NCBI GenBank assembly: GCA_038049695.1
Contig: CP142456.1
Span: 15,714,501 to 15,778,500 of the forward strand
DNA from: Cinnamomum chago
Taxonomy: Eukaryota > Streptophyta > Magnoliopsida > Laurales > Lauraceae
Length of the DNA: 64,000 nucleotides
Direction of reading: 5' to 3'
The notes under the pieces are model-generated. The model did not search any database, had not been told where the DNA came from, and worked only from the letters and a program-made list of their open reading frames with translations. Position numbers and translations under genes: made by a program. Of this stretch, positions 1 to 64,000 are shown one piece after another (within the stretch, counting starts at the first letter, position 1; each line of letters begins with the position of its first letter).

Positions 1-30
1 CACCTTACCATGAGCACTAGCGCCCAACAA

Positions 31-100
31 TAATAAATGTTTTGAGATTGGGTTCTGGTAGTCATTCCCAATGCGTTAATAAATGTTTTGAGATTGGGTT
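31..100. repeat. 24-bp perfect direct repeat
   Basis: A 24-bp unit beginning TAATAAATGTTTTGAG occurs at 31-54 and again, identical, at 77-100, with 22 bp between the copies. No coding potential or transposon ends are visible around it. It is probably a local replication duplication. Confidence 0.8.
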
Positions 101-786
101 GATTATATATACTCTGCCCACAATGGTTAACCAAACCTAAACCTGACACTGCCCATTACCACCCTAAAAGCTTCATGATGATGTAGAAGAGACATGCTAT
201 TGGCTGTATTTTAATTTTAATTTTAATTTTTACAATGCTTTCTTCCAAAAAGAAAGGCCATAAAATGGGGTTGAAACAAACCAAAATATCAATCAAATAC
301 CAGTAACTTAATTTGGTTGATATAAAAGTTTTAGCTTTCTAGTTATTGCAATTGCGGGTTCGAAGCTCAATAGTCAGGTAGTTTGATAGCCAGTGTAAAA
401 CTATTATCACAATCCAAAATGAAGTCTGAGAAAATACTAACCCATGATATGATAATAGAGAAACATAATTCATACATATAGTTGACCTTAAGATAGGTGG
501 GACGAGGCTTTAATGATGACAATAATGATATAAAATTTTTAGCTGTGGCCCCTAAAATATCTAAACCTTGTTTTAAAACAATCTTTATTTTTTAAGAGTT
601 GCAATCTAAGGACAATCTTTAACGTTTAATAGAGGATACTCAAGTAAAGAAAAATATTAGTCTATTCTCGTACATTGGCAAGCAGAAGTCTTTCTTATGT
701 GTATTTACTAAAAAGAACATGCATAATTTGATACCAAGGTAGTGGTCAAAACATCTTAAACAATGGAAGCAACATCTTCTCAAATA

Positions 787-954
787 GTCTCTTTTCTACG
801 GTTTGTACCTGGAGGTTGTAAGTTCGAAACTGCACTATCATACTGGGGCTACGAGGAGTTTACCCTACTTTCCTCTGGGCCCGGAGGGATTAGTCCAGCC
901 CAAAGGGTTGAGAACCCTCCGATAGCCCAAAAAAAAAAAAAAAAGTCTCTTTTC
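787..954 (+). mobile_element. tRNA-derived SINE, 5'-truncated copy
   Basis: The body at 797-944 is nearly the same sequence as the reverse complement of 10386-10565. It contains a Pol III B-box-like GTTCGAAAC at 822-830 and ends in a run of A (929-944). The A box present in the other copy is missing here, so this copy is 5'-truncated. A perfect direct repeat GTCTCTTTTC flanks it at 787-796 and 945-954, as expected of target-primed insertion by LINE machinery. The open frame across it is incidental. Confidence 0.82.
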
Positions 955-1088
955 AAGGTTCATACAGTTCCATTGTATATTTGGGAATTGGAATTTGATT
1001 ATGCTATATAGCAAAAATACTGTAGCTTACATTTTACTCAAGTTTTCTAAATGCATCAACTCTCACTCAAGTGTAAACTGATTTATCT

Positions 1089-1131
1089 TATTATTATAAT
1101 AATAATAATAATTATTATTATTATTATTATT
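1089..1131. repeat. (ATT/AAT)n microsatellite
   Basis: Alternating TTA/TAA/ATT triplets, AT only, over about 43 bp. Simple repeat in gene-free flank. Confidence 0.85.
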
Positions 1132-2399
1132 TTGTTACTAGATTGAGCTAATGGCACAATACATGTGGATTAACCTATCTGCTTAGGGAGCGATCTGTAG
1201 ACACAGCAAATGAAATGAGACGCGCCTTTCAAGTGGAATGTTTTGCAGATCTCTGATTTACCTTGATTTGATTAGGGAGAACCAAATGCACCCAAGGTGT
1301 CATTTTCATTGTTCATAAATATAATATTTTGACAGGTGAGTAGTGGACCACCCTTTAATCCTATCTTTTGTAGATGTTTCTTTTAATGGTCTTTTTCTCC
1401 ATTCAGATGAAAAAAAAAATGATAAAGGTGCAATAGAATATATATAAAATAGAGACAATAGGTCTTAGGTATATAGAATATGCAATTAGATACAACTATA
1501 CTAGGGCAAGTAGGATATAATGCTTATCTACCCTGTCAGATTGGGCCTGATCTGTTATTAGTTGGGTCCAAAATCATATACCAGAAAATGTACCCAATCA
1601 CTAATCAGGCCTAAAATGAGCTCCATACATAAGTAACCTGGTAAACAAGGTCCAATATTTTGTTTACTCAATGATAATCTTTTTCGAGCAATGCAGGGTA
1701 TATGCCAAGGTTTGCTTGTTAGATTTAGCCTAATCACACGATCATCTTTAACGGATCAATCTGAATAACACAATATAAATCATGTAGTTGGATTCATTGG
1801 TACTGGATAAGACATCTTCTTGCTTGGGAATTTCTGACATTCTTTCACTACTCCTCAAGCACGATTTTCTTAGGGGGAAGTTTTCTAAATTTCGTAATAG
1901 AGAGATGTAACCCCTAAAACCATTATATAGATTTTATTTCAACATAATTTCTTCCCGTTATAGAACTTCAACTTAATTAGAACTTTATCAAATTCCTCTT
2001 CTTCTTTTTTTAAGCAATAGGAGTCCTAATTTTCAGCAACCTTCTCAAATTCAAAAATCTCATGAAAGAGACTATAAATGTAAATGAATTTTTTGACATA
2101 TATGCATCTTACATAAGTGGGCCCCACGCATTATTGGACATGTGGTCATTGGGCCCCATTCAGAAATCCCAACATTGCTTTCTTACAAAAGCAGACATGA
2201 GATTAGTAATGGCAAGTTTCAATGGCCATTTTCCCTGATGTCATCAAACCTTTTTCTAAGCTTGAGACCAGCAAGTGCCAATAAACAATATGTGGATGAG
2301 TTATTCATTCCAAGACATTCCAACAATGTAGAAACAAGGTACACAACAAACCAATACAAAAGCTCCCATTATAAGGTTTTTTGCTTTAATTTTGACCGA
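1132..2399. other. Gene-free AT-rich spacer
   Basis: No open frame here resembles a known protein and no transposon ends or RNA genes are apparent. The short open frame at 2142-2402 has no recognisable motif. I see only AT-rich spacer. Confidence 0.6.
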
Positions 2400-2459
2400 T
2401 AGTTATGATTTTGACAATTAGTTATTCTTTTTTTTAAATCTTTTCAGTTTTATCCCCAC

Positions 2460-2759
2460 TTATGTCATGCAAACTAACTGTATCTTTTTACAAAAAAACT
2501 ACCTCTACTACCCACTTCTCAAACTTTCACTTTTTCATTTCTGCAACTCTCTTTCTACCAAAACTCTACCATTTCCTTTCTCCTCCACTTCTCCTCTTTT
2601 ATTTGTATGTGATTAGCTCTTATAATACATAAACTGATATTCGTATAATCTTTTCTTCTTTTGCTTTCTTTCTAAAATTTATGGATATTTTTTTTCATGA
2701 ATGAATATTTAAGTTGCAGTGTTGGCCATACCTGTGCTAAGCACGGGTTATAATGCTAG
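2460..2759 (+). mobile_element. Possible non-autonomous Helitron 3' end
   Basis: At 2730-2746 a short stem-loop (CCTGTGC, loop TAA, GCACGGG, one G-T wobble) is followed after 9 bases by CTAG (2756-2759) and then a T. This is the arrangement of a Helitron 3' terminus: hairpin, roughly 10 nt, CTRR, inserted before T. The upstream pyrimidine-rich stretch (2505-2600) would be inside the element. I could not place the 5' TC end, so the start is arbitrary. It may be a chance hairpin. Confidence 0.4.
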
Positions 2760-5700
2760 TCATGTTTATTAAGGAGAGAGGCTTCAATGAAAAGTAACTA
2801 TCACAACCCTTTCTTACTTTTTAATACTAAAATGATTTGAACACGCTATTTCAAGGTTGCAATATTGAGCATATTCTGCTTTTTCACATGCTTAGATCAT
2901 TATAATACTTTATTAACCTATCCATCCTCATCAGTAATTGAATAGGTTAGGCTACCATAATGATGTGTTTGTGGATGCTGAAATTTTACAGCACCAATGG
3001 CAGTTGGAAATTCCTTGGTGCTGCAGAAAAGTGACTTCTATCTCATGGCTTAAGAGAAACTCTTTTTTTTTTTTTTTATTTTTATTTTATTTTATTTTTG
3101 TGAATGAAGCAAACATAGTTTTTTTTTTATACATGAAAAATTGCTATAATAAATAGTAAAAAAAATGGGCAAGCACAGAAAATCAGAAACTTTTCCCTTT
3201 TATCGATTTTGAATTGTGGGCCTTTTTTAAATATTCTTATCTTTTTGCTACATAATTGTGGGCATTGTTAAGATCACATACGATTAGAGATAAATCTAAT
3301 TACTGGACCAACTACACTTGACAAGCCACAAACTAATCTTTCCATTGCTAAGAGAATCCTTGTTAAGTGTCTTCTCCTTCACTAATTGACACAAGCTAGC
3401 CTTTCAGGCCCTCCATTATTTCTGCCGCTACTCTTGCTTAAATGTTTCACTTGCACTCTACCCCAAAGAATCAATTGTTATCACAGGACAAGTGTTTGAT
3501 AAAAATAACCTCTCCTACACTGTAGCATATACAAAAATACTACCAGTGGACCAAACAAAATATATTATTAGTCATTAAGATAACATAGAGTCTAAATCAT
3601 ACCTGTTACATTGCATACAACATATAGGCAAAACAATCCGGATAGACTGGAGTCATGACTTGAGAGCCCCATTTGGTCACTGAAGATTATAAAAAACAAC
3701 TATCAAATAATAAATGATCCGAATGAAGACTGAGAACTGACAACTGTGAGAACTGACAACTGCATCTGCATGTGCATGAGACAGCATCATAGTCTCCATT
3801 TCAAAGGCACTGTGATGAATTGGTCCAGATATTTGATGGCAAGTTTGATTTTTGATCAAGTAGAGATGATTTAAAGCTATTTAAAAAAGAGTGATTCTGT
3901 TGACACCGGGTTTTTATCTCTCCACCGCAAGAAGAAACCAAAAAAAAAAAAAAAAAAACTTTTTTCTAAACTACCCCTCCCCTCTCCTCCCTCTCCCTCT
4001 CCCTCTCCCTCTCTTCCTCCACCCTCTTCCTCTCCCTCCGCCACCCCACCCACCCAGTCTCCGGTGGGGAGGGATCCCCGGCCAGGGGCTTCCGCCACGG
4101 GCTGCCGGCCTATAATTTTTTCTTACTCCTTTTCCTTCTACTGGGCCTATAATTTAATTCCTCCCAATTAAGTTTGGTGCTTATAATAAGCACATTCGCA
4201 ATACTTGTTCATTTAAGTTGTACCAGCTTTTGGGTTTTTAAAATTTTAATTTAAAATCTGAATTTAATTAGACCTACTCTAAATTTTTAAGTAAGAAATT
4301 TCATATGGCTGTAAATAGAGATGCTTAAGGATTCTCTACAATAATTATATGCCCAAAACTTTCATCAAGTTTTAGCATTTTTGTCTAAGTAATGAAGGGT
4401 TTGAGTTCTAAATAATGGGCCAAAGATTAAGACTTTTTTGTGAACATCAACCCTATACCAATGATGTTCAAGAAAATAAATTAATTTTTTTTTTTTTGTA
4501 ATTATAATCATGTGATCACAAGTAAATATTCCGAAATCATGCAATTTGTAAATTTTTCTCTAATCTGTTACACTCATTATTAAGTGTTATTGGATGTGGA
4601 GAGTAATACAAATTCATCACTGTTATTGTCTTTGAGGAATAATCTAATAACTAGTTTATTGATTAAATAGAAAAACAATGTTAACAATCAAGTTTTACTT
4701 GTTAACTTAATAAACCCATTGATCTTTAATCAGTTAGGTACCTTTAACACCCATTGATCGTCCAAAACACCATTTGAGGTACAATGGCAGTAAATCTGAT
4801 GAATGGAAGTTTCATGATGTACTCATGCACTTCCTTCTTCTTTTTGTTAAATAACTGATTTGACTTCTCACTTGCAAAGAGAGTTAGACCCATGTAAATT
4901 TACATGCATGCCTTTAATGTGGGTGGATTAATATTCAGTCCCCACCCCAACTCAGTTAATGAGAGACCCATATTGAACAACATGCATGCATGTCATGTTG
5001 GTGGATCAATTACCACAAGTTTAGCTATCTGTGTGGAAGACTGAAATCGTAATCGAACATAAATAGAGATGGGCCCCACCATCCTCCATACCCATGTCCT
5101 AGTTTCAGGCTTCAGTTTGGTACTCTATATTAAAGAATGCAGCTGTCATCATTTCTTCATGTCTCATGTGCGTGGTTACTTTCATTCAGTGCAAAGAGTG
5201 TGAAGTGTCTACTGTGAAAGTCCTGAGCCTCAGCAAATAAGTTCCAGGATTTTCAAGAAAGTGGATCAAAGTCGGCCAAACCATTGATGCAATGCCCCCC
5301 TTCAGGATGTAAGCCCTTTCTTATTTTTGCTTGAATTTAGGCCATGGACCCCACCTAAAATAATCTCATACATTAAGCTGCTTCTTGATTAATAAGATAA
5401 GGCTATGATGATGACGAACCTCCAAAATTTACGAGCTCTTGAATATATCTGCCAAAATCTCAATTTCATAGACATTTTACAAATGATTAATCCCAGTTAA
5501 GGCCATTTAGCCGTCATCAATTAAATTTATTTAATGTCAGCAATAATCGAAGGTGGGGCACATCATATCAACAACTTAAATACGGCATTTTTGTTTGGAA
5601 TGAAATAGCATAAAATCTAACGATTATAATTTTCTTTTACTAAAAGAAATGCATGTGCAGAGATTACAAGCAATGAGTAAAGGTAGTTTTCTTCCTTTCC

Positions 5701-6090
5701 ATATGTTGACATCAAAGAGTATTGACAAATGCCCAATATAACTCAACATTTTAAAAGCCAAAATTTGAAAGGCACAGAAGGTTAAAGGCAATAATCAATG
5801 GAGTTAGACTTTTGAAAACTCCTTGATCAAATAAAGAATTCTAAATGCAGGCCCATAGCAAAAATCTCCAACATATGAAATTTCAAAGTCTAATATAGAT
5901 GGGACCCAGATGTAAGAAAACAAAAATCTGGCAGACCAGGTAAAATTCAGGACTCTACGGTTTTTTCAAACTCATTAGGCAGTTCTCAGTGGCAGAGCTA
6001 ATTGAAAATCGGAGAATCTCCACTCTAAGTAACAGAAGCATTGATTTTCCAAACCCAGATTTCGTGCAAGCTCAGTCAACAGATTGACAT
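2760..6090. other. Gene-free spacer upstream of the receptor kinase
   Basis: AT-rich sequence with homopolymer T runs (around 3062-3130) and a poly-A plus polypyrimidine block at 3938-4060. The small open frames here are low-complexity translations (Pro/Leu-rich on one strand, Gly/Glu-rich on the other) and not convincing genes. The last kilobase presumably holds the kinase promoter, but I can support only individual motifs. Confidence 0.55.
3938..4060. repeat. Poly-A and CT-rich low-complexity tract
   Basis: A run of about 19 A is followed by a long pyrimidine tract built on CCCTCT/CTCCCT units. It has strong strand asymmetry. No gene is supported despite overlapping open frames on both strands. 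Confidence 0.75.
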
Positions 6091-6092
6091 TT

Positions 6093-6098
6093 CACGTG
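6093..6098 (+). promoter_or_regulatory. G-box (CACGTG) upstream of the receptor kinase
   Basis: A perfect CACGTG palindrome lies 77 bp before the start codon, in the likely core promoter or 5' leader. G-boxes bind plant bZIP and bHLH factors. W-box-like TTGAC cores occur nearby (around 6075 and 6084). Function is inferred only from motif and position. Confidence 0.4.
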
Positions 6099-6174
6099 TC
6101 TTTCTTTCCTACTCCATCTTATAGACATCCAAACTTCCCTCCCTGCAATCCAAAACTCACCAACTTGGAATTCC

Positions 6175-8712
6175 ATGGAAAATCTTCAGACTCACACAAA
6201 TCAATATCTCCTTCTCCTCTTCCTCTTTCTCTCTTCCTTTCAGTTCATCTCACCAGCTTTTAATCCCCCAGATAACCATCTAATCACATGTGGGTCAGAC
6301 TCCATCACAAACATTGACGGCAGAGATTTCGCCCCAGATTCCAACACCAACTCAGTCCTCCTCTCTGCACCCTCAAAGATCTCCATCACAGACCCAAACC
6401 CATCTCCAGATTCCTCCCCTCTCTACCACACTGCAAGAATCTTCACAGGAAACTCTTCCTACGAATTCAACATCAAAAGCAACGGCACCCATCTGGTAAG
6501 GCTCCATTTCTTCCCTTTTCCTTCACAAAGGTTCAATCTTTCTGCCGCTGTATTTGGAGTTTCTGCTCTAGGATTCTCTCTTTTGAAAGATTTCAATGTC
6601 CCCAACGAAACCCAAGTCATAAAAGAGTATATAATCAAGGTAGATAGTGGGAAAATAGTAATCTCCTTTGCACCTTCGGGTAATTCACCACCCTCTTCCT
6701 CTTTTGCCTTTGTGAATGCTATTGAAGTGTTTTCAGCTCCAACTGATCTAATTGCTGATGATGCTCGGTTTGTAATTCCTTCCGGAATGGAGAATTTCAA
6801 TGGTCTGATTAATCAGGTGTTAGAGACTGTTCATAGGATCAACGTTGGAGGCTTCATTATTGTGCCTCTCAATGACACCCTTTGGAGAACTTGGATTCCC
6901 GATGATGAATTTCTGTTTTCAAGTTCTGCAGCGAGAAGGGTCACTTTTGGAGGTAGAATCAAGTACCAGACGGGGGGTGCCAGCCGCGAAATCGCACCTG
7001 ATAATGTTTACAGCACTGCTCAAGAAATGAACATAGGGAACTTGACGGTGATGCCAAATTTTAACATAACTTGGATTTTTCCTGTGAGCACTGGTTTTAG
7101 ACACCTTGTTCGATTGCATTTCTGTGATATTGTTAGCCAAGCGCTTAATGAACTGTATTTTGATATCTATATCAATGGCGGTTTGGTGTATAAGGATTTT
7201 GATCTCTCTTCTCTTACAATCTTATCACTGGCCTCCCCTTACTACACAGACCTCATCACTGCTGCTGATGATTCAGGGGTTATTCGTGTGAGCGTTGGTC
7301 CTTCAGATCGGAGTTCTATATCGAGAAGAAATGCGATACTGAATGGAGTGGAGATTATGAAGATGAATGGAGAATTGGGGCCGATTTCAGAGACCAAATC
7401 AAAGAAAAATATTGGTATTGTTATAGGGTCTGTGGTTGGGGGATTTGGTTTTGTGTGTGTGTTGGTGGTTGTGATCTTGCTGGTGCTTAGAAAGAGGAAG
7501 GGAATGAAATCAAAACCGAAATCAGACCCCAAATCAAATAACACTGGGGGATGGTCGCCAATGGGGGGTTATGGAGGGAGTTCATACAGTGCATTGACTG
7601 AAAGAACCAATGCATCACCAGGTGCAAATTTAAATCTAGGCCTAAGGATATCTTTTTCAGATATACAGTTGGCGACCAACAACTTTTCCGAGAATTCGCT
7701 TATTGGGTCAGGTGGATTTGGAAATGTTTATAAAGGCGTGCTGAAAGATGGCACAAAAGTTGCGGTGAAGCGAGGAATGCCTGGTTCTAGGCAGGGCCTT
7801 TCTGAGTTTCTAACTGAAATCACAGTCTTGTCGAAAATTCGCCATCGCCATCTTGTTTCCTTGATTGGGTATTGTGAAGAACAGTCAGAGATGATACTGG
7901 TGTATGAATTCATGGAGAATGGTTCTTTGAGAAGTCATTTGTATGGTTCGAGTTTGCCTTGTCTGTCATGGAAGCAGAGGCTTGAGATTTGTATTGGTTC
8001 TGCGAGGGGCCTTCATTATCTTCACACAGGTTCCTCACAGCCAATTATTCACCGAGATGTTAAACCTGCAAACATTTTACTTGACGAAAAGCTCATGGCA
8101 AAGGTTTCTGATTTTGGGCTTTCAAGAGCAGTGGCCTGTCTCGACCAGAGTCATGTGAGCACCAATGTCAAAGGTAGTTTTGGGTATCTTGATCCAGAAT
8201 ACTTCAGAAGGCAGCATTTGACAGACAAGTCTGATGTGTACTCGTTCGGAGTGGTGCTTCTTGAAGTCCTCTGTGCACGACCTGCCATCGATATCTCGCT
8301 TCCAAGGGAGCAAGTGAACTTAGCCGAATGGGCCTTGTGGTATCAAAAGAAGGGGATGCTCGGGGAGATTATCGATCCAAAGCTTGTGGGTAACATCAAC
8401 TTGAATTCTCTTAGGAAATTTGGAGAGACTGCGGAGAAATGCTTGGCTGAATATGGCGTCGATAGGCCCGCTATGGGAGATGTCTTGTGGAACTTGGAAT
8501 ATGCATTGCAGCTCCAAGAGACTGAAATTCACAGAGAACCGTATGAGGATAGCACTACTTCTGCATCTGATTCTCCATTACCTATTGTTACACGCGCTCC
8601 TTTGGGGAGTACAAGGATTGAGAGTGATAGTCCAGCAGTGAAGAGCGATGGTAGTTCAGATACAACTCCGAGCGGGGTTTTCTCCCAATTGATAACCAGT
8701 GAAGGAAGATAA
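6175..8712 (+). CDS. CrRLK1L (malectin-like) receptor kinase, At5g24010-like
   Basis: Intronless 845-residue plasma-membrane receptor-like kinase of the Catharanthus roseus RLK1-like family. Order: signal peptide (about 1-28), two malectin-like halves in the ectodomain (starting [16 protein letters not shown]; second half around [12 protein letters not shown]), one transmembrane helix (413-438) followed by RKRK, juxtamembrane segment, then a Ser/Thr kinase. Kinase landmarks: glycine loop [11 protein letters not shown] (511-521), VAVK lysine K532, HRD with catalytic D628 (an RD kinase), DFG D646, and [14 protein letters not shown] in the activation segment. The C-terminus ends [10 protein letters not shown], which together with overall resemblance points to the At5g24010 subgroup rather than FERONIA or THESEUS1. 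Family members sense wall state or RALF peptides; the ligand of this subgroup is not something I can state. Length, reading frame and catalytic residues are intact, and the first ATG gives a proper signal peptide. Confidence 0.96.
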
Positions 8713-9787
8713 CTTCAGGCTTTCAGCACCTGTATTAATAAATAAGCAGGTATTTAACCCATCATTAGATTGGTAGATCATTTAAAATGTATGATACTTT
8801 ATCTATGTATATATCTTGTAAAAATTATTCTGAAATCTGGAGTTTCACTTCCTATGCATATTTTCTGCTCTTCTTGAACTGTATGATTACTTGCCTGTTG
8901 ATTTGTTTTGCATTTTGCCATGTTAGCCATCAACATGTAAAGGTATGCTATTGACAGTTGAGTTTTTCTGTGCTTCATTTCAGGTATTTTGTGTGGAAAT
9001 TTGTACTCTGACTTGGTGTGTGTTCTTTCTACCACAGGAGAAAATGTTTTGCCTTTACAGAACTTATTATAGAAACAAGGTCACCCTCTTATGAGCCCAA
9101 CCTTGGCTGTCTCTTTTATTATGTATATATAGATTGGATGCATGTTAGTACTGAATGATAACTGAAGGGCCATCCGGTGCATGTCAGGCCCATTGGGCTG
9201 ATCCACAGGCCTAAATTCAGGACAAAACCATTGTTCTAAAGCTCAGTGCCACTCAGAGAAACTTGTCGAAAAGAATTAGACTCGTTTGATTGGTCAAAAT
9301 TCCATTGCTTCGGCCAAAACACAGGAAAGACTCAGTTGGATCAGTTGAGACTGTGTCCTATCAGAACTGAAGAAAATTTATAAGAAATTATTTCTAGTTC
9401 ATTTTTTCTTATCTATGTTCATACTGGGTTTCGACTTTTTGATTCAGTGAAGACTCAGCTGAGCTCCAAATGCAATCAGGCCAGTAGCTTTCCCAGCAGA
9501 AAAGTGTTTTCGACCTTTTGAAGTATGGGAAAAAAAATCTATAAATGGGCTAGACACATTTTCTTACTACATGTTGCTTAGATGTCTATCAAGTCTCACC
9601 TCAAACTTGAATCCAAGCCTTCTTAATTTCTCTTACGGTCAGCCTTTGAAAACCAAAACAAAGTGGGCCATCTCAGGCATACGTTGGTCAGGCCAGCCCC
9701 ATGATAATAAATAAGAATTTGAAACGTAAAATGCAGTTACATGGGAGAAAGTGACTTGCATTTCCCATCAGTATTTTTCTCTTGATA
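8713..9787. other. 3' flank of the receptor kinase, no gene seen
   Basis: AT-rich 3' UTR and spacer. The minus-strand open frame at 8799-9035 has no known motif. I see no transposon termini in this stretch. Confidence 0.55.
8737..8742 (+). terminator. Poly(A) signal AATAAA after the receptor kinase
   Basis: AATAAA lies 24 bp after the TAA stop codon, overlapping a second AATAAG. It is a plausible near-upstream polyadenylation element for the kinase mRNA. Plant signals are degenerate, so the exact cleavage site is not predicted. Confidence 0.45.
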
Positions 9788-9945
9788 CCTTAGCTAAGGG
9801 GGCTGAGGCTCAAGAGAGACACCGCACACGCACACAGGAAGACAGCCCACTCAAGTGGGAAAGGAGCCCACACATGGGAAAGAGGTGGTGTACCCAAGGT
9901 TTGATCCTGGACGACAGTTGAGAACTGCCGCTCTTTACAGCTCAG
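9788..9945 (+). repeat. Dispersed repeat family 2, copy A
   Basis: This stretch matches the reverse complement of about 63475-63655. Shared blocks in the same order are AAGGGGGCTG/TTG, a CGCACAC..ACAGGAAGACAG-like block, CCCACTCAAGTGGGAAAGG-like units, and a final GTACC(C)AAGGTTTGATCCTGG. The last block resembles a Pol III B box (GGTTYGANTCC). Copy B has more of the internal GCCCACACAAGTGGGAA-like units. It may be a tRNA-derived SINE or another small element; I found no convincing A box or target duplication. Confidence 0.6.
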
Positions 9946-10120
9946 ATAAGGAGCCATTTTCATCAGTTATAGGTTCAAAAACTACAAGATTGAGTAGATA
10001 TTCAGGGTAACATTCAAAGTTTCCCAGGTGTTTGTTATCTGTAATTTTCTTTCCATTTCCCCTTGACTGTAAGCCAAAGATAAAGTGACAAGTTTGGCTT
10101 CTGGAAAATACCACTCTATT

Positions 10121-10250
10121 GGGTAGGCTCTCTGTTCTAATAACTTTTTCAATAAGCTTGGGTGATTGTATTTTCCAGTCTCAAGTCAATATGGGTAGGC
10201 TCTCTGTTCTAACCACTTTTTTTTAATAAGGTTGGGTGATAGTGCACGCT
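10121..10250 (+). repeat. Local direct duplication, about 50 bp, two copies
   Basis: Two near-identical copies of a unit beginning GGGTAGGCTCTCTGTTCTAA and running through an AAGNTTGGGTGATNGT end start near 10121 and 10193. They differ by a few substitutions and a longer T run in copy 2. Confidence 0.75.
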
Positions 10251-10385
10251 ATTCGGCCAGTCTCCATACATTTCATAAACTCTTCTTTTAGAAGAAAACT
10301 CTTTTCTAGTTGGCCAATCCATGTGGTTGAATTTATTGATCCAACATTAGTCATGTTGATGATATCGATTACTCTGGAATACGGG

Positions 10386-10565
10386 TTTTTTTTTTTTTTT
10401 TTTGCTATTGGAGGGTTCCTAATCCTTTGGGCCATACTAATTCCTCCGGACCCAGAGGGAAGCCGGGCAAACTCTCCTGTAGCCCCAGTGTGGTAGTGCA
10501 GTTTCGAACTATAACCTCAAGGTGCAAACCATTATCCTAGGCCAACTGAGCTACCTCTTGGGGTT
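10386..10565 (-). mobile_element. tRNA-derived SINE, full-length copy
   Basis: On the minus strand the element begins near 10565. It carries a Pol III A box TAGCTCAGTTGG (complement of 10542-10553), then a B box GTTCGAAAC (complement at 10501-10509) at tRNA-like spacing. The body matches 797-944, and a run of 18 A closes it (10386-10403 on the plus strand). An 8-bp direct repeat TGGAATAC occurs at 10375-10382 and 10566-10573. This is a classic short SINE of about 175 bp. I do not recognise the family name. Confidence 0.85.
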
Positions 10566-10752
10566 TGGAATACTTGAGCTAGCCAAGCCAAATCAGGAAA
10601 ATACATCTCAAATTCAAATAATTCAACAGCTGTGTTTTTGCATTCACTGCAGCAGGTATTGGGCTGGATTTGGGCGGTGGTGTTGAATGTGTTGGACTAG
10701 AGCCTTGCATGTCGGTGATGGTGGAATTGGATCTAAAAAACGATAAAATAAA

Positions 10753-10850
10753 GGGGATTTGACCGTACAGGTTAGAAAATACCCTGTATTCCTTAAAATG
10801 GTGTTGACTAAAAAGTTATCCCAAATATGAGGATCGTAATATGGGGATCG
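10753..10850 (+). repeat. MULE left terminal inverted repeat
   Basis: It pairs with the complement of 40927-41024. Shared blocks include TTGACCGTACA, CTGTATTCCTTAAAA, GTTGACTAAAAAGTTAT and AAATATG. By eye about four of five bases agree over about 95 bp. Confidence 0.88.
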
Positions 10851-10856
10851 TACAAA

Positions 10857-10857
<1 letters not shown>

Positions 10858-10891
<34 letters not shown>
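10858..10891. repeat. (CT)n microsatellite
   Basis: About 17 CT units just inside the left MULE terminus. Simple repeat, also producing spurious open frames on both strands. Confidence 0.9.
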
Positions 10892-10895
<4 letters not shown>

Positions 10896-11345
10896 CTTTT
10901 TTTTCTTCTGATTTTACCCTTTTTGTGCGATATCGCAAATATTTGCAATTTCGCAAAAACTGAGCAGTCATTATATTCGTTGCTCATAATCGCTGCTCGT
11001 TTTCCCACCTGTTTTTCCTCCGTTTCTAGCAGAGAGCATGTCGTTTTCCCTCATTGTTTTTCTGTGGCTATCTCCATCGCCAGAGGGAGGTTCTCAAGAG
11101 GATTAAGCGATCACTCTTTCATTTCTTTAAAAGTATATGAAGGTTTCTATACTACTCCTCTTCCTTTTTCTCTTCCATTTGTTTACTTTTTTGCTGTAAT
11201 GAATTTAGCTTGAACAAGGGATATATCCATGATGTCAATAATTTGTGGGATTTTGCTGTTTATGTGCCCTTGTTGGGAACTATTTCTCATGAAACCATCT
11301 TCATGTGATGGGATGCGGAAATCAAGAGTTTCATTCCGTTCACCT

Positions 11346-11510
11346 CTGTGCCAAAAATAAGAAAGAAAAAAAAACATGGGTTTTTTTTTATTGTCTTTTT
11401 GTTTGTTCTTTTGTTTTTGTCATATTTTATTTTGATAAACTAAAAACAGACTCAAACAAATTCTCCTAAATACTTGGTCTAACAAGACTTATTCTAAACT
11501 CCTAACACCC
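11346..11510 (-). repeat. Copia 3' LTR portion with polypurine tract
   Basis: On the minus strand the purine tract AAGGGAGGG is followed by TGTTAGGAG, the usual start of a Copia 3' LTR. A/T-rich LTR-like sequence continues to the right-hand insertion junction. No second LTR is present for comparison, so the far boundary rests on the 13-bp flank repeat. Confidence 0.55.
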
Positions 11511-11596
11511 TCCCTTAAATTGAATGTACTTCTGACAATCAATTTAGAGATAAACATAATCACCCACCCTCAAACTGTAGTATCCATCGAACACAG

Positions 11597-13850
11597 TCAA
11601 AGTAGCTGCCGCAGTGTCATGAAAATGGACAATTTGAGGGGCTTGGTCAGAATATCTGTAAGTTGATTCTCACTTCTGCAGTACATTAGATCAATGGTTT
11701 CATCCTTTGAAAGATCACGTAAAAAATGATACCGTACATCAATGTGTTTATTTCTTCCATATAGAACAAGATTTTTTGAGAGTTTGATTGTTGAAATGTT
11801 ATCACAGTAGACTATAGAGTGGTCGCTTCTTGGTGCGTGTAGGGCGCAATCCTGTTGACTGTAATTCACAAGATATAACATCTGGTGGATGAGGTAAGCT
11901 TGTGGAAATGGAATGTGGTGGTCGTGGTTAACTACTTTCTACTTTCTCAATATCAAAATTCACAGGAATTTGTTGCCCTGAACTATTAACAGTCTACTGC
12001 CTTGAACTATTAACAGTCCATGTCTTTTCTTCATAAAAAATGACATATCGACTGATGATGAGCTTCTTGATGATGGGTTTATATAATTTGTAGGCCTTTG
12101 AATTCTCACTAATCCCGAGCAAAATACACTTTTCTCTTTTATCATCAAGTTTCTTCCCTCTTTCATCGGGAACATGTGCATATGCGATGCACCAAAAAAT
12201 CCGCAAGTGATCGACGCTCGGTTTTCTACCACTCCATGCTTCTTCAGGTGTCATATTTTTTACAGCTTTGGTAGGGCTCCTGTTTAATAGATGAATACTC
12301 CACAAGACCGTCTCAGGCCAGAAATGCTTAGGAAGGAATTATCTATGCAGCATACTCCTCACCATATTTAAGATTGTTCGATTCTTCCTCTACGCAACCC
12401 CATTTTGTTGCGGGGTGTAAGATGTTGTGAGTTGCCATTTGATGCCATGAGTTGCCATTTGATGCATGAAGCTTGTAGAAATTCCAAATTCCTTGGAGTT
12501 GTATTCTCCACCACAATCTGATCGAATAACTTTAATATGTTGCCCAACTTCTTTTTCAACAAGAGCTTTGAAATGTTGGAATACTGAAAAATATTCAGAT
12601 TTTTCCTGCAAAAACTAGACCCATGTTTTTCGACTAAAGTCGTCAATAAAAGTAATAAAATATCTTTTATTGCCATTAGATGGTGAATCTATAGGTCCAC
12701 AAATATTGGAATGGACTACCTCCAATGGCATTTTGGATCGCTATGCTTTTCCTTTTGGGAAGGAATCGCGATGTTGTTTGCCAACAACACAATCTTCACA
12801 AACTTGCGGATGATGATCAATCTGTGGAAGTCCAGTCCAATCACCATATTTTTCTGATAAAGAGTCTTCAGACTAGTGAAGTTGAAATGCCCATAGCAAA
12901 AATGCCATAACCAAGCTGAATCTTTCAACATGGCAGAGAAACAAGGAAGAATGTCATTTTGGATATATATAAGGGAAACATTCGATTTGTTGTCATCTGA
13001 ACTTGAGCAACCTGGCCCTTTTTTGCATCATGTATTTGACAGGTCCCATCCTTAATAAGGATCTCATAACCCTTTTCTTGAAGTTGACCCACACTCAGCA
13101 AATTATTTTTCAAACTCGGAACATAAAACACATTTAAAATAGTTTGTTGTGATTTTTTTTATGTCCAGATTTTAATGTTGCCCTTCCCCATAACAGAAAT
13201 TGTGGAATCATCTCCAAATTTTACAAAGGTTCGGAAAGAATCATCCAGATCAAAGAATATGGACTTGTTTCCACACATATGGTTACTTGATCCTGTGTCC
13301 AAGTACCACATGCTCTGATGGGTTTCTTCCGTTACATTGCAAACCATAAGAAGTGTAACTTCATCTTCTTTCTTACAAAATTTGATTTTCCACCCTTTTC
13401 TTTATATAATTTTGTTTGACATTTGGAACAATAATGACCATACCTGTTACATCGGTAGCATTTAACTTTTGACTTATCAAATGGCTTTGATTCTTGGTCT
13501 CCTGCATGATTATTATCTCGTCCTTTGCCTCTGCCTTCGGGATCAAAAGCTTGATTATCCTGTATGAATTGATCATCGTTGTTGCTTCTTCCCCTTCCTC
13601 GACTAAATCCTTCCTTTTTTGAAAATTGGGTGCTGAAAGAAAGTTGTGACTGCAATGCTTGTTCTACTGCTACATACTCATCAATTCATCGATTGAAAGT
13701 GTGTCAAGATCTTTTGACTCTTCAATCGAACACACCACATAATCAAACTTCAAGGTCATCAATTGAAGAATCTTCTCAATTATGGTGACATTAGCCATCT
13801 TTTCTCCATTGAGTCTCATGTCATCGGTAGCACTTAATTTATCTCCTTTC
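11597..13850 (-). pseudogene. Copia gag-pol pseudogene (RT domain deleted)
   Basis: Read on the minus strand from 13850 down. A gag tail (EEILQ-type helices; VVCSIEESKDLDTLSIDEL) is followed by a CCHC zinc knuckle CYRCNRYGHYCSKC, then the aspartic protease motif WYLDTGSSNHMC near 13300. Next come the GAG-pre-integrase HxxxGH region near 12900, the integrase core with SDCGGEYNSKEF and TPQQNGV (12390-12611), and the integrase C-terminal region NRSPTKAV...PEEAWSGRKPS (11994-12305). Then it jumps directly to the RNase H end SIVYCDNISTIKLSKN...KHIDVRYHFLRD (11597-11881). The reverse transcriptase between integrase and RNase H is missing, the junction falling near 11885-11960. Several frame changes and stops make it non-functional. 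Confidence 0.9.
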
Positions 13851-14428
13851 TTTTGTTTTTTTTTTTGTCATATTCCGTTCACCTTTGGTCTTTATTTCAA
13901 CAATATTTGTAAAGCTTCTTAGATCATTAGAATGCCATCATGATATGTTACTTTGTAAATGCCTGAGTCACAAAGTTTTCACAAAAGCAAGGCCAATTTA
14001 TTTCAAAATTTTCAATGTTATCATTTGAAGAGGTTTGAGAAAAAAAGGTGTCAGCATCTGTTTATTTCAAAAGGGTGAGGTGTTCGTCCAGTGAGCCTGA
14101 TTCACTTCCAGCGCAATGTTGGAGACGACAATGTAGTTAGTATGTCAGCACTGAACATGAGTCCATATATGCTGATGTCCTTGTCAAGGCCTTCTAAGTA
14201 AACCAATAAGTTATTGATTTTCTCTAGGTCCGATTCAAGACGAACCATGTAGAATATGAACAAAGAGACTTGGGGATGCAAGAGGCATATATATATATTT
14301 GTCTGTGTGCGCGGGTGTGAGTTATAACATATATGTGGTGAACTCCAATTCTATCAGAAATGTCTTACAATGCTACTCATCAATTTTCTGACATTTGATC
14401 CAATTCTGAACTTCTTTATTATTACAGG

Positions 14429-17090
14429 ATGTCCGAAAATGAAATATGTTTGATATTGCACTTTAATGGTGATTTGAATATTGATCATGTAAATCCTGTA
14501 TACATGGGTGGCGAGCAGAGAATCATATTCGTTGATAATTATAACATAAGTTATAATGCAGTAGTTGAACAAATAATTACAAAGATGAATTGGGATGAAG
14601 AAGATGAGTATCCACTGATATGATACATGTGTCATATCAATCGGATATTCACATTGGTCAATCTAAAAGGCAATGGAGATATGCGGAGTATGCTCAGATT
14701 AAACCGTGAATGAACTGACCCCATATTGTTGTATCTCTGTAAAAGTTTAGAAATTTTAGAAAGAACTAAGAAGCCCACTGCACGGTACGCATTAATTTGT
14801 TTTATACATTTTTCTTAATGAAATCTAAATTTCCTCTAATTCATGAACTTCTTCCTATTGTTCATTTTGAAGTTGTTTAAATCGCACATCTCCGAGGGCA
14901 CGCATAAGTTGCAGATTATTTACGAAAGTTGACAACGAAAGAGTTACTCCTGAAGCAACGGTTTGTTCCCATAGGTATGCTATGGCTAACACAATTGAAA
15001 TCTATTCTATTTCGAAATAATTTTATAGAAGAAGGCGATCTTATTGCTCAATTAATTATGCATGAATAATCTTCCAGCGACACCATCAATTCAGCTAAAT
15101 TCGAATAGATCATCACCATTTGATGATCATCAAAATGAAACCACACGCATAAATGGTGATGGAGCACAAATATTTTCTTATGGTGATGGCCTTGACTCAA
15201 TTTTTCAAGAAGATTGTCACAGTGGTCCATTTAACTTGATTGGCTTGAATATGAATATGCATCTTCCTCAACAACCAGAGATAGCTTATGTTCAACAAGA
15301 GATTATTGGAGAGTCATGTAATGCAACTCTAAATTTGAATCTAGTAGACACATTGGTACTTGATTCCCTTGTTCTGGAAGATGATCAGAATATTAACTCC
15401 ATGCATGAGATGTGGACGGGAAATTTTTTTTCCAACCGCGATTCTTTAAGAGAAGCACTTGCAAAAGCTGCGATGTATGATAATTTTGCAATGAAACTCT
15501 TTAGAACATCTCCAACAGAAGTTACAGCACAGTGCAATGAAAGTAACTATCCTTGGCGTATCCATGCAACACTTGTTAACTCCGACCCAGAATTTCAGGT
15601 TAGGACATACAATGGTGCTCATGCTTGTTCGAAGCCAATGATGGGGCTTGGACATGGGGAAGCAACATCTAAATTCATTGTAAGGTGGATGATAGACAGA
15701 CTACATATCCATGAGTCATGTACACCCAAAGAAGTTAAAACTGACTTCTCAAAGGAGTTTGGGGTTCAACTTAGCTACAAGAAGGCATGGAAGGCGAGAG
15801 AGATAGCACTCGATGAGATACGGGGTCATACGAACAATCATTCAGCATATTACCAGACTATTGCCATGAATTGAGAAGGACTAATCCTGGCACTGTGACG
15901 CATGTGATCCAAGAAGAGGATTCAACATTCTGCAGATTTTTCTTTTCTTTGGAACAAGTATAGAATCATTTCGTTCCACGTTGAGGCCATTAATTGCAGT
16001 TGATGGGACACACCTTCGTGAAAAGTATCTTGGCGTGCTACTCATTGCTGTGACTCATGATGGAGATCATGGGATATTTCCAATAGCGCTCTGTATCGCG
16101 GAGATTGAGAATTTCAAAACTTGGGAGTGGTTCTTGGCCGCCTTCTCACTAGCATTGCGGCCGCCCCAAAACCTAACAATTGTGTCTAATCAAATGAAAG
16201 GACTCACAAGGGCTATTGTGGAACGGTTTTCAGATGCCAACCATTGTTATTGTGTGCATCATATTTCAGAGAACATTCGTGAAAGATTCAAAGATGATGG
16301 TATTTGTCGAAAGTTTTGGAATGTTGCTCATGCGTTTAGACTATGTGAGTATGAACGTCATATGAATGACATTAGAACAGTTAACGATGGGGCATATAAA
16401 TACATTGAAGATATTGGAAGGCACCATTGGGCCAATGCTTTTGTATTGGGAAAGCGATAGGACATGCTCACGACAAATTGTGCCGAGGCCACAAATAGTT
16501 TGCTCAAGGGGGCAAGAGAATTGCCCATAACTAAAATGGTCGAGGCAATTTGTTCTAAACTCATGAAATTTTTTGAGCTTCATCGGCAAAAGTCTCATGT
16601 TCTTAATTCCAAGATAACTCGTTATGCTAAGTCTATGTTGAGCAAAGAGAGTGAACATGCTCGTAGACTGGGTTTTCATGCAGCCAGTCCAACTGAAATT
16701 GAGGTCCACTCCAGTGAGTATGTAGACATTGTTCACTTGGACCGTCGTTCTTGTACCTGTCATCAGTGGGAATTGCTTGGAATTCCTTGCTCGAATGCTG
16801 TAGCGGCACTTAAGATGAGAGGTCTCGATCCATATGACAACTGTGAGCAGTGGTTTACCTCTGATATGTATAGAAGGACTTACAACTTTGTTATACACGG
16901 TGCGAGAGATATGAACCAATGGGATGTGAGAACTGGTTCACATGTGCCTCCTCCTCATGGAAAGAGACAAGCTGGTAGACCGAAGAAGAATAGGATACGT
17001 ACAGAGGATCGTGGGAGGAACCAAGTCACTTGCTCCAGATATAAGTAGAAAGGCCATAACCGTCAAACATGTCGCAATTCATCTATACAG
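14429..17090 (+). pseudogene. MuDR-type MULE transposase pseudogene
   Basis: An N-terminal PB1-like domain starts at 14429 (SENEICLILHFNGDL...YMGGEQRIIFVD). After an apparent intron (about 14784-15027) come the acidic linker and the MuDR DNA-binding domain (FSNRDSLREALAKAAMYDNF...YNGAHACSKP, 15420-15870). The MULE DDE domain follows (PLIAVDGTHLREKYLG, CYCVHHISENI, 15981-16460), then a SWIM zinc finger (SCTCHQWELLGIPCSNAVAAL, about 16750-16810) and a basic GRPKKNR tail with a degraded zinc knuckle. Damage: stops at 14621 and about 14708, a frameshift between 15874 and 15981, a stop at 16458, and a stop in the final knuckle. The second catalytic Asp of the usual SD(R/Q)xKGL motif is Asn (SNQMKGL). 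The SWIM finger has Asn where CxH expects His. It is the defining gene of the surrounding MULE and could not be active. Confidence 0.92.
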
Positions 17091-17469
17091 GATTGAGTTT
17101 GATCCAAATGGCTCGTAGACATTTTGTGCCACAAATTTTTTTTTTGTGAGATATTTTGTTCATAACGTTTATGATGGTGAGATATTTTGTTAACAGAGTT
17201 CTTTTGGCTTGGTATTCTCCATTGAGTTTATTTACCAGTTTGTGTTGTAACTCCTTGGAGCATTCAGATGATTCTTCCTATACAATATTTGGACATGTTT
17301 GGAATTTTTTGCATACTCTGTCAAATGTTATGTTAAAAATGGTTGGGCATTGGGACACCAAAAACTTATGGTCATGGAGATACTTTGGAATATATTTTCA
17401 TTTTTTTGGTTTGGTTGTATTAGATGAACAAAAGATATGAAACATCCTTAAAATGCATTTTTATTGTGG

Positions 17470-17612
17470 CTTTATAACAAATCATACCATGAGTTATTTT
17501 GTGGTTATGTAAAGAACAAGATAGGTACAGTTGGTCACAACAACTAAGACTTTATAACAAATCATAATGTAAAGAACAAGACATGTACACTTGGTCACAA
17601 CAACTAGGACTT
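17470..17612 (+). repeat. Local duplication beside the tandem array
   Basis: A unit containing TTATAACAAATCAT and GTCACAACAACTA(A/G)GACT is present twice (about 17470-17552 and 17551-17612), the second shortened. It lies between the transposase end and the 205-bp array and may be part of the same expansion-prone region. Confidence 0.7.
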
Positions 17613-17639
17613 TCAACGTTTTATTACACAGTCCAAACT

Positions 17640-18575
17640 AGGAGCTAGACTTCATATATAACAAGTAAAATCCATAGCAAACCTGGGAGGCTAATTCAGT
17701 GCATTTTGTGCGATATCGCATAGTCTCACTATTCTTTATGACTACAATTGCGACTCTATTTGATTTTTTAAGCAACTCAAACCTTCTCTTATGAAGTAGG
17801 AAGCATGCAATTAGACCTCATTTGGAGCAAGTAAAATCCAAAGCAAACATGGGAAGCTAATTCAATGCATTTTGTGCGATATCCGCACAATCACATGGCA
17901 TCTTATAAAAAAAAATGAAGTTTCAGAATGCTTCACTATATTATTTGTGATTGCAGTTGAGACTCTATTCGATTTTTTAAGTAGCCTAGACCTTCTCTTA
18001 CAAAGTAGGATGTCATGCAGTTAGACCTCATATGGAGCAAGTAAAATCCACACCAAACATGGGACTGTAATTCAGTGCATTTTGTGCGATATCGCATAGT
18101 CACTTGCCACTTACACAAAAAATGAAGTTTCAGAATGCTTCACTTTAATTTTGTGACTATAGTTGGGACTGTATTCGATTTTTTAAGCAGCCCAGACTTT
18201 CTCTTACAAAGTAGGAAGCATGCAGTTAGACCTCATTTAGAGCAAGTAAAATCCAAATCAAACATGGGAGGCTAATTCAATGCATTTTGTGCGATATTGC
18301 ACAATCACTTGGCCACTTACACAAAAAATGAAGTTCCAGAATGCTTCACTGTATTTTTGTGACTACAGTTGAGACTGTAATCGATTTTTTAAGCAGCTCA
18401 GATCTTCTCTTATGAAGTAGGAAGTCATGCAGTTAGACCTCATATGGAGCAAGTAAAATCCACAGCAAAAATGAGACTGTAATTCAGTGCATTTTGTGCG
18501 ATATCGCACTGTCACTTGGCCACTTACAAAAACACTGAAGTTCCTGAATGCTTGACTGTGTTTTTGGTGAAGTAC
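17640..18575 (+). repeat. Tandem array, about 205-bp unit, 4-5 copies
   Basis: The landmark AGCAAGTAAAATCCA (first copy AACAAG..) starts at 17660, 17826, 18036, 18241 and 18448, giving spacings of 166, 210, 205 and 207. The first unit lacks about 40 bp around the AATGAAGTTTCAGAATGCTTC block. Each unit also contains CATTTTGTGCGATATCGCA, with the 12-bp palindrome TGCGATATCGCA perfect at 17709, 18085 and 18497 and one change in the other two units, followed by TTCGATTTTTTAAG and a CTTCTCTTA block. It lies between two convergent MULE genes, in their shared 3' region. Confidence 0.92.
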
Positions 18576-18849
18576 CAGACAACCATCTACAATGACAGAT
18601 TTTTATTATAAAACAACACAAAAACCTCTGGCAAATATCATAATATATATACAATGAATTTTTACATGAATGTTAACATGTCAAACTATACAGTTCTTCA
18701 CCCAATCCCACAAAACATGAGACACATGTCAAATTCCTATTTTGTAGTAACCCACTCTTGTAAACAACCACTCTTGGCAACAATTCCAAAATAAACTAGA
18801 ATAGAACAAAAAATGGATCATTTTTGTGGCCAACATGTAGTCTTCTCAA

Positions 18850-21800
18850 GAAATATTTTAGGACTCGAAGAAATATAAATATAATTGCTTCTGTCTTTGG
18901 TAGATGTCTGTCACAATCTTCTGTCGATAGTACCATATATTAGCTTGCGTGTATTCAATGGCTCATCGATATGCAACATGTTCCGCATTAGCCATCGTAA
19001 AAATACCGCAATCACAACTGCACATAACAAATAATAATATAAATATTACGTATTATGATGGATCATAAGGAATATCGACGATTACAAGTAAGATAGGGTT
19101 TTTACTTGTTATCTTGCTAGGGATTTGGATTTCTTGTCTCAAAGTTATAAAACACGGGATCACACCATCCAATATCAAGAAACTTCTTTCGAAGGAATTC
19201 AACTTAACAAAAAGTAACAGTATTAAGTAGATGCAAGAGTAATGTGATGGAAATAATCAAGATAGATGAGATTACTTACAAAATGATGTGCATAATCATC
19301 GTAACTTGTACATCCCATCATGCTATTGTAGTAAACAAATTTCCATTCTTTTGGATATCCAATTATAACAAAGAAGTGATGCTTGAACCATATGGGGAAT
19401 ATTATAGTCTCAAACGTCCAAAAATCATGATTTTTATTACATGTAAACATAAGATCAATCTCTACAGTTTTTTGTTGAACTTCAAAGTGCTGTTTGGTAA
19501 AACAATATTGACACGTTAGTTCAAATAATAAATAGAAACAAACCTCTGGTAGACATATAAAAAACATAGACATATTAGAAATTTAAATAAAAGCATTGCT
19601 GTACCACAAGAGTGCTAGGAAAAAACAACGTGTCTACGCAACACTTTCTAACTATGAACAGTCAATAGTCCATAATCTACATCACAAGTCATCTAAAGTA
19701 AATTTTATTATAAATTAAAAAAAATATTTCTAACTAATATGCACTTACAAGTGTATCCATCCATGACTTTTTTAATGTTTGGTGCATTTCTTCTTTAGGA
19801 ATAGTCGAGCATATATCTTCTAGGATTGGATTGCTGTAAATTGAAATTTATATCTGTCTATATTAGGAAAACTTATCATAAGAAAAAGAAATCGGTGATT
19901 GAAGTTTAAGTAGTAGAACTTGCTTTGAATACAAACGTATCCAAAATTCTTCTAAACACGATTTCTCGGCAAGATTAAGGCAGTACTTCGGGTTCGGGCA
20001 GTTGACTTTTGTCCTCTTATTCTTCGGTACATAGTACAGGGATTTCAATATAGGAATAACAGTTGCCTTCCTAGGATTGGCCTTCATTCGACTGACAATA
20101 GATCCCATCTTATTTTTCCCCAATCTTTGACCAATAAACTCATCAGGTCCACCTAGAACAATGAAGTCTTTACTCCAACTTTTGGGGGTGCTTAAATTAA
20201 ATGGGATCTTGCTCCGAGCACCTTGAGGTGTGCTAACATGAGTTGATGTCCGTGGGTATGGTGATAATCCATAAGAGCCATCGCGTGATCCAACGGGGGT
20301 TTTAGGTGATGGACTTCTCACATCCTATAAGAAAATCATGAACAAGCTTTATCATATAGACATGAAAATAAACGAAAACATTTTTCTATCACACACAGCG
20401 ACATACTAACCGCCTTTCCTGCCTCATCAAAAGTAGAGTTGATGCAATTTTCTATGTTAAAGCTAACAAAACTTGATGACCATGCTTTTTTGAACATTTC
20501 GACCTTCCTCTACATACTCTTGACGAAGCGATTCATCTGAGAGGGGTCTACCATCTTCTCCAACTTATCAAAACTCTCGAGCTGCCAATCGAGGAATCTG
20601 TCAACCTGTGGACACAATTAATTAATCCAATCATGAGCATGGTGCTCACCAACACTAACAACAAAATTAAAGCCTACTCATCATATCTTATGCTGGGTGG
20701 AGCTGTCATGATCCAAATGTACTCTTTCCAACGGCCAACTGATTCAGTTTTTTGTAATTCTTCTATACCATTGCAGGTACTAATCCCGATGGCAGCCATT
20801 AACTTCATCCTTTTATGCATTTACAACATTCATGCCCTATTGTTCCAATCTGCTATAGGTTGTGCATATTTTCTCTCAAAGTTTATAGCCCTCTTGGATA
20901 ATTTTTTTCTCCACCCTCATAGTTGGATGAAATGGAGGAGGGACATGTTGCTTTAGTCCAAATTTCTTAAGCACGCAGTCAACATTATGTCTCTCGACGA
21001 CCATATAATTGATCATTGACACTGCAGATCGAAAAAGAGATATATCCACTTCATTTACACAAGCTTCCAACTCATCACTGTACCGGTCATACGACTGCAA
21101 ATCAAACTATAAGTTATAAAGAACATTTAATGAAGGTTAGATAGATTATATGTACAAGAATGAACAATAAACAATCTTGAGAAATAACTAACTTATGCTG
21201 TCAACATCTTGCGTGTCAAGTTGCCTCCGAACCTCTCCCACATTTGTGAGAATGTGATGATCCTTCAGTCTTTCTTCCTACATCTTGAACAATGGGGATT
21301 CTAGTTGAATGTCCTCCATGTTTTTTGATATTGAACAGCCGATCGACATCCTCAAGTATGCCCATATCTGTGATGAAAGAAGGATATATTTAAAAGAAAA
21401 ACAATAACAACTCAAGAACATATATTGATATAATGCAATGATTAGGAAATCTTTTTAGTTACCTGTAATAGTTGAAGTGGCCCTGTGACTGTCTTTACTC
21501 AATCTTTGATTCTCGATGGCCGGGTCAAGCTCCTATATAGATTTGCTAGGCAAGCAGGCCCCCAACCATATGGTTTGAAATCTTCAAAAAGCTCAATCAA
21601 GTAAGCATTACCCCTCGAGTCAGAAGTGTTTGTACAAATCTGAGACGAAACAAGATGAAATAGATATGAACGTGTGTGCCTGATCTCAACTGCTTGAGAC
21701 GGTCTTTTGGATAGGTCTTTGAAGTTGTCGTGCAACCATTTCAAGTTTATTTGTCCCCTTTGGAATTCGGACGGATTGGGGGCAACACCCAATAGGTCAA

Positions 21801-22295
21801 GAAAATTTTCCTCCAGAATCATCCAATGGGACCAAACACGGCCTGTAATAGTAGGCCCATCTATGGGAAGGCCATATATATAGGCCACATTCTCCAATGT
21901 GACTCTAGCCTCACCCCTAAGAAAGTTGAAGGTGTTTGTTTCTAGTCTCCATCTTTCGATAAGCCCACTGATTAGAGCATGGTCTAACTTCATTTTTTCG
22001 ATCTCAGAGAAATGATGTAGACCTGTTCTTCTTATATATTGTCGCATTCTTGTATTCAATGTCCAAGAATCATTTTTAGGATCCCAAGGAATGCAACGTG
22101 CTATTTCTGTCTCCTATGAAATACAAAAAAGAAATAATCCCGAGCAACAATTAAAAGTTAAAGAAATATGATTAAACATTCTGTAATCAAATAAAATAGG
22201 ATATTCACCTTTCCATCCCATACTTCCTTCGAAATGTGGTTCTCCTGTTCAAACAATATAGATTTGTCTTCGGGACCAGGAATTAAATCTTGCAT
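18850..22295 (-). pseudogene. PMD (plant mobile domain) - Ulp1/C48 peptidase gene of the MULE, decayed
   Basis: Spliced minus-strand gene. Exon 1 (22295-22209) encodes MQDLIPGPEDKSILF...WDGK and joins in frame, via a GT-AG intron (22208-22114), to exon 2 (22113-21463). Exon 2 holds the PMD core (HFSEIEKMKLDHALISGLIE, GEARVTLENVAYIYGLPIDG). A further GT-AG intron leads to IWAYLRMSIGC at 21367, and the next exon (from 21094) carries the PMD end with VVERHNVDCVLKKFGLKQ. A poorly conserved middle (20600-19863) precedes peptidase pieces: FPIWFKHHFFVIIG with the His, and YYNSM where Asp is usual (19573-19260), then DCGIFTMANAEHVAYR with the Cys near 19010. Ulp1-like genes are known MULE cargo (Kaonashi elements), and PMD proteins occur in transposons and as MAIN/MAIL1. 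Stops near 21500 and at 21278-21280, plus one after VAYR, mark it dead. Exon limits in the C-terminal half are approximate. Confidence 0.78.
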
Positions 22296-24008
22296 CTTTA
22301 TAACTTAGTATAGAACTGCACCAAACTATTAAATCATATTAATGCTTATAATTTCAACATGTTAAATGAAATTAATCATAAGAAAAGATAATTCATACTC
22401 AGAATGAGTCCCAACTATTGAAAATCCCCTCTTAAGTTTCCTTGTTTGAGATGATTACTTCCACTGGAAATCGTGTGTTTGTACATTGAAGGACATGGGA
22501 AAACAGAGGGGTCACTTCATGAAATCTAAAACTAGTACGACTAGTTACTTAGGTCTATTCTCTTGGTCTAGTAAGATTTTAGTATGAAAGTGATGCCTGT
22601 GGCCCAATGGCACTTGAACACTAGGCACACTCGAAAACGACGCCCTCTTGTCGATGGGTGGGACCCACCCTTAAAATCATTAGCCTGGGAAGAAAATGTT
22701 AGCACATATAATGTAGTGGTCCCAAATAAGTCAACGAATCAGCTATCAACACGTAGCACTAGCAAAATCAGAGGCATATTCCATTTAGGTGAATGGTATG
22801 TGTCTGAGATATTACAAAGGCCAAATGAATAGATGAGGGTAAAGAAGTTGAAAGAACTACTCCATGATTGATCCAAGCAGGGATAAAGAGTTTCATGAAA
22901 CTGATATACAGAGCCCTTTTGAGCTCCTTTGCCACAGGGTTCACAGTACTTATGAAAGGAAAATTGATGGAGCGCAGAGAAGTAAAAGGGATGGCACATG
23001 GCAGTATCTCTCCGCTAAACAGGCATAGCATTTCTTCCTTCAAACACTATTCAAAAGCTAAGAGAAAGCTACAGGTTATCTTTTCTTGATAACATTTCTT
23101 CCTTCAAGTACTATATTCAAAAGCTACATGCTATCTTTTCTTGTAAGAACTAGAGCAAAGATGGATGTGGCCCATACCTTGAGTTTCTTGAGGACAAGAA
23201 TACTACAATAAGGAATTGTAGCTCTTTTTCTTTATCACCTCAAAAGTGTACACCTTACTCAATTACCCACTACCTTACATGTGGGGGCCAATGTTTATTA
23301 ATCCAAACCATTTATCTGATAGGGTCCCATGGTTGGCAGCCCTCTGCTAAAAGTTTTATTCACTAGCCTATGAGCATTTGGCTCATTAATGGATGGTTAA
23401 GTAGAAAGCAGCACTATTCCAGGGTGTACAGTAGGGCCATAAAATTTATGTTAGAGATAAAAAAGGGAATGATGGTATTAAATATGGATAGAGATGGGAA
23501 AACACAGGGTCTTGATTTTCAAGAAAGAATGATTGTAAGAACTAAAGTACTGTTCCAGGAAAACATTAGGCACATGGTACTGCCTCTTTAACGTCCGAAT
23601 CAAGTCATCTACATGGAGAGAATTTGGTTGTAACACTAGTACTGGACTGCTGCCATCAAACAAAGATGTAATATATGTTTGCATCGCAGTCACTTGGAAG
23701 GGTGGAATTTGATGGTCTTAAACGAAGATCAAAGGTAGGCAATTTGTAACCCTCTTTTTAAGGGCCCCAAAATTTAAGAGTTATCTACCTCAAACCATTA
23801 AATTTTGAGAATTTTGAAAATACTCATATTCTCTTGAAATGATTATTTTTCTAAGGTGGTTGAAAGGTTTCTTTCAAAAAGGTTACTTCCAGTGGCTCCA
23901 TCCAAACTATCATGAATCAAAGCAGATAACCATCCATTCAACAGAGAACTAAATCCTATAAAACCTACAAATATAGGTAAAAGTAAAATTGAATTTTTCA
24001 ACCTTCTA
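22296..24008. other. MULE right interior, no recognised gene
   Basis: AT-rich sequence between the start of the PMD-C48 gene and the hAT insertion. Open frames such as 22584-22832 and 22739-22999 have no motif I recognise. The region should include the promoter of the PMD-C48 gene and may contain captured DNA. Confidence 0.5.
23031..23146 (+). repeat. Local direct duplication, about 60 bp
   Basis: Two copies of a block beginning CATTTCTTCCTTCAA and ending TATCTTTTCTTG start at 23030 and 23093, the second with a short internal deletion (loss of AAGAGAAAG). Confidence 0.75.
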
Positions 24009-24624
24009 CTAAACACTAGGTCCGCACAAAAATAACCGTAACCCGCCAACCAACCCGCTCCGCTACAAGTGGATATACGTCAAAACTGCCTTTAGGCGGC
24101 GGGGTAGTTTCAATCCGCACTAATGAGCGGGCGATTACAGTTTGACATTTGAGTAGGCGGTTTCAAACCGCCCCGCCCGCTCATTTCCTACTTTTAATTT
24201 TTATAAAATTTTATTATATTTTATATTAAAAATTATAAACTGACAAGAGTTATATTCCTTTACAGATAGCACTTCTACTCGTATGGGTCCTCCACTCCTC
24301 ATGATCCTAGTGCAACTCCAATACAAGTCTAGATTATATTGTATGACAATTTGACGACCTTACAATTTTATCACTAAACTAAACATTGATGTTTATTATC
24401 TTTTATCAATGATTATTTTAACTATGATTTTTTTTTTTGTTGTTGCAGGATTACTTCAAATTATATATCGATCTTTACAAACTTGAAGTTTAGATTTTGA
24501 ATTTCTTTTAGCATTTGGACATTGAATTTTGAAATTTGGAGGTTTATTTATTGAAAGTTAGACATTGAATTTTCGAATATAGATGTTTATTTATTAGATT
24601 TTTTACTTTTGGATGTTAGATTAT

Positions 24625-25692
24625 TGATGAGAGCCTAAAATGTTTCATTTAGGCCCCTCAGTTTAGACTTTGGTATTCTCTCCTATGAGTCTAATTAGTC
24701 TAATTATGTTATTTTTATATTTTTGGGTGTTCTAGGTGCATTGGAAAGAAATTGGCGCAAGATGGAAAAAATGGCAAAAATCCAGACAAATCGGTGCTCA
24801 CTGGCACCGGGTGTGCAGGAATGTTTATTCCTGGCGTCCGGACGCCCGACCCGGATGAAGACTCCGCCTCTAGCACGTTTTGAGAGATTTTTTAGGTCCA
24901 AAACCTATAAATATAAGCCCTAATCTCATTTTAGAGATATTCACATCTTGGGAGAAGTTTTGGAGGCTGGTTTGGGAGCTTTAGAAAAGCGTCAATGGAG
25001 ATTTCGTCAGAGATTCATCGTCAACCTCTTGCCATGCGTAACTAAATCTTTATCTTTGGGTTGCGATGAAGCTCTAATCTCTTGTTTATGGTGATGTATA
25101 GGTTTAGGGTTTTATTTTAAACGCTTTTGGTTATATGACAAGATGTTAATCCATTGATTGGATTTTATTAATGCAATATCTCTTTCTTTGGTATTTTAAT
25201 CTTGTAGATTTGAATACTAAGTTATATAACGATAAATAAATGAATGTGTTTGTTAAATCTAGGATAATCTATGCCATAGAGATAGGTTATGCCCCTATTT
25301 ACATCCACATCCCTTATTTGTTGACTCTGAAGGTTTGTAACCAGAATGAGTCTTTATAGCATTGATAGTGAAACCCTAGGTCTATACTTGCCATTGTGCG
25401 AGGTTAGAGTGGATTCGTACCCTGAGATCTTTTCTCTGATTGAATCAACCCTGTCTTTTAATTTGTTAATTTAGGAATTACAATCAATCAACTCAACACT
25501 TCGTTTTCTAATAGGATTAGTTTAAGAATCAGAGATTTGTTTTCTAATAGGATTAGTTTAGGAATTTAGGAAACAACACAACTTAGCCTTTTTGTCTTAG
25601 TGGATACGATACTCGGTTAACATATTTGCTTTTGCAGGCAGAGATAGTAGCGGGGAATAATTTATATTTGCAACCCTATTTTAGAACGGTCA
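24625..25692 (+). repeat. Gypsy 5' LTR
   Basis: 1068 bp, begins TGATGAGAGCCTAAAATG and ends ACGGTCA. A TATA box candidate TATAAATATA lies at 24905-24914. Matches 38783-39910 along its whole length apart from substitutions and a minisatellite difference. Confidence 0.93.
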
Positions 25693-25697
25693 AATTT

Positions 25698-25712
25698 TGG
25701 CGCCGTTGCCGG
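25698..25712 (+). promoter_or_regulatory. Primer binding site (tRNA-Asp type)
   Basis: TGGCGCCGTTGCCGG lies 5 bp after the 5' LTR. It is complementary to the 3' end of plant tRNA-Asp and is where minus-strand DNA synthesis would start. Confidence 0.9.
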
Positions 25713-26114
25713 AGACAATTAGCACGGTTGTTTGTTTCTTTTAATTCTAACATTAGTTTAACTTTTTTAATTTCTTTTTATCTTATTTTACTGTATCATC
25801 TTTTCTCACACCTCTATTATTCTTACTGCAGGATCTTGATTCTAACACAGAGAATCCTAAAGTTTACGCAGGACCCTAGAGCACTGTTGACAACTTGAAA
25901 GCAATACTCAATTAAATGGCCGCTTATACCTAGAGCGTGGTAAGCTTAAACTTTCTGATTCTTTTCATATAATTGTAGTAAGTTTTGTGTGTGCATGCTT
26001 GGTCGTCGCTCTTGTCATCCGGATTTGATTTCTCTAGACCAAAATTTAGAGCGAGTCCTTAGAAAAATTAGATCATCTAAACACCCTTCTATTGTCTCAC
26101 ACACAAATTCACTA

Positions 26115-28718
26115 ATGGCTGAGGAAAGAAAAGAAGAAGGGGCTCCTGAGGCTCCACCTCTCCGGCCCTTGAAGGAGCACCAGACTCCTTCAGAATACGC
26201 GTCACCATTGTGTATTTAGCTGCCTGTACTATATGAAATCAAGCCTAACACAATCAATCTTATTCCTTCTTTCTACGGCTTGAACAATGAGGACTCGTAC
26301 AACTACATTGATGAATTCTTGGTTATTTGCTCCACGGTGCGAATAAACAATTTTAGTTGTGAGGCCTTGAAAATGTTTATCTTTCTGTTTTCATTGAAGG
26401 ACAAAGCCAAGTATTGGCTGAGTACTTTACCTGCAAACTCTATCAATTCTTGGGCTCAACTACAACAAAAAAATTTAGATAAATATTTCTCTGTGGGCAA
26501 AACAAATCAGTACAGGAGATCTATCACATCTTTCGCCCAAACTGATAATGAACAATTTCATGAGGCATGGGATAGATTCAAGGATCTCATTAGGAAGTGT
26601 CCTCATCACCAAATCCTCAAATGACAATTGGTGCAATTCTTTTATGATGGGTTATCACCTGAATGGCGAAACATGGTAGTGACCGCCAGTGGGGGATCAA
26701 TAATGTTAAAAAATGAGGATGAGGCATGAGAGCTCTTTGAGAATATGAGCGAGACCTTCCAACATCATGCCTCTACTGCTAGATTGGAGAGGCCGGCAAC
26801 CTCTATTTTGCAAAAACCTAAAGGCATATTTCAAATTCAGTCCTTTAATGAATTCACAACTCAAGTGGCTGCCTTGACCCAAAAGATAGATCAATTGATT
26901 TCTGGGGGACAATCTCTCCAATCTTCACCTCCCCAGCCTCCTGCTCATCAAGAATCTTGTGCTTTATGCAACAGTCCCACTCATTTTGTGAGTGATTGTT
27001 CTGCAGCACCCCAATTCTCTGAATTTGTATAAGAGCAGGTGAATGCTGCTCAGGGGTTCTCCAAACCGGGTAATGATCCTTATTCAAATACTTACAACCC
27101 GGGATGGCGCAATCACCCCAATTTTTCATGGAAGTCGCCTGATCAAGGCATTTCTTTCTCTCAATCGGGAAGTAGGCCTAATTTTCAATACAATCCTGCG
27201 GCCTAGCGTTCCCAACAATCCTACCAGCAATCCGACCCTCAACCACCTCAAAGAAATCCATCATTTGAGGAGACAGTATTGCAAGAGCTAAAGGAGTTGA
27301 AAGCAGGTAATCAATTGGTCCACTCCCATTCTCAGTCCATAGCCAAGCTAGAAGCCCAAATGGGCCAAATAGCTATCGCTCTTAATAGAAGAGAAGAGGG
27401 TCGTTTACCTAGCCAACCCACTGTTAACCCCAAGAATACATTTGAGGTCGGAAGTAGCTCGCAACCTCATGACACTTTTCATGAACAAGCCAAAGTAGTT
27501 GTCATGTTGAGGAATGAGCGTGAGGTTGATACTAGGCCTGAGGAACCTAAAAAAGATGTTAGAGAGTCTACCCCAAACCCCAAAAGCTCTAGGATGGAAA
27601 AGAGTCCCAAGGAAAAGGAGGTCAACCCTTCCACTTCTTCATCTATTCCGGCTGTGGCGCCCATTTATGTGCGCAAAGCCCCTTGCCCCACTTGTCTGGA
27701 CACACCCTCTCCCTTCAGGAAAAAGGGAGCAACCATGGATGAAATGTTAGATGTGTTCAAGCAAGTAAAGATCAATCTACCTTTGCTGGATGCTATCAAG
27801 GAAGTGCCTTCGTATGCGAAATTTCTAAAAGACTTGTGCACTCAGAAGCGCAAATCCAAACCTAATGTGTCAAAAAAGGTCCTGCTCACCGAGCAAGTGA
27901 GTTCCTTAATTCAGCATGACACTCCTCCCAAACTGAAAGATCCTGGCACCCCCACTGTAACTTGTACAATCGGGAGTCACATCATTGATCATGCTTTGCT
28001 AGATCTTGGAGCTAGTGTCAATCTCTTACCTTACTCACTGTATGAGCAAATTGGGTTGGGAGAGTTGAAACCCACAACGGTCATCTTGCAACTTGCTGAC
28101 AGATCCGTCAGGGTGCCCTGGGGTATAATTGAGGATGTTCTTGTTAAAGTGGACAAATTCCTTTTTCCCGCTGATTTCATTGTCCTTGACATAGAACCAG
28201 TGCCAAACATGCGAAAACAAACTCCGATCATACTCGGCCGCCCCTTCTTGGCCACGACTAATGCAACCATCAATTGTCACACCGGAGTTATGGATGTTTC
28301 TTTTGGCAATATGAAAGTTAGGCTGAATGCTTTTAAGGCCTCTCATCAACCTTTGGAAAAGGACGACTGCTTCACAGTCAATGTTGTTGATGAGCTAGTT
28401 GACGAAGCCCTCCCTTATATTTTAACTGAGGATCCCTTAGAGGCTTGCTTATCCCATTTCAGCTATGATGAGTATGATGTTGACCGTTCGATTTCCGATG
28501 TCAATGCCCTTTTGGATGAGGTAGCTATGCTAGACTTTCCCCAGTGGAGGGCAAAGATTGAACACCTACCTCCACTTTCTAAAGCACCAGCCCCTCCCTC
28601 GATTGAAGTTCCCCTCAAACTTGAGTTAAAACAACTTCCTACTACACTCAAGTATGCTTATCTTGGACCAAAGGATACATTGCTAGTCATCATTGCTTCT
28701 GATCTGTCTGATGATTAA
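26115..28718 (+). pseudogene. Gypsy gag-protease pseudogene
   Basis: One continuous frame starts at ATG 26115 (MAEERKEEGAPEAPPL). It contains the retrotransposon gag domain (YNYIDEFLVICSTVRIN...KYWLSTLPANSINSWAQL, 26280-26620), a truncated zinc-knuckle-like CALCNSPTHFVSDC (about 26960), a coiled-coil-like stretch (LQELKELKAGNQL) and the retropepsin-like protease with DLGASVNLLPYSLYEQIG (about 28000). The frame is not shifted anywhere, but it is broken by stops at 26217, 26622, 26727, 27030 and 27204. Each is explainable by a C-to-T change on one strand. The downstream RT continues in the same frame after a stop at 28716, so gag and pol may have been one ORF. Confidence 0.9.
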
Positions 28719-30200
28719 GAAGGTCAGCTCTTGGATGTGTTATAAGAGCACAAAAGTGCAATCGGCTGGTCTGTAGCCGATTTGAAAGGCATTGACCCCT
28801 CCATCTGCATGCACCGCATTCATTGCGAAGATGACGTGAAGTCGTCACGTGAAATGTAGCGTCGCTTAAATCCTAACATGATAGAGGTGGTCATGAAAGA
28901 AGTATTGAAGCTTCTTGATGCAGGTATTATATACCCAATTTCTGACAGCAAGTGGGCGAGCCCCACTTAGGTGGTGCCAACGAAGTCTGGCATCACAGTT
29001 GGGGAAAATGAGAACGGGGAGCTAATTCCCACACGAACCAGTACTGGGTGGCGCGTGTGCATTGATTATCGAAAGTTGAATTCTATGACCCGAAAGGACC
29101 ATTTTCCACTACCTTTCATTGACCAGATCTTGGAAAGGTTAGCTGACCAAAGTTTTTATTGTTTCCTGGATGATTATTCTGGATATAACCAAGTGGCCGT
29201 CTACCCTAATGACCAGGAGAAAACAACCTTCACTTGTCCTTTCGATACATTCGCTTACGGGCGGATGCCATTCGGACTTTGTAATGCACCCACGACTTTT
29301 CAACGGTGTATGATGTCTATTTTCTCTGACATGGTGGAGAAATTCTTAGAGGTGTTTATGGATGATTTCTCTGTTTTCGGACCTTCATTTGATGAATGTC
29401 TCCATAATTTGGCAAAGGTGCTGAAACGTTGTACAAAGACAAACTTGGTCTTGAGTTGGGAGAAAAGTCATTTCATGGTATGTGAGGGCATCATTTTAGG
29501 GCATATCGTTTCCGCTAAAGGCATTGAGGTGGATAAGGCCAAGGTTGATCTTATATCCAAACTTCCACCTCCCTTGTCGGTTAAGCAAGTTCGATCCTTC
29601 TTAGGACATGCAGGGTTTTACCGTAGATTTATTAAAGACTTTAGTAAGATTTCTTGACCCTTGTGTGCATTGCTCACCAAGGAGGCCTCTTTTGTCTTTA
29701 ATGAGGCTTGCATGCAAGCTTTTGAGAAGCTTTGTGAGGCCCTGTCCACCGCCCCTATCATTCAGTCACCAGATTGGGCCCATCCGTTTGAGATTATGTG
29801 CGATGCTTCCGACAATGCTGTCAGTGCAAACCTGGGCCAATGGGTGAACAAGGTTCCACATGTCATCTATTACGCTAGCAAAACCCTCTCCGATGCCCAA
29901 CTGAATTACACCACGATGGGGAAGGAATTGTTAGCTGTTGTGTTTGCCTTGGATAAATTTCGGTCTTATCTGTTAGGATCGAAGGTCATAGTGTTCACCG
30001 ACCATGCCGCGTTGCGGTACTTACTGTCCAAAAAGGACACTAAGCCAAGATTGATTAGGTGGATTCTATTACTTTAAGAATTCGACTTTGACATTCGGGA
30101 CAAGTAAGGTTCCGAAATCAGTGTAGCTGACCACCTATCTCGGATCTTGGTGGAAACTACAGAAGACACCTTACCCTTGCCTGACTCATTTCCCGATGAG
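28719..30200 (+). pseudogene. Gypsy pol: reverse transcriptase and RNase H pseudogene
   Basis: Same frame as gag. Reverse transcriptase motifs: WRVCIDYRKLN (about 29049), FPLPFIDQ, FLDDYSGYNQ, FGLCNAPTTFQRCM, and the catalytic box as FMDDFSVFG (about 29355). RNase H follows: [14 protein letters not shown] (about 29790), [39 protein letters not shown]. Stops at 28716, 28743, 28857, 28968, 29655, 30075 and 30105 interrupt it without frameshift. The frame is cut at 30242 by a solo LTR and resumes at 32009 with integrase. Confidence 0.93.
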
Positions 30201-30242
30201 AAATTATTTATGGTGTCCCAAAATCACCCCCCTGGTATGCTC

Positions 30243-32003
30243 TGTTAGGAATTTTGTATATTGCAATTTGATGGATGCATTAACATTCTAGCATCGTTTG
30301 TTTTACACACATATGCATTGATTTTGAAAAACTTGAAATCTTGATTTTACATGCATTGGTTTTTAGATTTGTAAAAGTATTGAGTTTTGCATGTTTTGTT
30401 TTTAAACTTGGATGCAATTAGATTTGAAAAGAGATTTATCAAATCAAGTAAGCCATTGGTTTAAAGTTTTGAATCATTTTAGGCTTTTTAAGTTTCATGA
30501 AGGTTTGAGCTCAATGTTTCCTTCTTTCATATGTTTTAACCTTAAGCTCAAATTCATTCAAGCTTTCCAAAGGTTCTTTCTTTACAATCATTATTTTGAT
30601 TTGGAGTTTTCATGACTTTAGAATTTCAGTTTTCATCCTTTTTCAGTCATGAATTCTTGCTTGATAAAAGTGTCTCAAAGTCCCTTGGAAGATGCCCTCA
30701 TAAATTACAAGTTTCTAAAAAATCAGGAATTCTAGGCATGCACCAGGTCGACCTGCCTGTGTGGCCGGTCGACCGGGCCAAGGGACCCGGTCGACCGAGC
30801 ACACTGCGGGTCGACAGGGAGTTTTGTGCTGAAGCCTCTCCAACGGATATTTTTCTAGCCGTTGTGTGTACCAGGTCGACCCGGGGGTCATGGGGTCAAC
30901 CGGGCCAACTAGTCGTTGGACTGTTTTTTGGTTTAAAGTCCATTCTTTTCCCATCTTTTGTGAGGCTTGTTGGATGAACTTTTGAGACCATTTTGGAGCC
31001 TAAGAAAGGGGAATGAGGTGATAAGGCTAGAAGGCTTTTTGAAAATCAAATGCTTGAGTTTTTAAAAGGTACATCTTACTAGTTATTTTGATTTCCATTC
31101 AAATTGAAATCTATGCATGTTTAAATCTTTGTATTTTCATAAATGCATGATTTCTAACTTCTTAAGAGTTGTTTAGCCAACTCAATATCATCTTTGGTAA
31201 ATTAGATTGGTTTGCAAACTCTCATGTCTAATTCACATGTGTTCTTAGACTTTAATATTCATACAACTTGTTTTAGTTCATTTCTTTAAGTTGTTTGAAT
31301 CTTTCATGTGATTAGCATTTATCTTCAATCATCTTTTTCTAAGCTTTGATTTTAAAATGCATCAAGCATTCATTTAAGAGCTTCATTGTAGAAATTGATT
31401 CAAGTAAAACATTCATACACTTGTACACACACTTTAGCTTATTTTAGTGTATGTTTGTAGTTTGAATTACACTTTCATATTAGCCTATTTAAGAGGAAAT
31501 TTCATTGAGCTTATATTGTATCTCTTAGAGTGATCTTTTGTGAAGACACCTTCTTAGAGAAATCTTTCTTTTGTAAAGGTTATTGCTAAGCCTAAGAAAA
31601 GCATTGTGTAAAGGTTATTGCTTAACCTAGAAAAGCATCTTGTAAAGGTTGTTGTTGAGCCTAAGAAAAACAACATTGTAAAGGTTGTTGTTTAGCCTAG
31701 AAAAACAACATTGTAAGGGTTATTGCTTAGCCTATTGAAAAGCATAACTAGTGGAAATCCGGTGGGATGATTGGATCACAAGCCGGTAGTGGACGTAGGC
31801 ATTGAAGCCGAACCACTATAAACCTTTGTGTTGTGGTGTATGCTTGTGGTGATTGTTTATATTAGCTTCCGCATCTTGTTTGATTAATCATCACATGTGA
31901 CTAGTTTATGTTAAGGAATTAAAATTTGTCTTAATTGGTCACATTTTGTAGCTCACCCTATTCACCCCCCCCCCCCTCTAGGGTTTGGATCCCAGGACTT
32001 TCA
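30243..32003 (+). mobile_element. Solo LTR, SIRE-like Copia family, copy 1
   Basis: 1761 bp, begins TGTTAGGAATTTTG and ends GGACTTTCA, flanked by the 5-bp duplication TGCTC (30238-30242, 32004-32008). It contains GCCGAACCACTATAAA, a repeated AAAGGTTATTGCTTAGCCT minisatellite (about 31573-31745), a poly-C run and a CTAGGGTTTGGATCC end typical of SIRE/Maximus-type LTRs. It also has GGTCGACC palindromes at 30746-30900. No internal region or second LTR belongs to it. Confidence 0.9.
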
Positions 32004-32008
32004 TGCTC

Positions 32009-33240
32009 ATATTGTGAATTATCTAGTCGTGGGGGCGATTCTTTCAAATTGGTCCAAGCAGGACAAGGATCGTTTCTTCTCCCAGGTAAAGATGTATTTT
32101 TGGGAGGATCCCGAACTTTTCAAGTTCTGTCCAGACCAAGTGATCAAGCGATGTGTACCCGAGAGTGAATATAACAGTACACTTACTGTCTGTCACTCTT
32201 TTGAGTGTGGAGGGCATTTCAGTGGGAAGAAAATCGCTGTGAAAGTTTTACAGAGTGACTTCTATTGGCCCACTCTTTTTCAAGAAGCTCATCAGTTTTG
32301 CAAAACTTGTTTACGCTGTCAGCAAACAGGTAACATGTCTAGGAGGGACATGATGCCCTTACAACAGCTTTTGATTGTAGAAATTTTTGATGTGTGGGGC
32401 ATCAATTTTATGGGACCGTTTCCGCCGTCTTTTGGTTTTCAATACATTCTAGTGGCGGTTGATTACGTGTCCAAGTGGGTGGAAGCGGCTACTACTAAGA
32501 CTAATGACCACAAAGTTGTGGTCAAATTCCTGCAAAGTAATATTTTCAGTCGCTTTGGCTGTCTGCGAGCAATAATAAGTGATGAGGGCACCCACTTCGT
32601 GAATAAACACTTCGAAGCGCTGGTAAAGAAATACTCCATCACACACAAGGTGGCTACACCTTATCATCCTCAAACCAGCGGCTAAATCGAAGTGTCCAAT
32701 AGGGAGGTGAAGCGTATCTTGGAAAAAAATGGTGAAACCCGACCGCAAAGATTGGTCTTTGCGGTTAAATGATGCTTTATGGGCATATCGTACTGCTTAC
32801 AAGACTCCAATTGGTATGTCCCCCTATCGATTAGTGTTTGGCAAGGCTTGCCACTTACCAGTTGAACTCGAGCACCGCGCCATGTGGGCCATCAAGCAAT
32901 TCAATTTTGATATGGCCGCTGCCGGTTCTACTCGGAAACTCCAACTCAATGAGTTAGAAGAGATTCGGAACGAAGCCTACATTAGTTCTAAAATGTATAA
33001 GGCGCGGACTAAAGCTTTCCATGACAAACACATTTTGCGAAAGTCCTTTGAGCCGAATCAAAAGGTATGGCTTTTCAATTCCAAGTTGTGACTCTTTCCA
33101 GGTAAAATGCGGTCAAGATGGGATGGACCGTATGTGGTAACCAAGGTTTTTTTTATCATGGTGCAGTAGAAATTCGCAACCCCAACACTAGGAGTTTTCT
33201 TAAAGTAAATGATCAATGATTGAAATCCTATGTTGAGGGT
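32009..33240 (+). pseudogene. Gypsy pol: integrase pseudogene
   Basis: Continues pol after the first solo LTR ([18 protein letters not shown]). The H2C2 zinc-binding region (HSFECGGHF...[11 protein letters not shown]) is followed by the integrase core: [13 protein letters not shown] with the first Asp, [12 protein letters not shown] with the second, and EVSNREVK with the Glu. The C-terminal part [25 protein letters not shown] ends in a WDGPYVV-type module. Damage: stops at 32683 and 33089 and one frameshift in an A run near 32725. No chromodomain is evident. Confidence 0.92.
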
Positions 33241-33266
33241 ATTACTGCTGGTGACGTAGTGGAGTC

Positions 33267-35395
33267 TGTTAGGGATTTTGTGTTTTGCAATTTGATGGAT
33301 GCATTATCATTTTAGCATCATTCGAATTTTCACACATGCATTGTTTTAGAAAATCTTGAAATCTTGATTTACACATGCATTGTTTTTAAGACTTGTAGAA
33401 ATATTGATTTATGCATGTTTTAATTTTAAACTTGGATGCATTTAAATTTCAAAAGAAGATTTTCGAATCACGCTTGCCTATGGTTTTAAAAGTTTCAAAT
33501 CAACTTAGGCATTTTAGGTTTCATGTTTTTTCTAACTCTTAGAATGACTTAAAACATGTTTCCAGGTTTGATTCAATGGCCTAGACCTCCAAGACCAAGT
33601 TTCCTTTTCAAAAATCAATTTTACGAATCTTTATAATCAGGGAAAGCTCGGTCAACCGAACCTTTGTCGGTCAGCTGTCGGTTCCGATTCCAGAATATGA
33701 AATCTATGTTTTCTGGGAACTTCGATCAGCTGTCGGTCAAGTGTTGGTCACCTGTCGGTTGACCGAACTTCAGTTCGGTTAACCGACAAGTGTATTTCGG
33801 TCAGCAAACTTTTGAAATATTTGACTGTTGGATTATGACCGTTGAGTTCGGTCGACCGACAAGCTAGCCGTTGGACAAAATTTTCTATAAATTAAAGTTC
33901 ATTCCTTACCCAAATTAGAGGATCCAAGGGATTCTCCTTGAGGTGTTTTGAGGCTAAACAAAGGAGAATGAGCTAAGGGAGGCTAGTTGGTCAAAAAGGG
34001 AAGCTAAAGCTTGGAATCATAAGTAAATCTTCTATGTAAGCTTAGTTTTCATTTTCATATGTTTTTATGCTTTGCTTAAATTATTAGTAAATCTTTTTAA
34101 GCATGTTAACTATGATTTGTTGTGTCCTTAACATGTATTTGTTTTGAATTGATTTATTGTTTCGGATGCATCACCTTGATTCAAACCAAGTAGTTCTCAA
34201 ATGGGTCTATCTAAGTAAATCATGTTAATGAAAACATCTTTGAAATTATATGTAACATGATTCCTATATTTGGTTGAATCTTTGGTTTTTGTTTTTCATC
34301 AAAAGAAAATCACTTTCAAATCTATCTTATGTTTTGGATTCAACAACTTCAAAAATCACATGTATTTTGTTTTAAAGTTTCACACAACTTGCTTAGCATT
34401 GATATACATCTTTTTCAAGTTGGTTTTTAAATAACATGTGATTTGTTCATTCACTTCAATCAAATCTATTTTTGTGCTTTACACTTTCAAATGCTTGTCG
34501 CATACATATATTGAGCTACAATGTTAATTTGATTAAAACTCTTATGCATCACATGTTTTGTTTTTAGAATTTCACAACTTGTTTAGAATACATAGGTATA
34601 TCTTTTACAAGTTATTTTTAACATGTGATTAACATTCTTTCCTCAATCACAAATGTTTTTATGAGCTAAAACTTTTAAAAGCCTTTGGCATACATTTATG
34701 AGCTTTCATTTTCAAATTGATTGAGAACATCATACATACACATTGTGCATTCATATTTGCATTCATAGTGTGTGTATGTGAATTGGATTTTTCACTTTCA
34801 TATCCGCCTAATCAAGAGGCATTGTAATTGAGCTTAAATTGTATCTCCATCAAATGTATTCTAGACACTCCTCAAAGGGAGATCCAACCTTCAGGTTGCA
34901 TAGGTCATTGCTTAGCCTAAAAAAGCATAGTGTATAGGTTGATGTTAAGCCTTGAAAAACATCAGTTGTAGACACTACTCAGAGGGAGATCCAACATTCA
35001 GGTTGCATAGGTCATTGCTTAGCCTAAAAAAACATAGTGTATAGGTTGATGTTAAGCCTTGAAAAATATCAGTTGTAGATGTTATTGCTTAGCCTTAGAA
35101 AGCATATTGTAAAGGTTATTGCTTAGCCTATTGAAAAGCATAAATAGTGGGAATCCGGTGGAGTGCTGGATCACAAGCCGGTAGTGGATGTAGGTATTGA
35201 GGCCGAACCACTATAAATCATTGTGTGATGGTGAATGCTTTGCGATGATTATTTTTGTTAGCTTTCGCATTTTAGTTCTATATCATCACTTGTGACTAAT
35301 TGAATTAAAGAAGTTAGAATTGGTCATAATTGGTCACTGTTTTGAAGCTCACCCTATTCACCCCCCCCCCTCTAGGGTTCGGATCCGAACTTTCA
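33267..35395 (+). mobile_element. Solo LTR, SIRE-like Copia family, copy 2
   Basis: 2129 bp, begins TGTTAGGGATTTTG and ends GAACTTTCA, flanked by the 5-bp duplication GAGTC (33262-33266, 35396-35400). Same family as 30243-32003: shared start, TTTGATGGATGCATTA, GCCGAACCACTATAAA and poly-C/CTAGGGTT end. It is longer because of expansion in the GGTCATTGCTTAGCCT minisatellite (34880-35140) and the middle. It carries GGTCAACCGA/CGGTTGACCG-type inverted motifs at 33640-33870. Confidence 0.9.
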
Positions 35396-35400
35396 GAGTC

Positions 35401-36217
35401 CATTACGCTGATGGACCCGTCCTATCTTGTAGACTAAAGTTACTTGACGTCAGGCTGACGACGTTAAACCAAGCTCTTGTAGGAGGAAACCCGAGTGTAG
35501 ATAGGGTCGTAGGGTAGGTGTCGTCGACTTTTAGTCCTTTTTGTCGTCAAAATTGAGTCCATTTTGAGTCATCCATGTTGGAGGAGGGGGATGCCTTTAG
35601 GTGGTTAGTCCTCACCATTGAGAGAGAGTTTTGGTTTAAAAAAAAATTCTAGGCGTCTGGACGCCGAAAATTCAAATAAAAAAAAATTCGTGGGACACAT
35701 CTTAAGGAGCAGCCCTTCCCCATTCTCTTTTCCTTCTCTTCAAACCCCCTTTTTCTTTCTTTCTCTCCCACAACCAACCCTCATCACCACATACACACCT
35801 ACCACCCTCCTCCTCCTATTTTCTCCACCACCATTGCATTCCTCTCCTTCCCCTCTTCCATTCTCTCTCATTCTTTCCTCATACAAGTGCCACCGGAGCC
35901 TACATTCCCGCCGGTGGCATCCACTCTTTCCGGTTAGATCTACTGGCGCTCGAGGCTCTCCAACCATTTGAAGCACTTGGGTTCTCTTCCCCACGTGCTC
36001 TTCTACGTGCCGGCGGTGCCCGTTTGTCTCCAGCCAACTTTTCCGGTCATCTTCTCCGGCGACTTCACCGGAGCTCCGACGAGCAATTTGTGGGTAAATT
36101 TCTTTTTAATTGTTTTTCTTTATTGTTCTTTTTCTTTTATCTTGCAATTGTGTTAAGTTGTTTTAGGTTTGTTTTTCCTTATTCATTGTCACTTCCATTT
36201 GAAAAAAAAAACACAAA
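35401..36217 (+). other. Gypsy spacer between pol and the extra ORF
   Basis: Contains the end of pol, GACGTTAAACCAAGCTCTTG and a GGAGGAAACCCGAG motif common after pol in Athila-type elements. A CT-rich leader-like stretch (35710-35880) follows, with GTGGGTAAATTTC near 36088 resembling a 5' splice donor. It may be the leader of a subgenomic or spliced RNA for the next ORF. Confidence 0.5.
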
Positions 36218-37422
36218 ATGTTTTGAAGGGGGAGAAGTAAGTCCAAGGCCCCTGCAGATGAGGGCTCCTCCAATCCACAGCCCCACAAACGGAGTGCATC
36301 CACTCCTACCCTTGAACAACCAGATGCGGAATGGGTCAATCGGCCCTTAAAAAAGCAGACCACATTTGATTTGAATTTTTTGAAGTCGACTAATCCACAC
36401 ATTGGGCGGTTGAACAATTACGTCTGCGTCAATTGACAGCTTTGTGTGGACCTTTTCCCCCGGTGTACCCCCGTTTGGTACGCCTTTTCTACCACAATTT
36501 GGAAATATCAGGGCAGAATGGCGATGTCCTATCCTCCACCATTAATGGACATTACGTTACTTTGACCGAGGAGGACATTGCTCATGCCCTCGGCTGTAAC
36601 CCCGGTGCAGGTAACTTTCCATTTTTTCCAGCCACCCCCACTGTAGCCAGTATCACCAACGAGATGTGTGGGGGTCGGTTTAGCAAGGCAAACTACATGA
36701 GCACTCGTCGTAGTTACCTGCCTCAAAGGATGTGGCTGATAGATCAAGTGCTGCGTGTAAATGCATTTCCCACACATCACAAGGATGAGAGGAGGGTGGA
36801 CTTCCTCGTGACTATGTACGCTATCCATGTCGGATACGCTGTATCTCTCCCGCATATGATTTTTCAGGAAATGTGCAAAGTGTATAGGCTCTTTAAAGAG
36901 TCTAAAAAAGATCCGGAGAAGAAGAGGCCTTTGCCTTTTCCTCATTTGCTCACCATGTTACTTCTCACTTGTTCGGGCCTATTGGTTGTCCCCTATCCCA
37001 TTTCACCTGATGAGGAGTCTATCCCATGCTCTGACAGATACGGTGAGGTGCGATGGACACAGAGTGTCCAGACCATTCTGCGTAATATGCAGCACACTCA
37101 CCCTGCTATGATGCCGAGAGTAGACGCACCTGTGGTTGAGCCACCGGTGCCACCTCAAGCCCCTCCTGTTGTACACCCTCTTGCGGGGCAGGCTGACCCA
37201 TTTTACATGACCTTTGCCCAATACAAGGCTATCCTCCAAGGTCAGCAGGCCCTCCAATCCCGTCAGGTGGCTTTTGAGTCCCGCTTTGCAGACTTTGCCA
37301 CTCGTACTACAGACTCTCTTTTCGAATTGAGATCTTTAATGAGAGGTCTGCGTGGCCTTTCCCCTCCCCACAGAGATGATCACATGCAGGATGGAGGTGA
37401 AGGGGATGGGGAGGATGATTGA
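36218..37422 (+). pseudogene. Extra ORF downstream of pol (plant retrotransposon accessory protein)
   Basis: Frame from ATG 36218, which has a stop at codon 3, runs through a basic stretch (RGRSKSKAP) to about 36430. It shifts there into a 330-codon open frame ending at 37422. The body has YPRLVRLFYHNL, GHYVTLTEEDIAHALGCNPG, MYAIHVGYAVSLPHMIF and a Pro-rich then acidic C-terminus (DDHMQDGGEGDGEDD). It resembles the putative plant transposon protein domain (Pfam Transposase_32 type) found beside Athila-like pol genes; its role is unknown and it is not an obvious envelope. No transmembrane helix is evident. The early stop and the frameshift make this copy defective. Confidence 0.65.
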
Positions 37423-37630
37423 TGCTGTCTCGTTTTCTTTTTAGGTAACATTTTCTTTTTAGTTTCTATATTTGTGTTTCTAGATTGTTGCTAACATTTT
37501 GCAGGTTCTTTATTGCAAGTTGGGGGGTCTCCTCGACTTTTCTTTACTATGCATCTTCTGTTTAGCGGGTACCCAGGTGATATCCTTCCTTTCAATTTAT
37601 TTTTCGTTTCCTTTACATTTCATTTTAATG

Positions 37631-37670
37631 TTCAACATTGTGGACAATGTTAGGTCTAAGTTGGGGGGTG
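37631..37670 (+). promoter_or_regulatory. Hairpin plus internal polypurine-tract-like motif
   Basis: AACATTGT-GG-ACAATGTT, a perfect inverted repeat, is followed by AAGTTGGGGGGTG. The same AAGTTGGGGGG core occurs at 37516 and directly before the 3' LTR at 38770-38782, where it is the true polypurine tract. The internal copies may be additional plus-strand primers. Confidence 0.55.
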
Positions 37671-38767
37671 AGGTAGTCAGTTTTGAGTTAGTTTCATTAG
37701 TTCTTTGAGTCTTTTTCATGTATTAAAAAAAAAGAGTTAGAATTTTGTTTTGTTTGTAAGTCTTGCAGGAGATTTCTAACCGGGTTTTTATGAAACAAAG
37801 ATACCCTGATTTTTTGAACTTTTTGCTAGGAAAAAGAGAAAAATGGTTCACCGTCTTGTTTTAGGAAAGAGTTTTTGAGAAATTGCTGAATTATTGATCT
37901 CTCACTTAACACGTATTATATAGAAAATTTGAAATGTGAATTAAACTATGATTTCCATACTAGTGAAAACTTCAGAACAATTATGATGGAAAGTTGACCC
38001 TCGGTCATACTTAAGTCAGGCATATGGAAAGGGCTACCTATTGTTAGGGACCGTATTAAAAAAAAAAGAGTTGTGACTAGTTTGGGTTCGTAGCCTTTTT
38101 AGCCCGAGTCAGTAAGCCCATAGGGGTATTGCCATACCTAGTGCCCTAAAGACATCTATTTTGGGGGTCATTGGCTGAATGCTCGTTACATGGGTTAACT
38201 AGAAATCTTAAGGGACCTAGGCATTGCATAGTCATTTAAAAAAAAAAAAGAGAAAAAATCAAAATAGTGTTGTCACGTCCTTTGAAAAACAATAGTGTGA
38301 AAGCCACCACAAATGCCTTAAGAGGAATCATGTTAACTTTTACTGAGGTTCGATGGCCCAGCATTTTGAAAGAAAAAGATGTGTTTTCACGGAAATTTTT
38401 TAGTGGATCGTTTTATGCTCTACAATTTTCACCGTGCACGATTAATTTCTCGCATGATTTTGAGGATTTCTGACCAAAAGATAGGATCTTTGAACCACAT
38501 TTGAGTTGTGTATTGAAAACCCCAAAATCAGGAATATCTGGTGTTCGTAGATACCTTGATAGAAAATACTCCCTATTTTTCTTTTATGTTTTGGGAATTT
38601 TGTGGGTAGATTCACTACAAACCCTCACGAGACTATAACTCGCCCTCTAGGGGGAACTTAGAGGTTTAAAGGCTTGCTACACATGCTAAGTGCAGTCGTG
38701 CTCCCTACGAAAGTGGCATTAGTTAATTTTTCCTTTTGTTTTAGCTTTGCTCGAGGTCTGGCAAAGT
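37671..38767 (+). other. Gypsy 3' noncoding region
   Basis: Untranslated AT-rich sequence between the extra ORF and the polypurine tract. The small open frames have no motifs. Confidence 0.6.
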
Positions 38768-38769
38768 GT

Positions 38770-38782
38770 AAGTTGGGGGGTG
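38770..38782 (+). promoter_or_regulatory. Gypsy polypurine tract
   Basis: AAGTTGGGGGGTG ends exactly where the 3' LTR (TGATGAGAG) begins, the position of the plus-strand primer. Confidence 0.85.
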
Positions 38783-39910
38783 TGATGAGAGCTTAAAATG
38801 TACCATTTAGGCCCCTCAGTTTAGACTTTGGTATACACTCCTATGAGTCTAATTAGTCTAATTATGTTATTTTCATGTTTACAGGTGTTCTAGGTGCATT
38901 GGAAAGAAATTGGCGCAAGATGGAAAAAATGGCAAAAATCTAGACGAATCGGTGCTCACTGGCACCGGGCGTTCGGATGCCAGACACCAGGCGTCCGGAT
39001 GCCAAACACCAGGCGTCCGGATGCTCGGTCACAGAGACGTGCAGGAATGTTTATTCCTGGCGTCCGGACGCTAGACGCCAGGAAGCCCGGATGAAGACTC
39101 TGCCTCTAACACGTTTTGAGAGATTTTTAGGTCCAAAACCTCTAAATATAAGCCCTAATCTCGTTTTAGAGATATTCTGGAGGCTGGTTTGGGAGCTTTG
39201 GAAGAGCGTCAATGGAGATTTCGTCAGAGACTCATCGTCAACCTCTTGCCATACGTAACTAAATCTTTATCTTTGAGTTGCGATGAAGCCCTAATCTCTT
39301 GTTTATGGTGATGTATAGGTTTAGGGTTTTATTTTAAACGCTTTTGGTTATATGACAAGATGTTAATCCATTGATTGGATTTTATTAATGCAATATCTCT
39401 TTCTTTGGTATTTTAATCTTGTAGATTTGAATACTAAGTTATATAACGATGCTTTAATGAATGTGTTTGTTAGATCTATGATAATCTATGCCATAGAGAT
39501 AGGTTATGCCCCAATTTACATCCACATCCCTTATTTGTTGACTCTGAAGGTTTGTAACCAGAATGAGTCTTTATAGCATTGATAGTGAAACCCTAGGTCT
39601 ATACTTGCCATTGTGCGAGGTTAGAGTGGATTCGTACCCTGAGATCTTTTCTTTGATTGAATCAACCCTGTCTTTTTAATTTGTTAATTTAGGAATTACA
39701 ATCAATCAACCCAACACTTCATTTTTTAATAGGATTAGTTTAAGAATCAGAGCTTTGTTTTCTAATAGGATTAGTTTAGGAATTTAGGAAACAACACAAC
39801 TTAGCCTTTTTGTCCTAGTGGATATGATACTCGGTTAACATCTTTGCTTTTGCAAGCAGAGATAGTAGCGGGGAATAATTTATATTTGCAACCCTATTTT
39901 AGGACGGTCA
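38783..39910 (+). repeat. Gypsy 3' LTR
   Basis: 1128 bp. Same ends as the 5' LTR. About 60 bp longer, mainly because GGCGTCCGGATGCC-like units are repeated at about 38967-39025 where the 5' LTR has a single arrangement. The TATA candidate of the 5' LTR is altered here (TCTAAATATA). Confidence 0.93.
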
Positions 39911-40926
39911 ATTATATAAGTGATTGTATTTTTTAATTTTGGTGATGCCTTTGGATTTGAATTTTACATTCATATACTTAGTTGAAAACTTTTTTTATTA
40001 CTGATTATTGACTTTTATTAAAAATCATGTTTAATTTTTATTCTATAAACTTTAGTTACATTCTATTAAAAAAAAAACAGAGAGAGAGATAGGTACAAAT
40101 ATCAAACCGCCCAACATGCCACCCAAGTCGCCACTAAAAAAACCGCCCAAACCGCCTATACTTTGGGCAGTTACAGTTTCTACTTTTTACAAACAGCTAT
40201 AAAACAAAACCGCCTAAACCGCGCAATAACTGGCCAAGCCGCCCCCCGTACACCCATACTAAACACGACACTAGAGTATTCAACTAATGAAGACATCACC
40301 AATTATTGATAATTGAACCTCATTTGACAATTTCCTCCCTTCCCTTCTTTTCCATTTAAACATTTTAAACTGGAGTCTTTGACTGGTACCGTAGTAGCCC
40401 ATTTAAACATTTTTTTCTAGAGATTTTTTTTCTAGTCATTCCTCTATGAGAGAGGATACCCAAACAAAACTAAATAAAATCTGAAACTCAAGGCAAAGAC
40501 TATCCCTACCCGCCCTCTTCCAAACCAACGTGAAATGCATATGAAAAACAATAACTCAAAAACCAAAGCAAGTTTGTAAAAACTTGCAAACACCATTGTA
40601 GCACCGCATGTGAAGCAAAATGGGAGAGAAGAAAGACAAATGCATGTTGCATTTCTTGCTATAGACAGACACCAATAGAATAGGAAAGAAGGGACTCACA
40701 AAATAGAGATAAGAAACGTTCCTGGAAGGTTAAAGACGAACGCCCCCTTTGCGATATCGAGATGGAATCGATCAAGAAGATTGGTCTCACAGTAGATGGA
40801 CTAAGGAAGATGGGACTAGGTTTTTCGTTCGTAACAATGTAAGGGTGAAAGAGGCTTCGAATGAGTTTTTACAAGGCTAGGTTTAATCTTTTAACCTTTA
40901 GGGACAAAATTGGAAAAAAAAAAGAT

Positions 40927-41024
40927 GGGGCCCCATTGTACAATACCCATATTTAGTATAACTTTTTAGTCAACGCCGTTTTAAGGAATACAGTGTATTT
41001 TATATGTTGTACGGTCAAGTCCCC
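40927..41024 (-). repeat. MULE right terminal inverted repeat
   Basis: Inverted partner of 10753-10850, ending in CCCC at 41021-41024. It is directly followed by the TAAAATAAA target duplication. Confidence 0.88.
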
Positions 41025-41033
41025 TAAAATAAA

Positions 41034-41855
41034 TGCTTGAAGGCATGTAATCCCTTTTCTTAAGACATTTTCCACATGGGATCATCAATGGGTTAATAGG
41101 TGTGTCACCTTCCAAGAGGGATAGAGTAAGAGAATTTGAGATTTGGTATGATGAAAGTAAGGGGTTAAAGAAAGAAGGTGAGGTTGAACTAGAATGAAAT
41201 TTTGATGGGATGAGTAGCAGAGGCGGGGGTGGGGGTGGTACATCTTTATTACACTTGTCCCTGGTGCTCCATCCAAACACACTTTGAGGTAAAAATTTCA
41301 ACCGTTGCAACCTTTTTTTACTCCTCTTCTATTCTATCATATGGCAAACAAACATGACCTAAGTTTGCAAGTCGTAAGATCAACCTAACTCATCAACTCG
41401 TTTTGGAGAAAGAGACGCTAGAGTGCAATCCAACTCAGCCCAATAAAAGGACTTGGTCAACTTTATATCATTCTCTTCTGCATCATCCAATCACTATCAA
41501 TATAATGTGATGTGATTGAAATTCAACCTTTCCAGGTATGTTTTGAAAAATGGCTTTTAAATTCTCTTTTTCTTTAAAAAATAATTTTTCTTGCATCATT
41601 TCTAGTAATTACTCTAGAAATCTTTTGCCATGAATGGACAAAAGCTTGCCTCAAAATTTGTTCAAACGATCTATCTTTCGTAAGCACAAATGATAATTGG
41701 CAAACTATTAAAATCCTCATAAGTTGGTAACTAACATTATTAAGGTCATAGTTAAAAACTCCTAAACCACCACTTGAAGCGGTTTGTGAAAGTTGGGTTT
41801 GGACGGTCCACCTCCAGCCCTCGCAATTCCTGTGACATGTCTGAGCATACATGAT
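41034..41855. other. Spacer after the MULE, no gene seen
   Basis: AT-rich sequence. The open frames on the minus strand (40981-41310, 41574-41852) have no recognisable motif, and the first overlaps the MULE terminal repeat. Confidence 0.55.
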
Positions 41856-41860
41856 CTCAA

Positions 41861-42818
41861 GTGTCTAAGAAGGTGCCTAGTGCCACCTGATGATCTGCCA
41901 CTGTAAAGTTCTTTGTAATATGAAAATTTATGGGGATTTGCGATCTCTAGTTTGGTCTATTCAATAAATCGGCCAAAAAGTGTGCAGAAATAAACAATTA
42001 TGCAGTGAAAATAAAATCACATGCACACACCACATGGATACCAAATTTAAGGTGGAAAACCCTAACTAGGTGAAAAACCACCGATCCGAACTAGATCAAC
42101 AATCAAACACTATGAATCTCGCAATTATAAGAAACTCAGATTTTTCTCCCCAGATATCCCCTATCTAAAGATTGAAATTACCTTATATCACTTCACGCTT
42201 CAACAACTTTACACCGTTGATTGCAACAGACTCAATCCAGCGCTTGACTCCTCAAATCTTCTTGCAAGAAAATAATCTTCTACAAATGATGCAGAAGAAC
42301 TGGCTCTAGAAGACTTGTCAGCACAACTTCTTAATAAAACTCTAGAGAAGAATTCTCTCAATGATAATCTCTAACTCAAAACTTTGAGAGGTGAGGTGTA
42401 GCTTTAGAATAGCCCTTAAATCCTTTAAATGGCCCTTGAAGCGTGATTAAGGTTACCTAACTTAATTAGGATTAAAACAAGCAGTTTGGGCACAATTAGA
42501 ACAAAGTTTCTAATTTTCCTAGGATTCTGCTGCCATGTCCGCTCAAGCGGATGAGTCTCTATCTTAGCGCAAAAAGGCTTATGTCAGGCGTATGGGTTCT
42601 CTGTCTTGCATCCGCTCGAGCAAAGATCTAGGCGCTCGAACGGACCCATTCTGGATAATCCGAAATTTCAGCACGATTTCTCCAGCTTTCTTCTTCTAAT
42701 TCTTTCAGACTTTCTTCTTCTGAGTCTTTCCAATCTTCTATCTTTAGAGTCCTATTCTAAATAAAAGTTACAACTTAAAAGACTCAGAGTTTTGTCCAAC
42801 CCATGAATTTAGCCAACA
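41861..42818 (-). mobile_element. Putative solo LTR (Copia-like)
   Basis: On the minus strand the stretch begins TGTTGGCTAAATTCATGGG, a common Copia LTR start, and it contains LTR-typical text (GGTTTTTCACC...GGTTTTCCACC near 42050-42080). A 5-bp repeat CTCAA lies at 41856-41860 and 42819-42823. The other terminus reads GACAC rather than a clean CA, so boundaries are uncertain. Confidence 0.4.
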
Positions 42819-42823
42819 CTCAA

Positions 42824-44400
42824 AAACCTGACACAATATATACATTGTGCCTTTTTTCGACTCCTCCTCTGGGATCAGGGACCTTAACTTTATTAAAATG
42901 GTTCAAGACTATAGAAGTCGTTTTTCTTTTCTTTTTAGTTGAAAAACCTGATCCACCACTGCTAACAAGTAGGGGATAACTTGCTACTTCTATCTCCTGA
43001 TCTTGCTCTTGAGGAAAAAATCCAGGATCTTCCTCATTTATAGAAGAATCAAGGTTGGAAGGTTGTGGTGATCAAGCCACTTTTGTAAAAAAAAAATTCC
43101 AAAAAATCACCTAAATAGATAATTATGTGTAATGTGTTTGCGATAATTTATATAAGAAAGGGGAGAAGATGAGACTTAATATATAATATTACTATGTACA
43201 TTGTTACTAAATAAGATGAAAATTCTAAAATAATAAATACCTCTATGAGAGAGGGATGGCTAATGGAGAAATCTTGTTGAGAGAGTGAGAGAGAGTTCCT
43301 TCGATAGTGAGTAGTGGGTAGTGACAAGTGACTAGTGAAAGAGATGACTTTTAAGTTCATAGGCCTTTGCTTTGAAATTGTTGTAAATTCCTTTTTAGAG
43401 AGCTTAGAGGGAGCGTGAGAAATGAGAGAGTAGATGAGTGTTATGAGTGTTGAGAGATGAGATGAGATATTACATGGGTCTTTATTGATCTTTCCTTTCA
43501 TGCCTCCAATCAATGCGTGGTTGTGGGTTTTTTTTTTTTTTTTTTTGGTAATGGATCCTTGGTTCAAAAGGAGCTGAAACCAGCACGATTTTATTCACAT
43601 TGAAAGTGGCGAACTCGTGGGATGGCTAAGGTGGTTAACTTTTTGGACGCGCTGGAGTTTGGAGTTTGGACGTACTGGAGGTTATGAAAGCTACTAAGGG
43701 TGAGAAAGACTGGGCCATCGAGCCAATGATTTTGGACATTCTTGGTTTGGGTAATAACTTTTTTATGGTAGATTTGTTCTCTGTGCCTAAGAATTTTATA
43801 CTGTGGCTGCTCATAGGTTGGTAAAAGAGGCGTTTGGTTGCTCATAGGTTGGCACAAGAGGCGTTTACTTGCTTGGGGAGGTTGTTTGTAGGCCTGTCAA
43901 TTTAGCCTGTTAAAATGGGATCTATTTTTTTTTAACTCCCATGGAAAATGATGAGATCAATAAAATCAAGTAATATTTATTGATTTGGGAAACTGAATTC
44001 ATTTACTTGGGAGAAAATTACTTGTATTTATCCTCAATTTTTTCTTCAAAAACTTACAAGATTGCGGAAGAATTGAGTCACTTTTAACGACAAGAGCTCA
44101 ATTAAGACATGAACAGCACTATCAGCATTCTTTCATGTCTACACTGATGCCATCACCTTGTGTAACTAGGACTCTTCTTTTAAATGTCCCACATATGATT
44201 GAAAATAGAAGAAGGATAAAATCCCATGTGTTTTTTTCTTTTACCTAAAACGTACAAAAAAAGAGTCACATTTGTCTTTATATGTAAGTTTCTTTTCATC
44301 TATAAGTCAAAGATAGTGATTCATGAATGTGGTTCAATTCACACTTTTTTTTTTGGTTGATGGGTCAGACTCGGTCCTGTTGATTCTTAAAGACGCACCG
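42824..44400. other. Gene-free spacer
   Basis: AT-rich, with a long T run at 43529-43551. Minus-strand open frames at 43148-43567 and 43591-43857 have no known motif. Confidence 0.55.
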
Positions 44401-44402
44401 TG

Positions 44403-44765
44403 GCCCACAGCATGACATATTTAGGGTACGTTTGTGTACACCTAATTTTCATGGAATGGTGAAATTGCCACATCAGCAAATTCTATAGTTTTGAAATACT
44501 TCGGTAAAGGCTTTCTGCAGAAGTCACAAATTCATGTTTGGTGGAAAAAAACATTTTAATATTTCGGAAATTGCCACATCAACAAATTGTATAGTTTTGA
44601 AATACTTTAGAAAAGGCTTTCCGCGGAAGTCACAAATTCATGTTTGGTGCAAAAAGTCTTTCTTCGATGAATTGGTGCTAATATTGTTTGGTGCGGCTGC
44701 GGATTCCTTACGGAAAACTAGTATTTACTGTTTGGTGCGGCAATTTTCCGTGGAAAAAAAAAACT
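44403..44765 (+). repeat. MITE-like stretch with 106-bp tandem duplication
   Basis: A block starting GAAATTGCCACATCA and ending TTCATGTTTGGTG(G/C)AAAA is present at 44461-44566 and again at 44567-44665, with scattered differences. TTTGGTGCGGC motifs recur downstream, and the stretch starts TTTAGGGTACGTTTG, a sequence type seen at ends of small DNA transposons. The opposite terminus was not found. Confidence 0.55.
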
Positions 44766-46102
44766 ACATACATATTGTCCTTTGTCAATTACAAACATAC
44801 TGATTTGTGTCCCCACCAAATTTAGTATTAAAGTGATCAGATCAACCTATCTTCATTAAAAATGCATGAAAACTTGTTTTGTTGCTTTTTCAGTTTTCTC
44901 TAGTTGGTAAACAAACTACTAGTTAAGAACTCAAAAGTGCTGAGTGGGCAATCTCAAAGCAATCGCTGGGAGCACTTACCAGTTTCTGCTAATTCATTTG
45001 CGTCGGTTTTTTCATTGTGTTTGGGAAGATGCACATCAATAATAGCTAGCAACACCTTCACAGGACTCTTGCTTCTTTCCATTTGAAAGAGAGACAATGT
45101 TAAAAGAGAGCATCCATAGTGCCAACTTCCACAATAAAGAAACTACCATTCAGCTGGTTGATCCTTACAACATTTTTTCACTATTCATATATTATCACTT
45201 TCAATACAAAGCAATAAAGTATAGGGCATCGATTATTATTCTACACCATTAGTCACCATGGGATTGGTGTCACATACAAGAAAGAGAAAGAAAAAGAAAA
45301 AGAAAAAGAAAAGAAACAGTTTGGCACTAGTGTTGGGGATGTTGCACTTGTTGGCCAGTCAAGATGCACATTTAGCTTCACAAACCAATCTTCAGCAAAC
45401 AGCAAAAAACTTTAAAAAAATTTCAGACATTAACTAGTCTCTCCTCCATGCAAATACAATCCTCCAAGCCACACCAAAGATAATGGCCGAGGGAACATCA
45501 ACTAGACTTGTGTCCCTGAAGCTTCAAATATCAAACACAATCACCTATACCATCCCTGCTGCTCTAATAAATCCAACACATTCACATAAACCATCCCTGC
45601 TGCTCCAAACATCATCTCAGTTTCGGTTTTCTCAATCTGTTTTCTAAAAAAAAAAAACTATTGACAATCTTTGCATAAACGATGGGGTAGACTTTAAATT
45701 AACAAACAAACAAAAAAGGAAGAAGAAGAAGAAGTAAGGAACTAGAATTGAAATGGTTCACTGCACAATGCACATGATTCAACAACTGCATGAAATTACA
45801 ACTGTAGCTTGTAAGAACACCTACTTATGCCCTTCGAACATGAATAATAACCATAAATGGCTACAGCAATAGGTAACACTCCCACTCCAACCACAATCAT
45901 ATCAATATCCATACACACACATATCCATTCAACTATGAATACATCCATTTCCATCCAAATATAGACCATGTTAGAAATAAAATGACATCCACAATTGAAA
46001 ATGCTCACCACAACATATTAAGGCAACTCAGTCAAATGTCATGAGTTTAGAATCATGGACAAACTACATTACTTAGAAGGAAGGAAAATACTTAAGATAG
46101 AG
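44766..46102. other. Gene-free spacer
   Basis: Includes an (AAAAAG)n-like run near 45285-45316. The small open frames have no known motifs. It may contain the 3' flank of the Harbinger element. Confidence 0.5.
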
Positions 46103-47118
46103 TTACTTCAAGGTCTTAACACTAAATATTAAACATCTAATAAAGTAATGCCCATCCCACATCTGATGAGAAATTGTGTCTCGTAGCTTACATGCAAATC
46201 GAGTGTCTGCATCACTCGAAACGGATCCAACTTCTATTCCCTCAATGTTCATGTCTTCATCAACATCCATGTCTTGTGCATGCTCTTCCTCCATCTCATC
46301 ATTATAGTTCCATTGTTTGATGTAGTTGTGCATAAAACAACAAGCAACAACTATCTTTGCTTGTGCCTTGAGAGGATATTGCGGTGCTGTCTTTAGGATG
46401 GGAAAGCGTTGCTTCAATATTGTAAAAGTACGCTCCAGTACTACATTTTGTAATTTCGAATGTCATAAATTAAAGAGTTCCTTGGGTGTTTGTGGTGCTT
46501 GTGTGGTTGACCACTCTTTGAGATGATAACGCACTCCCCGAGATGGTGCAATAAACCCACGGGTATTTGCATAACCCGCATCCACCAAATAATATTTTCC
46601 TACAAATAAATTTACTATATGAGAATGAAAAATCCAAAGTATATCATAGAAATAAATTTACCCTACAAAAACAAAATATTCCTTATTTCTAGAAAAAGTG
46701 AATTGGAATTTACCTTTTGGGACTTGAAGCCTATTATATTGTCGTCTCCACAATGCATCTTACAATACATTAGAGTCAGATGCTGACCCTTCCCACCCAG
46801 CAAATACGTATTGAAATCTCATATCAAAGGATACAACAACCATGACATTTTGTGAGAGGAACCCCTTTCTGTTTCAGTAACACACTTGATCTTCCGAACG
46901 AACCCATGTAGGTATGTACGTGCCATCAATTGCTCCAACACAATCCTAACAATAAACACAGTTATGTTAAATCCATTGTAAGAAATCAAGCAAATTTAAG
47001 TCACGGTTAAATTACCTTGAAGTAGGGGTTGAAGATTGGCTTCGTGGCAATTTCTGGAGGAGTCTCACTTCATACATGCTTAATATAATGAGGACAAAGC
47101 CTCAAAATCGCACTCGAC
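46103..47118 (-). pseudogene. PIF/Harbinger transposase (DDE_Tnp_4) pseudogene, 5' end lost
   Basis: Minus strand. Exon fragment 47118-47016 (SSAILRLCPHYIKHV...IFNPYFK), GT-AG intron 47015-46946, exon 46945-46714 (DCVGAIDGTYIPTW...FAGWEGSASDSNVL...NRLQVPK), GT-AG intron to 46600, exon 46599-46103 (GKYYLVDAGYANTRGF...VVLERTFTILKQRFPIL...VVACCFMHNYI). The catalytic triad is visible: D in AIDGT, D in VDAGY and E in LERTF. Nonsense codons follow CY in exon 2 and VL in exon 2, and one follows KHV in the first fragment. The N-terminus is missing, replaced by a LINE. The intact splice sites show a once normal transposase gene of a nuclear DNA transposon. Confidence 0.88.
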
Positions 47119-50100
47119 ACCTTGTTGATGATTCAAGAGGAACTTGATGACTTAATGGAGCATGAAGAGTTAAAATGGAAACAACGTGCAAAGCAACACT
47201 GGCTTCTCCATGGTGACAAAAACACGAAGTATTTTCATGCATGGGCAAATCATCGAAGGCGTACTAATCGGATTCTGAAAATTTGTGATGAAAATGGGAA
47301 TACGTTCACTCAGCTAACGGATATTGGAGAAGCTTTCATTAATTTCTTCCAGAGTCTATTTGCCACCAGTAACCCTTCAGGATTGGCGGAATGTTTGTTT
47401 GCGGTAAATTCAAAGGTCACCGATGATATGAATGAGCAATTAATCAAAGACTTTTCTAAGGATGAAATCACTATGGCCTTGTCACAGATGCAACCCTACA
47501 AAGCACCAGGCCCTGATGGCTTTGTTGCTTGTTTTTACCAGAAGTACTGGGCAACAATTGGAGAAGAGGTATGTGATGCAGTTCTCAATTTTCTGAATAA
47601 GGGTATGGTTGATAATAAGATTAACTTTACGTATATGGCTCTTATTCCCAAAATAAAAAATCCTACCAAAGTTTCTGATTTTAGGCCCATCAGTTTGTGT
47701 AGTGTCTTATATAAAATCATTGCTAAAGTTTTAGCAAATAGACTAAAAAAGGTTTTGCCTTGCATTATCTCCTCTAATCAAAGTGCTTTCATCCCTGGGA
47801 GGTTAATCACTGACAATATTTTGGTGGCGTATGAAACACTATATACGATGAATAGTCGTATGAAGGGGAAGGAGGGTTATTTGGCTCTTAAATTAGATAT
47901 GAGTAAGGCCTATGATCGAGTTGAATGGGACTATTTAGAAGCAATTATGAAAAAATTAGGGTTTGCTGCAAGATGGACTCATTTAATTATGACTTGCTTA
48001 AGATCGGTGTCTTATTCAGTGCTTGTCAATGGCCAACCACATGGTAAAATCATTCCTTCAAGAGGGTTGAGACAAGGAGATCCGTTATCCCCTTACTTGT
48101 TTATAATATGTGCAGAAGGGTTAAGTTCTCTTCTTTACAGGGCGGAGAGAGAACATTTGATTATGGTGTGCCAATCACAAGAAGAGGAAGCAGGCTGAAC
48201 CACTTATTTTTGCAGATGATAGCTTGCTTTTTTGCAGGGCTAATACTACTGAATGGTGTAACATGCAAGGGATTTTGACTGCTTATGAAAATGCGTCAGG
48301 ACAGAAATTAAATAAGGAGAAGACCAATTTATTTTTTAGCAAAAATTCAAAGAGGGAGGTACGAGATAGTATTATTTCTATGGCAGGAGTACAATCAACC
48401 AGGAGTCATGATAAGTATTTGGGGCTGCCGACACTTGTAGGAAGATCTAGAGTTCGAGCTTTTCAAAATTTGAAGGAAAGAATATGGAGTAAAATAAATG
48501 GATGGAAGGAGAATTTTTTATCCTTTGCAAGGAAGGAGATTCTTCTAAAAGCTGTGATTCAAGCCATCCCAATGTACACTATGAGTGTATTCCAACTACC
48601 AAAGGCCCTTTGCCAACATATTAACTCCATGATGAGTAAATTTTGGTGGGGAAGCCAAGAAAAGGAAACAAAGATTGCTTGGATGAGCTGGTTAAGATTG
48701 AGTAATACAAAGTTGAAAGGAGGGTTGGGTTTTCGTGACTTGGAAAGCTTCAATAAAGCCATGTTGGCCAAACAAGGCTGGAGGTTATTGCAAAACCCCA
48801 ATTCTTTGATGGCCCGCACTTTTAAGGAGAAATATTATCCGCAACACACTTTCTTGGAAGCTAAAGTCGGATATAACCCTTCTTATGCTTGGAGGAATAT
48901 AATGAATGCCCAAAAATTGCTAAAGGAAGGATTTGGAGAGTTGGGAATGGAGCTTTGATTCGCATATGGAAGGATAAATGACTTTTATCACCATCTACGT
49001 ATGCTCCTCAATCTGCTGTCAAACTGCTAGATGAAAATGCTAAAGTCAATGAATTAATTGATGACAGTACAAATGGGTGGAAAGTTTCTTTGATAAAGGA
49101 GATTTTCAATGAAGATGATGTTGTTAAAATCTGCAGCTTACCTATCAGCCCAACTAAACAAGATGATAAGTTGGCCTGGGTTGGCACATCAACGGGAGTA
49201 TTTTCGGTGAGGAGTCCCTATCATATGGAAAAAGAGAGGTTGCGACAATGTACTGGAGAAAGCACAACAACTTCGCTGCATTGTGGAATTTGGAGAGAAA
49301 CTTGGAGGCTAAAAATCCCTGGAACTCACAAAATGTTTCTTTGGAGAGCATGCAACAATCTTCTACCCACAAAAGAAAATTTATTTTCACGTCGTTTGAT
49401 ACCGAACCCTCTTTGTCCAATATGTGAAAGGGACATTGAAACTGTAACCCACGTTCTATGGAATTGCCCATCTTCAAAGGATTGTTGGCTGGAATGCAGC
49501 AAGAAAATTCAAAAGCTCACATGCGTAGATGAGGATTTCTTAACTCTCGTTCAAGGTTTCATGTCATCTTTAGAAGAGGAAGACTTGCTTTTGGTGGCTG
49601 CAGTATGTAGAGGGATCTGGTTTCGACGGAACAAATTCATTTTTGAAGGGGTTTTTACTCAACCTTCACAGGTGGTGAGTAAGGCTAAGGAAACTGTAGA
49701 AGATTTTAACCAATCCTCCCTTGAATGCAGGGTTCCTACTATTTCAAATCTGGATAACTCAGTCATAAGATGGGAAAGTCCTCTGATGGGAGTGTGGAAG
49801 GCAAATTGGGATGCGTCCATAGATATATCAAGGCACTTGATGGGAGTTGGTGTGGTTGTTCGTGACTACAAGGGTGCAGTTTTGGCATGTAAGAGTATTG
49901 CAAAACCTTACATATGTGATCCGACCATAGCTGAGGCTATGGTTGCGTGGATAGCTGTAGATTTCTGTAAGTCTTTACAGATTCAACGATTGATATTAGA
50001 AGGTGATTCTTTGGAGGTGGTGAAAGCACTTAGGTGTGAAGAAAGGAGCTCCAGCCGCTATGGCCAATTGACTGACTCGGCTAAATCGGTTTTAAACTCC

Positions 50101-50300
50101 TTTCAGTCATAGCAAGTTGAACATGTCAAGAGGGAAGCAAATAAAGTGGCCCATAAATTGGCAAAGGAAGCTCTGCTCGAACCGACAGATCATATTTGGA
50201 GAGACTGTGCTCCACAATTTATTCATGATCTTGTAATTCTCGAATGTGATATTCCTGATAATTCTTAATACAATATGATGTTCTCTCAAAAAAAAAAAAC
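47119..50300 (+). mobile_element. 5'-truncated plant LINE (L1 type)
   Basis: Non-LTR retrotransposon ending in a run of 12 A (50289-50300) after a short 3' UTR. Only the second ORF from the region just before reverse transcriptase onward is present; no APE endonuclease or ORF1. The left junction abuts the Harbinger transposase near 47116-47121. I could not find a target duplication after the poly-A, so flanking deletion is likely. Confidence 0.9.
47122..50268 (+). pseudogene. LINE ORF2 pseudogene (RT, zf-RVT, RNase H)
   Basis: Reverse transcriptase: HWLLHGDKNTKYFHAWANHRRR, KAPGPDGF, FRPISLCSVLYKIIAKVLANRL, QSAFIPGRLITDNIL, KLDMSKAYDRVEWDYL, SRGLRQGDPLSPYLF, then the catalytic FADDSLLF (about 48205). 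Zinc-binding reverse-transcriptase-associated domain: FSVRSPYHM...IPGTHKMFLWRACNNLLPT...CPICERDIETVTHVLWNCP (49190-49470). Plant-type RNase H at the C-terminus: KANWDASID...GVGVVVRDYKG...AEAMVAWIAVDFC, VEHVKREANKVAHKLAKEAL (49790-50200). Frameshifts near 48160 and 48930 and stops near 48979 and 50110 make it inactive. Plant LINEs with this RNase H are common. Confidence 0.93.
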
Positions 50301-50311
50301 CACTACCCATA

Positions 50312-53188
50312 TGTGACGTAGCTTCGATGTCAAGCTCAATGTTTACATGACATAGCTGACAAAACAACCTGCAAACTCATGGCTCCATAGCCAACCAAAA
50401 AGCACTCAGCTCGGGGTGAAGGAGTCTGGACCTGAGTGCCAAAACAATGGGTCAGACATGACGGTCTGGCAGGTGGGTGAAAAGGTAATAAATATATTGA
50501 AGAATAAAACCTGAGATAAATCATCTTATTTGATCAATAGTTGCATATAATTAAAATAGGTGGAAAACTCATAGATATCTGACAAATCCTGTATTCATGT
50601 AAAACGGGTGTAAAACATGGATATTTGATAAAAACATGTATTCATTTAAAGCATGTGTAAAAATGGAGATCTTATAAAACAAGTGTTCATTTAAAACATC
50701 TATAAAAGCATGGATATTAACAAATCAGGTATTCCTCACATTACAAACTCAGTCCATATGCGGACCCTGCAAATAGCCCTTCTTCAGGGGAGCCACAATC
50801 GTGAGGACGGGTGGCAACCATATAAAGCTAAATCCTCTATCACTTATGTGATGAGAGAATTTCGGGGTGTTGGTCTCACACACATGAAGTGACGAGAGCC
50901 AACGAAATATATAAATACATATAACTATACGGGACGGGACCACAGTAGCGAACCGAGTATGGGGATGGGACGGGATCCAGACTGCAGATGGCGGGATGGG
51001 AGGGGGACCTCCAAGTCAGTGGATCAAGTCGACAAGGTTGTCCAAGCTTAGTGGTGCTGACTCATAGGTCATATGAATGAAATCGGGGCATATTCAAATA
51101 TATATATATATATATGAAGTAAAACACATAAACGGGCAGGACAGGGTGCTCACAGGCACAAATATCACTTTATTATCGGGCCATGCATAACAGGGCTAAC
51201 AAAATGCTAAAATACAATTTCAGTGTTTTCAGGCATGATTATTCATGTAGTATGAATTTTGAGAAGTGCATGACAAAATTTTGGGAAAAATAGTACACAA
51301 ATGAATTTCCAAAATTCCTGGGCTGAGCATCGGGGTTCGGGATTAAATTAATGTGAAAAGGGGTCCCGTATGTCAATTTCAATATAGACTTGGTACTCCT
51401 TAAGGTTTGAAGACATTCCGAGCTCTCTATACACATTGGTAAGATAAAAAACCATTAATAAATCTCCGGGATAAGGTTTCTTCTCAATCAAGCGCTACAC
51501 TTTGTTTCCTCGGTCTTACCATCACGTTGGGGCTCCAACCAATACCTCCACAAGCCATAGAAGAACATTTCAAGACTTCCTGCATTGACCCAGGCCCACT
51601 GCACAGTTGGCTCGAGCAGACCCAAGTTTGCTTGAGTTAACGGCTCTCTATGAGGGGTTCGCTCGAGCGGACCTCCCCAGGTCAGGTTGGCTCAAGCAAA
51701 CTGTCAAGTTGGCTCGAGCCAACTGTCCTCTGGATGGGAAGTTTGCTCGAGCGAACTATCACAGAAACTGCAGAAATGTAGCTTCGAATTCTTCCCTTTC
51801 TTCCCTTTGAAAACATCTTTGGGCACTCGTTTTGCACATAAAGGAGGGCTTATAACCCTTTTCAAAACCACACTTATTCCTCCATTTAAAACACTCCATA
51901 AGATGCATCACATTCTTCCTCATTCATCAAAGAAACCCAATCATACAAGAGATCCATATCAGTCCATGAAACAAGCTCTAGCCAAAATCAAATATACACA
52001 TGTCCAAGAAGTTAAGCAAAAGGAACAAGGCTTATCAATATACACATTTTGAAATCAATGGAAAGATGCATGTATGTACGTACTAAATCACCAAAAGCAT
52101 GAAATGGAAAAGCCACATTCACCATAAAGTATGAAAACACTTAAACATCCATTTATCCACTTGCCTTGGCCTCCAAGATAGCTAAACAAGCTCCTAAGCT
52201 CACTCCCAAGCCAAAGATCTCCAAGCCATACAACCACACCCCCCCCCCCCCCCAAAAAAATAAAAAATAAAAAATAAAAAAATAAACCCATTTAGAACCT
52301 TAGAAATGGTAACTCATCAAAGAGAAGGAATGGGTTCAAACAAGGCTAAGAAATAGAACCTAAGGGGATGTCATTGCTCAACAATAGAAGATGGAAAGAA
52401 GTCCTTGCCTCTAGGGCCATCAATCAACAAGAAGGAGCTTGAAATAGGGGCTACCCAACTGAGATGTGCACAATGATGATGTCCATGGAGAGCTAGAAAG
52501 ATGGAGAAGAAGAAATTGAGCTCCAATCTCCATTTTAGCAAGGTTTGGAGATGGATTTTGTGAGAGGAAGCAAGAAAAAGAAGAGAAAAGGGCAAAAAGC
52601 CCTAAGGAGCTGGAGCTCTTTCCCTATGTGTGCTGGAATGAATGGGGAAGAAGGGAGAGGGCTGGTCCTTTTATAAAAGGGTGGGTACGGGCCCCACCAT
52701 CACTTAAACTTGTCGGGATTTAAACATTAATTTTTGGGCCCCGGATGCGATCAACGAAGCAGAGAAAATTGTTTCTCATAAAATCTAGTTTTCAAAAAGT
52801 ATAATTTTGGCATGGTTATGAGATTTCGAAATTTGGGTCCAGATTTTGTGAAAAGACCAATTTTGCCCCCAGGGCTGGAAAAACTGATTTTTGGAGCTTC
52901 GAATAGGTACGGAGTGAACATGAAAGTTATAGGGAATGAAGAGATTGGTCAAACAGAGCCAAAATGGGAATTTTGGGGAATCACAAAGAACCTCCCTACG
53001 CTAATCAAGCAAAACAAATGGGACCCTACAATCACTAACTAGGTCCACTAGCTCTCAAAACTTTCCAAAGCTAATGAAAAACCATTCTAGCTCGCGAACT
53101 CAACGAAACAAATACTAATCCCACTTAGAGAAACTAATCCACAAATAAAACAACATAAATCCCGAACATTAGGGGTCAGGGTCTCACA
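50312..53188 (-). mobile_element. Gypsy-type LTR, minus orientation, probably truncated at its 3' end
   Basis: The minus-strand start TGTGAGACCCTGACCCC at 53188 interrupts an exon of the Myb/SANT gene. A TATA box TTTTATAAAAGG (about 52668-52679) with a pyrimidine-rich leader fits minus orientation. Similar blocks (GCCAAAACAATGGG...GGTCTGGCAGGT) occur in the LTR at 58043-61157. The far end reads CGTCACA near the LINE poly-A. Flanks (AAGAT versus TATGG) do not match as a target duplication, so the 3' end may be deleted. It has clustered GCTCGAGC/GGCTCGAGCC palindromes at 51600-51770. Confidence 0.72.
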
Positions 53189-56100
53189 ATCTTCATATGC
53201 ATCATCCATACCATCAGCTTGCATTTCTTCTTCAGCTTGGGTTTCTATAGGTTCCGGATCATTGCTGGCAAACCCATCTCTTCCATCAGCAACACTATCA
53301 CTAAAGATGATGGCCAGCGAAGCCCAATCAGGGAAGGTCTTGTTCTTGTTCTTATAATGAGCTGCCTTAGGATGTGCCTGTAAGTGATTAAAAATAGCTC
53401 AAGCTCGTGTCCAAATTATCTTTCAGCACATTAACAGGAACTATTGAAACCTAGACATACAAATTGACTCACCGCTACATATTCCTTCCAGACTTGAGCC
53501 TCTGTAGTGACCATTTTTCTTGTATCATCCCATCCAAATCCACTAAGGTCCATCATTGCTTTCAGATCTCCATACATCTTCTTCAATGTTTTAAAACTAT
53601 TTTTCAGTTTATTCTTGCTAAAAAAAAGTCACCATTGTTGACACCAAAAATGTCACTTTGCCTCTTCACACCAAAAGCTACACGGAGCCGCATCCTACCA
53701 AAAATAGGCAGGCGCTACTTCAAGCATCAGATCTTGTCAGAATCAAACAAAAACTGCAAGGTCATTCAAAACAACCAAAAGAAAGGTACACAGGAAGTTT
53801 CGGGCCATTTCAAGATCATTTGGCCTAACTTCACTACTCCGACAGCCAAACAAGCGCTCCCGGCGGCGGCAGAATCGGAGACACCAAATCTTCGGTCGGG
53901 GCCTATGGATGTTCTCAAAATATGTCCAAAGGGCTCCACGTCAAGTTTCAAGTCAAACCAGTAACGTTTGACCCATCATCAACTCTCCAACAGCTAAATC
54001 AAGCCTTCCGGCGGCGAGAACCACCAAGGCCATTTATCATCAGACCAAGCACATGGTTGGCTTCACGATGCTTACAAAGGGCTACACGTCAAGTTTCAGG
54101 TCATTTCGACAACATTTGACCAGACTTTGACTCTCGGAAGCCAAATCGGGCCTACCGGCGGCGAAGCTCTCCGGGACCATGATTCCCAAAACGGAGCCTG
54201 TGGATCATCTTAAAATGACTCCAATAGGCTCCCCGTCAAATTTCAGGTCAATCGGACATCGGTTGACCGCACATCAAAGCCCGACATTTTCCTCACGGCG
54301 GAACAAAGCCTAGCGTTTGCGGGGCCCCAAACGGCTTCAGAACTCAAACAAAAGCCCATGGTTGGTCTTATTTAATGCTCAAGAAACTTCACCTCAAATT
54401 TCAGGTCATTCCGACATCGTTTGATCCTGTTTCAACTTCTGGCGGAAAATCAGCAGTTCTGCGTTCGGCTTTTCCCGGAAAATCGGAAACTTTTCAAACC
54501 AATTTGCAAGGATTCTCATCAGGTTTTTCAGAGGGAAATCAAGCCAAATAATGTGGAGAAATGTCAGAGAAAATAAGCAAAAAAAACGGAAGCGAAAAAC
54601 GACGAGAAACAGCCAAAAAGGGGCCCTGGGGAGGTTTTTTCCCCCCATGGTCGCAGACCCCTACGACCCTGGGCCAAGGTCGCAGGCCCCTGCGACCCTG
54701 GGAGGTCCGGGGCGCCGATTTCGCCCCGGGACCCCCCGTTTCGTCCATTTTCGCGAGACGAGTTGTTCTGTCCCTGTGATTTTTCCAGATTCAGGCTTTT
54801 GAGGCTCCAAATTCACTGATATTCATCAAGATCACAGGACTCCTTTCCAGAACTTCAAAAACTTCATTGATCGCCAGCCGAACGACAAAAAAAGTGCACT
54901 TTCTGCCTGCCCAATCGCGAAATCGACTGGACAGATGCTGCCGGCTCGCTGGTATCAACCAATGTCTGAAACTACATGATCATCTACTGTTGATTTGCAT
55001 AAGGATCCATCGATGATCATCGCAAAGGGAATTCCAAAAGACGCAACATGGCCCGCGACTCTTCAGCTACCAAGGCGGCCACTTAATGCTATCAATTGGC
55101 CCGTTTATGGCAAGTTAATGCGGTCATTAACCCATTATCTTGGACGGCCCAATCAGAAGCCTCCGTTTAGGAGTTACAAGTCCAAGCAATCATGGCATTC
55201 AAGCCATGAAACTCCTAACATAATGGAGATTAAAGGCAACTAAATGCCCATGACTCTCCTTTGGCCAATGAAATCCAAGGGTCGGGAGTTACAAAACAAA
55301 AAGCAATTAAACCTGTAACTCCTCCCATAACTTGGCTTTATTGCCATAATTGCCATAAATGACCATAAACCACTCCTAAAGGCCACCAAAAGCCTATAAA
55401 TAGGAGTCCCCTCCAAGCATTCCGGGGAATCAAAGAAGATCATCAGCAATTCCTGCTCTAGAGATCCAGAAGCTCAGAGAGAGAGAAACCTCTGTCGGAA
55501 TTCCGCAGCAGCCTCCACTACAAGGTGATAAAAGTCCCTTGGGGGGCACTCCCTCCAAGGTCCTTTACCTTCTACTTCAACAAAAGTGGCTTAGACATAG
55601 CTCTTCAGCCCGTCTACTCGGCTTTTTATTGAACATAAGACCTTCTCTCGGTCTTTGTTCTCTAAAAATCTGAGGATATAGCCAAGCCAAGCGAATCCAA
55701 AGCATCCGACGTTCTCATTTGCATGGATGATGGCGGAGTCCATACATGACTCGCGACCGTCAATCTAAACGGGTCCCCCCCACAATCTCCTGAAAAGTTA
55801 GATTCTTCCTTTCTCGCTTTTCATTGTATTTTGTATTTTTTTTAGAGAGACAAAAAACCACAACTCTTGTCTTTCATTATTGATGAGAATTGTAAATCGG
55901 CTATAAACGCCAAAAATCGACTATAAATGCCAAAAAAATCGCCTTTTACGACAAAATAAAAAACTGTCTCTTTTCTTAAATATATGTGCAATGGAAACTT
56001 GAAAAGAAGTTGATTTCCTTTTTACTTGCGTAGATTGATCTCCGGATCATCACTTGCAATTCCAAGTAAAATAGAAAATCTGGCACACCCACAAACACAC

Positions 56101-56345
56101 AAAAGCGTTGATGCGCGCTCCGCCTTCCGGGGGCGAAAGGGTCGGACCGAACGGACTCCCACGTCCGCCGACGCCCGGTAGCGCCGGGGCCGGAGCGCGT
56201 TCCATCAACCATATTGAGTCTTCATTTCCTTTGTCAATAAACTCCACCCTTCACAGGTGAAACCTCCTGTTATATTGCGTCCCTCTTTACATTGATCAAG
56301 CATAAGTTGGATGAGTGTGTCATCTTGAAGTGGTGTCCATTTTAG
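53189..56345 (-). pseudogene. Myb/SANT-like gene, probable Harbinger partner protein, split by LTRs
   Basis: Minus strand. The first coding part (about 56340-56213) reads KWTPLQDDTLIQLMLDQCKEGRNITGGFTCEGWSL in pieces and is interrupted by a solo LTR at 53636-56207. It resumes at 53635 with LKTLKKMYGDLKAMMDLSG and FGWDDTRKMVTTEAQVWKEYVA, then a GT-AG intron (53472-53378), then an exon AHPKAAHYKNKNKTFPDWASLA...MDDAYED (53377-53189). Another LTR cuts it there. This is the Myb/SANT-like (Myb_DNA-bind_3) domain of the L10-interacting MYB type, the DNA-binding partner often encoded beside PIF/Harbinger transposases. One T is missing from a T run, shifting the frame. The C-terminus is lost. Confidence 0.8.
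53631..56212 (+). mobile_element. Solo LTR inside the Myb/SANT exon
   Basis: Element 53636-56207 (2572 bp) begins TGTTGACACCAAAAATGTC and ends GTTCCATCA, flanked by the duplication ACCAT (53631-53635, 56208-56212). Joining the flanks restores the Myb coding sequence apart from one missing T, which confirms the boundaries. TATAAATA at 55395-55402 with a CT/GA-rich leader indicates plus orientation. The start suggests a Gypsy family. It contains GC-rich palindromic motifs near 54650-54720 and a GC-rich end (56110-56200). Confidence 0.87.
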
Positions 56346-57655
56346 ATTTTTTTGGAAGGGGGGAGAAATTATCATTTGTATTTTGCGATTCCATTCCTAC
56401 AAATTTTGCCGAGGATGAGAATATATATATATAATATGTTAAATCTGCAAATTAGTATTTCACCTTAAAAAAAGATTTTTTTGTTTTATAAAAGCATTGG
56501 CCTCTTCATAGAGTTTAGTTTAAACAAATCCTTATGCCCGCTGAAAACCTATAAGTCATTTCATATGAATTTGGTTATAAGTTCTTTCAGCTAGCGAAAA
56601 CATATGACCCTACATTGCATACACATTTGAGATTAAACAAATCGAAGTCTATGATAATATAAAATTTTACAAGATTAGGATTTAAGAATAATCTGAAAGC
56701 AATGTGTACAATAGTTAAGTAATTTGTAAATGCATGGTTTAGATTGAGCCATCACAGAAATAATACCCTTCATAGGAATAATCATCATAGACAAAACGCA
56801 TCATAATTCATTCAACATCAAATAATAATTTCTTGAAGGCATTAAAATTCAAACATTGAGAGAGTGATGCCCATAGTCAACCCACAATAGGCATCACTGC
56901 TTTGTTATTGAAGGCATTAAGATTCGAACATTGAGAGAGTGATACCCAGAGTGCTTTTAGTGCTACCTTTTCACTTACTTGTACTAGGGGTTGAGTTGCT
57001 CTTTTCACTTTGAACCATTCTATCAAAACTTCATTATTCTTCACCATTTTCCTATTCCATGTGACTATATTATTCTCCTCATAGGCATGTTCTTGGTTAT
57101 CTGAATACATGCTCAGACAGTCAGACCACCATAATCAACATTTTTTTGTTTCTTTCTATTGGATCTATATATAAACTTCATCTTCCATATTTATTGTGAT
57201 CTTAACCCATGCATGTCACTGTAGTAGCGTAGGCATCTTAACCTCAGCTACCACATTAACTATCATGCTTTGAGTTACTTACGAACACAATACTATAATC
57301 TAGATTTGCTTTCAAACAATCATAAATTGAACTTATTAGTAATCATGGCATCATTACACTTCTTCCTTTGGTAGAAAACCTCATTAATTACTTTTGATCA
57401 AACCAATCATAAAAATTGTGATAGTGTGCAGTAAATAAACCCTCCCAATCCCATCCACTAAATACATAACCACCCCCACTCTTTCCATCCTATTACAACC
57501 ATTCAATGTTACAACCCATCAATGGACCGAGAAAAATCACAATGCAAACCCAAATGAGATAGAGAAAAATCTATCTGATAAACATTGCAAACCCATAGTA
57601 TGTTTGCTAAACATAGGAAACAAATTTCTCTCTATTCATTTATCAGACATATTGT
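56346..57655. other. Spacer, possibly 5' part of the Harbinger element
   Basis: AT-rich with an (AT)n run near 56422. The minus-strand open frame at 56877-57110 has no motif I can name. No terminal inverted repeat was found to bound a Harbinger element here. Confidence 0.45.
56834..56955 (+). repeat. Local direct duplication, about 42 bp
   Basis: The unit beginning TGAAGGCATTAA(A/G)ATTC and containing ACATTGAGAGAGTGAT occurs near 56834 and 56910, with three or four differences. Confidence 0.75.
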
Positions 57656-57753
57656 GGGTTGAATCCCACCCCAAACCCAAATGAGAGACGGGCCTACAAT
57701 GAAACAGAAAAGGGATGGGGACGAAACTCAAATAGGGGGCAGACAGAAGAGAG

Positions 57754-57789
<36 letters not shown>

Positions 57790-58042
57790 GGGAAGTGAGA
57801 TGAGATGGAGACAAAGAAGGAAAGGAAGAGAGAGTGGTTACCCAGATGGAGGCAGCCCTTTCAGTTCGAAGGCGAGGAAGAAGAAGACGATCACCCAATC
57901 CAAGTTGCTAGGGTTTTCATGAGAAGATGGAGTCGTCCCCCCCCCCCCCCCCAATGAGAATCCCATGTTCGCTCCTGGCAAAGAAAAATCGGATGTGGCA
58001 TGAAACCCATTTTTGCGGATTCACCCGCACCGAACACACAAA
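57656..58042. other. GA/CT-rich leader-like sequence with (GA)n and poly-C
   Basis: Includes a (GA)n run at 57759-57786 and a poly-C run at about 57936-57951. Read on the minus strand it resembles a plant 5' leader (AAACCCTAGCAACTTGG followed by a CT-rich tract), but no coding exon follows that I can identify. The plus-strand frame with repeated Arg-Glu is a translation of the microsatellite. Confidence 0.5.
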
Positions 58043-61000
58043 TGTAACGCCCCAATTCTGGATACCGAGAAAGTCGTCAGAATATCTGAAGTTGGTATGC
58101 TACTTTCCGGAAAATCCGAGAACTTCCAAGATTGTAGGTCCGCAGTGAGGTCCAATCTAAAACTTTTGAACAATATAATAACAATGGTTAAGTTTGGGAA
58201 AGCATAAGAAGTAAAACAGAAGCAATAGGTATCATGATATATCAAATACGAGTGGAACTAAAATCCTGTTTAAAAGTATCAATTGATAAGAACAAAGATT
58301 AATTACATTTGACTGCTACCTAGCTTACTTCAAAATCGCTCAAAAACCCAAACAAAGATAAACACTCAAAGCCCATGTACTGGCTCTCCAACCTCCGGCT
58401 CGACATCTGGGTCGGCCGGTCCCCAACCGTAATATCCAGCTACGGGCGCCTCTATGAGCGCAAGCGCATCATCCGCGTACTCGAGGTCGAGACCTAAGCA
58501 CCAAAATGGGCCAGATCTAAAGATCTGGCAAGTCACAGTATACAAGTAACATATGACAATATGTATCAAAAGAGTAGAGACAGTTACACAAATTAAGGAA
58601 TATCAAGATAAATGATCTAGGCAGTTGTGCAAGATAAACATATAGAATCATGACAAATCTAGCATCTAGTCTAAGACAATATGGCACATTCACACGAGCT
58701 GGATACCGCGGGATATTATGCCGCGGCCCTCCCATACTGAACACAGTCGCGGCGGGGAATCTCACTAGTGTTGGGGATAACTAACCCCGCAAACAGTCAC
58801 ACTCATCAGTCTCACCACACTCATCACTCGGGGAGATTGGATTCGGTATCACACCGTCCGTCTAAAACATAGCTCATCATGATAGCTCACTCAACACTCA
58901 TAAATAGCTCCTACCAGTGATGATCAGTCCAAAGGCCGAGCTTAAATCAACTGAGTGAATGTCTATGCCGACTCGAGGAAACTCTAAAGGTCTGTGTCTG
59001 TCTAGGCTTTGCCTTGCGTGAACAAGGTCCTAACAATGTCTCTAAGAGGTTCAAATATCAGTTCAATCCATGGGTCGCAATCCAAGTCCAAGCTCACTCG
59101 TTGGATCCATACCAAGGCCCATCAAACACATGGCCTGGTCTAAAACAATCCAAACGAGGTAACAAGTCCATTTCCACTGGTAAACAGTTCATTCTCATCA
59201 AAATGAGTTATAATTCTAATACAATACACTTCTCCAATTCTAAGGGTATAACACATCCATACTTAGGCCATAAGAGGGCCCGTCTAGCCACAGACACGAG
59301 TCAGTGTTCGCCCAATCACTTCACCAGGTCACCTCTAAGATATCCTAGGTTCAGGACAACCATTTTTATTTAATTAACAGTTATAAGCTATAGTAAGGAC
59401 ATAAGAGTGACAACGATCAGATAAGTGAAGTATGAATTTCAAATATGAGAATCAATAGGGAAAATATCAATAATCCAACCTAGGTAATGGACCAAATTCA
59501 GGTCTAGGTCCATCTCAGGTAATTTGATCTCTAAATGGGGTCTCAGATGCCAAGGGATACTGTGTTTGGTGCTTCTGAAGTTACGAGCATCATTGACAAC
59601 ATTTAAAGATCGAATCATCGTAGATTATACGACCAAAACCTTACTTGGTGGTCCCCATGAGTCAAGGTTGAGCCACACTGTTGACTCGGGCTTGGCACAT
59701 CAATAGAAGTCCATTTGGATGGTCAATGCGCCCCACAAATGATTACAACCTCAGAATACTGAAAACTGGAAAATCACTGAATTCAGTGTGCTCGGTCGAC
59801 CTGGCACAGGGCTCGGTCGACCGAGTACACTGGATGTTGACCCCTAGGTCGACCCTGTGTGCAGTGTGCTCGGTCGACCTCCTGGCCTGGTAGGTCAACC
59901 GAGTGCACTGAAAAAATTGGGGTCAAGCACCTGGCAGGCAAGTCCTGATCTCAGGGACTTCATGTGTGCTCGGTCGACCTCCTGGCCTGGGCGGTCGACC
60001 GCGCATACTAAAACCCTGTGTGAAATGGATGTCCCAGTTCTCAGTCCAAATTCCAAATTCCTTTGTGTCCGGTTGACCTGGGACAGGGCCAGGTCGACCG
60101 CATAAACACAAATCTGGGTCTGAGGTAAAAATCCATTCTCAGTTGTTTCCTGCAGAAATTAGTGTGCTCGGTCAACCTGCCATAAGGCTCGATCGACCGA
60201 GTACACTGGATGGTCAGTTCTGCAGGAAAAAATAACTGAGAGCTGGCTTTTCTCAGTTTCAGTGTGCTCGGTCGACCGGGCTGCAGGTAGGTCGACCGGG
60301 TACACGTAAATCTGCAGAAAAGCCAGATTTCAGGGTTTCTTCTCCTCAACCCATTTTTCCATTAAAACTCCTTCAATCTCGCCCAAACATCACTAGGTCA
60401 ATATAAATCATAAAAGCACTTCAATGTACTACCATCCAACACCAGACGGGCCATTGATATTCCAAATGAGGGATCCCATCCATCAATGCCCAAAATCCAT
60501 CAAAACTAAGCTCAAGGGTAGATCTAATACATGTATACTAACTGAATTGAAATTGCAGAATCAATGGAAATAGAAACATACATTCTATGTTAAATATGTA
60601 TATTGCACTTACCTTGATTGAAATGAAAGGTTGTAGAGAGAGAGAAGAGAGAAAGGGCCAATCCAACAAGAAGAAATCCCAGCTCCTAGGGTCTTCTCAA
60701 GCACAAAACCAACTCAGAACTTAGGTCTAGAAGAGAGAAAGGAGAGGGGAAATGAAGAAGATGAACAGTAGCTAGGGAATGGCTTGGGAAATGTGTAGTA
60801 TTTATAAGTTAAGGGTTTGGCTAAGGACTGAAATACCCTTTTAGTTTGTATAGGATTAGGGTTAGGGTAGGGGGCATTTTGGTCTTTAGGTGAGGTCTCT
60901 AGAAGGTTCTCGAGTGGATACGCCCCTATGGTAAATACTAATATCTAGCTAGGGCCTCCAACTCACTAACTAACCCTAGAAATTGCAAAAGACCCCTATT

Positions 61001-61157
61001 AATTCTATTACTAACACAACTAGACTAATCTAACTAAAACTTAGGAAAAATACATAACTACCCTTACTAACCCATTAATTAGTATACTTAGCTAATAAAT
61101 ATTATTAAATAGTATTAAAAATTCAAATTGAGGGCCCACAAGGGAGGGGGCCTCACA
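58043..61157 (-). mobile_element. Solo LTR of a Gypsy family, minus orientation
   Basis: About 3.1 kb. Minus strand begins TGTGAGGCCCCCTCCC at 61157 and ends GGGGCGTTACA at 58043. A TATA box (complement of 60797-60806, TATAAATACT) followed by a pyrimidine-rich leader gives orientation. CACAAA lies just outside 58043 and overlaps the other terminus, so a target duplication is likely but its exact length is ambiguous. GGTCGACC-centred palindromes cluster at 59795-60300. No internal region is present. Confidence 0.72.
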
Positions 61158-63469
61158 CAAAAAACCTCATTTTTGGAGAAAATCGGTGTTTTTTCTGCGA
61201 AAATTGGTTACAAAAGGGTATTTGAATAATTGGGTATGGAATCATGGAACGTAGACCTGAATCTATCCATGGAAAATGACTTTTCTTTTAAATGTTTAGC
61301 ATATTATTGTATAAACCTAAAAAGGATTAGGTCCCATGTGTTTTCTACAAAAAACCATACTTGTCAATTTCATTTCGGTCTGTCCTCCATAATGAAATAT
61401 TTCAGAGTTTCATAATGGAATGAAAATTTGGATCTTGTCTCGCCCATTTCGACTGAAATTGAGGAGTTTCCGAAACACAACGAAATGCAAATCGAAAACC
61501 TTTCTAAGGTGTTTTGTTTTGGCATAATAACTAGAACGAAATCTTCCGGTCATTTCGGCTGGAACGAACGGAAATGACAACTGTGCCTAAAACATAAAAA
61601 GTCCCATTTGTTTTTTTAGACTCAATCAATCCAACAGTGACTAAAGTATCCATGTATAAAATTGACGGAGCTAGAACATGGTTGGATGATGGCGCGAAAG
61701 GAGCTGAATCCAAATGGGCCCTATAGAGCTGGACTATACATGTAGTCTGCTCATAGGAGAAAATTCTCCAAGTTAAGTAAATTATGTGTGTGTGTGTGTG
61801 TATGGAAAACCTCAGCTTAGCATCAGCGCTCCTAGACACCTTACAGGGCCCACATTATGATCCATCTGAGTGGACCATAAAACAAGGAACCCTCTTAATA
61901 ATTATTATTCCTAGGGTCTGGCAACCGTTCAAACGGATTTGATTGTTGGATCGTCTGTGCACTTGCTTTGGACAATGAAAACTTATCAATAGTTGACCAA
62001 GTTGTTAGGATGATGATCCAATCCTCCATCATGATAGTCATAATGGGGCAAACCTCACCAAATCTGGACTCCCGAACAATGTAGTTCAAGGCTTGGATTG
62101 ACCCTTTTATTTTTAGGTTGGATTTAGCTTGATGATTCCAACTTGATTAAGAAATTGATTGGGTTTGGGTTATATAACAACCTAATCCAATTTGCATAAC
62201 GGTATAGTTGAGGTGTATTAAATGTGGGAGCTCCTCAGTTGAGGGCTACAGACCACCTTATGTTGTGCGCCCCCACCGCAAAAAAAAAAAAAAAGAAGAA
62301 GAAGAAGAAATTCAGAAAGCCCCCGAAAGTTTTAGAAAATTTAACAGTTTTTTACATATGCCCCTATATATGGTTTTCAGAAAATTTAACAGTTTTTAGA
62401 AAATTTTAAAGTTTCAGAAATCCCCCCCTCCCCCCACAACCCTAGAGGTTTGTATCATCATCCTGACCACTTGATATACGACCTACAAGTTCCTGCCGTC
62501 CAAAATGACTGCACAGTCGATCCAATGGTCCAATGCATTCGGATGGATGCCAATCCCCGGGACTCGTGACTATTGAGAGGGCCCTTTTTGATGGTCCACT
62601 TAGATGGACCGTAGAGTGGGCCCCACCCAGTGTTTTGGTGTGCTGGGGTGAGCTCGATGACGAGCCTCCTTCCAATTCATTCATGCACACAATCATCTCT
62701 TGCCTGCCTTTTCCTTTTGTATTGCTTGTGCAGGTACAAATGACATAACTCTCCCATGCAGTTGGCAGAGCTGGCAAGTCATCTATGAAGGGTTCGTCTA
62801 AGAAAGTCTTCGTGAACCCCACGTGGGCCAGGAAAAAAAAGAAAGAAAACAGGTGTGGGCCCTATGAGTGATGCAATCTAAGCATAAGCTGTATCAGTAT
62901 AATTCTATTTTTCAAATGGGAAAAATGAAATAATAGCGATCATTTGCATGATTGAGCAATAGCAGCATACAAGTGTGAATTACATATCATAGAGCCGGTC
63001 CCATCAAAGAAGTTAGAGACTCTTAAAAAATTTGAGACTCCTGAATTAAAGGCACTCACAGGTCCTCTCCCTCTAGTAGATGTCAAATCCTAATCAACAA
63101 GCAATTGGAATATGAGATTATAAAATTTTAGCTCAGTCTTAGAGGATCAAGATCGTTACCCAACGACGAATCGAGTCTTATCCAGTTCTATCGTGTAAAT
63201 TTCCCGATGATGCAGCCCATAGAGTCCAACCCACAATCTGGATTGCCATGACCCAATTAGCGGAACACGCGAGCTAGGTCGGGCCTTATTTTTGTTGTTA
63301 ACTACATTGAGTCGGGCCTCACTCGACCCCCAGGTCGGGTTATCTCCAATCGAGTGGAGTCATGAGCAAAGAGGTATAGTTATCAACTTTATAATATACT
63401 TTGTTCGGCTTCCCACTAAAATGTGGTAATTAGAATTCTAAGCATTTAATTGAGGAGAATTGAGAACAA
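61158..63469. other. Gene-free spacer with small repeats
   Basis: Holds a (GT)n run at 61785-61801, repeated ACGAAAT/ATTTCG-type motifs at 61370-61590, a poly-A tract at 62280-62294 and GGTCCACTTAGATGGACC-type dyads near 62590. No open frame resembles a known protein and no transposon termini could be fixed. Confidence 0.5.
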
Positions 63470-63657
63470 CCACTTACCTCACTGGCAAGGGCTACCCAGG
63501 ATTCAAACCTTGGTACGCCATGTCTTCCCCCTTGTGTGGGCTTTCTTCCGTCTTGTGCGGGCTTGTTTTCCACTTGTGTAGGCCTTCTTCCTGCTTGTGT
63601 TGCCTGTCTTCACGTGTGTGTGTGCGGGCAACCCCCTTGGCTGGGTTACCAAAAAGA
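63470..63657 (-). repeat. Dispersed repeat family 2, copy B
   Basis: Inverted relative to copy A (9788-9945). On the minus strand it reads AACCCAGCCAAGGGGGTTG, CGCACACACACACGTGAAGACAG, three or four GCC(C/T)(A/G)CACAAG-type units of about 18 bp, then GTACCAAGGTTTGAATCC, a B-box-like end. More internal units than copy A. Confidence 0.6.
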
Positions 63658-64000
63658 GTTACGAGAACTTTCAATTATGTGACCCCTTCTCGTCTTCTCA
63701 TTTGTGCAACTTTCATCCCCACTATTTTATATATATAATCCAACTTGTTCAAGCAAATGAGTGGTTTGAGCCCTCTCAATCAATGAATTCCATGCATTTC
63801 CATTTCCGAATGAGACACACGTTAGAGAAATGAAGAAGGAAAGGAAAAAGAGAAACAAGATTACTACTGCTCTTTACGCTCAATCTCTCCATCTCTCACT
63901 ATCATCTCATTCAGTTTTTTGTTTTCTTTTATTATTTTGAACTTCTGAAGGAAAGAGGAATTGGAAAGGGATACAAGCAAGAGAGAGGAAGGGGAAGGAA
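63658..64000. other. Right-end spacer, no gene seen
   Basis: AT-rich, ending in a purine-rich GA tract (63955-64000) that continues past the window. It could be the leader of a gene beyond the edge; nothing supports one here. Confidence 0.45.

Follow-up and report, generated by a model that had tools for sequence, protein, structure and literature searches.

The locus lies in Cinnamomum chago (assembly GCA_038049695.1, contig CP142456.1), in a 64,000-nucleotide stretch of the forward strand (15,714,501-15,778,500) that is referred to here as the window. A nest of transposable elements occupies window positions 10744..41033 (Table 1). Its outer shell is a genuine MULE that extends from end to end beneath later insertions. 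The two terminal inverted repeats (TIRs) are identical at 79 of 94 bases (84% over 95 bp), whereas 200,000 random 95-mers from the window gave at most 44 matches. The 9-bp sequence TAAAATAAA abuts both ends exactly and occurs once more in the window, at 48490. Between the ends lie a MURA-type transposase gene with DBD_Tnp_Mut, MULE, and SWIM domains and a second gene that contains a plant mobile domain (PMD). The limits of the MURA gene and of the exons of the second gene were read by eye. Both genes are broken in the present copy, which is not autonomous because stops and frame breaks interrupt its transposase.

Table 1 Features of the nest, in window coordinates
Feature	Position	Strand	Remarks
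Left 9-bp target duplication TAAAATAAA	10744..10752		
Left MULE TIR	10753..10846	+	Inverted match to right end
Motif TGCGATATCGCA in left arm	10926..10937	+	
Copia-derived fragment between ATTCCGTTCACCT copies	11333..13884	-	Pfam and by eye
MURA transposase gene, broken	14429..17085	+	Stops at 14621, 16458, 17046; frame breaks about 15880-15960
Tandem array, 5 anchored units	17643..18566	+	Period 206 bp (Tandem Repeats Finder); core or variant in each
Second gene, PMD joined to Ulp1 (C48) protease domain	18860..22295	-	Several stops
hAT target duplication CTAAACAC, left	24009..24016		
hAT-type non-autonomous element	24017..40258		951 bp minus Gypsy and one copy of the Gypsy duplication
Gypsy target duplication ATTAT, left	24620..24624		
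Gypsy 5' LTR	24625..25692	+	
Gypsy protease-like, RT, then integrase regions	27207..32685	+	Interrupted by solo LTR A
Solo LTR A	30243..32003	+	Target duplication TGCTC at 30238 and 32004
Solo LTR B, same family as A	33267..35395	+	Target duplication GAGTC at 33262 and 35396
Gypsy ORF matching Transposase_32 (PF20167)	36394..37422	+	
Gypsy 3' LTR	38783..39910	+	ATTAT follows at 39911
hAT target duplication CTAAACAC, right	40259..40266		
Right MULE arm	40267..40930		Motif variant TGCGATATCGAG at 40750
Right MULE TIR	40931..41024	-	
Right 9-bp target duplication TAAAATAAA	41025..41033		

We compared the element with 18 other left-type and 11 other right-type TIR loci of the same genome. At least 12 other pairs of inward-facing TIRs lie no more than 35 kb apart among the 40 scored matches listed. 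Ten of these 12 pairs enclose MURA and the PMD exon in the order and strand observed in the window, while the remaining two lack a match to the PMD exon; collinear probes agree in six of six cases. The initial annotation had described inverted ends within a 9-bp bracket and a MULE complete beneath later insertions, and had named other copies with both termini and the internal genes as the test of that reading; such copies exist. The length of 11.5 kb that it gave to the shell needs revision, since the Copia piece belongs to the MULE family: the shell comprises 14,022 bp by arithmetic with this piece and 11,482 bp without it. Both ends were read at five other TIR pairs. Three of these carry an exact 9-bp target duplication (two of the three have one duplication in common and look like a segmental duplicate), and no clean duplication was seen at the other two. 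The proposal that left and right TIR types diverge alike in other copies was rejected, right-type ends having no clear preference.

A MURA protein query trimmed to residues 215-740 produced 19 matches; the query before trimming produced none. The nearest proteins come from Lauraceae, and among PMD-Ulp1 and MURA proteins of relatives, P0003 and P0021 are annotated as intact. A search against bacterial plasmids gave no match. In 200 kb sampled from contig C1, three matches fell in the nest region.

Two genes and a motif array

The notable feature of the element is its unusual second gene, in which the PMD is joined to an Ulp1-type protease domain (Peptidase_C48) and which lies opposite to MURA. 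In the Ulp1 domain, Asn stands where Asp is usual. The genome harbors 19 other PMD loci, or about twenty PMD-Ulp1 loci in all. Among the pairs listed, ten PMD-Ulp1 loci are enclosed by paired ends along with a transposase gene; nine of the 19 are near a single scored TIR only, and for three of the 19 no match to MURA lies within 40 kb.

Among the papers listed from the open library searched, we found none that joins a plant mobile domain to Ulp1 or to peptidase C48; genes with a PMD fused to a protease domain are mentioned (PMC7156037). ULP1 domains are described in the Arabidopsis KI-MULE and in MULEs of grapevine, melon, and rice (PMC2528002). The present element resembles these in its mudrA gene, ULP1-type gene downstream of the transposase, and 9-bp target duplication, and differs in that this gene is reverse-oriented and its ULP1 domain is joined to a PMD. 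KI-MULEs are described as lacking TIRs, whereas the present element has them and is thus not a KI-MULE; in this respect it is like the ULP1-carrying TIR-MULEs of grapevine (PMC2528002). The KIU genes, presented in a review as VANC genes of VANDAL elements that include an Ulp1 domain, are said to recognise non-coding DNA motifs and to lower methylation of related copies (PMC13317346). In these elements, too, a second MULE gene contains an Ulp1 domain, but the KIU genes belong to non-TIR elements of Arabidopsis, the available portion of the review does not mention a PMD, and their function was shown, whereas that of the present gene is inferred (PMC13317346). MULEs of grasses and Amborella are reported to carry a PMD as well (PMC5418596). 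In those elements the PMD forms a fusion with the transposase, whereas in the present family it lies in a gene of its own on the opposite strand, where it is joined to a C48 protease domain.

The array between the MURA and PMD-Ulp1 genes consists of units of approximately 206 bp in which a palindromic core, TGCGATATCGCA, is conserved. This core is unaltered in 10 of 13 array units, compared to a median of 2 across 12-column windows. The three copies that were read contain 5, 2, and at least 6 units, a variable number of motif-bearing tandem repeats as in VANC-type elements. VANDAL elements are described as carrying VANC anti-silencing proteins (PMC5735166, PMC10398659), and the present family is like them in having an extra gene and tandem repeats of a motif, variable in number, in non-coding DNA. 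The motif itself differs. By this analogy, the array and second gene may share the anti-silencing function of VANC/VANDAL elements.

MURA presumably acts on the TIRs. The PMD-Ulp1 protein would recognise the array motif as an accessory factor, with a plausible role in anti-silencing. In a more specific scheme, which we consider rather unlikely, the MULE family would possess its own sequence-specific anti-silencing system: PMD-Ulp1, which would be akin to MAIN and MAIL1, silencing factors of the host that contain a PMD, would bind TTTTGTGCGATATCGCA in an expandable array and lift silencing, perhaps through deSUMOylation.

It is quite possible, although not the reading we favor, that the motif array instead binds the MURA transposase as a transposition site or decoy. 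This would fit the left arm: all 18 other left-type loci have the core, with at most one mismatch, 116-172 bp inward of the left end. The right-type loci fit less well: 6 of the 11 others contain the core with one mismatch, and the motif is absent within the stretch read in 5. An internal array between two genes would also be an unusual place; to our knowledge, transposase sites do not usually lie there. The case for the motif in the right arm is weak: shuffling produced a 10-mer that this arm has in common with both the left arm and the array in 5 of 1,000 trials, and a 12-mer of any kind common to the two arms is no rarity (139 of 2,000 shuffles; 16 of 755 real pieces). When the left arms are aligned, the first copy of the motif ranks 19 among 127 windows and the second ranks 65 of 127, which is no better than average.

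The Copia fragment

The two copies of ATTCCGTTCACCT that bound the Copia-derived fragment, at 11333 and 13872, are the only ones in the window. Pfam matches to Pol_BBD and SH3_retrovirus are above cut-off and those to gag and the integrase core below; a zinc knuckle and RNase H were recognised by eye. Copia sequence is present at the same place in 16 of the 18 other left-type loci, and its left edge is common to 17 of the 18. Locus L046 continues for about 20 bases beyond that edge before unrelated sequence begins, and the alignment of L048 reaches only 11126. The right edge is visible in five loci, in which the 13-mer is the same or has one base changed. None of the loci read has an empty site; together with the 16 occupied loci, this indicates that Copia was aboard before the MULE landed here. 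The fragment is a resident of the MULE family that is older than the present MULE insertion.

A LINE-type retrocopy of Copia RNA may have been the form in which the fragment reached the ancestral MULE, a route that we regard as unlikely. The target duplication of Copia elements is usually 5 bp, as opposed to the 13 bp present here. The gag match begins at profile position 109 of 172, an RT match is absent from the 7 pieces scanned, and L1-like retrocopies of genes have been described in dicots (PMC4838847). However, a clean poly(A) tail was not seen by eye, and plain deletion accounts for the missing RT. Two further 13-bp direct repeats at the Copia edges leave the target duplication ambiguous and allow readings other than a single 13-bp duplication.

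The initial annotation was correct about the 13-bp repeat, but its view of Copia as an independent insertion into the present copy after landing is almost certainly wrong, as the shared edges would demand many independent insertions at one base position.

Insertions within the MULE

The hAT-type element is flanked by an 8-bp target duplication, CTAAACAC, two further copies of which are found within the window. Its ends are alike at 6 of 11 terminal bases (hand count), and its 951-bp body contains no ORF of at least 150 amino acids. Five right arms among the 11 other right-type loci cross the hAT site; all five are empty there, joining window position 24016 directly to 40267, which proves the insertion.

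Within the hAT element lies a Ty3/gypsy retrotransposon, identified by its LTR pair, 5-bp target duplication, and RT preceding integrase. We take it to be possibly Athila-like on the basis of its primer site and the position of its late ORF. Its LTRs differ at 42 of 1,049 sites (K2P 0.041). Two solo LTRs reside within it, each a single LTR with TG..CA ends and a 5-bp target duplication but no internal part. The flanks of solo LTR A read through as one open frame of 29 codons. For the solo LTRs, the left edge falls where a match to another genomic place, L004, begins. The 5-mers ATTAT, TGCTC, and GAGTC are abundant in the nest region (49, 32, and 26 copies, respectively); they carry weight as duplications only because they abut LTR ends.

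The target duplications nest in the order MULE, hAT, Gypsy, and then the two solo LTRs, and this order holds, as do the hAT, Gypsy, and solo LTR duplications originally assigned. The deepest chain has four levels rather than the five first proposed. That the two TIRs come from separate elements and flank the stretch by chance is most improbable: they fall short of identity, and no gene was seen in the right arm of just 758 bp, but the matching 9-bp duplications, the direct joins across the empty hAT site, and the enclosure of both genes by other TIR pairs argue against it.

History and significance

The overall explanation, which we hold with high confidence, is that a member of a two-gene MULE family landed here by cut-and-paste and then received nested insertions. 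The MULE, with the Copia fragment already aboard, would have generated the 9-bp duplication upon transposition. A small hAT element would then have inserted into its right part, and a Ty3/gypsy retrotransposon into the hAT element. Finally, two LTR retrotransposons of another family would have inserted into Gypsy and collapsed to solo LTRs.

Among coding MULEs, nested insertions are reported for 191 of 530 elements in maize and for 195 of 476 in rice; 107 of the 195 rice elements are copies of a single lineage (PMC3903597). The present MULE likewise contains other transposons, and differs in belonging to another plant and in its four-level chain. Because nests in MULEs are common, the present one is an ordinary case, clean and datable. 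It also carries a warning: short direct repeats that flank a fragment are no proof of late insertion, since the order first read for Copia was overturned by the family copies.

The family is more significant than the nest, given its many PMD-Ulp1 loci and the variable motif array in three copies. That MULE-borne PMD proteins oppose host silencing has been raised as speculation (PMC5418596), and the PMD-Ulp1 family and its motif array provide this speculation with a defined candidate DNA target. The second gene and the repeated motif may help this MULE family to escape silencing.

MULE termini and family copies in the genome

The terminal inverted repeats (TIRs) at 10753 and 41024 share 84% identity over 95 bp, with 79 of 94 bases alike, which far exceeds the random maximum of 44 matches among 200,000 95-mers drawn from the window. 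The 9-bp duplication TAAAATAAA abuts both ends of the MULE exactly and has one additional copy in the window, at 48490. These results bear out the proposal in the initial annotation that the termini are inverted copies sharing a 9-bp duplication. The duplications it assigned to the inner elements (CTAAACAC, ATTAT, TGCTC, GAGTC, and ATTCCGTTCACCT) are likewise all present where it had placed them.

We searched the genome (1.06 Gb, 14 contigs; the window is C6:15714501-15778500) with the left TIR and scored the best 40 of 118 candidates; the resulting counts are lower bounds. The window’s right TIR is absent from these 40 matches, which include at least 12 other inward-facing TIR pairs no more than 35 kb apart. 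Other genomic copies sharing both termini and the internal genes, the anticipated mark of a complete element, were found: 10 of the 12 pairs contain both genes in the window’s order and strand. The remaining two contain MURA and lack the PMD (plant mobile domain) exon, one of them (L042) retaining the Ulp1 part of the second gene. Probes at predicted positions in three TIR pairs matched in six of six cases.

Among the best 40 of 156 candidates scored with the PMD exon, 22 rows including the window reach at least 90% identity and merge into 19 other loci; the remaining scored rows reach 77% at most. The 22 rows lie within 26.8 kb of a TIR row. Ten of the 19 loci fall between a TIR pair and nine lie near a single scored TIR only. 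MURA (22 other rows with at least 85% identity and more than 900 bases, chosen from 41) is found within 40 kb and in the right order at 16 of the 19.

Exact 9-bp duplications flank three of the five TIR pairs read at both ends (TATAATTTA once, TATTTTCTT twice), and no clean 9-bp duplication was found at the other two. The two TATTTTCTT pairs probably represent one duplicated region: the two MULE copies with an identical target duplication lie 123 kb apart (C11:42556143-42568235 and C11:42679478-42691565), which suggests segmental duplication rather than two insertions. Two stretched copies in the genome (G000), C5:4068734-4100638 (31.9 kb) and C5:10049332-10072698 (23.4 kb), are probably also nests. 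Locus L038, in which a right arm is fused directly to left-arm sequence, is a rearranged derivative of the family.

The Copia fragment and later insertions

The initial annotation treated the Copia piece as an independent insertion into an 11.5-kb shell. Neither view held: Copia sequence occupies the same MULE position in 16 of 18 other left-type loci (copies of the left arm), and no empty site was seen among these 18. The fragment therefore travelled with the MULE family, and the shell is therefore 14,022 bp long. Three 13-bp direct repeats lie at the fragment’s edges (11333-13884). Its right edge, with an identical or one-base-changed 13-mer, is found in five loci; other left-type loci have lost parts through internal deletion. 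In L046, the Copia edge and about 20 bases are followed by unrelated sequence, a short-period repeat rich in CGATCGATCGG, and the alignment of L048 reaches only 11126.

Among 11 other right-type loci, five span the hAT site, five fall short of it, and L038 ends about 10 bases before it, at the rearrangement. The site is empty in all five that span it, two of which are the duplicated pair, with a single CTAAACAC in two loci and a one-base variant in three; the hAT element is thus confirmed as an insertion into the MULE. The Gypsy element encodes RT followed by integrase, and its LTRs differ at 42 of 1,049 sites (K2P 0.041). A substitution rate of 7e-9 places this divergence at about 3 My. With the 1.3e-8 per site per year cited in PMC3903597, the estimate is about 1.6 My. 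Solo LTRs A and B belong to one family but have diverged strongly from each other (K2P 0.47), and their starts coincide exactly with the start of the match to a third genomic place. Around solo LTR A, the flanking Gypsy sequence joins in one reading frame.

Genes and tandem array of the shell

Features in and around the nest (window positions)
Feature	Position	Location	Remarks
MURA transposase gene	14429-17085	inside MULE ends	domains DBD_Tnp_Mut, MULE, SWIM
Motif-bearing tandem array	17643-18566	between two convergent genes	unit number varies among genomic copies read
Late Gypsy ORF	36394-37422	downstream of integrase	Transposase_32 (PF20167)
Short A-tailed repeat	800-944, 10386-10530	outside nest	two inverted copies; by eye, looks like a tRNA-type SINE
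Malectin-like receptor kinase ORF	6088-8712	outside nest	874 codons open
LINE-type ORFs	47092-50112	beyond nest	domains RVT_1, zf-RVT, RVT_3

Relatives of the MURA protein reach 55% identity, the best from a named organism being that of Cinnamomum micranthum (49%). The window’s MURA is disrupted by stop codons and frame breaks and has Asn (SNQMKG) where Asp is conserved in four of five aligned relatives. The second gene, on the opposite strand, when translated by exon, matches PMD over its full length (PF10536, 5.4e-55) and Peptidase_C48 over part of its length (PF02902, 2.1e-7). Its closest proteins, P0001 and P0002 of C. micranthum, form one clade with it (support 100/99), and its identity to P0002 is 86%; the source plant therefore probably belongs to the Lauraceae. 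PMD and C48 occur within a single protein in P0001, P0003, P0006, and P0011. These four C. micranthum proteins carry the name serine/threonine-protein phosphatase 7 long form; a Pfam search (E 0.001) found no phosphatase domain in them and matched PMD and C48 instead. Alignment of P0003 with SENP1 shows conserved His and Cys and an Asn at the Asp position, three positions that we take to be catalytic.

Every exact GCGATATCG site in the window falls within the shell, at 10927, at 40751, and at three places in the array; both strands together give 9 matches, against an expectation of 0.09. Of 13 units taken from the arrays of three copies, 10 have an unaltered 12-base core, whereas the median 12-column window is unaltered in 2 of 13. 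The mean column identity of the core is 0.981 versus 0.847 overall (rank 5 of 133 windows), and adjacent windows within TGCATTTTGTGCGATAT score up to 11 of 13. The array has five units in the window; the part of the C11 copy that was read holds two, and the C2 copy has six or more. Arithmetic from probe spacing suggests about seven units in the C2 copy and about eight in the C1 copy.

The core recurs with at most one mismatch 116–172 bp inside the left end at 18 of 18 other loci. Support is weaker at the 11 other right ends: TCGATATCGC lies at 261–377 bp in five and a variant motif at 748 in one, and the motif was not found in the stretch read for five. Locus L045 has three additional matches in its flank. 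Among the 127 windows of the alignment of left arms, the first core ranks 19 and the second 65; because the arms are homologous, agreement among them does not count as independent evidence of constraint. The statistic from the array is stronger evidence, though units can be homogenised together.

Assembly and standing of the nest

A history in which the MULE inserted by cut-and-paste and the remaining elements serially afterwards is well supported. By analogy, the PMD-Ulp1 gene may have a role like those described in the literature on VANC/VANDAL (PMC5735166, PMC10398659), on KIU, the VANC genes bearing Ulp1 (PMC13317346), and on host PMD silencing factors (PMC5418596), all of which it resembles. 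According to PMC3903597, 36% of coding MULEs in maize and 41% in rice are nested. MULE nests are thus common, and the two stretched family copies on C5 span 23.4 and 31.9 kb. The nest described here is ordinary. The MULE family itself is a variant that does not match known ones, within a known kind.
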